This document shows positions 1 through 38,842 of a DNA stretch of 38,842 nt, in pieces. The position numbers and the translations under genes are program-made. The DNA comes from an uncultured SAR86 cluster bacterium (GTDB lineage: Bacteria; Pseudomonadota; Gammaproteobacteria; Magnimaribacterales; D2472). Numbering within the stretch: the first letter of the stretch is position 1; every line of letters begins with the position of its first letter. The stretch spans positions 1-38,842 of the forward strand of contig CABWYS010000007.1 in NCBI GenBank assembly GCA_902509555.1. Direction: 5' to 3'. Below the pieces are notes generated by a model that saw only the letters and a program-made list of their open reading frames with translations, made no database searches and was not told the origin of the DNA.

Positions 1-1
1 C

Positions 2-1189
2 TTGCATGCAGAAGATCCGCTTTCAACAATGAATGCCCTCAATCAAATTGGAGCCGGCATTACAGTTGATGAAAATGGCTTGGTTCATTTGTGTAAAAGA
101 AATTATATTTTTCAAAATTGTGATGAGCTACTTAATCTTGGGAATTCTGGGACTGGCCTGCGTCTTATGCTGGGTCTGACTTCTGGAATTGGTTTAAACC
201 TTTCTTTTTGTGGTGATGAGTCTTTGTCTTCTCGACCAATGAGCAGGGTAATAAACCCATTAACCGAAATGGGTGCCAACATTAAATCATCAAGCGGTAA
301 GTTACCCATTTCAATATCGGCAACATCACTTCAAAAGCAATACAGATATGAGTTGCCAGTGGCAAGTGCTCAAGTAAAATCAAGCATCTTATTGGCTGGC
401 CTAGCTTCAGGGGCCGGCGTTGAAATTATTGAACCTATTCAAACAAGAGACCATACAGAAAGAATGCTAAAAAACTTTGGTGCAAATATAGAAATTGCAT
501 CTGAGGGAAGTAAGAATATTATTCAATTGGCACCCTCCAATCATTTGCATGCTAAAAATTATAAAGTGGTGGGTGACATTTCTTCGGCTGCTTTTTTAAT
601 AGTAGCCGCCTTAATAAGTGATTCACCAGGGCTAGAAATTACAAATGTTGGAATGAACCCCTCAAGAACAGGAGTGTTGCAAGCTTTGCAAAATATGGGT
701 GCAGATATTGAGGTAAGAAATCAAAGACTAGAGTCAGGAGAGCCTTGCGCTGACTTAATAATTAAAAAATCTATATTAAAAGGCGTGGAACTTTCTGGGG
801 ATATTATTCCAAATATTATCGATGAAATTCCTATCATTTCTATTGCAGCTGCATTTGCAGAGGGTGAGACAATAATTCGAGATGCAGAAGAGTTAAGAGT
901 CAAGGAATCAGACAGGCTAAAAGCTGTTTCTGATGGTTTCACTAGACTTGGAGTAGCACATAAAAATTTTGAAGATGGGATGAGTATTATGGGAAGCCCA
1001 AATACACTTTTAATTGAGCAACATATTTTTATTGAATCTCATGAAGATCATAGGATTGCTATGAGTTTTTTGATTGCCGGTTTGAAATGTTCAAAACCAA
1101 TTACAGTAAAGGATTGTAAAAATATTTTTACATCATTTCCTGATTTCATAGAGTTAATTTCTTCTATAGGATATAAGCTTGAAAAATAA
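2..1189 (+). CDS. aroA: 3-phosphoshikimate 1-carboxyvinyltransferase (EPSP synthase), 5' end missing
   Basis: The cytoplasmic sixth step of the shikimate pathway: transfer of enolpyruvyl from PEP to shikimate 3-phosphate. The frame is open to the left edge, so base 2 is not the real start; roughly 35-45 N-terminal residues, including the PGDKS-type phosphate loop, lie outside. Visible motifs, numbered from base 2, are NSGTGLR (48-54), SRPM (77-80), SAQVK (122-126), RDHTE (149-153), GDISSAAF, and a C-terminal half with DEIP, LRVKESDR and EDHRIAM. The SAQxK and RxHxE motifs resemble class II EPSP synthases rather than the E. coli type. Its stop overlaps the cmk start by 11 bases. In many gammaproteobacteria aroA is fused to tyrA; whether that holds here cannot be seen. 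Confidence 0.95.
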   Translation: MHAEDPLSTMNALNQIGAGITVDENGLVHLCKRNYIFQNCDELLNLGNSGTGLRLMLGLTSGIGLNLSFCGDESLSSRPMSRVINPLTEMGANIKSSSGKLPISISATSLQKQYRYELPVASAQVKSSILLAGLASGAGVEIIEPIQTRDHTERMLKNFGANIEIASEGSKNIIQLAPSNHLHAKNYKVVGDISSAAFLIVAALISDSPGLEITNVGMNPSRTGVLQALQNMGADIEVRNQRLESGEPCADLIIKKSILKGVELSGDIIPNIIDEIPIISIAAAFAEGETIIRDAEELRVKESDRLKAVSDGFTRLGVAHKNFEDGMSIMGSPNTLLIEQHIFIESHEDHRIAMSFLIAGLKCSKPITVKDCKNIFTSFPDFIELISSIGYKLEK

Positions 1190-1841
1190 TAATATTATTA
1201 CTGTTGATGGCCCATCTGCATCTGGCAAAGGATCGCTTGCTAAAGCATTAGCAAAAGAACTCAATTTTATTTTATTAGATAGCGGCTTACTTTATCGAGC
1301 ATATTCATATTGTTTTGATCAGGGTCAAAATCATTCTTCTGCAAAGAACCTCTTTTCCAATTTAAAAATTGATAGCATTGATCATGAGATGCATGTTTTT
1401 GAGGATAATACAGATATTACTTCAACCCTTAGACATGAAAATATAGCTAAATCAGCATCTCAATTGAGCAGTTTAAAAGAAACTAGAGATAACTTAATTA
1501 GTTTTCAAAGAGACCTAGCCAGTGACAATGGATTGGTTGCGGATGGCAGGGATATGGGCACTGTTGTATTTCCAGATGCTGGGACTAAAATTTTTTTAGT
1601 TGCTGATGCAGAAGTAAGAGCAAAGAGAAGGTTTTTAGAGTTGCAGAATGCGGGTCAAGGCGTTAATATGCGCGATCTAATTGAAGATATTAGATTGCGA
1701 GATGAAGCAGATAAGGCAAGAGAAATATCTCCTTTGATGCCAGCGGATGATTCCATTGAAGTGAATTCCTCTGATCTGACTCCTCAAGAAGTATTAGAAA
1801 TAGTTTTAAAAATTTATAAAGAACATACCAAGGAAGTATAA
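1179..1841 (+). CDS. cmk: Cytidylate kinase
   Basis: Phosphorylates CMP and dCMP with ATP in the cytoplasm. The P-loop GPSASGKGS lies at residues 10-18, right at the N-terminus, and [15 protein letters not shown] in the middle is the typical CMP-binding segment; the length of 220 residues is normal. No ATG fits the family N-terminus. TTG at 1179 is chosen because AGG at 1168-1170 lies 8 bases upstream and it places the P-loop correctly. The gene overlaps the end of aroA and ends 5 bases before rpsA, as in the conserved aroA-cmk-rpsA order, so translational coupling is likely. Confidence 0.95.
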
Positions 1842-1846
1842 AAAAT

Positions 1847-3154
1847 ATGTCAGAAAGCTTTGCTGCACTATTAGATGAAAGTCTAAGCACACTAGAAATG
1901 CAACCCGGCTCCATTGTCACAGGAGTTGTCTTAGATGTTGATAAGGAATGGGTGACAGTCCATGTTGGATTAAAATCAGAGGGAGTCATCTCCTTAGATG
2001 AGTTCAGGAATAATGATGGATCTATTCAAATTGAATCTGGCGATGAAGTCCAAGTTGCTTTAGAGGCAGTTGAGGATGGATATGGAGAGACTCGAATCTC
2101 CCGTGAAAAGGCAAGAAAAATTGGAACTTGGAAAAAGCTTGAAGAAGCCTTAGAGACCGGAGAATTTGTTGAAGGAAAGGTTCTAACAAGAGTTAAAGGT
2201 GGTTTTTCTGTTGAGGTTGATGTTGTTAAAGCATTTCTTCCTGGATCACTTGTAGATATTAGACCTGTCAAGGAAGCCCCAGAGCTTGAGAATACTGTTC
2301 AAGAATTTAAAGTTATTAAGTTAGACTACAAAAGGAATAATGTTGTTCTATCAAGAAAAGCTGTTTTAGAGAAAATTAATTCTGCCGAAAAAGTTGAGTT
2401 GTTAAAAAATCTTGATGAAGGCCAAATCGTTAAAGGAGTAGTCAAAAACTTAACTGACTATGGTGCCTTTGTTGATCTGGGAGGTCTAGACGGCTTATTG
2501 CATATAACTGATATTTCATGGTCAAGGGTTACTAACCCGTCTGAGGTTTTAAGCCTTGGTCAAGAAATTGATGTAAAAATATTAAGTTTTGATAAAGAAA
2601 AACTTCGCGTTTCATTAGGGTTGAAGCAGATCCAAAATGATCCATGGGAAACAATTGAAGGCAAATATTCAGTTGGCGGTGTTTATGAGGCTACAGTTTC
2701 AAATTTAACAGACTATGGATGCTTTGCTGAGCTTGAACAGGGCGTTGAGGGATTAATACATTTATCAGAGCTAGATTGGACTAATAAAAATATACATCCA
2801 TCAAAGGTTGTTGATTTAGAAGAAAAAATCAAGGTCATGGTTTTAGAGATTGATCATGATAAGAGAAGAATTTCTCTTGGCTTAAAACAAACAAAAGCTA
2901 ATCCCTGGACAGAATTTGCTAACAAGTATGGATTGGGTGACTCCGTTGAAGGCAGCATTAAATCCGTAACTGATTTTGGTATTTTTGTAGGTTTAGAGGG
3001 CGACATAGATGGCTTGATTCACCTTTCTGATATTACTGAAGATGAAAATCCCGCTAAAGCAATGGAAAATTATAAAAAGGGTGACAAGCTTTCTTGTATC
3101 ATTTTTGGAATTGATGCTGAAAGAGAAAGGATTTCACTTAAGCTTAGTGCTTAA
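1847..3154 (+). CDS. rpsA: 30S ribosomal protein S1, five-domain form
   Basis: S1 binds mRNA on the 30S subunit and helps start translation. The 435 residues hold five S1 (OB-fold) repeats, starting at about residues 20, 105, 190, 275 and 360. The last three carry the diagnostic pattern TDYG/TDFG, then a GL(I/L)H motif, then RISLGLK-type ends. Enterobacterial S1 has about 557 residues and six domains, so domain 6 and the C-terminal tail are missing. The protein ends cleanly after ISLKLSA, with no sign of a frameshift before the tRNA gene. AAGGAAG at 1830-1836 lies 10 bases before the ATG. In relatives ihfB follows rpsA; here it does not. Confidence 0.95.
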
Positions 3155-3204
3155 TTTTTTTAGAATACCTAAAGCAAGTAACCTATTGATCGAACAAACT
3201 AATT

Positions 3205-3291
3205 GCCCAGGTGGTGGAATTGGTAGACACAAGGGACTTAAAATCCCTCGAAGGCAACTTCGTGCCGGTTCAAGTCCGGCTCTGGGCACCA
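3205..3291 (+). tRNA. tRNA-Leu (anticodon UAA)
   Basis: The acceptor stem GCCCAGG pairs with TCTGGGC (one G-U), followed by discriminator A and an encoded CCA ending at 3291. The anticodon stem AGGGA/TCCCT encloses the loop CTTAAAA, which gives anticodon UAA and decodes UUA. There is a long variable arm typical of class II tRNAs and a T arm with GGTTCAAGTCC. It lies 50 bases after rpsA and 16 bases before the next gene, so it may be processed from a shared transcript. Confidence 0.97.
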
Positions 3292-3307
3292 TCACATCTC
3301 ATTTTGC

Positions 3308-3907
3308 ATGATCAAATTTCTTAATCTAAATTCTGAAAAACCCTATATTCATTTTCAATCTCTTTATCAGGAAGCCTTAGACAATGATCAAAAGGGTATA
3401 GAAGCGATTGCTGTTTCATCATATAACCAGATTAAAAACGAAGTTGAAGCAAGGTATGTAAATCTAAAATATATTGCCAATAATGAGTGGATATTTTTTT
3501 CAAATTACCATTCTCCTAAAGCAAGTCAGTTTGAGTCTCACAGCCAAGTTTCAATTCTTATTTACTGGGCAAGCATTAATACTCAAATTAGAATGAAAGC
3601 AAAAATCTGCAAAACATCTGCTGAATTATCAGATGAGCATTTCCAAGGCAGGACCAAAGAAAAAAATGCCTTAGCCTTAAGCTCCAATCAATCTCAAACT
3701 ATTGAATCATTTGATCAAGTTACAAAAAATTTTAATGAGAAGCTAGAGGCTATGACATCTGAAACGACAAGACCAAATTTCTGGGGCGGGTATTCTTTCA
3801 CTCCTTATTATTTTGAGTTTTGGCAAGGTCATGAAAATAGATTAAATAAAAGGCATGTCTTTGAGCAACAAGACATCGAATGGGTAGAACGATTTCTTCA
3901 GCCATAA
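3308..3907 (+). CDS. pdxH: Pyridoxine/pyridoxamine 5'-phosphate oxidase family protein, divergent PdxH
   Basis: PdxH makes pyridoxal phosphate by FMN-dependent oxidation of pyridoxine or pyridoxamine phosphate. The 199 residues follow the family from end to end: an ARYVNLKYI strand, FFSNYHSPKASQFE (equivalent to FYTNLGSRKAHQIE in E. coli), PNFWGGYSFTPYYFEFWQGHENRL, and a final tryptophan-containing WVERF strand. The C-terminal RLHDR of E. coli PdxH, which supplies active-site Arg197 and His199, reads RLNKR here, so the His is an Asn. The protein is somewhat shorter than the 218-residue E. coli enzyme. A PLP or PMP oxidase role is likely, but another flavin-dependent activity in the same fold is possible. 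Confidence 0.75.
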   Translation: MIKFLNLNSEKPYIHFQSLYQEALDNDQKGIEAIAVSSYNQIKNEVEARYVNLKYIANNEWIFFSNYHSPKASQFESHSQVSILIYWASINTQIRMKAKICKTSAELSDEHFQGRTKEKNALALSSNQSQTIESFDQVTKNFNEKLEAMTSETTRPNFWGGYSFTPYYFEFWQGHENRLNKRHVFEQQDIEWVERFLQP

Positions 3908-3910
3908 GAA

Positions 3911-3939
3911 TGTTTTCTTTTCATGAATAATGCTATAAA
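3911..3939 (+). promoter_or_regulatory. Candidate promoter for infC operon (extended -10)
   Basis: TGCTATAAA at 3931-3939 is an extended -10 element with hexamer TATAAA at 3934-3939. The -35 region at 3911-3916 (TGTTTT, 17-base spacing) is weak. It lies just after pdxH and would give a leader of about 85 bases before infC. Confidence 0.45.
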
Positions 3940-3979
3940 ATCCATCTCAATGTTAAGTCACTTAATAATTCATTTCTCA

Positions 3980-3998
3980 AATCAAAGATACTTTGATT
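3980..3998 (+). promoter_or_regulatory. Perfect 8-bp hairpin in the infC leader
   Basis: AATCAAAG (3980-3987) and CTTTGATT (3991-3998) are exact inverted repeats around the loop ATA. The hairpin lies 33 bases upstream of the probable infC start. It is followed by a pyrimidine-rich stretch but no clean T-run, so a leader structure is more likely than a pdxH terminator; both are possible. Confidence 0.5.
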
Positions 3999-4017
3999 AA
4001 TCTCTTTCCTACCATAT

Positions 4018-4033
4018 AAGGTCTCTAGCTATC
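4018..4033 (+). promoter_or_regulatory. infC ribosome binding site with probable AUC start codon
   Basis: TAAGG ends at 4021 and is followed 9 bases later by ATC at 4031-4033, in frame with infC. The next in-frame candidate, TTG at 4037, is 15 bases from the Shine-Dalgarno, which is too far. Known infC genes use AUU, AUC or AUA for autoregulation by IF3, so AUC fits. Confidence 0.65.
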
Positions 4034-4558
4034 GCTTTGAAGAAAAAATCAACGACTCCTATAAACCACAAAATCTATGCAAAAGAGGTTATGTTAATTG
4101 ACTCTGATGGAGAAAAAATTGGATTATTGGCCATTGATGAGGCTTTAGATGAGGCGAATAAAAAAAGTCTTGATCTAGTTCAGGTTTCCCCCTCTGATGC
4201 ACAGCCAGTAGTATGCAAACTATTGGATTTTGGTAAATTTCAATTTGAAAAGAAAAAAAGTACTGGCGGTTCTAAAAAACCAAAAAAGCAGTCACTAAAA
4301 GAGATTAAGTTTCGTCCAACAACTGATACAGGTGATTACAATATTAAATTAAAAAAGATAAAAAGCTTTATTAATGACGGAGATAAGACTAAAATCAGCG
4401 TTCGATTTAGAGGTAGGGAGATTTTAAATAGTAATTTAGGTCTTGACCTCTTAAATCGTTTGAGAGAAGACCTCCAAGATATTGCTCAAGTTGATCAAGA
4501 GCCATCTCTTGAAGGCAGGCAGTTGTTGATGGTTCTCTCGCAAATAAGAAAGAAATAA
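4031..4558 (+). CDS. infC: Translation initiation factor IF-3
   Basis: IF3 binds the 30S subunit, checks the start codon and initiator tRNA, and prevents premature joining of subunits. The protein shows the N-terminal domain ([25 protein letters not shown]), a lysine-rich linker, then the C-terminal domain with [20 protein letters not shown] and RFRGREI. Starting at ATC 4031 gives 175 residues beginning M-A-L-K-K-K; starting at TTG 4037 gives 173. ATC is preferred for Shine-Dalgarno spacing and because rare start codons are the hallmark of infC autoregulation. rpmI follows 2 bases after the stop. thrS, which often precedes infC in this phylum, is absent here. Confidence 0.96.
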
Positions 4559-4560
4559 TT

Positions 4561-4758
4561 ATGGGCTACAAATTAAAAACACATTCAAGTGCAAAAAAGC
4601 GTTTCAAGGCTACTGGTAGTGGTTTAAAAAGAAGAAGTGCTTCTCGCGCTCATATCTTGACTAAGCAAACCACTAAAAGAAAACGTCATAATCGCGGCAT
4701 GATCAAGATGGCTGATGAGACAAAGAAAATAGCGCAAAAACTTCTATATAACATTTAA
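4561..4758 (+). CDS. rpmI: 50S ribosomal protein L35 (bL35)
   Basis: A small basic ribosomal protein of 65 residues. The start [21 protein letters not shown] and the central [18 protein letters not shown] match the family signature (KTxxxAxKRFKxTxxG and the AHxLxxK motif). It lies between infC and rplT in the universal infC-rpmI-rplT order, two bases after the infC stop, so coupled translation and shared autoregulation are expected. Confidence 0.97.
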
Positions 4759-4763
4759 ATATC

Positions 4764-5111
4764 ATGCCAAGAGTAACGAAATCATTAGCTGCAAAAGCAA
4801 AACATAAGAAGGTTTTAAAAGCGACCAAGGGACATTATGGCGCAAGAAGCAGGTTATTTAAGACTGCTAAGCAATCTAATGTTAAGGCCTTACAATATGC
4901 TTTTAGAGATAGAAGAAATAAAAAGCGTACTTTTCGTTCACTATGGATTTCAAGGATCTCTGCTGCCTTGTTACCTTTAGAAGTTTCTTATAGCAGATTT
5001 ATTAATCAGCTTTCCAAGGCAGATATAAAACTAGATAGAAAATCTTTAGCTGGAATTGCATTTTCTGATCCTGATACTTTTAAGAAAATCGTAGAAAAAG
5101 TCAGGGTATAA
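4764..5111 (+). CDS. rplT: 50S ribosomal protein L20 (bL20)
   Basis: Assembly protein of the large subunit, 115 residues, normal length. The basic N-terminal extension (MPRVTKSLAAKAKHKKVLKA), GHYGARSRLFKTAKQ and the RDRRNKKRTFRSLWISRI block are all typical. In E. coli L20 represses its own operon; no leader pseudoknot could be assigned by eye here. It is 5 bases after rpmI and 7 bases before pheS. Confidence 0.97.
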   Translation: MPRVTKSLAAKAKHKKVLKATKGHYGARSRLFKTAKQSNVKALQYAFRDRRNKKRTFRSLWISRISAALLPLEVSYSRFINQLSKADIKLDRKSLAGIAFSDPDTFKKIVEKVRV

Positions 5112-5118
5112 TGTTCTC

Positions 5119-6102
5119 ATGCAAATCCCTCAGGATTTAATTGAAACAGCCGCGCTCAAATTAAAATCCATTCAATCAAAGGCTGAATTCTTTCAACTAA
5201 GAGCTCAATATCTTGGTAAAAAGTCTTTTGTTGTTAACGCATTCTCAAAGCTTAGAGATCTTCAATCAGATCAAAAAGTCATTGCCGCAAAAGAGTTAAA
5301 TGTTCTTAAGAATAAATTAACTAAATTATTTGAGACCTCTCTTGCAGATATAGAGGGCAAAAGTAACATTAAGAAATTAGATGTCACTCTTCCTGCTGAC
5401 CCCTTTTTGGTTGGTTCTGAGCACCCAATAACTAAAATTTCACAAAAAATTATTAACTATTTTACTCCATTAAATTATCAAATTTTTTCTGGAAATGAGA
5501 TAGAAACAGATTTTTACAATTTTGAAGCATTAAATTTTCCAGAAAATCACCCTGCAAGACAAATGCATGACACTTTTTATCTCAGCTCTAATAGCAAGTT
5601 AGAATATTTATTAAGAACGCATACCTCAAATACTCAAGTGCATGCAATGCTTTCAGAAGATCTACCCTTATATATGTTGTCTCCTGGCAGAGTATATAGA
5701 TGTGACTCTGATACAACACATCTACCAATGTTTACTCAAATTGAGGGTTTGGTAGTTGATGAGGACGTAACCTTTGGTGATTTAAAAGGAGTTTTAATCG
5801 ACTTTTTAGAAGACTTTTTTAATGAAAAAATGGAAGTTAGATTTAGGCCATCATATTTCCCTTTTACAGAACCTTCAGCAGAAGTAGATATAAAATTTGG
5901 AAAACAAGGATGGTTAGAGATTCTAGGATGTGGAATGGTTCATCCTAATGTATTAGATGGTTGCAACATAGACACAAAAAAATTTCGTGGTTTTGCCTTT
6001 GGTATGGGGGTTGAGCGATTAGCTATGCTTTATTACGGAGTAACAGACATCCGAGAATTTTATTCATCCAATCTAGATTTTTTAAATCAATTTCCATCAT
6101 GA
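5119..6102 (+). CDS. pheS: Phenylalanine-tRNA ligase alpha subunit
   Basis: Catalytic subunit of the (alpha-beta)2 phenylalanyl-tRNA synthetase. The 327 residues show an N-terminal coiled-coil (about 1-85), then class II synthetase motif 1 around HPITKISQKI, motif 2 around LLRTHTSNTQVHAM and GRVYRCDSDTTHLPMFTQIEG, and motif 3 GFAFGMGVERLAMLYYG near the C-terminus. Length matches E. coli PheS. Its TGA overlaps the pheT ATG (ATGA at 6099-6102), giving coupled synthesis of the two subunits. Confidence 0.97.
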   Translation: MQIPQDLIETAALKLKSIQSKAEFFQLRAQYLGKKSFVVNAFSKLRDLQSDQKVIAAKELNVLKNKLTKLFETSLADIEGKSNIKKLDVTLPADPFLVGSEHPITKISQKIINYFTPLNYQIFSGNEIETDFYNFEALNFPENHPARQMHDTFYLSSNSKLEYLLRTHTSNTQVHAMLSEDLPLYMLSPGRVYRCDSDTTHLPMFTQIEGLVVDEDVTFGDLKGVLIDFLEDFFNEKMEVRFRPSYFPFTEPSAEVDIKFGKQGWLEILGCGMVHPNVLDGCNIDTKKFRGFAFGMGVERLAMLYYGVTDIREFYSSNLDFLNQFPS

Positions 6103-8117
6103 AAATTCAATATTCATATTTAAAGAATTTTCTTAATACAAAGCTTAGTCAAAAAAAACTTAGCGATGTATTTACACAAGTTGGTTTTGAGTGCGAGATA
6201 GAAGGAAATCTAATAGAGTTTGACATCACTCCAAATCGAGGAGATGTGCTATCACTTAAGGGACTGGAAAGAGAATTCTATGCATATCAATCAACAAAAC
6301 CTAGCCGAAAACTAGAAACTTCATCATTAAAAAAACCGATCCAAGATAAGACAGTTATTAATCAAATTGATTCTTCTGGTTGTGGCAACTATCATTTAAT
6401 GCTGATTCATGGTTTGCAGAAAATAAATAATCTAGACGCTAAAAAGCAAAGCTTTATAGAGTCTGCCGGAATTCCATTAATCAATCCTTTGGTTGATTTA
6501 GGCAACTATGTAATGTTAGAAATTGGTGCGCCTATGCATGTATTTGATATGGCTAAGTTAGATCTACCAATTAATGTTCGCTTTCCTAAAGAAAACAATA
6601 CTTCAGTAACAGTTATTGGGGGTGATGTTAAAGATGTTCGGGCTTCATCGTTAACAATTCAGGATCAATCTGGGATCCAAGCGATAGCGGGGATTATTGG
6701 TAGCGAATCATCTTCAGTATCATCAAATACTTCCAACATAGCTGTTGAAGCTGCATTTTTTAGGCCTGAGGTTATTGTCAATCAAGCTAGAAAGTATGGA
6801 CTTGCCACTGATGCTTCTCATCGCTTTGAAAGAGGTGTAGATCCTGAGATACAGCAACTTGCATTAGAAAGATACCTATTCCTATTAAATCAAATAGCAG
6901 AATACGATTCAGTTGCACTCTATTGCTCTTATTCTCGCAGGACTAAAAAGAAAAATGTGAAATTGGATGTAGAAAGATTTAATAAGTTTTCAGGCCTAGC
7001 CTTAAAGGCAAATCAAGTAATTCTTATATTGAAAAATCTAGGTTTTAAGGATATTGATAGAGATAAAAATAATTTTACATTCAATATTCCTAGCCACAGG
7101 TTTGATATCTCTCTAGAAGAAGATTTGTACGAGGAAATATTAAGATCGTATGGGTATGACAATATACCTATATCAAAACCTAAGGCAGGACCTATCATCA
7201 AAAATAGGCAAGATAATGTATTAGACAGTCTTAGATTTGGCTTTGTCCATTCTGGCTTTAAAGAGTTGATGCATATGCCATTTATTTCAAGAGAGTCCTT
7301 CCAACAATTAAATTCTAATGATTGGACGGCTGCTGAACTTCAAAATCCAATAAATGAGAACGAGCCATTACTTAGAGGTAGGCTTTTCAGATCCCTATTC
7401 ACAGCAGTAAACAGCAATGTAAAAAAAGGATATTCATCGATTAAAGTTTTCGAGGCTGGCAACGTATTTAAAAAAGAAAAAACTGGCTTCACTCAATCAA
7501 TGCATTTATCAGGGATGATTTATCATCATGAACCTCAACAGAATTGGAGTCAGAAAGAATTGTTATATGACTTTTTTTCACTCAAGGCAGAAATCTCTAA
7601 ATTATTACAAACCCTAGGCTTGCAAAATATTGAGTTTCAAAAAGCGAGTCCTTTAATGCCATTCAATGAAAATGCATTAGATATATTTATTGGTAAAAAT
7701 AAGATTGCAGTGATTGGCGAAATAGATCTTTCTGTAACAGATAAGCTAGTTAAGAAACAAGCATATGGATTTGAAATTTATCCTGAAAAAATTTCATTAG
7801 TTTCCTCTAATCCAAAAATTAAAAAAACTAGCAAATTCCCCCTTTCAACTCGAGATATTAACATTGTCATAGATAAATCTATTGCTTACAAAGATGTTGA
7901 AAACTTTATTTCTAAAGGGGCAATTAAGTTCCTAACCTCATTTAGTCTTATTAATACTTTCGAAGGAAAAGATATCCCCGAAGGCTTTGTTAGCATGACA
8001 TTAGGATTTACTTTTCAAAGTAATTCCAAATCTTTATTAGAGTCTGAAATCAATGAATCAATGCAAACAATTTTGATGCTTTTAGAAAAAAGATTGAATG
8101 CTAAAATAAGGCTATGA
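6099..8117 (+). CDS. pheT: Phenylalanine-tRNA ligase beta subunit lacking the N-terminal tRNA-binding domain
   Basis: The non-catalytic and editing subunit of PheRS. It has 672 residues against about 795 in E. coli. The first 37 residues align with the E. coli N-terminus (up to GFECEIEGN), and the next residues are already IEFDITPNRGDVLSL, which in E. coli lies near residue 157. The EMAP/OB-fold tRNA-binding domain in between is gone. The rest is complete: the B3/B4 editing region (NYVMLEIGAPMHVFD, ATDASHRFERGVDPE), B5, the catalytic-like core, and a C-terminal FDX-ACB anticodon-binding domain from about residue 580 (FPLSTRDINIVID). It overlaps pheS and ihfA by 4 bases each. Confidence 0.95.
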   Translation: MKIQYSYLKNFLNTKLSQKKLSDVFTQVGFECEIEGNLIEFDITPNRGDVLSLKGLEREFYAYQSTKPSRKLETSSLKKPIQDKTVINQIDSSGCGNYHLMLIHGLQKINNLDAKKQSFIESAGIPLINPLVDLGNYVMLEIGAPMHVFDMAKLDLPINVRFPKENNTSVTVIGGDVKDVRASSLTIQDQSGIQAIAGIIGSESSSVSSNTSNIAVEAAFFRPEVIVNQARKYGLATDASHRFERGVDPEIQQLALERYLFLLNQIAEYDSVALYCSYSRRTKKKNVKLDVERFNKFSGLALKANQVILILKNLGFKDIDRDKNNFTFNIPSHRFDISLEEDLYEEILRSYGYDNIPISKPKAGPIIKNRQDNVLDSLRFGFVHSGFKELMHMPFISRESFQQLNSNDWTAAELQNPINENEPLLRGRLFRSLFTAVNSNVKKGYSSIKVFEAGNVFKKEKTGFTQSMHLSGMIYHHEPQQNWSQKELLYDFFSLKAEISKLLQTLGLQNIEFQKASPLMPFNENALDIFIGKNKIAVIGEIDLSVTDKLVKKQAYGFEIYPEKISLVSSNPKIKKTSKFPLSTRDINIVIDKSIAYKDVENFISKGAIKFLTSFSLINTFEGKDIPEGFVSMTLGFTFQSNSKSLLESEINESMQTILMLLEKRLNAKIRL

Positions 8118-8392
8118 CTTTGACCAAAAAAGATCTTAGCGCAATATTAAAAAAAGAATTAAAGCTTTCAGTTGATATATCTGATTCTTTCGTGGATGAG
8201 TTTTTTCAAGCTATAAAAACAACGCTTAGATCTCAAAAAACTCTAAAACTATCCGGATTTGGCTCTTTTAAAACATTTGCAACAAAAGAAAGAATCGGAA
8301 GAAATCCAAAGACCATGGAAAATTACAAGATTCTATCTCAAAATAAAGTTCGTTTTAGCCCCACTTCAAAAGCTAAGTATTTCTTAAATTAA
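8114..8392 (+). CDS. ihfA: Integration host factor alpha subunit
   Basis: DNA-bending protein that works as a heterodimer with IhfB. The 92 residues begin MTLTKKDLS, close to E. coli MALTKAEMS, and contain the beta-arm region LKLSGFGSF and the arm tip GRNPKT, whose proline intercalates at the DNA kink. Position directly after pheT is the standard gammaproteobacterial order. The start overlaps the pheT stop (ATGA) and the stop lies 2 bases before ihfB. Confidence 0.93.
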   Translation: MTLTKKDLSAILKKELKLSVDISDSFVDEFFQAIKTTLRSQKTLKLSGFGSFKTFATKERIGRNPKTMENYKILSQNKVRFSPTSKAKYFLN

Positions 8393-8394
8393 AC

Positions 8395-8691
8395 ATGAAG
8401 AAGCAGGCACAAAATTTTAATAAATCTGATTTAGCAATTCATCTATCAAGAAAATTTCCATCTTTAAATGATGAAATAATTATCGAAGGAATTGATTTGA
8501 TGTTGCATGAAATTATTAACACTGTTGCATTAGATGATAAGGTTGAGATAAGAGGCTTTGGTTCATTCTCAAAAAAAACTATAAGACCAAGAAGATTTAT
8601 TAATCCTAAGACGAAAGAAGAATCTTATTTGGGTGAAACATCCCTTATGCATTTTAAAGCATCCAAGAAACTCCTTAATGCACATGACTGA
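8395..8691 (+). CDS. ihfB: Integration host factor beta subunit-like protein
   Basis: HU/IHF family, 98 residues, with KSDLAIHLSRKFP at the N-terminus and VEIRGFGSFS, identical to the E. coli IhfB core IEIRGFGSFS. The arm tip reads FINPKT where E. coli has GRNPKT: the intercalating proline is kept, but the Gly-Arg before it is replaced by Phe-Ile. It follows ihfA after 2 bases and is followed by pyrF, which also lies downstream of ihfB in many gammaproteobacteria. It is therefore called IhfB rather than HU. Being directly next to ihfA is unusual. Confidence 0.82.
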   Translation: MKKQAQNFNKSDLAIHLSRKFPSLNDEIIIEGIDLMLHEIINTVALDDKVEIRGFGSFSKKTIRPRRFINPKTKEESYLGETSLMHFKASKKLLNAHD

Positions 8692-9370
8692 TCCAAGAAT
8701 AATTGTAGCAATTGATACATTTGACCTCACATTGGCTAATATCATTTTAGATCAACTCGATCCAAATCTATGTAAGATTAAAATCGGCAGTGTTGTTTTT
8801 AATGCTCTAGGAAAATCATTTCTGAAGGAAGTATCTTTAAGAGGCTTTAAAATTTTTTTAGATTTAAAATTGCATGACATACCAAATACTGTTTATGAAA
8901 CAATCGTAGGTTTTCATGATTGTTCTATTGATATGTTGACTGTTCACTTATCTGGTGGTGAAGAGATGCTTAAGAAAGCCATGCTTGCAGGCAAATCCAT
9001 TAATGCCAAAGTGATTGGAGTGTCGATACTCACAAGTTTGGATGAGGTAGATACATTAGCTTTATTTGATAATGATCTTGACGATCAAATAAGATATTTA
9101 TTTAAAATAGCTATTAAAGTAAATTTAGATGGAATAGTTTGTTCGCCCCTTGAGCTAGAACTAGCAAATACAATTTTAGGATCTTATTCCATAAAAATTA
9201 CGCCAGGAATTAGAGATATAAAAGTAGGAGATGATCAAGCAAGAACCATGAGCGCAAATGACGCGATTGAGAATGGAGCGACATTTTTGGTTATAGGCAG
9301 ACCAATTACCCAAGCTGAAGATATTTCTAAAGCATTACAAAATTTCAATAATTCCATTTGTGAAAAATAG
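8684..9370 (+). CDS. pyrF: Orotidine 5'-phosphate decarboxylase
   Basis: Last step of de novo UMP synthesis. The catalytic segment DLKLHDIPNT carries the conserved Asp-x-Lys-x-x-Asp residues, and ITPGIRDIKVGDDQARTMSANDAI plus IGRPITQAEDI are the phosphate-binding end of the barrel. The frame is open back to 8633, but ATG 8684 (MTDPRIIVAIDTF, 228 residues) matches the family N-terminus, where the first strand starts at once; ATG 8678 is a near-equal alternative. It overlaps ihfB by 8 bases and pgi by 11 bases. Confidence 0.95.
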   Translation: MTDPRIIVAIDTFDLTLANIILDQLDPNLCKIKIGSVVFNALGKSFLKEVSLRGFKIFLDLKLHDIPNTVYETIVGFHDCSIDMLTVHLSGGEEMLKKAMLAGKSINAKVIGVSILTSLDEVDTLALFDNDLDDQIRYLFKIAIKVNLDGIVCSPLELELANTILGSYSIKITPGIRDIKVGDDQARTMSANDAIENGATFLVIGRPITQAEDISKALQNFNNSICEK

Positions 9371-10727
9371 AACTACTAAAAGTATTTTTTCAGATCTAAA
9401 GAAACTATCAAAGTCTCAGGATGGCGAAAGAAAATTATCTTTTAAGTTTGAATCAGAATTTTTAGATTATCAGCCTTATCTAAAGGGCTTCTCTTCTGAG
9501 CACTATAAATTGTTTGATGAGCTGGGATATAAATTAGATCTTAAGGACTCCATTAATGATCTCTTTGATGGGGAGATTGTAAATAAAACAGAAAATAGAC
9601 AGGCTTTACATCATCAATATCGCATCAATCAAAAAGCGCAAGAGTTCAATTTTAAAAAAATTACAGAGCCTTATATTAAAAGGATTAAAAATGATGGTTT
9701 CAAGAATATTATTACTTTTGGTATTGGCGGTTCGTATGAGGGGCCAAAATTGCTTCAAGAGTTTACAAATAAGCAATCATTAAAATTTAATTACTATTTT
9801 GTATCTGGGCCTGATAGGGATGAATTTAATTCAATAATAAAACCATTAAGCGGGCAAAAGAATTTTTATATTTTTTCATCTAAATCACTTTCAACAGATG
9901 AGACGCTCTCATGTTTAAAATGGTTGGGCGCAGAAAGAGATTCAAAGAACTCAATAGTAATTACAGCAAACACAGAAAAAGCAAAAACTTTTGGATTTAC
10001 AGAAAATTGTATTGTCCCATTTCCTGAAACAGTTGGAGGTAGATATTCAATTTGGTCACCTATATCCCTGAGTGCAGCATTAGAGAATGATTTTTCTAAA
10101 TTTTTAAAGGGCGGCCTTTCTGCTGATAAAATGATTTTAGGCACTGCAAAAAAAGATCGTCAATATCAAAAATTTATTAAAATATTAGCATTTTCAGATT
10201 TGTGGTATAGCAATTTGCTAAATAAGAATAATAGAGTAGTGCTTTCTTACAATTGGAAATTGCGATCTTTAGCAAGTTATATTCAGCAACTTGAGATGGA
10301 GTCACTTGGAAAGAAGGCAAATCCCAAATCCAAATTTAAAGAAACGGGCCAGACAATATTTGGAGGTTTTGGATCTACTGCTCAGCACTCATATTTTCAA
10401 TTATTGCATCAGGGAACAGCAGAATTCTGTACCGATATTATTTACTCAACCTCAAGTAATAGCCCATTATCAAGCGCTCAAGCAAAAGGGCAGGCTGCTT
10501 TATTGTCTTCAGACTTACAAGGGTCTGTTAATTTACTTGAAAAAACAAACGGCAATTCCCCAGTGAATCTTTTCCATTTAAAGAAGCTCTCACTTGAAGG
10601 ACTTGGTTTTTTATTAGCAACTTGGGAGCATCGAGTTTTTATAACAGCATGTATGCTTCAAATTAATCCTTTTGATCAATATGGAGTTGCTGCCGGTAAA
10701 CTAATTACGAAGAAATTTCTTAGTTAA
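9360..10727 (+). CDS. pgi: Glucose-6-phosphate isomerase family protein, altered active site
   Basis: Family enzymes interconvert glucose 6-phosphate and fructose 6-phosphate. It starts at GTG inside the end of pyrF; no Shine-Dalgarno is obvious, so coupling is likely. The 455 residues are short against 549 in E. coli. Conserved parts: GEIVNKTENRQALH (71-84), FGIGGSYEGP (120-129), phosphate-loop SSKSLSTDET (173-182), VGGRYSIWS (225-233), LEMES (311-315), QHSYFQLLHQGT (342-353), and a C-terminal EHRVF...INPFDQYGVAAGK with Lys447. The loop that reads GEPGTNGQH in typical enzymes reads GGFGSTAQH (335-343), so the catalytic Glu is Gly336. No His occurs between 351 and 405, where the ring-opening His normally lies. 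Family membership is certain, activity is not. Confidence 0.88.
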   Translation: MKNRTTKSIFSDLKKLSKSQDGERKLSFKFESEFLDYQPYLKGFSSEHYKLFDELGYKLDLKDSINDLFDGEIVNKTENRQALHHQYRINQKAQEFNFKKITEPYIKRIKNDGFKNIITFGIGGSYEGPKLLQEFTNKQSLKFNYYFVSGPDRDEFNSIIKPLSGQKNFYIFSSKSLSTDETLSCLKWLGAERDSKNSIVITANTEKAKTFGFTENCIVPFPETVGGRYSIWSPISLSAALENDFSKFLKGGLSADKMILGTAKKDRQYQKFIKILAFSDLWYSNLLNKNNRVVLSYNWKLRSLASYIQQLEMESLGKKANPKSKFKETGQTIFGGFGSTAQHSYFQLLHQGTAEFCTDIIYSTSSNSPLSSAQAKGQAALLSSDLQGSVNLLEKTNGNSPVNLFHLKKLSLEGLGFLLATWEHRVFITACMLQINPFDQYGVAAGKLITKKFLS

Positions 10728-12511
10728 TGGCATTAGATTTAAAGCGAGTTCCAAATACTCCTGGAATATATAAATTTTTTTCTAAAAATAAAATTATATA
10801 TATTGGCAAAGCCAAGGATTTAAGAAAAAGAGTATCTTCATATTTTGGTAGGTCTTTTAAGGATAGAAAAACGCAGCAAATTAAAATTCTTACAGATGAT
10901 ATTGAAACATTTTCAACAAATACTGAGGCTGAGGCCCTCCTATTAGAGCAATCCTTAATCAAGGAGAATTTACCTAGATTTAATATTCTCTTGCGTGATG
11001 ATAAGACATATCCATATATACATTTTTCAATGGATCATAAATATCCAAGCATCAGCATGAAGAGATCAAAACATGCTGTTTCCAAAAATTTTTTTGGCCC
11101 TTTTATTAGCGCTCAAGCCGTTAAATCAACTATTAAAGATTTGCAGAAGATATATCAAATTAGAAATTGTAGTGATGCAACTTTCAATAATAGGTCCAGG
11201 CCATGTATTGAACACCAAATGCAAAGATGTTCAGCTCCTTGCGTTAATTTAATTTCTGAGATTAGCTATCAAGGGGACATATTATCTTCACAAAATTATC
11301 TATCCTCAGCAGGAAAAAAAACCAAATCTTTAATGATTGCTCAGATGAAAAAACTTGCTGATCAACATGAATTTGAAAGAGCGAATGAAATCAAAAAAAG
11401 AATAAAAAGCCTAGATATTTTGTATCAAGAACAGTCCTTTAATAGTTCTTTGATTAGTGTTGATTTTTTTACATGTGTTTCAAAGCTTGATAGAACTGGA
11501 ATATGCATATTATCAGTCAGGGATGGCAAGATTAGGGGTACTAAAACTCACTATTTAAAAGGAAATCAGCTGCATGACATTGATAACTTGTATCAAAGTT
11601 TAATATTTTCTTACTATCAAAATAGCTTCTCTTTGCCTAAGAAAATTTTTTTAAACACCAAGCCTCGCAATATTTCTCTTATTAAACAGGCAATAAAAAT
11701 GAAATTTGATAGAGGAGTTTCAATTTCTGCAAGTCTTAACTCTCACATCAGAAAAGTTGCCAAATTAGGAAGATTAAATGCAAATCAAGTAATTGAAAAT
11801 AGGATCAATCAAGCAGACAAATTTTCATTTGCAATAAAGGACCTCATCTCTAAGCTAGCTTTAGCTAACAAAAATTTGACCATAGAAGGTTTTGATGTGA
11901 GCCACCATGGTGGCAAGGATGCTGTGGCTTCAGCTGTAAGGTTTTCCTCTCATGGACCTGAAAAAAATATGTATAGGCTTTTTAATATCCCAAAAGAATT
12001 ATCTGGAAATGACGTGGGTTCAATGAAGCATGTTCTTGAAAGAAGAATTAATAAAGCAGTCATGAATCCATTGCCAGATATTATTCTGATTGATGGGGGC
12101 AAGCTTCAATTGGAAGCCGCATTGGGAATTTTTTTAAATCAAGTCAAAAAACCACCAATGATCCTTAGCATTGTAAAGGGATCTAAAAGGGTCAGGTCTA
12201 CAGAAACAATCCTTTCTAAAGATGGGATTATTGAAATGTCAAAAGATAGCTCAGGATTTTTGCTTCTCCAGCAAATTCGTGATGAGTCTCATAGATTTGC
12301 CATATCCAACAATAGAAAGAAAAAAAATAAGTCTATAAAGCAATCATCTCTTGATAATATAAAAGGTCTTGGGCCAAAGAAGAAAAAGGATCTTATGAAT
12401 TACTTTAAATCTATTCAATCAATTAAGTCTGCTTCAGTAGATGATCTATGTAAGGTTTCAGGAATAAGTATTAAACTAGCTAATGAGATAAATATATTTT
12501 ATAGATCATGA
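10727..12511 (+). CDS. uvrC: UvrABC system protein C
   Basis: Dual-incision nuclease of nucleotide excision repair. The N-terminal GIY-YIG domain is seen (GIYKFFSKNKIIYIGKAKDL, about 13-32, with Glu in the TEAEALLLEQ helix), then the cysteine cluster CIEHQMQRCSAPC, the UVR motif around ADQHEFERANEIKKRI, the RNase H-like C-terminal nuclease with GFDVSHHGG and LIDGGKLQL, and a final helix-hairpin-helix (IKGLGPKKKKDL). Its 594 residues compare well with 610 in E. coli. The ATG shares one base with the pgi stop, and the stop overlaps pgsA (ATGA). Confidence 0.97.
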   Translation: MALDLKRVPNTPGIYKFFSKNKIIYIGKAKDLRKRVSSYFGRSFKDRKTQQIKILTDDIETFSTNTEAEALLLEQSLIKENLPRFNILLRDDKTYPYIHFSMDHKYPSISMKRSKHAVSKNFFGPFISAQAVKSTIKDLQKIYQIRNCSDATFNNRSRPCIEHQMQRCSAPCVNLISEISYQGDILSSQNYLSSAGKKTKSLMIAQMKKLADQHEFERANEIKKRIKSLDILYQEQSFNSSLISVDFFTCVSKLDRTGICILSVRDGKIRGTKTHYLKGNQLHDIDNLYQSLIFSYYQNSFSLPKKIFLNTKPRNISLIKQAIKMKFDRGVSISASLNSHIRKVAKLGRLNANQVIENRINQADKFSFAIKDLISKLALANKNLTIEGFDVSHHGGKDAVASAVRFSSHGPEKNMYRLFNIPKELSGNDVGSMKHVLERRINKAVMNPLPDIILIDGGKLQLEAALGIFLNQVKKPPMILSIVKGSKRVRSTETILSKDGIIEMSKDSSGFLLLQQIRDESHRFAISNNRKKKNKSIKQSSLDNIKGLGPKKKKDLMNYFKSIQSIKSASVDDLCKVSGISIKLANEINIFYRS

Positions 12512-13044
12512 ATTACATAATTCAATTACTAACATATTTTAGAATTTTAATTGCACCAATTATTTTTTTGTTAATTACTTTTTACGATTTATATGGCTGG
12601 GCGTTGTCTCTGTTTTTTCTTGCTAGCATTTCTGATTATTGGGATGGTTTCCTTGCAAGAAAGTATCAACTTGAATCCATTATTGGCGCAGTATTAGACC
12701 CTATTGCAGATAAAATATTAGTAACATTCCTTATTCTCGCTCTAAGCATCGAATTATCAAGTATATATATTGGGATGATTGGTGGAATTATGCTTGTAAG
12801 AGAGTTCTGGGTTGGTGCTTTAAGGGATTTAAATTCTAGACAAGGTAACTCTAATGCTACCACAGTAACTCTTCTGGCGAAGGTCAAAACTTCTATTCAG
12901 TTCATCACTTTTTCATTTTATTTACTCGGGTTAGCCATAAATAATTCATTGATACTATTAATTTCTAATTTCTTTTTATTTTTAGCATTAATAATTACAC
13001 TTCAAACTGGACTTTCATATACAATGGCAACTTTTAAAAAATAG
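12508..13044 (+). CDS. pgsA: CDP-diacylglycerol-glycerol-3-phosphate 3-phosphatidyltransferase
   Basis: Inner-membrane enzyme that makes phosphatidylglycerophosphate, precursor of phosphatidylglycerol and cardiolipin. The CDP-alcohol phosphotransferase motif D-x2-DG-x2-AR-x8-G-x3-D-x3-D is complete (DYWDGFLAR, then GAVLDPIAD, about residues 43-70). Several hydrophobic segments match a small polytopic protein of 178 residues. uvrC-pgsA-tRNA order is conserved in gammaproteobacteria. The stop codon ends at 13044 and the tRNA-Cys begins at the very next base. Confidence 0.95.
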   Translation: MNYIIQLLTYFRILIAPIIFLLITFYDLYGWALSLFFLASISDYWDGFLARKYQLESIIGAVLDPIADKILVTFLILALSIELSSIYIGMIGGIMLVREFWVGALRDLNSRQGNSNATTVTLLAKVKTSIQFITFSFYLLGLAINNSLILLISNFFLFLALIITLQTGLSYTMATFKK

Positions 13045-13118
13045 GGCTGGATGGCAGAGTGGTTATGCAGCGGCCTGCAAAGCCGTTTACGCCGGTTCGA
13101 TTCCGGCTTCAGCCTCCA
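13045..13118 (+). tRNA. tRNA-Cys (anticodon GCA)
   Basis: The acceptor GGCTGGA pairs with TTCAGCC, followed by discriminator T and an encoded CCA at 13116-13118. The anticodon loop CTGCAAA between GCGGC and GCCGT gives GCA. The T arm GCCGGTTCGATTCCGGC is perfect. U73 is the known identity base of tRNA-Cys. The 74-base gene abuts pgsA without spacer and forms the left border of the polysaccharide locus. Confidence 0.97.
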
Positions 13119-13175
13119 TTTAGAAAAAACTATATATATATTACAATTTAAAACATAAATTAATTTATCCTTCCA

Positions 13176-14174
13176 ATGCTTAATAATAAAACTATCTTAA
13201 TTACTGGTGGTACAGGCTCTTTTGGGCACTCCTTCATTCCTTTAACACTAGAAAAATATAACCCCAAAAAGGTAATTATTTACTCTAGAGATGAAATGAA
13301 GCAATGGGAAATGGCTCAATTATTTGAGGGTGATGAAAGAGTTAGGTTTTTTATCGGAGATGTAAGGGATAAAGATAGGTTACATCGCGCCCTAGATGGG
13401 GTTGACTATGTAGTGCATGCAGCTGCAACGAAAATAGTTCCAACTGCTGAATACAATCCATTTGAATGTATCAAGACAAATATTAATGGCGCAATGAATA
13501 TTATTGACGTTGCAATAGATTCTGAGGTTCAAGGCGTCGTTGCACTATCTACTGATAAAGCAAGCAGCCCCATTAATTTATATGGTGCAACAAAACTAGC
13601 TTCAGATAAGCTATTTATAGCTGGCAATTCTTACTCAGGAATAAAACCTACAAAGTTTTCTGTCGTTCGATATGGTAATGTTATGGGCTCAAGAGGATCA
13701 ATCATCCCCTTTTTTAATTCAATTAAACATGAGGGAATTCTCCCCATTACTGATACCCGCATGACACGATTTATGATTTCTTTGGAACAAGCAGTAGACT
13801 TGGTTTGGCATGCTTTTGATGACATGCTTGGGGGAGAGATCTATGTAAAGAAGATTCCATCAATGAATATCGTAGATCTTGCTAACACCCTTGCACCGGA
13901 TGCTAAACATGAGATTGTTGGAATTAGGCCTGGTGAAAAACTGCATGAGCAAATGATCGGCATTGAGGATGCAATCTCAACTTACTCTTATGAAGATTAT
14001 TATAAAATTCTCCCATCAATTAACGATTGGGCGCACGATCCTAATAGAATAAAAAATGGTGTTAAGGTTGCGGAAGATTTTGTTTATGAAAGTAGCTCTA
14101 ATGTTGAATGGATGTCGGAAGATGAGCTGAAAGTTTGGCTCAAAAACAATGAGTCAAAAATAGGAAAAATATAG
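13176..14174 (+). CDS. pseB: UDP-N-acetylglucosamine 4,6-dehydratase (PseB type)
   Basis: Extended SDR that removes water from UDP-GlcNAc and inverts C5, giving UDP-4-keto-6-deoxy-AltNAc, the entry to pseudaminic-type sugars. Residues 11-17 GGTGSFG bind NADP; STDKASSPINLYGATK (125-140) holds Asp127-Lys128 and Tyr136-x3-Lys140, the PseB arrangement. VRYGNVMGSRGSIIPFF and GIRPGEKLHEQMI complete the signature. Its 332 residues are normal. First gene of the locus, 57 bases after tRNA-Cys, in a very AT-rich leader. The usual partner PseC aminotransferase does not follow. The retaining-type dehydratases of the bacillosamine and legionaminic routes are longer membrane proteins, so PseB is favoured. 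Confidence 0.88.
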   Translation: MLNNKTILITGGTGSFGHSFIPLTLEKYNPKKVIIYSRDEMKQWEMAQLFEGDERVRFFIGDVRDKDRLHRALDGVDYVVHAAATKIVPTAEYNPFECIKTNINGAMNIIDVAIDSEVQGVVALSTDKASSPINLYGATKLASDKLFIAGNSYSGIKPTKFSVVRYGNVMGSRGSIIPFFNSIKHEGILPITDTRMTRFMISLEQAVDLVWHAFDDMLGGEIYVKKIPSMNIVDLANTLAPDAKHEIVGIRPGEKLHEQMIGIEDAISTYSYEDYYKILPSINDWAHDPNRIKNGVKVAEDFVYESSSNVEWMSEDELKVWLKNNESKIGKI

Positions 14175-14224
14175 AGTATTTGAATTTACCGCATGTTCCA
14201 TTTATACATTCGTTTCAAAAATTT

Positions 14225-15088
14225 ATGAAATTAGCTCTTGGAACTGCACAATTTGGCATGCAATATGGCATTGTAAATAAAAATACCCCAATTGAATGGA
14301 ATGAGGCTGACTCCATCCTTGGTTTAGCAAAAGAATTTTCTATAGACACTATTGATACAGCATCAATCTATGGAAATAGTGAAAAAATTCTTGGAAAAGC
14401 TAATCTTAATTCCTTTAAGGTCAATACGAAATTAAAGGCTATACCCAATTTTCGTATAGATATATTCTCGTGGGTAGAAAAAGAGATTCAATGCTCATTG
14501 AATAACCTTAATATTGACAGAATTGATACTCTTTTTATTCATAATCCAATAGATTTACAAGGATCAAATGGCTTTAAACTCTTTGAGGCTGTCAATTTAG
14601 CCAAAGAAAAAGGTTTGTTAAAAAAAATTGGTATATCGATTTATTCTCCAGAAGAGTTAAGCTTTCTATTTGATAACTTCTATTTTGATGTTGTTCAAGC
14701 TCCATTCAATCTTGTTGATCGAAGAATCCTTCAGTCAGGATGGTTGAAAAAATTATCAGCAATGAATGTAATAGTTCATACTAGATCAGCATTTTTACAG
14801 GGCTTATTGCTCACACCATTTTCAGAACTTGATAAAAAATTTAAAAAAGTAGTGGTATTTTCTGCATGGAGAGATTGGCTTCAAAAAAACAATTTAAATC
14901 CACTGGATGTTGCTTTAGCTTATCCCTTGTCAATTAATGAAATTGACAGAGTAATTGTTGGAGTTGATAGCCTTTTACAATTTAAGGAAATACTTGATGC
15001 CACAACATTTATCTCAGACTACACATTTCCGAAAATTGAATCTTCAGATATAAAATTATTGCATCCAGGAAATTGGCAGAGTTTATGA
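14225..15088 (+). CDS. Aldo/keto reductase
   Basis: NAD(P)H-dependent reductase of the AKR superfamily, 287 residues from ATG 14225. The catalytic tetrad is present: Asp44 and Tyr49 (DTIDTASIYG), Lys69 (VNTKLK) and His106 (LFIHNP). The frame opens at TTG 14180, but ATG 14225 (MKLALGTAQFG) fits the family N-terminus. It lies between pseB and a cytidylyltransferase fusion and shares a 4-base ATGA overlap with the latter, so it probably acts on a nucleotide-sugar or keto-sugar intermediate. The substrate cannot be read from sequence. Confidence 0.85.
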   Translation: MKLALGTAQFGMQYGIVNKNTPIEWNEADSILGLAKEFSIDTIDTASIYGNSEKILGKANLNSFKVNTKLKAIPNFRIDIFSWVEKEIQCSLNNLNIDRIDTLFIHNPIDLQGSNGFKLFEAVNLAKEKGLLKKIGISIYSPEELSFLFDNFYFDVVQAPFNLVDRRILQSGWLKKLSAMNVIVHTRSAFLQGLLLTPFSELDKKFKKVVVFSAWRDWLQKNNLNPLDVALAYPLSINEIDRVIVGVDSLLQFKEILDATTFISDYTFPKIESSDIKLLHPGNWQSL

Positions 15089-17127
15089 ATGTTTTAGCAG
15101 TTATCCAGGCAAGATTAGGCTCCACAAGATTACCTAATAAGGTAATGAAAAGAATAGAAGATCAAACTCTTATTCAGCTACTCGTTTCAAGATTATCAAA
15201 ATCCAGGCATATTGATCAAATTATTGTTGCAACTTCAAAGGATGCTGAGAACTTGCCTCTTGTTGATCATGTTAAAAAGATGGGAATAGAATGTTTTCAG
15301 GGCAGTGAAGAGGATGTGTTGATGAGATATTTTAGTGCGGCTAAAAAATACAATGCAGATACAATTGTTAGGATAACAGGTGACTGCCCATTGATAGATG
15401 CTTCTTTGGTAGATAAAGTTATTTCTAAATTTAATTCTTCTGATTGTGATTATGTGTCAAATAATTACCCTCCAACATATCCAGATGGATTAGATGTTGA
15501 GGTTTTCTCATTATCATCTCTTGATATTGCAAATCGTTTTGCCATCTCAATATCAGATAGAGAACATGTAACACCATATATTAGAAATTCAGGCAAATTT
15601 AAAGTCGATGTTGTATCAAATTCAGAAGATTTTTCTGACAGAAGGTGGACTGTAGATGAGCAAGAAGATTTCTTAGTTATTCAAAAGATATACAAACACT
15701 TTTTTCCAAATATTCACTTTAGCTGGAAAGATATTATGAAGCTGGAAGAAGAAAAACCTGATATATTTATTGACAATAAATTCATTAAAAGAAATGAAGG
15801 CATGCATATGGGTAAAGGGCAAAAACTTTGGAAAAGAGCAAAAAAGATTATTCCTGGAGGTAATATGCTCTTGTCCAAGAGATCTGAGCAATACTTGCCA
15901 GAGTATTGGCCCTCATATTTTAAAGAAGCTTATGGCTGTAAGTTAAAGGACTTAGATGGAAATGAGTATATTGATATGTCAATTATGGGCATTGGAACCA
16001 ATATTCTTGGATATGGGAATAAATTAGTTGATGAAGAGGTAACCAGGGTAGTTAAACAAGGAAACATGAGTTCTTTAAATTGTCCCGAAGAGGTTTATCT
16101 TGCTGAAACATTAATTGATCTTCATCCCTGGGCTGATATGGCCCGATTTGCGCGATCTGGTGGTGAGGCAAATGCTATAGCAATAAGAATTTCTCGTGCT
16201 GCTACAGGAAAAGATAATGTTGCAGTATGTGGATATCATGGATGGCATGATTGGTATTTATCTGTAAATCACAATACTCAAAATTCTGAAAATTCAAAAG
16301 GCCTTGACGAACATCTGCTACCAGGCTTATCTCCAACTGGAGTTCCTTCAAGCCTTAAAAATACTGTATTCCCATTTTCTTATAATGACTTTGAGCAGCT
16401 CTCCGATTTAGTTAAAAATTACAATATTGGTACCATTAAGATGGAGGTCATGAGAAACGAAGAGCCAAAAAATGATTTTCTTCATAAGGTAAGAAAACTA
16501 TCCTCTGATAATAATATAGTGCTTATATTTGATGAATGCACCTCAGGGTTTAGGGAAACTTTTGGCGGTCTCCATAAAAAATTTGGTGTTGAGCCTGATA
16601 TGGCTATGTTTGGTAAGGCGCTTGGTAATGGTTATGCAATTACTGCAACTATTGGGAGGAAAGAAATTATGGAAGCAGCTCAAAGTACTTTCATAAGCAG
16701 TACTTTTTGGACAGAGCGAATAGGGCCTGTTGCAGCCTTAAAAACTCTAGAGGTTATGAATAATTTAAAGTCCTGGGAAACCATTACAAGCAAAGGAATA
16801 TTTATAAAAAATTCTTGGGATGAGCTTGCAACTAAACATAATTTAAAAATTAACCACTTTGGAATTCCGGCTTTAGCTGGTTTTAATATTGATAGTAAAT
16901 TTTCACTGGAATATAAAACTTTTATTACTCAGGAAATGTTAAAAAAAGGATATTTGGCCTCTAATGTAGTTTACTCATGCACAGAGCACACTAAAGAAGT
17001 TGTTCAAAATTATCTTGAAGAGCTAGATAAAATTTTTTCTAAAATAAAATCTTGCGAAGAAAAAGATTCTATTGGTTCTCTTCTTGATGGAGAGGTTTGC
17101 CACTCTGGATTCGGAAGGTTGAATTAG
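15085..17127 (+). CDS. Fusion: SpsF-type cytidylyltransferase + class III (GSA-like) aminotransferase
   Basis: One 680-residue frame with two enzymes. Residues 1-235: nucleotidyltransferase related to SpsF/PseF/NeuA, with IQARLGSTRLPNKV (7-20), RITGDCPLID (96-105) and SDREHVTPYI (158-167); this type activates nonulosonic acids with CMP. Residues 243-680: PLP-dependent aminotransferase like glutamate-1-semialdehyde aminomutase, with DECTSGFR (Asp483) and the Schiff-base lysine in MFGKALGNGY (Lys511). Start ATG 15085 overlaps the preceding stop. An AAGG at 15797-15800 sits 7 bases before an in-frame ATG at 15808, just at the domain junction, so a free aminotransferase may also be made. It probably aminates a keto-sugar; the sugar is unknown. 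Confidence 0.85.
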   Translation: MNVLAVIQARLGSTRLPNKVMKRIEDQTLIQLLVSRLSKSRHIDQIIVATSKDAENLPLVDHVKKMGIECFQGSEEDVLMRYFSAAKKYNADTIVRITGDCPLIDASLVDKVISKFNSSDCDYVSNNYPPTYPDGLDVEVFSLSSLDIANRFAISISDREHVTPYIRNSGKFKVDVVSNSEDFSDRRWTVDEQEDFLVIQKIYKHFFPNIHFSWKDIMKLEEEKPDIFIDNKFIKRNEGMHMGKGQKLWKRAKKIIPGGNMLLSKRSEQYLPEYWPSYFKEAYGCKLKDLDGNEYIDMSIMGIGTNILGYGNKLVDEEVTRVVKQGNMSSLNCPEEVYLAETLIDLHPWADMARFARSGGEANAIAIRISRAATGKDNVAVCGYHGWHDWYLSVNHNTQNSENSKGLDEHLLPGLSPTGVPSSLKNTVFPFSYNDFEQLSDLVKNYNIGTIKMEVMRNEEPKNDFLHKVRKLSSDNNIVLIFDECTSGFRETFGGLHKKFGVEPDMAMFGKALGNGYAITATIGRKEIMEAAQSTFISSTFWTERIGPVAALKTLEVMNNLKSWETITSKGIFIKNSWDELATKHNLKINHFGIPALAGFNIDSKFSLEYKTFITQEMLKKGYLASNVVYSCTEHTKEVVQNYLEELDKIFSKIKSCEEKDSIGSLLDGEVCHSGFGRLN

Positions 17128-17137
17128 AGAACGAGAA

Positions 17138-17992
17138 ATGATCATTATTTTTGGCTCAACTGGTTTTTTGGGAAACTACCTTTTAACTTTTCTTAAACAG
17201 AAAGGTCTTCCAGTCGAATCTGTTTCAAGGGATCATATCCATAATGAGAGTGGTGTTTGGGATATAAATAAAAAAATAATAAAAAAGATGCAGCATGCTT
17301 CAACAGTTATTAATTGTATTGCTCAAACCAATCTATTGGAATGTGAAATTAATTCGTTTGACTCTACGACTGTTAACGCAAATTTCCCGCTTATTCTTTC
17401 TAAGATTTTGCCTAATAATGTTAATTTAATTCATATCTCTAGTGACGCTATGTATGAGTCGCAGAATAACTTTTCAAATGAGAACACTGATATTTTGATA
17501 TCAAACAATTATTCTAATCAGAAATTAAAAGCAGAGGATTGCATTCTTTACCATCCAAATACTTGTGTGTTGAGAACTAGCTTTATTGGCTATAATTATA
17601 GAAACCTAGGAATAGTAAATCATTTTATAAGTTCAGTTAATCGGAGCAGAGAAATCTTGGGTTGGAATGATGCGTATACTTCATCATTGCATATTTCCCA
17701 TGTATGCAAAATTATTGATTATATTGTCTCTAATCCTATGGATGGGATATTTAATATTGGCACTCTTAAACCATACACAAAATTTGAATTCTTGGATTGC
17801 CTTGCTCAAAAATTATCGTTACCTATAACAGTTCGATCAATCCCATCTCCATGTGATGAGCAGCTTGTTAGAAATAAGAATCTAGGCATGGATTCCTCAA
17901 AGATATTTGATGAGATAAATATGAATGGATGGCTATTGAATGATGTAGTCCAAGAGACATATCATGAAATTAAAGATTTCCTTAAAGTGTAG
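17138..17992 (+). CDS. RmlD-like NAD(P)-dependent sugar reductase/epimerase (SDR)
   Basis: Extended SDR of 284 residues related to dTDP-4-dehydrorhamnose reductase. It has the nucleotide-binding GSTGFLG near residue 6, VINCIAQTN in the middle, the catalytic pair Tyr-x3-Lys in NNYSNQK, and RTSFIG plus FNIGTLKPYTKFEF in the C-terminal half. It lies 10 bases after the fusion gene in the same direction. A role in reducing or epimerising a keto-sugar from the PseB branch is an inference. No dTDP-sugar genes (RmlA/B/C) are seen nearby, so dTDP-rhamnose itself is not suggested. Confidence 0.8.
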   Translation: MIIIFGSTGFLGNYLLTFLKQKGLPVESVSRDHIHNESGVWDINKKIIKKMQHASTVINCIAQTNLLECEINSFDSTTVNANFPLILSKILPNNVNLIHISSDAMYESQNNFSNENTDILISNNYSNQKLKAEDCILYHPNTCVLRTSFIGYNYRNLGIVNHFISSVNRSREILGWNDAYTSSLHISHVCKIIDYIVSNPMDGIFNIGTLKPYTKFEFLDCLAQKLSLPITVRSIPSPCDEQLVRNKNLGMDSSKIFDEINMNGWLLNDVVQETYHEIKDFLKV

Positions 17993-18033
17993 TTATTCCT
18001 TCTTTTTTAATGCGGTAATATACTACGAGTAAT

Positions 18034-19344
18034 ATGGATATAACAATTATTGGAACTGGATATGTAGGGCTAGTTGCAGGGGCCTGTTTTTCGAAAGCAG
18101 GCCATAATGTTATTTCCTTAGATACAAATGTTGAGAGAATCAATGGCTTAAATAACCTGGAATTACCTATTTTTGAGCCAGGCCTTAAAAACATTATTAC
18201 CAAATCATTTAAGGAGAAAAGATTAAAGTTTTCAACTTCTTACAAGCAAGCCTGCGTTAACAAAGTTATTTTTATATGTGTTGATACTCCAAGCAAGAAA
18301 AATGGTGAGGCTGATCTTACAAATCTTAAAAAGGTTTTAAATTCCCTAGCTGAATTTATTCAGCCGGGTGCTATGTTAATAACAAAATCTACTGTTCCAG
18401 TAGGTACAGGTAAATTCATAAAATCTTTTTTTGATAATAAGTTTGCGAATAGAGAAATGAATCTTCGGTTCTGTTCAAATCCTGAATTTCTTAGGGAGGG
18501 CTCTGCTGTAAGAGATTTTTTAAAGCCTGAAAGAATAATTATAGGATGTGATTCCCCGCAAGGACGAAAAATTATGGAAGAAATTTATCACCCTATTGAT
18601 AAAAAAATATTTAATAAAATGATTTATATGTCTGTCTCCTCCGCAGAACTATCCAAGTATGCGGCTAATGCTTTTCTAGCCACAAAAATTAGTTTTGTTA
18701 ATGAAATAGCAAAACTTTCAGACAAAGTAGGCGCCAATATTCATGAAATTAAATCTGCACTTGGATCAGATTCTAGAATAGGTGATCAATTCCTAAATGC
18801 TGGATTAGGTTTTGGTGGATCATGTTTTCCAAAGGATTTAAACGCACTTTATTACTTAGAAAAAAAATTTAAGTTAGAACCAAGTATTGTCAAGACAGTT
18901 TTAGCTTTAAACAATTCACAAATAGATTATTTCTATAATAAGATAAAGAAGCATTATGGACGCTCTTTGAAAAATAAAACTATATGTTTTTGGGGGCTAT
19001 CATTCAAACCAAATACTGATGATGTCCGTGATTCTATGGCTATCAGCCTGATTAACAAATTATCGAAAGAAGTTAAATATCTTAGGCTTTATGATCCAGT
19101 AGCAAATAAAAATGCAAAAATGGTATTAAGTTCATTGAGTGATATAGAGTTTTTTGAAAATATGTATGACGCATTACATAGTTCAGATTGCTTAATCATT
19201 GCCACTGAATGGGAGCTTTTCTCCAAGCCAGATATCAAAAAATTAAGCTTTCTGAAAGACAAACTAATATTTGATGGCAGAAATATTTTAGATGCCGATC
19301 AGCTCAATAAATATAATATAATCTATAATGGTATTGGCTGTTAA
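18034..19344 (+). CDS. ugd: UDP-glucose 6-dehydrogenase
   Basis: Oxidises UDP-glucose to UDP-glucuronate with two NAD. The 436 residues contain the N-terminal GTGYVG (7-12), STVPVGTG, SNPEFLREGSA, the central helix KYAANAFLATKISFVNE, and the catalytic cysteine Cys264 in GFGGSCFPKD. FWGLSFKPNTDDVRDSMA is the typical start of the C-terminal domain. The GFGGSCFPKD form points to UDP-glucose rather than UDP-GlcNAc substrates. A gap of 41 bases with TAATATACT-like sequence precedes it, so a promoter close to the ATG is possible but not convincing. Confidence 0.92.
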   Translation: MDITIIGTGYVGLVAGACFSKAGHNVISLDTNVERINGLNNLELPIFEPGLKNIITKSFKEKRLKFSTSYKQACVNKVIFICVDTPSKKNGEADLTNLKKVLNSLAEFIQPGAMLITKSTVPVGTGKFIKSFFDNKFANREMNLRFCSNPEFLREGSAVRDFLKPERIIIGCDSPQGRKIMEEIYHPIDKKIFNKMIYMSVSSAELSKYAANAFLATKISFVNEIAKLSDKVGANIHEIKSALGSDSRIGDQFLNAGLGFGGSCFPKDLNALYYLEKKFKLEPSIVKTVLALNNSQIDYFYNKIKKHYGRSLKNKTICFWGLSFKPNTDDVRDSMAISLINKLSKEVKYLRLYDPVANKNAKMVLSSLSDIEFFENMYDALHSSDCLIIATEWELFSKPDIKKLSFLKDKLIFDGRNILDADQLNKYNIIYNGIGC

Positions 19345-19364
19345 TACGCTCTAACTGTTATAAT
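19334..19364 (+). promoter_or_regulatory. Strong candidate promoter for tviB-tviC-wzx
   Basis: TGTTATAAT (19356-19364) is a perfect extended -10. TTGGCT at 19334-19339 is a partial -35 with 19-base spacing. It starts inside the ugd end and predicts a leader of about 65 bases before tviB, so module B probably has its own transcript. Confidence 0.6.
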
Positions 19365-19434
19365 GCCTTCAAAATTTATACCCCGAAGTCCTTATTAACT
19401 CAAAAATACCCTAAATATATACAAAAGCTTTTGA

Positions 19435-20715
19435 ATGTCAGAAATTAATTTATCAAACCTAAATATAGCAATTATAGGCCTAGGCTATGTGGGTTTGCCA
19501 CTAGCTTTGGAATTTTCTAAGAAATATTCAGTAGTCGGTTTTGACATTAACGAGAATAGAATAAATGAACTGTCAGATGGTTTAGATGAAACAAATGAGG
19601 CAGATAAGAATGAGTTATTATCATCTGATATATTATTTTCATCAGATATATTAGATATCAAAAGTGCGACCTGCTATATAATTACTGTTCCAACACCAAT
19701 TGACAAAAATAAAGATCCTGATCTTCAGCCACTAGTTGCTGCGAGTGAGTTGGTAGGAAAAGTATTAAAGCAAGATGATATAGTAATATATGAATCGACT
19801 GTATATCCTGGAGCAACAGAGGAAGTATGTGTTCCAGTCCTGGCTGAAAAGTCATCTTTGAAATACAACGAGTCTTTTTTTGTGGGCTATTCACCAGAAA
19901 GAATCAACCCTGGTGATAAAGAGCACCGGCTGCAAGATATTACCAAGGTAACATCAGGATCAAATCCCAGAATAGCTTCATGGGTTGATGCTCTGTATAG
20001 TTCCATTATTTTAGCCGGAACTCATAAAGCATCTTCAATAAAAGTAGCCGAAGCAGCTAAAGTTATTGAAAACACTCAGAGAGATCTCAACATAGCTCTA
20101 ATTAATGAGCTAGCAATTATTTTTGATAGGCTCAACATAAACACTGTAGATGTTTTAGCAGCAGCAGGTACCAAATGGAACTTTTTACCTTTCAGTCCAG
20201 GTCTAGTTGGAGGCCACTGCATAGGAGTTGATCCATACTACCTTACTCACAAAGCTCAAGCTATTGGTTATGAACCTGAAGTAATTTTAGCTGGCAGAAG
20301 ATTAAATGATAGGATGGCTGACTTTATTGCATCTAAATCAATCAATTTTATTACTCAACAAGATATTGATATAACTCAGGCAAAAATTCTTGTCATGGGG
20401 CTCACATTCAAAGAAAACTGCCCAGATATAAGGAATACAAAAGTTATAGATGTTATATCTGCATTGAAAAAACAAAAAACATCTGTAGATATATATGATC
20501 CATGGGTTAACAAAGAAATAGCAAAAAAAGAATATAACCTTGATATGTTAGATGACATAAAGCTCAATAGCTATAATATGATAATTGTAGCAGTTGGCCA
20601 TGATCAATTCCGTGAATTAGGAATAGAGCAAATACGAAAATTTGGAAAGAAGGAATGCGCGATTTATGATTTAAAAAATATCTTTCCTAGTGATCAAGCA
20701 GATATGCAACTATAA
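19435..20715 (+). CDS. tviB: UDP-N-acetylglucosamine 6-dehydrogenase (TviB/WbpO/WbpA group)
   Basis: Oxidises the C6 of UDP-GlcNAc (or UDP-GalNAc) to the uronic acid. The 426 residues contain GLGYVGLPLA (15-24), YESTVYPGATEEVC, GYSPERINPGD, KVIENTQRDLNIALINE and the catalytic Cys262 in GLVGGHCIGVDPYY, which is the form of the UDP-HexNAc dehydrogenases as opposed to GFGGSCFPKD of Ugd. GLTFKENCPDIRNTKVIDV opens the C-terminal domain. It is followed 4 bases later by a TviC-like epimerase, the classical tviBC or wbpOP pairing. Confidence 0.9.
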   Translation: MSEINLSNLNIAIIGLGYVGLPLALEFSKKYSVVGFDINENRINELSDGLDETNEADKNELLSSDILFSSDILDIKSATCYIITVPTPIDKNKDPDLQPLVAASELVGKVLKQDDIVIYESTVYPGATEEVCVPVLAEKSSLKYNESFFVGYSPERINPGDKEHRLQDITKVTSGSNPRIASWVDALYSSIILAGTHKASSIKVAEAAKVIENTQRDLNIALINELAIIFDRLNINTVDVLAAAGTKWNFLPFSPGLVGGHCIGVDPYYLTHKAQAIGYEPEVILAGRRLNDRMADFIASKSINFITQQDIDITQAKILVMGLTFKENCPDIRNTKVIDVISALKKQKTSVDIYDPWVNKEIAKKEYNLDMLDDIKLNSYNMIIVAVGHDQFRELGIEQIRKFGKKECAIYDLKNIFPSDQADMQL

Positions 20716-20719
20716 TTTT

Positions 20720-21757
20720 ATGAATCTTAACGCCTATCAGGAAGCTAAAGAATACCTCCTATCCAATCAATTCAAATGGATGATTTCAGGGGTTGGTGGT
20801 TTTATAGGGAGTAATTTACTTGAGCAGTTATTAAAACTTAATCAAATCGTTGTTGGCCTTGATAATTTTTCAACTGGTTTCAAAGAGAATATTCAGGCTA
20901 CAAAAGAAAATGTTACTTCTTCTCAGTGGAAAAGGTTTTCATTTATAGAGGGGGATATTTTGGATGAGCTGTTATGTAAGACTTCCTGTAAAGACATTGA
21001 CTTTGTTTTGCATCAAGCTGCTCTTGGCTCAGTTCCAAGGAGCATATCAGATCCCATAAATTCGAATAGCAGCAATATAACAGGTTTTTTAAATATGCTG
21101 GTTGCAGCTAAAGACATAGGTGTAAAAAGGTTCATTTATGCAGCCAGTAGTTCAACATATGGTGATCATCCTGACCTACCCAAAAAAGAGAGCGTTATAG
21201 GGAAACCACTAAGTCCATATGCAGTAACTAAGCTTGTAAATGAAATATATGCAGGAGTTTTCAAACATACCTATAATTTAGATTCCATCGGTTTGCGGTA
21301 CTTTAATGTTTTTGGGAGAAGGCAAACAGTTAACAGCTCATACGCTGCTGTAATACCTAAATGGGTTGGAGCATTGATAGGTGGAGAAGACGTATTTATT
21401 AATGGGGATGGAACCACTAGTAGAGATTTCACTTTTATTGATAATGTTGTTCAGGCAAATATTTTAGCTGCTACTACCCAAAACGCTGATGCTGTAAATC
21501 AAATCTATAATATAGCTGCAGGCGAGCAAACAACACTGATTAAGCTTTTTGAATTGATATCTCAAAACCTTCAAATGACTGATTCCACAATATTATTGAG
21601 GGAGCCAATATTTAGAGACTTTCGTGAGGGAGATGTAAAACATTCATTAGCAGATATTTCTAAGGCAAGGCTTGCTCTCGGCTATAATCCAACTCATAAC
21701 GTTGAAAAAGGTATTAAGGAAGCTGTTGCTTGGTACATAGAAAACCTTAATGCCTAA
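20720..21757 (+). CDS. tviC: UDP-GlcNAc(A) 4-epimerase (TviC/WbpP group)
   Basis: Extended SDR that interconverts gluco and galacto forms of UDP-HexNAc or UDP-HexNAcA. ATG 20720 gives 345 residues (the frame reaches back to 20690 inside tviB, but this ATG fits the family). It has GVGGFIGSN (24-32), SSSTYGDHPDLPK (143-155), Tyr167-x3-Lys171 in SPYAVTK, and LRYFNVFGRRQ, a very characteristic WbpP/TviC sequence. With tviB it should produce UDP-GalNAcA. It overlaps the next gene by 8 bases. Confidence 0.9.
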   Translation: MNLNAYQEAKEYLLSNQFKWMISGVGGFIGSNLLEQLLKLNQIVVGLDNFSTGFKENIQATKENVTSSQWKRFSFIEGDILDELLCKTSCKDIDFVLHQAALGSVPRSISDPINSNSSNITGFLNMLVAAKDIGVKRFIYAASSSTYGDHPDLPKKESVIGKPLSPYAVTKLVNEIYAGVFKHTYNLDSIGLRYFNVFGRRQTVNSSYAAVIPKWVGALIGGEDVFINGDGTTSRDFTFIDNVVQANILAATTQNADAVNQIYNIAAGEQTTLIKLFELISQNLQMTDSTILLREPIFRDFREGDVKHSLADISKARLALGYNPTHNVEKGIKEAVAWYIENLNA

Positions 21758-23012
21758 AAATAATTTTTTAAAAAATGCTTCGACTTATTTTGGAGCTAAT
21801 ATTTTAAATGGACTGATACCTTTTTTACTTTTGCCTGTACTCACAAGATTTCTTTCTGTAGAGAGTTATGGTGAGGTTGCAATATTTCAGACTTTATACA
21901 TGGCATTAAGTGCTTTTGTTGGCATTACTATGGCAGGGGCATCAGATAGAAAATTTTTTGATGGCGAGGCGTCAAATAAATTAGGCAATTTTATTGGGGC
22001 ATGTTTTCAAATTTGTATTTTGCTTACTGCATTAACCACGGCTATTTTTTTAATATATAGAAATCAAGCATCTGCTCTCCTTGGCGTCTCCTTGGATTAT
22101 ATTTTTTATGCAATATTTGTATCTGTTTCACTTGTTGTTATTCAAATTAGACTTGGGCAATGGCAAGTGAGAGAGCGAGTGTTTGCATATTCTTTTATGC
22201 AAATTTCTCAATCTTCATTAGTTGTGATTTTTGCAGTAATTATGGTGGCATTTTTAAACTTTGATGCATTGGGAAGAATTTATGCTCAGGTAATTATTTG
22301 TGGGTTCTTGGCAGCAATTTCAATTATTCTTTTAGTAAAAGATAACCTGTTAAATTTTTTTTCTTGGAATCCGCAGCATATAAGAGAAGCACTAAGTTTT
22401 GGAATTCCATTAATGCCTCACATAGTAGGGGTTTTTTTATTAACAATGATAGACCGTTTCATCATTGCCGGTGAGCTCGGAATTGGTAAGTCTGGAATTT
22501 ATATGCTGGCAGCTCAACTCGCTACTTTAGTTGTTTTAGTGCATGAGGCGATCAACAAAGCATTTTGGCCATGGCTTTTTGAAAAACTAAAACTAGATCA
22601 AATAGATGATAAGATTCTTATTGTAAAATATACATATATTTGGTTCTTTGTAATAATTCTTACTGCTCCACTTGCCTTTTGGCTGGGTCCAATTTTAGTA
22701 AGAATAGTGGCTGGTCCTGATTATGCTGAGGCTGGTATAGTCTTTGGCTGGCTGGCTCTTGGCCACTCAATTGGTGGTATGTATTCAATGCTAAATCCAT
22801 ATATATATTATTCAAAAAAGACGTCTATACTCTCCTGGGTAACAATTGTCTCCGGATGCTTGAACGTAGGCTTATTGCTTATTTTTATTAAACTATATGG
22901 TATGCAAGGAGCCGCAATAGCATTTGCCTTATCAATGTTGGTAAGATTCTTGCTGACATGGATAGCAGCTCAATCTAAGCATCCTATGCCTTGGCTATAT
23001 TTCTTAAAATAG
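21750..23012 (+). CDS. wzx: Polysaccharide flippase (Wzx-like, MOP superfamily)
   Basis: Inner-membrane protein of 420 residues, built almost entirely of hydrophobic segments (about 12 predictable helices). The N-terminus NASTYFGANILNGLIPFLLLPVLTRFLS is typical of polysaccharide-transport and Wzx flippases, which move undecaprenyl-linked repeat units to the periplasm. It is translationally coupled to tviC (8-base overlap). Its stop codon sits in the hairpin shared with the opposite acyltransferase gene. Confidence 0.85.
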   Translation: MPKNNFLKNASTYFGANILNGLIPFLLLPVLTRFLSVESYGEVAIFQTLYMALSAFVGITMAGASDRKFFDGEASNKLGNFIGACFQICILLTALTTAIFLIYRNQASALLGVSLDYIFYAIFVSVSLVVIQIRLGQWQVRERVFAYSFMQISQSSLVVIFAVIMVAFLNFDALGRIYAQVIICGFLAAISIILLVKDNLLNFFSWNPQHIREALSFGIPLMPHIVGVFLLTMIDRFIIAGELGIGKSGIYMLAAQLATLVVLVHEAINKAFWPWLFEKLKLDQIDDKILIVKYTYIWFFVIILTAPLAFWLGPILVRIVAGPDYAEAGIVFGWLALGHSIGGMYSMLNPYIYYSKKTSILSWVTIVSGCLNVGLLLIFIKLYGMQGAAIAFALSMLVRFLLTWIAAQSKHPMPWLYFLK

Positions 23013-23033
23013 CTAACTAGGATTAGTCAGCTA
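23010..23033. terminator. Probable bidirectional terminator between convergent genes
   Basis: TAGCTAACTA and TAGTCAGCTA pair around GGAT: nine base pairs with one A-C mismatch. On the + strand it is followed by TCTAATATTTTCTTT and on the - strand by TTTTAAGAAA. It covers the stop codon of wzx and the 3' end of the acyltransferase gene, which are only 14 bases apart. No other terminator serves this convergent junction. Confidence 0.6.
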
Positions 23034-25051
23034 TCTAATATTTTCTTTATGCATGATTCTTTAGCATGAATACCATCAAAAAACTCAAATTTTTTGCATG
23101 AATTAAATCGAGGATCAAAAGATCCGACAATTCTTATGCTTAACAGATCTGCTAATTCTTTAAAATCTTTTTCAATTTGAAGTAATTCTGGTTTTTCTTT
23201 AAGAAATCTTTTATATAGATCTGGGTGATATGGAGTTAGCATCAAAATTATCTCAGTAGATTTGCTATGAAATGTTATTAGATTCTCTAGCATTTGAAGC
23301 ATCATGGGTGATCGCTCGTAATTATCAATTGAGTGTGTTAGATATGCATCAAAATCTTTAGAAATTTCATCTGTAGATCGGTTTTGGAATGATAAGTTAT
23401 ATACTCTTGTCCCATCTTTTTTTGTAATATCTTTGAAAGATCTTGAGGCAGATGTTGATGAGCCAAAGTTTCTTAGTAAAAAGAAGGGTTTTAATGCTTT
23501 ACCATTTTCTTTTAATGACTCTGCTTCAAGATTTCTTTTTATATCTATGGTCTCTAATAGATTCGAATCGCCTGATGATATCTTATTAATTTCTTCATCA
23601 TACTCAGCCTTCAGTGATTTCCATTGAGTGCGATTAGAATTGCGATTGATGAGCCAAGGATCTAAACCAACCATAATTGTTTGAGGGTTGAAATGTGTTG
23701 ATGCTAATCCTGTAATTGCTACGCTGTCTTGAAGGGAGGCATTGCTAACGCTTAAATTAAGAGTTTCAAGATTGGTGAGACTCTTGCCCACTTGCATCAT
23801 TCTTGATGAACCAATTATTATGATATCAGGATTCATGTCTTCCAATACTATTCTATTCTTAATAAATAATCTTTCATCTATATCTGCGCTAACAATCTGC
23901 TTACTCCTCATAAGATCATCTGCCATTCTGTATTCAATATTATTAATATTTTTTGCAGCACTTACTCCAAAAATTATAAAAAATGTACTACCGATAATGG
24001 AAATAGACCAAATTGCCTTGGAAGAAAATTCAGATCTTCTTCTAAAAGGGTTTTCTATAAATCTCCAAGTCAAGTATGCCAAGCAAAACGTTAAGACAAT
24101 TAGTAAAAGATTTATACTAAAGCTTAATTCTTGAAAATTCACATTTCTAGTAAAAGCAAATAATGGTACATGCCATAAATAAGCGCTGTAACTTATTAGT
24201 CCAATACCTACAAATAGTTTGTTTGAAAGAAATTTTGAGATTGAGTTCTTCTCACGAGCAAACAAAATAATTAATAGCGTTCCAATTGTTGGAACTAATG
24301 CATGTAATCCAGGAAATGGAATAGTTTTATCAAATACAACTACTGAAAATGCAATTAAAAATAACCCAAAAGAACCAAGAAAATTTTGAAGGAATTTACT
24401 GGGCATCTTAGGATTTGTCCTGAGGTAGAATGTAGCGAAAACTCCAAGAAGCAACTCCCATCCTCTAGTTGGAAGAAGATAAAATGTTGCTGAAGGATGA
24501 TTATGAGACCCCCAGTAAGACAAAATTAAGCTCAAGCAAAAAATAAGAACAAGAGTTAGGATAAGAGCTCTTTTTCCAAGACCCCAAGTTAAAAAGATAA
24601 ATAATGGAAAAAGAAGATAGTATTGCTCCTCAACAGCAAGGCTCCAAGTATGAAGCAACGGTTTCAGTTCAGCAGCCTCAGAAAAATAACCCTCCATCCC
24701 TAATAAAAAATATATGTTGGAACCAAATATTGATACAGCCGCAAGACTTTCAAAATAATTTATTAGATCACTAGGCACCAAAACCAATAATGCGATTGGG
24801 AGTGTCATTAACATTATAAAAAATAAGCTTGGCAATAATCGCCTGGCCCTTCGTTCATAAAAATTTAGTAAACTAAAATTTCCAGTATCAATTTCTTTAA
24901 AAATTAATCCTGATATTAAATATCCACTGATAACAAAAAATACATCTACCCCGACAAAGCCGCCACTAAAACTATTGAATCCAGCATGAAAAAATATTAC
25001 AGGTATTACGGCCAGCGCTCTCAAGCCATCTATTTCTGATCTATAAAACAT
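23027..25051 (-). CDS. Acyltransferase-3 (OafA/YrhL type) with C-terminal SGNH-like domain
   Basis: Inner-membrane enzyme that O-acylates surface glycans. Residues 1-365: about ten membrane helices with the family motifs, Arg11-x10-His22 (RALAVIPVIFFH), GGFVGVDVFFVISGYLI (30-46) and LLHTWSLAVEEQYYLLFP (132-149). Residues 400-674: a periplasmic SGNH-hydrolase-like domain with GSSR (414-417) in place of the usual GDSH and a terminal DGIH (659-662) that supplies the Asp-His pair. Fused acyltransferase-SGNH proteins are known O-antigen acetylases. It is the only minus-strand gene in the window and splits the locus, so it may have been inserted and is expressed separately. Confidence 0.88.
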   Translation of the reverse strand: MFYRSEIDGLRALAVIPVIFFHAGFNSFSGGFVGVDVFFVISGYLISGLIFKEIDTGNFSLLNFYERRARRLLPSLFFIMLMTLPIALLVLVPSDLINYFESLAAVSIFGSNIYFLLGMEGYFSEAAELKPLLHTWSLAVEEQYYLLFPLFIFLTWGLGKRALILTLVLIFCLSLILSYWGSHNHPSATFYLLPTRGWELLLGVFATFYLRTNPKMPSKFLQNFLGSFGLFLIAFSVVVFDKTIPFPGLHALVPTIGTLLIILFAREKNSISKFLSNKLFVGIGLISYSAYLWHVPLFAFTRNVNFQELSFSINLLLIVLTFCLAYLTWRFIENPFRRRSEFSSKAIWSISIIGSTFFIIFGVSAAKNINNIEYRMADDLMRSKQIVSADIDERLFIKNRIVLEDMNPDIIIIGSSRMMQVGKSLTNLETLNLSVSNASLQDSVAITGLASTHFNPQTIMVGLDPWLINRNSNRTQWKSLKAEYDEEINKISSGDSNLLETIDIKRNLEAESLKENGKALKPFFLLRNFGSSTSASRSFKDITKKDGTRVYNLSFQNRSTDEISKDFDAYLTHSIDNYERSPMMLQMLENLITFHSKSTEIILMLTPYHPDLYKRFLKEKPELLQIEKDFKELADLLSIRIVGSFDPRFNSCKKFEFFDGIHAKESCIKKILDS

Positions 25052-25204
25052 AAGTAAACATTATTTATTAGATGTAATTCAATGTTAACAACAAAAATTA
25101 TTTTGAAATAGGTAACTTATCATGAAATATAAAAAACAATTTTAATTTATAAGCTATGATAGCAAGTAAATTTAAGTATTATGGAATCAAAATATCTCAA
25201 GTTA

Positions 25205-25210
25205 TATAAT
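25205..25210 (+). promoter_or_regulatory. Candidate -10 element for the neuB operon
   Basis: TATAAT at 25205-25210 lies 30 bases before the neuB ATG, with no good -35. AGAGG at 25231-25235 is a good Shine-Dalgarno 5 bases before ATG. The 189-base gap 25052-25240 separates divergent genes, so it must hold promoters for both directions; nothing else is recognised in it. Confidence 0.4.
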
Positions 25211-25240
25211 TAATTTATAAATCATTTACAAGAGGCAATC

Positions 25241-26317
25241 ATGAAATATAACTCATATTTAGAAATAGAGGGAAAGAAAATTGGCTCGGGCTATCCTACA
25301 TACTTTATTGCAGATATTGCAGCTAATCATGATGGTGATCTAAATAAAGCAATTGATTTAATACATCTTTGCGCAGAGGCAGGAAGTGATGCTGCCAAAT
25401 TTCAGCATTTCACAGCTGCAACTATAGTAAGTGATGTTGGATTTAAATCACTTGGCAATCAGCAGTCGCATCAGGCGTCATGGAAAAAATCAGTATTTGA
25501 AGTTTATGATGACGCTTCCATTAATCGAGATTGGACACAAACTCTCAGCAAAGAATGCAAAAAAGCTGGAATAAGCTTTTTTACAAGCCCATATTCAAAG
25601 GAGCTCGTCGATGAGGTGGATACATTTATGCCAGCTTATAAAATAGGTTCTGGTGATATTTCATGGAAAGAAATAATTCGATACATAGCATCAAAGAATA
25701 AGCCATATTTTTTGGCATCAGGTGCATCTTCAATGGATGACGTGGTTGAGGCTGTTGAAGCTGCTTGTGAGATTAATCCTCAATTCTCGTTGATGCAATG
25801 CAATACTAATTATACTGGGTCTTTAGAAAATTTTAGACATATTCAACTGAATGTATTAAATAGTTTCAAACAAATGTATCCCGGCATGGTTCTTGGCCTG
25901 TCAGATCATACTCCTGGGCATACAACTGTCTTAGGAGCAGTCGCTCTTGGAGCTTCAGCTATAGAGAAGCACTTTACAAGTAATACTAATCAGGATGGCC
26001 CTGATCATGGCTTTTCAATGGACCCAGTAACTTGGAAAGAAATGGTAGATAGAACTAGAGAACTTGAGTTAAGTCTTGGGAATGGCGTTAAGCGAGTTGA
26101 AGAAAATGAACTGGAAACAGCTGTTCTTCAAAGAAGATCTATTCGTGCAAAAATTGATTTATCAATAGGGGAAAAGATAACAAATGAAAATACAGAGGCG
26201 CTGAGACCTTGCCCAAAGGATGCACTAAAGCCAAATGAGCTAGAAAACATTTTAGGAAAAAAAGTTTCCATTGAAATCAAAGCAGGGGAGCATATAAAGT
26301 GGAAAGATCTCGAGTAG
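25241..26317 (+). CDS. neuB: NeuB-family nonulosonic acid synthase
   Basis: Condenses PEP with a six-carbon amino sugar to a nine-carbon alpha-keto acid (sialic, legionaminic or pseudaminic type). The 358 residues begin with the TIM barrel: YFIADIAANHDGDLNKAIDLI, AKFQHF, FFTSPYS, YKIGSGDI, LSDHTPGH and GASAIEKHFT are all family landmarks. A C-terminal SAF (antifreeze-like) domain covers about 290-358, beginning RRSIRAKIDLSIGEKIT. The subfamily (NeuB, LegI or PseI) cannot be set by eye; with a PseB-type dehydratase in the locus, a 2,4-diacetamido sugar is plausible. It overlaps the following GT2 gene by 19 bases. Confidence 0.88.
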   Translation: MKYNSYLEIEGKKIGSGYPTYFIADIAANHDGDLNKAIDLIHLCAEAGSDAAKFQHFTAATIVSDVGFKSLGNQQSHQASWKKSVFEVYDDASINRDWTQTLSKECKKAGISFFTSPYSKELVDEVDTFMPAYKIGSGDISWKEIIRYIASKNKPYFLASGASSMDDVVEAVEAACEINPQFSLMQCNTNYTGSLENFRHIQLNVLNSFKQMYPGMVLGLSDHTPGHTTVLGAVALGASAIEKHFTSNTNQDGPDHGFSMDPVTWKEMVDRTRELELSLGNGVKRVEENELETAVLQRRSIRAKIDLSIGEKITNENTEALRPCPKDALKPNELENILGKKVSIEIKAGEHIKWKDLE

Positions 26318-26937
26318 CATGTATTATACCCGCCTATAATGAAGAGGCATCAATTGAAGAAGTTATTAAATCCGTTTCAAATATTTGCGTCCCAATTGTA
26401 GTTGATGATGGATCAACTGATTTAACAAACTCCAAAGCTACTTCCTTAGACGCTCTTGTCATTCAACACTCCACAAATAAAGGATATGAAACTGCAATTG
26501 AATCAGGCTTTAAATTAGCTTCTTCAAAAAATTTTAGTTATGTCTTAACAATTGATGGAGATGGTCAGCATGATGCATCGCTTATCTCAAGTTTTATTAA
26601 CGAGCTTGATAATGGAGCAGATGTTGTAATTGGAATTAGAGATAGAAAGCAAAGAATTGCCGAACATATTTTTGCTTTATTCAGTTTTGTTAGATGGGGA
26701 ATTAGAGATCCATTATGTGGCATGAAGGCTTATAAAATAGATATTTATAAAGAATTAGGTTATTTTGATTCATTCTCTTCTGTTGGGACTGAACTAATAT
26801 TTTTTGCAGCAAAAAAATGTAAAAAAATCGCTCAATTACATTTAAAAACTTTCGATAGAGAGGGTAAATCAAGATTTGGGACAGCTTTATCAGCAAACTA
26901 TAAAATCATGCGAATTATTTTAAAGTCTATTGCTTGA
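26299..26937 (+). CDS. Family 2 glycosyltransferase (DPM-like, short)
   Basis: GT-A enzyme of 212 residues with ACIIPAYNEE at the N-terminus, VVDDGSTD (34-41), the metal-binding Asp86-x-Asp88 in TIDGDGQHD, and RDPLCGMKAYK typical of dolichyl-phosphate-mannose-synthase-like proteins. No membrane anchor is seen. Start GTG 26299 is favoured by AGGGGAG at 26284-26290, 8 bases upstream, although it lies inside neuB. The sugar is unknown. Its place between neuB and a cytidylyltransferase suggests it works in this assembly pathway. Confidence 0.85.
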   Translation: MERSRVACIIPAYNEEASIEEVIKSVSNICVPIVVDDGSTDLTNSKATSLDALVIQHSTNKGYETAIESGFKLASSKNFSYVLTIDGDGQHDASLISSFINELDNGADVVIGIRDRKQRIAEHIFALFSFVRWGIRDPLCGMKAYKIDIYKELGYFDSFSSVGTELIFFAAKKCKKIAQLHLKTFDREGKSRFGTALSANYKIMRIILKSIA

Positions 26938-26943
26938 GGTAAT

Positions 26944-27678
26944 ATGAGTATCATAGCAACAATTGAAGCCAGGATGACTTCCTCGAGACTCCCTGGAAAG
27001 CCTTTGCTTTTAGCTGAAGGCATTTCTATGCTTGAGCACTTAGTGAGGAGGCTGAGAACTTGCTCATCATTAGACAAAATTATTTTAGCCACCACCACCA
27101 ATGATGCAGATGATATTCTGGTGGAACATGCTCAAAACATAGGCATTGATTTCTTTCGTGGTAGTGAAGAAAATGTTATGCAAAGAGTTTTGGATGCTGC
27201 TATATTTTTTAACGCTGAAATAATTGTAGAAATAACAGGCGATTGTCCAATCATCGATCCTCAGCTTATAGAACAGGCTATTGCAATTTTTCAGAACAAT
27301 GATGTTGACTATGTTAGCAATGGTAATATAAGGAGCTACCCTGATGGTATGGATGTCCAAGTATTTCGTAAAGATGTCTTAGCTAAGTCTGCATCCATGA
27401 CCAAAGATATGCTTGACAGAGAGCATGTCACTTTACATATAAGGAATAATGCAGATATTTTTTCAAGAATTAACATCCTGTCTCCTCCTGAATTATACTG
27501 GCCAGAATTGGGATTAACGCTAGATGAGGAAGCCGATTATAAGCTCCTAAAAGAGATCATTTCTTATTTTGAAAAAGATAATCCTATTTTTTCTTGCGGC
27601 GAGGTTATAGATTTTCTTAGAGCAAATAAAGAGTTACTTGAAATAAATGCATCTGTAATTAGAAAAGGCGATACATAG
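26944..27678 (+). CDS. SpsF-type cytidylyltransferase (CMP-nonulosonate synthetase-like)
   Basis: Stand-alone nucleotidyltransferase of 244 residues: IEARMTSSRLPGKPLL at the N-terminus, ITGDCPIIDPQLI, YVSNGNIRSYPDGMDVQVF, and DREHVTLHIR. It is clearly homologous to the first domain of the fusion at 15085, with which it shares the same series of motifs. Genes of this group sit beside NeuB-type synthases in sps and pse loci and activate the nonulosonic acid with CTP; given its position in the neuB operon, this one is the better candidate for that step. Confidence 0.85.
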   Translation: MSIIATIEARMTSSRLPGKPLLLAEGISMLEHLVRRLRTCSSLDKIILATTTNDADDILVEHAQNIGIDFFRGSEENVMQRVLDAAIFFNAEIIVEITGDCPIIDPQLIEQAIAIFQNNDVDYVSNGNIRSYPDGMDVQVFRKDVLAKSASMTKDMLDREHVTLHIRNNADIFSRINILSPPELYWPELGLTLDEEADYKLLKEIISYFEKDNPIFSCGEVIDFLRANKELLEINASVIRKGDT

Positions 27679-27682
27679 AACA

Positions 27683-28570
27683 ATGAATAAAGTAGCCGTA
27701 GTATGTCACGATGCCGGCGGTGCTGAAATAATAAGTAGTTGGCTTAGGAATAATGATATTCAATTTTCTTGTTACGTTGAGGGCCCAGCAAAAAATATTT
27801 TTATCAAGAAGTTTAAAAGTTATAGCGAAGGCAATCTTCTAAAAGTTATTTCAGATTCTGAATGGCTATTGACTGGAACAAGCTGGCAATCTGATATAGA
27901 AAATAAAGCAATCCAAATCGCTAGACAACAAAATAAAAAATCTATTTCATTTTTGGATCATTGGGTAAGCTATAAGGAGAGGTTTATATATAAAAATGAT
28001 TTTATCTATCCTGATGAAATTTGGGTTGGCGATATATATGCAAAAGAGATTGCAGAAAGAGTATTTTATAATATTTCTGTTAAACAGAAAACTAATGAAT
28101 ACTTTGTTGACATAATAAACAAGCTTAAATTGCTTAAATCTCCTATTAAGAAACCCTATCAAACAGCTCTTTATGTGTGTGAGCCAATTAGCGAACCAGC
28201 CAAAATTCAATTCGGGGATGAGAACTTTTTTAATTACAACGAAAAAGAAGCATTAAAATTTTTCTTAAAAAACTTAGATTTATTTAATATTAAAAAAATT
28301 ATGTTAAGACCTCATCCTTCAGAGTCTTTGGATAAATATACTTGGGTAAATGACTTTACCTCGGTTCCAATTGAGATTTCTAAATCACGCGATCTATTGG
28401 AGGATATAAATTTAGCTAATTTAGTAGTAGGATGCGAATCAATGGCAATGGTTATAGCTTTAATGGCAGATAAGAGAGTAGTAAGCAGCATTCCTCCAAT
28501 GGGAAGAAAATGTATTTTGCCTCATTCTCAAATTGAGTTTCTTAGTTCAATGGAGTGCAATAATTTATAA
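27683..28570 (+). CDS. Unrecognised protein in the neuB operon, possibly GT-B-like
   Basis: A 295-residue soluble protein that I cannot assign to a family with certainty. The start VAVVCHDAGGAEIISSWL looks like a Rossmann strand followed by a glycine turn. The C-terminal half has MLRPHPSESLDKY and NLVVGCESMAMVIALMADKRVVS, a pattern seen in surface-glycan glycosyltransferases with GT-B folds (an R-P-H-P motif and then a glycine/serine/glutamate loop). It is 4 bases after the cytidylyltransferase and overlaps the Gfo/Idh gene (TAATG). It occupies the place a PseG/SpsG-type sugar hydrolase would have, but it lacks the recognisable PseG start. Confidence 0.6.
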   Translation: MNKVAVVCHDAGGAEIISSWLRNNDIQFSCYVEGPAKNIFIKKFKSYSEGNLLKVISDSEWLLTGTSWQSDIENKAIQIARQQNKKSISFLDHWVSYKERFIYKNDFIYPDEIWVGDIYAKEIAERVFYNISVKQKTNEYFVDIINKLKLLKSPIKKPYQTALYVCEPISEPAKIQFGDENFFNYNEKEALKFFLKNLDLFNIKKIMLRPHPSESLDKYTWVNDFTSVPIEISKSRDLLEDINLANLVVGCESMAMVIALMADKRVVSSIPPMGRKCILPHSQIEFLSSMECNNL

Positions 28571-29535
28571 TGGTTAGAGACTGCATTTTAATTGGGCTTG
28601 GTCAAATTGGTATGGGTTATGATCTGGAGCTCGAAGGTGAATTTATTCTGACACATGCTAAAGCAATCTCCCAGCATCAAAAATTTAATTTAGTTGCAGG
28701 AGTAGACCCTTCAGAAAAGCTTAGAAAGAAATTCTCTGCGAAGTATAAAGTTCCTGCCCTAAAGACCATTAAAGAAGCTTTCATCTCTAATGATGCTTCA
28801 GTAATAATTATTGCTACACCAAGCAATACCCATGGAAAAATTTTAGATATTGTACTGAAATACCAAAATCCCGAATTAATTTTATGTGAAAAACCATTAG
28901 ATTATGATCTAGATGAAGCAAATAAAATATTAAAAAAATGTCATCAAAGAAATATTTTGCTTTTTGTTAATTATATGCGTAGAAGTGACATTGGTGCATT
29001 GAAAGTAAAGAGACTTATTAATGAATCAATAATTGAAACTCCTCTCAAAGGTTTTGTGTGGTACACAAAAGGATTGATGAATAATGGAAGTCACTTTCTC
29101 AATCTTTTGGAATACTGGCTCGGACCTATTAATAAAATGAATGTTTTATCTGAAGGTCATTTATGGAATCAAGCTGATCAAGAATATGATTTTCTTGCAA
29201 GATTCGACTTGGGAGAAGTTATTTTTTGTGCCTGTTCTGAACAGTCGGCTACATATAATTCATTAGAACTTATTGGACCATCTGGAAGATTATCTTATAG
29301 CAATGGAGGCGAGCAAATCTCTTGGCATCCCATCGTCCCTGATCCAGTTCTAAAAGATGAATTCAGGCTATCTACTGAGCCAACAATTATTCCAAGTAGC
29401 ATGAATCAATATCAATATAATGTTTATCAAGAAATTGCTAATGCACTTGATGGAATAGATTATAATTTGAGCTCTGGCAGAGATGCATTATCTACGCTAA
29501 AACACATTCATTCATTAGGAGAGCATGATGAGTAA
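28570..29535 (+). CDS. Gfo/Idh/MocA-family oxidoreductase
   Basis: NAD(P)-dependent sugar dehydrogenase type, 321 residues. The Rossmann start reads CILIGLGQIGMGYD, followed by IIIATPSNTHG and the signature Glu107-Lys108-Pro109 in ILCEKPLDYDL; the lysine is the usual catalytic residue. A second conserved block is GLMNNGSHFLNLLEYWLG. It is flanked by overlapping genes, so it is cotranscribed with the neuB group. It probably oxidises or reduces a nucleotide-sugar or nonulosonate intermediate and may work with the DegT aminotransferase that follows. Confidence 0.85.
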   Translation: MVRDCILIGLGQIGMGYDLELEGEFILTHAKAISQHQKFNLVAGVDPSEKLRKKFSAKYKVPALKTIKEAFISNDASVIIIATPSNTHGKILDIVLKYQNPELILCEKPLDYDLDEANKILKKCHQRNILLFVNYMRRSDIGALKVKRLINESIIETPLKGFVWYTKGLMNNGSHFLNLLEYWLGPINKMNVLSEGHLWNQADQEYDFLARFDLGEVIFCACSEQSATYNSLELIGPSGRLSYSNGGEQISWHPIVPDPVLKDEFRLSTEPTIIPSSMNQYQYNVYQEIANALDGIDYNLSSGRDALSTLKHIHSLGEHDE

Positions 29536-30805
29536 TAAATTAGCAATTTTTGGTGGCTTGAAAACTATAAATTATGAATTTAAAAAGTATAACTCTATAG
29601 GTATTGAGGAGCTTGAAGCTGCATCAAAAGTTATTGAAACCGGAGTTCTATCACAATTTTTAGGATCTCATAGTGATGACTTTTACGGCGGCCCAAAAGT
29701 CAAAGAGTTTGAAAGAGCTTGTGAAAAATATTTTGGTGTTAAGCATGCCATTACAGTAAATTCGTGGACATCTGGATTAATAGCAGCTGTAGGGGCTCTA
29801 GATATCGAGCCAGGAGATGAGGTAATTGTATCGCCGTGGACAATGTGCGCTTCTGCAACGGCCATACTTCACTGGAATGCGATTCCAGTTTTTGCTGATA
29901 TTAATCCAGAAACTTTCAATATAGATCCAGAGTCTGTTGAAAAAAATATATCTAAAAATACAAAGGCAATTTTAGCGATCGATATCTTTGGTAGGTCCGC
30001 TGACATAGAGTCCTTAAGTAAAATTGCAAAAAAATATAATCTTGAGATTATTTCTGATACAGCCCAATCTCCTGGAGCTAAGTACAAAGACAATTTTGCA
30101 GGAACATTAGCAAGTATTGGCGGTTATAGCTTAAATTATCATAAACATATCCATACAGGTGAGGGCGGTATTTTAGTAACTAATAACGATATGCTAGCTA
30201 GAAGAATGCATTTAATTCGCAATCATGCAGAGGCTGCTGTTGAGGGCATGGGAGTCACAAATCTTTCAAATATGGTCGGATATAATTTTAGGCTTGGGGA
30301 AGTAGAATGTGCTATGGGTATTGAGCAGCTCAAGAAGCTTGAAAATTTCGTTTCTTCAAGGCAGAGTGCAGCTCATAAAATTATTAATGGAATAAAACAT
30401 CTTAAAGGTTTGCATGTTCCTGAGGTTAGAGATGACTGCTCAAATGTTTTTTATATTCTGCCACTAGTGCTTGATCTTGATGCGCTAGGGATTTCTAGAC
30501 AGGTTATTTTTGATGCTTTGACTGCTGAAGGTATTACTGGACTTATTCAAGGGTATGTTAATGTTCATATGCTTCCAATATTTCAAAAAAAAATTGCTTA
30601 CGGGTCTAATGGTTTTCCTTGGACAGAGAATTTTTGTAGAAAAGACATCAGCTATGAAAAGGGCATATGTCCAATTGCAGAAAATTTACATGAAAATACT
30701 TTTTTAGGTTATGAAATGTGTCTGCATGATTTAACAAATCAAGATATCTCACTAATTATTGAATCATTTCAAAAGGTATGGAGTAGTCTAGAGTATCTTA
30801 AATAG
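29528..30805 (+). CDS. DegT/DnrJ/EryC1-family PLP aminotransferase
   Basis: Sugar aminotransferase of 425 residues. The PLP lysine is in YSLNYHKHIHTGEGG (Lys206), and ISDTAQSPGA holds the Asp177 that binds the PLP nitrogen. SPWTMCASATAILHWNAIPVFADI is the usual cofactor-binding region. Two ATGs are adjacent (29525 and 29528); AGGAG at 29517-29521 is 6 bases from the second, so that is chosen. This could serve as the PseC-like amination step, although it is far from pseB, or it may add an amino group to another keto-sugar made by the Gfo/Idh enzyme. Confidence 0.88.
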   Translation: MSNKLAIFGGLKTINYEFKKYNSIGIEELEAASKVIETGVLSQFLGSHSDDFYGGPKVKEFERACEKYFGVKHAITVNSWTSGLIAAVGALDIEPGDEVIVSPWTMCASATAILHWNAIPVFADINPETFNIDPESVEKNISKNTKAILAIDIFGRSADIESLSKIAKKYNLEIISDTAQSPGAKYKDNFAGTLASIGGYSLNYHKHIHTGEGGILVTNNDMLARRMHLIRNHAEAAVEGMGVTNLSNMVGYNFRLGEVECAMGIEQLKKLENFVSSRQSAAHKIINGIKHLKGLHVPEVRDDCSNVFYILPLVLDLDALGISRQVIFDALTAEGITGLIQGYVNVHMLPIFQKKIAYGSNGFPWTENFCRKDISYEKGICPIAENLHENTFLGYEMCLHDLTNQDISLIIESFQKVWSSLEYLK

Positions 30806-30807
30806 GA

Positions 30808-30813
30808 TATAAT
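30808..30813 (+). promoter_or_regulatory. Candidate -10 element upstream of the PhyH gene
   Basis: TATAAT at 30808-30813 directly follows the DegT stop; there is no clear -35. It would give a leader of about 60 bases in an otherwise featureless AT-rich gap. Confidence 0.35.
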
Positions 30814-30881
30814 CACTTTCATTGCCCTGATGGTGAAATATTTTCTTTTATTATCAAAAATAAATTCAATAATTAAAAAAT

Positions 30882-31670
30882 ATGATTTATAGTTTTGCAA
30901 CATTTCATGAGAAAGTAGTTTTTCAAGATGCAGTTAAGTCGTTTAAAGATTTTGGCTATGTTCTAATAAAAGATGTATTTGATGAAAGCGAGTTAGAAAT
31001 TCTTTGTGCTGCAACCACTAAACTGGAAGAAGAGGCTCTTTCTAAAAATTTAAATAACCCATTGCTTAAGCATTCTTTTAATGATGATGTTAAATACGAA
31101 TATCTTGCAAACTCCCTTCATTCTGAAGTGTTGCACAGGGGCAATGATCAAAACTATGATCAGGGAATGACCGATATATTTAATCCTTCATATTGGTATG
31201 CTAGACACTTTCCAGAGTGTTTAGAATTATTTGCAAGACTGAGGTCAGGAATGATTTTAGACTTAATTCAGGCAGTGAACTCAGATGCATATCCAAAAAA
31301 TAATAATTTATATATTCATCAGAATGTAGAGAATCCTCGTTGCGCTCATATTGATTCTCTTAGAGATTATTTTAAGCTTTTTATGGCATTTTCAGATCAA
31401 ACTGAGCTATCATGCGGCCCGTTTGGAGTAATTCCTAAGACACATTCATCAAAAGTAAAAAATTATTTTATGTGTCAACTTAACAAGAGGTTTTTTGGCT
31501 TTAAGGGCGGTAACATAACAGATGCAACTTTCTACAAAAATCAAAAGTTATCTCCATTATTTCTTGATCGAGGCTCAATTGCTTTATGCAATCAAAGCAT
31601 AGTTCATGGTGCTTTGCCTGCATTCAATAATGGAAGCCGGCTAACTTTTGTTCAAACATTTGACAGGTAA
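30882..31670 (+). CDS. Phytanoyl-CoA dioxygenase (PhyH) family, Fe(II)/2-oxoglutarate oxygenase
   Basis: The 262-residue protein has the double-stranded beta-helix iron triad: His156-x-Asp158 (CAHIDS) and distal His242 (SIVHGALPAF), plus Arg253 for 2-oxoglutarate. Family enzymes hydroxylate diverse small molecules. Its position between a DegT aminotransferase and an FkbM methyltransferase suggests a glycan or lipid-linked intermediate, or a modified sugar, as substrate. This cannot be told from the sequence. The gap before it is 76 bases, so it may begin a new transcript; it is 3 bases before the methyltransferase. Confidence 0.82.
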   Translation: MIYSFATFHEKVVFQDAVKSFKDFGYVLIKDVFDESELEILCAATTKLEEEALSKNLNNPLLKHSFNDDVKYEYLANSLHSEVLHRGNDQNYDQGMTDIFNPSYWYARHFPECLELFARLRSGMILDLIQAVNSDAYPKNNNLYIHQNVENPRCAHIDSLRDYFKLFMAFSDQTELSCGPFGVIPKTHSSKVKNYFMCQLNKRFFGFKGGNITDATFYKNQKLSPLFLDRGSIALCNQSIVHGALPAFNNGSRLTFVQTFDR

Positions 31671-31673
31671 GAA

Positions 31674-32456
31674 ATGAGATACTGGAATTCAATTACATTA
31701 AGACTAAGAAATATCCTTTCTCATGATTGGTTTTCTTGGATTAACAAAGATAGGACTTTGCATCTCGAGTTATTAAAGCATCTCAAAGAAAAGTATCCTC
31801 CAAGTGAGGATTTGATCGAGATTGGAAACTACGCTTTAACCAAAAAGATTTTAGATTCACTTGATAAAGACAGCATTGTAATCTCGGGAGGAGTAGAATT
31901 TCATATTGATTTTGAAGATGCTTTATCAGATTTAAAAGAGCCTCGTATGCATTTCTTTGAAGTTGATCCTAGATCATTTGAATGGTTTAAGGAAAACTAT
32001 TCTCATCAAGATAATTATGTATTGCATGAATTTGGTTTAGCTGATTGTGAGTCAGAATTCCCAGTTTATGGTAGCCCTAATAAAGCTTGGTCTTCAGCAA
32101 TTGATTCTAACCTTATAGAAAGTTCTACTTTGAATTATGAGGTAATTGGATCAGCGAAAACTACCACTATTCCAATCTTCTGTTCTAACAATGATATTAA
32201 GAGCATTGATTTAGTAAAATTGGATATTGAAGGCTTTGCCTTAAAAACAATCAGAGAATGTTGGAAGCAAGAGGTATTTCCAAAAAATATATTATTTGAG
32301 ATTGAAAGGGGCGATAGCCAGTCTTCAACTTTTTATTTTGATGAAGTCTTCTCAATTCTCAGCGAGGCCAAGGGCTTTGGCTATAAGATTATTTTTGTCC
32401 CTCGTAATGATGGATATACCTCTCAAGCATCTCAGTTCATATTTACGGTAAATTAA
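31674..32456 (+). CDS. FkbM-like SAM-dependent methyltransferase
   Basis: A 260-residue protein that matches the FkbM family in its second half: FFEVDPRSFEWFKENY (SAM-binding acidic strand), LHEFGLADCESEFPVYG, and the hallmark IDLVKLDIEGFALKTIRECW near residue 180. The first 60 residues are less conserved. FkbM proteins O-methylate sugars or polyketides, and they are common at the ends of glycan loci. It follows PhyH after 3 bases. Confidence 0.8.
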   Translation: MRYWNSITLRLRNILSHDWFSWINKDRTLHLELLKHLKEKYPPSEDLIEIGNYALTKKILDSLDKDSIVISGGVEFHIDFEDALSDLKEPRMHFFEVDPRSFEWFKENYSHQDNYVLHEFGLADCESEFPVYGSPNKAWSSAIDSNLIESSTLNYEVIGSAKTTTIPIFCSNNDIKSIDLVKLDIEGFALKTIRECWKQEVFPKNILFEIERGDSQSSTFYFDEVFSILSEAKGFGYKIIFVPRNDGYTSQASQFIFTVN

Positions 32457-32492
32457 GATTTTTGATTTTTCTGAAAGAAATTTTTATCGTTT

Positions 32493-33554
32493 ATGAAAAA
32501 CAGTGAATTTCTAAAGTTTTCCTCTCTTTATCACAGTGCTGGATGGGGAGGGGCTGATGTCATCTTAAAAGATTTTTATCAAATCAAAGCTAAAAACATC
32601 ATTCCATTTTCTATTGCGCATGGCATTGACCTTCATCAAACAAAATTACCTCTCGATGTTACTTTAATAGAGCCGATTCATTGGGCATATAACGAGAAAA
32701 TGTATCAGAAATCAAAATCTATTAAACCATCAATTCGATTGCCGCATCCATTTCTTCTGATTAATAAAACTGAAAATGTAAAAAAGTTACCGTACTTAAT
32801 TATTGCTCCTCCACCAAGTGATGCGAATGATAAAAATCTTTATGCAGCACTTAAATCTCATGGGTATAAAAATTATGATATTTTGGTCAAAGAAAGAGGC
32901 GATTCATCATCGTCATATGAATTTTGGAGAAATCATGGAATCCGCACAGTAACTGCAGGACATCCTGATAAAGGTTTTTATTTAAGGCTTCATAAGCTTA
33001 TGAGCAGTTACTCTTGTTTAGTTGGCTGCACTATGAGCGGCGCGCTAATATTCGGCTCAGCACTGGGTTGCAAGATACACATAATTCAAGATTACTCTTA
33101 TCTTAGCTATGAAACATATGATTATGAAGATGTGCTGAATCCAACTTCAGAAACTCCGAAAGACTTTCTGAGGTTGGCATTAGCAGATGAGCAAGAAAAT
33201 TTGCAAAAACTTTCTCGAGGAATTCTCGGGGAAGATTTTCTAAGAAATTATGATGATAGGCGTAAATGTATATTGCAGATCATCGAGAATACACAAGATC
33301 CTTTCTTTTGGTCAGTTCCTAGATCAAACCTAGCGAAAAAAATTAGAATTTTTCTAGCTTTATTATCTGGAAAGTCATTATTTCTTTCCAGCAGTCTGAA
33401 AAGTATACTAAGAAAATTTAAATCTCAAATGGTCGTTAAAGTAAAAATAAATGAAATCAATATGTACTTGTATGGGAAAAATGAATCAAACTTTAAAATA
33501 CAAATAGTCAAACATAAAAAAAATATTAATGAACCTGGAAGTGGGGCCAATTAA
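32493..33554 (+). CDS. Unrecognised polysaccharide-locus protein
   Basis: A 353-residue protein I do not recognise. It starts MKNSEFLKFSSLYHSAGWGGAD and has IIPFSIAHGIDLHQ, LIIAPPPSDANDKNLYAALK, and a later NHGIRTVTAGHPDKGFYLRLHKLMSS followed by VGCTMSGALIFGSALG. The last part resembles the second Rossmann half of GT-B glycosyltransferases, where a polar loop is followed by a small-residue helix. There is no signal peptide. The C-terminal 80 residues are lysine-rich with a hydrophobic patch (IFLALLSGKSLFLSS). It is preceded by a 36-base gap; no homology can be claimed. Confidence 0.6.
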   Translation: MKNSEFLKFSSLYHSAGWGGADVILKDFYQIKAKNIIPFSIAHGIDLHQTKLPLDVTLIEPIHWAYNEKMYQKSKSIKPSIRLPHPFLLINKTENVKKLPYLIIAPPPSDANDKNLYAALKSHGYKNYDILVKERGDSSSSYEFWRNHGIRTVTAGHPDKGFYLRLHKLMSSYSCLVGCTMSGALIFGSALGCKIHIIQDYSYLSYETYDYEDVLNPTSETPKDFLRLALADEQENLQKLSRGILGEDFLRNYDDRRKCILQIIENTQDPFFWSVPRSNLAKKIRIFLALLSGKSLFLSSSLKSILRKFKSQMVVKVKINEINMYLYGKNESNFKIQIVKHKKNINEPGSGAN

Positions 33555-33677
33555 ATTCCACATAGTTTTTTATAATTCAAGATATTTATTAATGATCATT
33601 TAGTCTTTTAAATAATTGATTCAAAAGATCAATATAATTTAAAGCAGTTTGTTAGTGTAGAGCATTTAACCTTAGGC

Positions 33678-33683
33678 TATAAT
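33678..33683 (+). promoter_or_regulatory. Candidate -10 element for the wzz gene
   Basis: GGCTATAATT carries a perfect TATAAT 24 bases before the ATG at 33708; no convincing -35 is found at 16-18 bases. It lies in the 153-base gap 33555-33707, which otherwise holds only AT-rich sequence. Confidence 0.4.
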
Positions 33684-33707
33684 TAAAAAAAACATTTTTC
33701 AAAAAAT

Positions 33708-34652
33708 ATGTCAGATCAACAGATATCTCAGCCTACTAATGCTAATAAGAGCGATGTCCAGCTTGGAGATTTATTAAGCCTTTTTTTTCTTCATAGGAAG
33801 CTTGTAGTATCTTTTACAGCATTTTTTGCTTTTTCAGCATTATTATTTGCATTTATGCAGCCTAATATCTATCAGTCAGCCTCTATATTTGAGGTTAAAC
33901 TTGATTATGATTCTAAGCATTCTTCGGGAGGTGGCTCAAGCCTAGATGCATTTTCCGCTCTTGCAGGGATTTCTGTTTCAGGTGGAAGCAATGAAATGTC
34001 TAATTTAGCAATCGCCACTATTACCTCAAGAGATTTTCTTAAACACTTAATTGCAAAAGACTCATCATTTTTACCTAAGTTACTAGCTGTAGATTATTAC
34101 GATTCAAATACTAGAACCCTGGTTTATGATTCTTCAAAATATAATTCAGAAAAAGATGACTGGTTAGTTCCAGTTACAACCCATATTGGCGCATACCCAC
34201 AATACCTTAAAATAATCTCCGTATCATCTAGCAAAAAGACCGGATATGTAACTATCACAATTTCTCATGAATCTCCGGAAGTAGCAGCAGAGCTTATTTC
34301 CCTTATTTATAATGAGGCCAATTCTTTAATAAGAAAAAGAGAGCTTGATGAGGCTAATAGTTCTCTAGATTATCTATATTCCCAGCTAAGAACAGTAAAT
34401 CAAAGAGAGGTTCTAAACTCAATTAATGCCTTGATCACAGTTCAATTACGAAAATTAACTCTAGCAAATATTAAAAAAAATTATTTACTTGATCCTATTG
34501 AGACACCTTTTGTGCCTGAAACAAAAGTAAGCCCAAAAAGATTAATAATATTAATCTTAGGCTCTTTGATAGGCTTCATATTAATTTTGCTTAGTTTGAC
34601 TATATGGCATTATGCTTTTTCAATGAAGCATTCTCTTCAAAATGAGTCTTGA
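33708..34652 (+). CDS. wzz: Wzz-like chain-length determinant (polysaccharide copolymerase)
   Basis: Inner-membrane protein of 314 residues with two membrane helices (about 33-52 and 281-302) flanking a large periplasmic domain. The N-terminal LGDLLSLFFLHRKLVVSF and the C-terminal proline-rich FVPETKVSPKRLIILILGSLIG, just before the second helix, are typical of Wzz and other PCP proteins. No tyrosine-kinase domain is attached, so it fits O-antigen-type Wzz rather than Wzc. It controls glycan chain length together with Wzy and Wzx; a Wzy is not seen in this window. Confidence 0.82.
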   Translation: MSDQQISQPTNANKSDVQLGDLLSLFFLHRKLVVSFTAFFAFSALLFAFMQPNIYQSASIFEVKLDYDSKHSSGGGSSLDAFSALAGISVSGGSNEMSNLAIATITSRDFLKHLIAKDSSFLPKLLAVDYYDSNTRTLVYDSSKYNSEKDDWLVPVTTHIGAYPQYLKIISVSSSKKTGYVTITISHESPEVAAELISLIYNEANSLIRKRELDEANSSLDYLYSQLRTVNQREVLNSINALITVQLRKLTLANIKKNYLLDPIETPFVPETKVSPKRLIILILGSLIGFILILLSLTIWHYAFSMKHSLQNES

Positions 34653-34704
34653 GTTTGGTGCATAGGAAATTAACAATAAATTTCTTTGATTATACTTGCA
34701 TGCT

Positions 34705-34727
34705 TTTTATTGCAAATAAAATTTTTT
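34705..34727 (+). terminator. Weak candidate intrinsic terminator after wzz
   Basis: TTTTATT (34705-34711) and AATAAAA (34715-34721) form a 7-bp stem of A-T pairs only, with loop GCA, followed by TTTTTT at 34722-34727. It sits in the 111-base gap between wzz and the GT4 gene. The stem is weak. Confidence 0.3.
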
Positions 34728-34763
34728 GCTAGGTAAATATAACTTTCATTTTATGTTTTAATA

Positions 34764-35951
34764 ATGAAAGTTTTATACATTAGCTACGATGGTTTGCTAG
34801 AGCCTTTAGGTCAATCACAGGTACTTTCATATCAAGAGAAATTAGCCAAAGAATATGATATTCATATTTTAAGTTTTGAAAAAAGAGATGATCTTAAAGA
34901 CAAGCACTCACTCAATGACTTAAATATTAGAATTTTAGAAGCTAGTATAAACTGGCATTATCTAAAGTATCATAAACGTTTTAGTATTTTTGCCACAGCT
35001 TATGATGTGTTGAGAGGCTTTATAGTTTCTTTTTGGATATGTTATAAATACAAGATTCAAATAGTACATGCAAGAAGTTATGTGCCCTCTTTAATTGCAA
35101 TATATTTAAAAAAGCTAATAAAAGTTAAGTTCATTTTTGATATGAGGGGTTTTTGGGCTGATGAAAAGGTTGATGGAGGGGAATGGTCCAGAGAGAGCTC
35201 AATTTACAAGTTGACTAAAAGCTTTGAAAAGAAATTCCTTTTGGGAGCCGATCATATTGTATCACTAACGCATGCAGGCATTGCTCAAATTTTAAAATTT
35301 GACTATATCAAAAATAAAGACCTCCAATTCTCAGTGATTCCTACGTGTGCTGACCTTTCACTTTTCAAGAAAATGAGCATTCAAAAAGACATTCTTACTA
35401 TTGGTTATGTTGGCTCTGCGGGTTTATGGTACAACTTTCCTGCAACTTTGAAGGCATTCTCTTATTTATTGGCACTCGAACCGCGGACTAAATTCTTAAT
35501 TATTAATAGAAATGAGCATGATTTTATAAAAAATTCTATTGATAGCACTAATCTCCCTTGGGAAAATATCTCTTTAACATCCGCTGCATTGAATGAAATA
35601 CCAGAATATATGAACCGAATGCATGCTGGGATATTTTTTATCAACCCATTATTTTCTAAGCAAGCTTCAGCACCTACAAAGCTTGGTGAATTTCTTGGTT
35701 GTGGAATTCCTTGTCTGTCTAATGACAATGTAGGAGACATGGAATTAATCTTAGAAAAAAGTAATACAGGAGTCGTTATTAAAGATTTCTCAGATAAAGA
35801 AATTCAGTCCGGAGTCCATAGATTGCATTCACTAATATTGGAAAATAACATATCTAACAGATGCATAAATACTGCTGAAAAACACTTCTCTTTACAAACT
35901 GGTGTAAGTTTGTACTCTAAGATATATAAAATATTAGAAAGTATTCAATGA
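34764..35951 (+). CDS. Family 4 glycosyltransferase
   Basis: GT-B enzyme of 395 residues. The N-terminus reads LYISYDGLLEPLGQSQVLSY, the widespread GT4 signature with glycine and serine at the acceptor side. FDMRGFWADEKVDGG is in the first half and PTKLGEFLGCGIPCLSND in the second, with the GT4 E-x7-E-like loop. Its end overlaps the next GT4 gene (ATGA at 35948-35951). It should add one sugar to the undecaprenyl-linked repeat unit on the cytoplasmic face; the sugar is unknown. Confidence 0.87.
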   Translation: MKVLYISYDGLLEPLGQSQVLSYQEKLAKEYDIHILSFEKRDDLKDKHSLNDLNIRILEASINWHYLKYHKRFSIFATAYDVLRGFIVSFWICYKYKIQIVHARSYVPSLIAIYLKKLIKVKFIFDMRGFWADEKVDGGEWSRESSIYKLTKSFEKKFLLGADHIVSLTHAGIAQILKFDYIKNKDLQFSVIPTCADLSLFKKMSIQKDILTIGYVGSAGLWYNFPATLKAFSYLLALEPRTKFLIINRNEHDFIKNSIDSTNLPWENISLTSAALNEIPEYMNRMHAGIFFINPLFSKQASAPTKLGEFLGCGIPCLSNDNVGDMELILEKSNTGVVIKDFSDKEIQSGVHRLHSLILENNISNRCINTAEKHFSLQTGVSLYSKIYKILESIQ

Positions 35952-37024
35952 ATATATTAGCGCTAACTAAGTATGATACTTTAGGAGCGAGCAGCAGAAT
36001 TAGAATGATGCAATATTCTTCAGCCATTGAGTCTGATGGAAATTTAATTACATTTTCTCCACTTTTTTCAAACTCATATGTAGAGGGACTTCAGCAAAAT
36101 AAGAGGAATGTATTTCAAGTCCTTTCTGCCTACATTAGACGACTACGTGTTCTTTTGACAAGAAGAGATGTTGATATTTTATGGATTGAAAAAGAATGCC
36201 TGCCGTGGATTCCGTATTGGCTCGAGCTGTTATTCTTGCCAAAATCTATTCCATATATTATTGATTACGATGATGCAGTTTTTCATTTATATGATCAGCA
36301 TAAGAACCCATTGATTAGATATTTTCTTCAAACAAAACATCCAAATCTAATTCAGCAAGCATCACAAGTAATTGTTGGAAATGATTACCTATATAATTTT
36401 GCTAAAAATTTTAAAGCGGATAATGTGACCATTATCCCAACTGTTGTGGATCTTCAGAGATACCCATCAAGGAATGAGGCAGAAAAGGAAAATGTAGGTA
36501 AGAAGTTATGTTTTGGTTGGATTGGCCAACATTCTACAGCATATAATCTACATTTTTTGAAAACACTTTTTAAAAAACTTTCATCTGAATATAATGTTAA
36601 GTTTTCTGCAATTGGTATTCATTCATCCGATGAGGGCTTGGATATGGAATCAATTGAGTGGACCGCTGAAACAGAGGTAAAAAATCTTCAAACATTCGAT
36701 ATTGGTATAATGCCATTAACAGATGGATTATTTGAAAGAGGTAAGTGTGGCTATAAGCTCATTCAGTATATGGCATGTGGAATTCCAGTTATAGCATCTC
36801 CGATTGGAGTTAACAGTAAAATTATCAATCATGGAATTAATGGTTTTTTAGCCTCTACAGAAAATGATTGGCAGGATGCAATGGAAAGACTTATTTCAGA
36901 TTCCAGTCTAAGAAAGTCAATGGGGGAAGCAGGCAGGACAATGATCAAAAATGAATTTTGCATACAGGTTACTGCAACAAAATTAATAGAATTACTGCAT
37001 AATACTTCATCACAAAAAGGATAA
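35948..37024 (+). CDS. Family 4 glycosyltransferase
   Basis: A 358-residue GT-B enzyme with ILALTKYDTLGASSRIRMMQY at the N-terminus, YIIDYDDAVFHLY, GWIGQHSTAYNL in the linker strand, and RGKCGYKLIQYMACGIPVIASPIG, the donor-binding helix typical of GT4. It overlaps the previous GT4 by 4 bases and is followed after 3 bases by asnB, whose Shine-Dalgarno lies at the end of this gene. It probably acts next to the first GT4 in the same pathway. Confidence 0.87.
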   Translation: MNILALTKYDTLGASSRIRMMQYSSAIESDGNLITFSPLFSNSYVEGLQQNKRNVFQVLSAYIRRLRVLLTRRDVDILWIEKECLPWIPYWLELLFLPKSIPYIIDYDDAVFHLYDQHKNPLIRYFLQTKHPNLIQQASQVIVGNDYLYNFAKNFKADNVTIIPTVVDLQRYPSRNEAEKENVGKKLCFGWIGQHSTAYNLHFLKTLFKKLSSEYNVKFSAIGIHSSDEGLDMESIEWTAETEVKNLQTFDIGIMPLTDGLFERGKCGYKLIQYMACGIPVIASPIGVNSKIINHGINGFLASTENDWQDAMERLISDSSLRKSMGEAGRTMIKNEFCIQVTATKLIELLHNTSSQKG

Positions 37025-37027
37025 AGC

Positions 37028-38842
37028 ATGTGCGGTTTAGCTGGATTAATTGATTTTAGCAATATGTCATCAGATGTCTTACAAGGCACTATAGAGATTA
37101 TGACTAATGCTTTAGAGCACCGAGGTCCGGATGATATGGGTACCTGGAAAGATTCAATGGATTGCATTGCACTGGGCCATAGACGATTGTCTATTCTTGA
37201 CTTGTCAGATGCAGGTCACCAACCGATGCAATCAAGCAATAATAACCTTGTATTGGTTTTTAATGGAGAAATTTACAATCATTTAGAGTTGAGATCAAAA
37301 ATTGAGAAAGATAGTGCTTTCTCTGGAGAGTGGATTGGCTCATCTGATACAGAGACTCTTCTTTTGGCAATTGAATATTGGGGGCTAGAAATTGCTTTGC
37401 GTGAAGCTGTTGGCATGTTTGCATTGGCTCTGTGGGACAAACAAGCTCATAAATTGTACCTGGCTAGAGATCGAATTGGAGAAAAGCCACTTTATTATGG
37501 ATGGCTGGAGAATTCATTTATTTTTGCATCTGAGCTTAAATCGATCAAGGCACATCCTAATTTTAAAAATTCTCTAAATAGACATGCTATCAAAGAATAT
37601 TTTAGATTTAACTATATACCTTCACCTCTAAGTATTTATCAAAATATTTTTAAATTAGAGCCCGGTAAAATTCTTTCAAGTTCGCTTCATGAGCTTAAAA
37701 ATCACTCAACAAGCTTAAGAGAGTATTGGTCTCTTTCTAAGACAATTTTCGAGATAGATAACAATTTAATTGCCGATAAAGAATTTGCAATTGAGTCAAT
37801 AGAAACTCAGCTGAAACAATCTATTAAAGAGCAAATGCTTTCAGATGTTCCATTAGGAGCGTTCCTCAGTGGTGGGATTGATTCTTCATTGATTGTGTCA
37901 TTAATGCAAGAGCAATCCACATCAAAAGTTAAAACATTTACTATTGGCTTTGAAAACTCAGTTTTTGATGAGTCTCCGTATGCAAAAAAAATAGCAGAGT
38001 TTCTTGGAACAGATCACAACGAAATGATTATTACTTCAAAGGAAACTATGTCAGTTATTCCAAAATTACCTCATATTTATGATGAGCCATTTGCAGACTC
38101 CTCTCAAATACCAACTTATTTAGTGTGCAAGGCTGCACGCCAAGGAGTAACTGTTGCCTTGTCTGGCGATGCCGGTGACGAAATATTTGGTGGATACAAT
38201 CGCTATTTTTGGGCGCCAAAAATTTGGAAAAAAATTTCATGGTTACCATATCCAATTAGAAAAACTCTTGGGAAATCTATATCTTCAATTCCTGTAAAGC
38301 ACTGGAACAGGTTTGGCGCAGGTTTTAATTTTTTTAAAAGAGGCAGTCATGGGGTTTCTTTATTTGGGGATAAAGCTCATAAATTAAGCGCAAGATTAGA
38401 AAACGTAAATACCATTAAAGATCTTTACCTAAGTCTGGTAACAGAATTCCATGATGTAAGTGAAATTGTAAAAGATGACGATGACTCAAATCACAATCCT
38501 CCGTTAATTAGTTTTGATTCTCATGTTGATGATTTTGAAAAGATGGAGCCTGCAAGCTTAATGATGTTTTGTGATACATTATCCTATTTACCTGACGATA
38601 TCCTATGCAAGGTTGATCGAGCGGCCATGGCAAATAGTTTGGAGACTAGAGCACCATTTCTTGATCATCGGCTTATCGAATTAGCTTGGAGCCTTCCAGA
38701 AGAAAATAAAATTAATCAATCGCATGGTAAAATTCCATTAAGAGAGATACTTAAAAAATTCATTCCCAATGAATTAATTGATAGGCCAAAGGCGGGCTTT
38801 GGAATTCCGGTTGGCGACTGGCTCAGAGGTCCCTTGAGGTCA
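37028..38842 (+). CDS. asnB: Asparagine synthetase B-type amidotransferase, 3' end missing
   Basis: Runs open to the right edge (605 codons). The N-terminal glutaminase begins with MCGLAGL, so Cys2 is the nucleophile, followed by HRGPDDMG, GHRRLSILD and FNGEIYNH. The synthetase domain has the ATP pyrophosphatase P-loop in FLSGGIDSSL (around codon 280) and later GFGIPVGDWLRGPLR near the edge. AAGGA at 37017-37021 lies 6 bases before the ATG. In O-antigen loci such AsnB-like enzymes (for example WbpS in P. aeruginosa O6) amidate uronic acids. With tviB and tviC here, conversion of GalNAcA to its amide is a reasonable inference. Only a few dozen residues should be missing. Confidence 0.93.
   Translation, partial: MCGLAGLIDFSNMSSDVLQGTIEIMTNALEHRGPDDMGTWKDSMDCIALGHRRLSILDLSDAGHQPMQSSNNNLVLVFNGEIYNHLELRSKIEKDSAFSGEWIGSSDTETLLLAIEYWGLEIALREAVGMFALALWDKQAHKLYLARDRIGEKPLYYGWLENSFIFASELKSIKAHPNFKNSLNRHAIKEYFRFNYIPSPLSIYQNIFKLEPGKILSSSLHELKNHSTSLREYWSLSKTIFEIDNNLIADKEFAIESIETQLKQSIKEQMLSDVPLGAFLSGGIDSSLIVSLMQEQSTSKVKTFTIGFENSVFDESPYAKKIAEFLGTDHNEMIITSKETMSVIPKLPHIYDEPFADSSQIPTYLVCKAARQGVTVALSGDAGDEIFGGYNRYFWAPKIWKKISWLPYPIRKTLGKSISSIPVKHWNRFGAGFNFFKRGSHGVSLFGDKAHKLSARLENVNTIKDLYLSLVTEFHDVSEIVKDDDDSNHNPPLISFDSHVDDFEKMEPASLMMFCDTLSYLPDDILCKVDRAAMANSLETRAPFLDHRLIELAWSLPEENKINQSHGKIPLREILKKFIPNELIDRPKAGFGIPVGDWLRGPLRS

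What the first reader, a model, noticed from the sequence alone, without database searches (positions are those of the whole stretch)
13176..30805. Non-canonical nonulosonic-acid-like pathway
A PseB-type dehydratase, a NeuB-family synthase and two SpsF-type cytidylyltransferases are present, but the expected hydrolase (PseG, LegG, NeuC) and GNAT acetyltransferase are not recognised, and the DegT aminotransferase is 15 kb from pseB. In their place are an aldo/keto reductase, an RmlD-like SDR, a Gfo/Idh oxidoreductase, a class III aminotransferase and an unknown protein. This set could make a CMP-activated keto-sugar acid that is not pseudaminic, legionaminic or sialic acid, or two different CMP-sugars.
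Basis: partly seen in the sequence, partly recalled or inferred. Interest (0 to 1): 0.75.

Follow-up and report, generated by a model that had tools for sequence, protein, structure and literature searches.

The report
A fourth kind of sialic-acid-like pathway
A marine bacterium, and many unrelated microbes, carry an operon that seems to make a sialic-acid-like surface sugar by a route different from the three well-described ones, so its product can now be predicted and tested in culturable relatives.

Summary
The two gene groups look like one operon, split here by an insert: in relatives it runs unbroken as PseB, aldo/keto reductase (AKR), SpsF fused to a class III aminotransferase, RmlD-like SDR, NeuB, GT2, then Gfo/Idh, DegT and a GT-B protein. 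The NeuB belongs to a widespread clade (support 100/100) outside the sialic, pseudaminic and legionaminic (SpsE) synthases in the tree. Among the 80 best-matching loci of GTDB genomes the SDR is present in 74 (71 adjacent, upstream of NeuB) and PseB in 66; PseG is found in 2 and PseC in 1, in loci with a second NeuB-family gene. Best reading: PseB plus a 4-keto-reducing SDR replace PseC/PseH, giving a 7-hydroxy, 9-deoxy nonulosonic acid of the fusaminic-acid kind, finished by NeuB and a cytidylyltransferase. The AKR/aminotransferase pair also sits beside complete PseC/PseG sets, so it should aminate another carbon, most likely C8. The 'unknown' protein is predicted to have a GT-B fold, probably a glycosyltransferase. 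No enzyme that frees the hexose from UDP was found; this is the main gap. No chemical data from a host were found.

The parts
13176..14174 (+). PseB, UDP-GlcNAc 4,6-dehydratase (5-inverting): first step
   Evidence: TIGR03589 529.9 bits over cut-off 407.75; PseB in 66 of 80 NeuB loci
14180..15088 (+). Aldo/keto reductase: proposed oxidation of a NulO hydroxyl (C8 favoured)
   Evidence: PF00248 94 bits; D59, Y64, K84, H121 conserved in at least 90% of 16 sequences, window included; AKR and AT3 together in 12 of 80 loci, Fisher p 3e-6, relatedness not corrected for
15073..17127 (+). Fusion: SpsF-type cytidylyltransferase (aa 9-227) + class III aminotransferase (AT3, aa 246-682): CMP activation and amination
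   Evidence: fusions 59-64% identical in G162, G242, G043, G016
17138..17992 (+). RmlD-like SDR: proposed 4-keto reductase standing in for PseC and PseH
   Evidence: PF04321 59 bits; 178.8 bits in the HMM of the NeuB-adjacent SDR family, where family members score 143.8 or more and the next sequence 64.7; Y125/K129 conserved
18034..25051 (.). Insert that splits the operon: UDP-Glc dehydrogenase-like, TviB-like, TviC-like, Wzx-like, and an OafA-like acyltransferase (- strand)
   Evidence: SDR and NeuB are adjacent in relatives
25241..26317 (+). NeuB-family synthase of a separate clade (PEP condensation)
   Evidence: PF03102 218 bits; trees; NCBIfam scan of 81 members
26299..26937 (+). GT2 whose start overlaps the end of neuB: probable glycosyltransferase
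   Evidence: PF00535 80.5 bits; its family in 50 of 80 loci, next gene after NeuB in 44 of 79; D86, D88, G89, Q90, H91 conserved
26944..27678 (+). Second SpsF-type cytidylyltransferase
   Evidence: PF02348 105 bits; 59-65% identical to genes of L099, L109, L110
27683..28570 (+). 'Unknown' protein: predicted GT-B fold with invariant H211-P212; proposed CMP-NulO transferase of the Gfo/DegT set
   Evidence: model pLDDT 92.2, pTM 0.86; Foldseek and VIA-align; 17 of 17 loci with it also have Gfo and DegT2
28570..29535 (+). Gfo/Idh/MocA dehydrogenase: proposed oxidation of a ring hydroxyl
   Evidence: PF01408 50 bits; E107, K108, P109 conserved in at least 90% of 18 sequences
29525..30805 (+). DegT aminotransferase (DegT2), not PseC: proposed amination after the Gfo/Idh step
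   Evidence: PF01041 280 bits; PseC 236.8 of 423.5; K207 conserved in at least 90% of 23 sequences

Best explanation
One CMP-nonulosonic acid (NulO) operon, split by an insert. (1) PseB turns UDP-GlcNAc into the UDP-4-keto-6-deoxy-L-arabino-HexNAc (inferred from family). (2) The RmlD-like SDR reduces the 4-ketone, where PseC/PseH would aminate and acetylate it, giving a UDP-2-acetamido-2,6-dideoxy-hexose of the L-altrose kind (inferred). (3) UDP is removed by an enzyme not identified. (4) The separate-clade NeuB condenses the free sugar with PEP to a 5-acetamido-3,5,9-trideoxy-nonulosonic acid with OH at C7, the fusaminic-acid kind; stereochemistry is not predicted (inferred). (5) The AKR oxidises and the class III aminotransferase, fused to the cytidylyltransferase, aminates a carbon other than C7, most likely C8 (inferred). 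(6) Gfo/Idh plus DegT aminate a further position, perhaps ring C4 (weaker inference); relatives often add a GNAT, absent here. (7) SpsF makes the CMP-sugar; the GT-B protein and the GT2 act as transferases into a surface glycan. Shown: gene order, NeuB clade, scarcity of PseC/PseG/PseH/NeuC, predicted GT-B fold. Not shown: any reaction.
For: Operon: contiguous PseB-AKR-fusion-SDR-NeuB-GT2 in L099, L110, L113, L126, L128, L129, with SpsF, Gfo/Idh, DegT, GNAT and GT-B genes following in L099 and L110. Core PseB-cytidylyltransferase-SDR-NeuB-GT2 in L087, L097, L117, L156. Of 62 loci with PseB and SDR, 26 have no DegT-, PseC- or AT3-like hit at E<=1e-3. SDR in 74 of 80 loci, PseB 66, PseG 2, PseC 1. 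NeuB clade support 100/99 and 100/100; best E among 81 members 4.7e-85 (NnaB) and 4.7e-79 (PseI), which I reckon short of both cut-offs. Over cut-off in 24 host genomes: PseG 2, PseC 2, PseH 2, NeuC 3. AKR and AT3 stand with PseB, PseC, PseG and PseI, each over cut-off, in L042, L044 and L053; with PseC, PseG, PseI in L043; with PseB, PseC, PseG in L046 and L054, so they are not likely the C7 transaminase. In L100 and L127 a DegT takes AT3's slot, AKR kept. Chemistry in print: fusaminic acid bears OH at C7 and was reported with 6-deoxy-L-AltNAc from F. nucleatum 25586 (PMC9912281, passages; title of ref. 13 in PMC5595891); an 8-amino NulO is reported from Flexibacter maritimus (PMC3210612, passages).
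Against: No UDP-sugar hydrolase was found; without one step 4 has no substrate. In the relatives L051 and L087 the cytidylyltransferase is PseF over cut-off (289.5 and 286.2 of 205.7), which leans towards a Pse-like acid. The window's SDR is divergent (178.8 bits; 73 of 80 loci score 250 or more). PseB is missing from 14 of 80 loci, 8 of them with over 5 kb read on both sides. AKR occurs without AT3 in 5 of 17 loci and AT3 without AKR in 7 of 19. L125, L135 and L161 have this NeuB without the SDR. The SDR could act on another ketone. No DNA of Fusobacterium nucleatum or Tenacibaculum maritimum was examined, so the link to their sugars is by chemistry only. The own genome is 70% complete.
Confidence: 0.58

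Rival explanations
1. PseB and the SDR make a UDP-6-deoxy-HexNAc that is used directly as a polysaccharide residue, and NeuB makes an acid from another hexose; they sit together because both belong to the same glycan.
For: F. nucleatum 25586 O-antigen is reported with both 6-deoxy-L-AltNAc and fusaminic acid; no hydrolase links the two halves.
Against: SDR adjacent upstream of NeuB in 71 of 80 loci from many phyla; L156 and L117 have short core operons with no further sugar-making gene recognised.
Confidence: 0.2
2. A 7-amino (Pse-like) acid after all: the 4-keto sugar is aminated by an aminotransferase in the window (DegT or the class III domain) and freed by an unrecognised hydrolase; the SDR acts elsewhere.
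For: DegT and class III aminotransferases are present; L051 and L087 have a PseF over cut-off; the GT-B model resembles PseG (3hbm, 2.6e-6).
Against: 26 of 62 loci with PseB and SDR have no DegT-, PseC- or AT3-like hit; AT3 and AKR stand beside PseC in Pse clusters; the NeuB lies outside PseI.
Confidence: 0.12
3. The GT2 next to NeuB, or the GT-B protein, is the missing UDP-sugar hydrolase rather than a glycosyltransferase.
For: GT2 is the next gene after NeuB in 44 of 79 loci; the GT-B model resembles NeuC (Z 15.6) and PseG, themselves hydrolases on GT-B folds.
Against: L162 and L143 have PseB-SpsF-SDR-NeuB-GNAT with neither, and the L162 genome has no PseG or NeuC over cut-off; the GT-B protein goes with Gfo/DegT, not with the core.
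Confidence: 0.1

Closest known systems
CMP-pseudaminic acid pathway (PseB, PseC, PseH, PseG, PseI, PseF)
   Same: Same first enzyme, PseB, over its cut-off; a NeuB-family condensation; CMP activation (PseF in the relatives L051 and L087)
   Different: No PseC, PseH or PseG over cut-off; NeuB in another clade; an RmlD-like SDR in their place
Bacillus subtilis sps legionaminic acid pathway (SpsC, D, E, F, G, M; PMC7439481, abstract and passages)
   Same: SpsF-type cytidylyltransferase and UDP-linked precursors
   Different: Needs SpsC, SpsD and SpsG; SpsE falls outside the window's NeuB clade
Vibrio B9-25K2 Pse cluster with an SpsF-aldo/keto reductase fusion (PMC7371886, passages)
   Same: SpsF-type domain tied to an AKR; [quoted passage not shown]
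   Different: That cluster keeps PseB, PseC, PseG and a PseH domain; no class III aminotransferase is named in the passages read
Fusaminic acid of F. nucleatum 25586 (PMC9912281 and PMC5595891, passages)
   Same: 7-OH, 9-deoxy NulO from an O-antigen that also gave 6-deoxy-L-AltNAc, the intermediate predicted here
   Different: I found it described as chemistry only; its genes were not examined
8-amino NulO of Flexibacter (Tenacibaculum) maritimus O-antigen (PMC3210612, passages)
   Same: An amino group at C8, the place proposed for AKR plus class III aminotransferase
   Different: It is a 5,7,8-triamino acid; its genes were not examined

Membership tests
Pseudaminic acid pathway | PseB over cut-off | tested here: met
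   529.9 of 407.75 bits
Pseudaminic acid pathway | PseC 4-aminotransferase | tested here: not met
   window DegT 236.8 of 423.5; none over cut-off in G000, which is 70% complete
Pseudaminic acid pathway | PseH acetyltransferase | tested here: not met
   best match in G000 28.2 of 93.1 bits, on another contig; MAG 70% complete
Pseudaminic acid pathway | PseG hydrolase | tested here: not met
   no match in G000; over cut-off in 2 of 24 host genomes
Pseudaminic acid pathway | NeuB is a PseI | tested here: not met
   236.5 of 340.25 bits; outside the PseI clade
Pseudaminic acid pathway | PseF cytidylyltransferase | tested here: inconclusive
   second SpsF has no PseF match at E<=0.001; for the fusion only 25 of 73 families were shown; relatives L051 and L087 do have PseF
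Legionaminic acid pathway | LegB-type dehydratase | tested here: not met
   best TIGR04180 score among the proteins shown is 138.6 of 475 (TviC-like protein; PseB 56.6)
Legionaminic acid pathway | NeuB groups with a Leg synthase | tested here: not met
   SpsE (1vli) falls outside the clade; no Campylobacter LegI was in the tree
Sialic acid (Neu5Ac) pathway | NeuC hydrolysing 2-epimerase | tested here: not met
   no match in G000; over cut-off in 3 of 24 host genomes
Sialic acid (Neu5Ac) pathway | NeuB is an NnaB equivalog | tested here: not met
   249.9 of 399.65 bits
Fusaminic-acid-type product | 7-OH, 9-deoxy NulO made by the host | not testable with these tools
   needs mass spectrometry or NMR
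8-amino NulO | amino group at C8 made by AKR and AT3 | not testable with these tools
   the position is argued from gene company only

The most novel reading that the evidence does not exclude
A fourth, widespread NulO pathway: PseB plus a 4-keto-reducing SDR feed a separate NeuB clade to make 7-hydroxy-9-deoxy acids without a PseG- or NeuC-type hydrolase; in this SAR86 genome two further oxidase-aminotransferase pairs add amino groups at C8 and at a ring carbon such as C4, giving a tri-amino NulO not yet described.
Probability: 0.3. Interest if true: 0.85.

Novelty: new variant of a known kind. Interest (0 to 1): 0.7.

Why it matters
Nonulosonic acids are usually predicted as Neu, Leg or Pse from the NeuB type and its neighbours. 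If right, it supplies a candidate gene set for 7-hydroxy NulOs such as fusaminic acid and for C8 amination, both of which I found described only as chemistry. It also poses a concrete enzymology question: what frees the hexose from UDP.

Tried and rejected
Two unlinked pathways because the groups lie apart in the window: disfavoured, since relatives carry them contiguously. DegT as a displaced PseC: rejected by score and by its company with Gfo/Idh (both in 19 of 80 loci). AT3 as a substitute for PseC: rejected because it stands beside PseC in Pse clusters. GT2 or the GT-B protein as the missing hydrolase: kept only as a rival (L162, L143). PDB sequence search of the unknown protein gave nothing at E<=1. 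PDB search of the SDR gave one hit, a hypothetical RmlD (2ggs, 5.3e-6); of the Gfo/Idh only weak hits (best 1.2e-8). A first ORF-based count gave SDR in 66 of 79 loci; it missed SDRs in some contigs, and the six-frame HMM count (74 of 80) replaces it. A first count of 34 of 62 PseB+SDR loci without aminotransferase used score thresholds; the stricter 26 of 62 at E<=1e-3 is used. HMM thresholds were chosen by me. Two searches aimed at gene tables of the Tenacibaculum maritimum O-antigen showed none in the titles and abstracts listed. Searches on the pathway in print; no listed title or abstract describes it, but the library holds open-licence papers only. Of the nine papers with 'fusaminic acid' I read passages of seven; PMC12874011 and PMC13014188 were seen in the listing only. 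Promoter and terminator scans told nothing useful.
Full report
WHERE IT IS. The window is given as G000:C7:1-38842, in an assembly of 1.05 Mb, 53 contigs, 70% complete. A genome that the tool places in the same family, G396, appears to be the uncultured SAR86 bacterium AG-430-D13: its NeuB contig has the length of CACHII010000009.1 (47,332 bases) and the match lies at the same place. So this is most likely a SAR86-family bacterium. The gene set follows uvrC- and pgsA-like genes and tRNA-Cys (gene names of uvrC and pgsA recognised by me from the sequence).

CHECK. The first SpsF and the class III aminotransferase are one fused 684-aa ORF. NeuB and DegT are well below the cut-offs of PseI, NnaB and PseC.

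ONE OPERON. L104 has it too, cut before PseB and with one gene between NeuB and GT2. In L099 and L110 the SpsF, Gfo/Idh, DegT, GNAT and GT-B genes follow, with one or two other ORFs between. The window has the same genes, split by the insert 18034-25051, and lacks the GNAT, as L122 does. The core is five genes: PseB, a PseF-type cytidylyltransferase (286.2 of 205.7 bits in L087), SDR, NeuB and GT2 (L087, L097, L117, L156). L087 is from the window's genus and sits at the same uvrC-pgsA site.

COUNTS. Six-frame HMM searches of the 80 loci found SDR in 74 (71 with its midpoint within 1.3 kb upstream of that of NeuB), PseB in 66, GT2 in 50, AT3 in 19, AKR in 17, DegT2 in 23, Gfo in 21, the GT-B protein in 17, PseG in 2 and PseC in 1. 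The SDR count is robust: 73 loci score 250 or more, one 248.5, and the other six under 60; of these six, L094 and L164 begin inside or just before the place, L115 ends early, and L125, L135, L161 have another arrangement. The PseG and PseC loci (L100, L154) hold a second NeuB-family gene. Of the 14 loci without PseB, 6 have under 4 kb upstream and 8 over 5 kb on both sides. A cytidylyltransferase was found in 64 of 80. Of 62 loci with PseB and SDR, 26 have no DegT-, PseC- or AT3-like hit at E<=1e-3; some of these loci are short. The loci come from one scan, with the best matches kept, and are not independent.

THE SYNTHASE. In two maximum-likelihood trees the window's NeuB lies in a clade with support 100/99 (71 rows) and 100/100 (31 rows: 30 of the 71 plus SpsE). 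It lies apart from five PseI rows (four over the TIGR cut-off, and PDB 8h2c), from NmNeuB and, in the second tree, from SpsE. In the first tree one long-branched row, L062, joins the clade from outside. Scanned one by one, 81 members give best E-values of 4.7e-85 (NnaB) and 4.7e-79 (PseI); from the window's own bits and E-values I reckon that none reaches 399.65 or 340.25 bits.

HOST GENOMES. In 24 genomes with this NeuB, PseG is over cut-off in 2, PseC in 2, PseH in 2 and NeuC in 3; the own genome has none over cut-off. Several of these genomes are incomplete. Still, the pathway does not generally seem to borrow these enzymes from elsewhere.

HOW IT SHOULD WORK. PseB gives a UDP-4-keto-6-deoxy-HexNAc. 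The SDR is of the RmlD type, whose known task is to reduce such a ketone; its Tyr and Lys are conserved. That predicts a hexose with OH where Pse has NHAc, and so a 7-hydroxy, 9-deoxy NulO. Such a sugar exists: fusaminic acid, reported together with 6-deoxy-L-AltNAc (PMC9912281 and PMC5595891, passages). Against this, PseF in L051 and L087 leans towards a Pse-like acid. The step that removes UDP is not explained.

AMINATION. AKR and AT3 occur with PseB, PseC, PseG and PseI over cut-off in L042, L044 and L053, with PseC, PseG and PseI in L043, and with PseB, PseC and PseG in L046 and L054. The fusion of L042 is 64% identical to the window's. The same enzymes with and without PseC argue for a carbon other than C7; fusion to the CMP-synthetase argues for the nine-carbon acid. 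C8 is favoured because an 8-amino NulO is known (PMC3210612, passages). L044 has PseC, AKR/AT3 and also Gfo/DegT2/GNAT, which suggests a third position for the last set; ring C4 is a guess. AKR without AT3 (5 of 17 loci) and AT3 without AKR (7 of 19) show that the pair is not fixed.

THE UNKNOWN PROTEIN. The model (pLDDT 92.2) is a GT-B fold by its matches. Foldseek finds MurG (1.6e-7), TarL with CDP-ribitol (2.0e-6), a polysialyltransferase with CDP (2.2e-6) and PseG (2.6e-6) among the best. VIA-align gives Z 15.7 for a 2-epimerase, 15.6 for NeuC and 14.9 for the polysialyltransferase, which are tied. An invariant His-Pro pair in 14 sequences resembles the HP motif of CMP-dependent sialyltransferases (recalled, from no call). 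I favour a transferase; a hydrolase is possible.

VERDICT. A real, conserved and unassigned NulO pathway; new variant of a known kind. The reading of its core rests on gene content and order; its chemistry is inference.

Noticed in passing
L115, L123, L130, L142: Here the gene after NeuB is another GT2, followed by a PIG-L de-N-acetylase (Pfam-scored in L142, family of four) and, in L123 (scored) and L130 (looks alike), a formyltransferase: perhaps an N-formyl NulO.
   Followed up: partly
L136, L141, L143, L146, L147, L153, L157, L160, L162, L169: A GNAT directly follows NeuB instead of the GT2; what amine it acylates is unclear.
   Followed up: partly
L048, L049, L090, L125, L135, L161: A different arrangement: NeuB, a PseB-like dehydratase (36-42% identity), a 241-254-aa protein (no Pfam match for the L048 one) and SpsF or SpsF-AT3, with no SDR of this family seen.
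   Followed up: partly
window 10727-13118; L087; L091: uvrC-pgsA is followed by different polysaccharide gene sets in three genomes of the window's family: a likely hot spot for surface-sugar exchange.
   Followed up: no
PMC3765264 (abstract and passages): The 274-Da flagellin NulO of Shewanella oneidensis (two N, one N-acetyl) has the same formula as a 5-acetamido-8-amino-7-hydroxy acid; the authors read it as mono-acetyl Pse and report PseB and PseC homologs there.
   Followed up: no
G280, G406, G377, G412, G285: NeuB-like genes in open frames of about 650-800 aa, possible fusions, in relatives of the window's order.
   Followed up: no
window 30882-32456: A PhyH-type dioxygenase and an FkbM methyltransferase follow the DegT gene; they may decorate the same glycan.
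   Followed up: no
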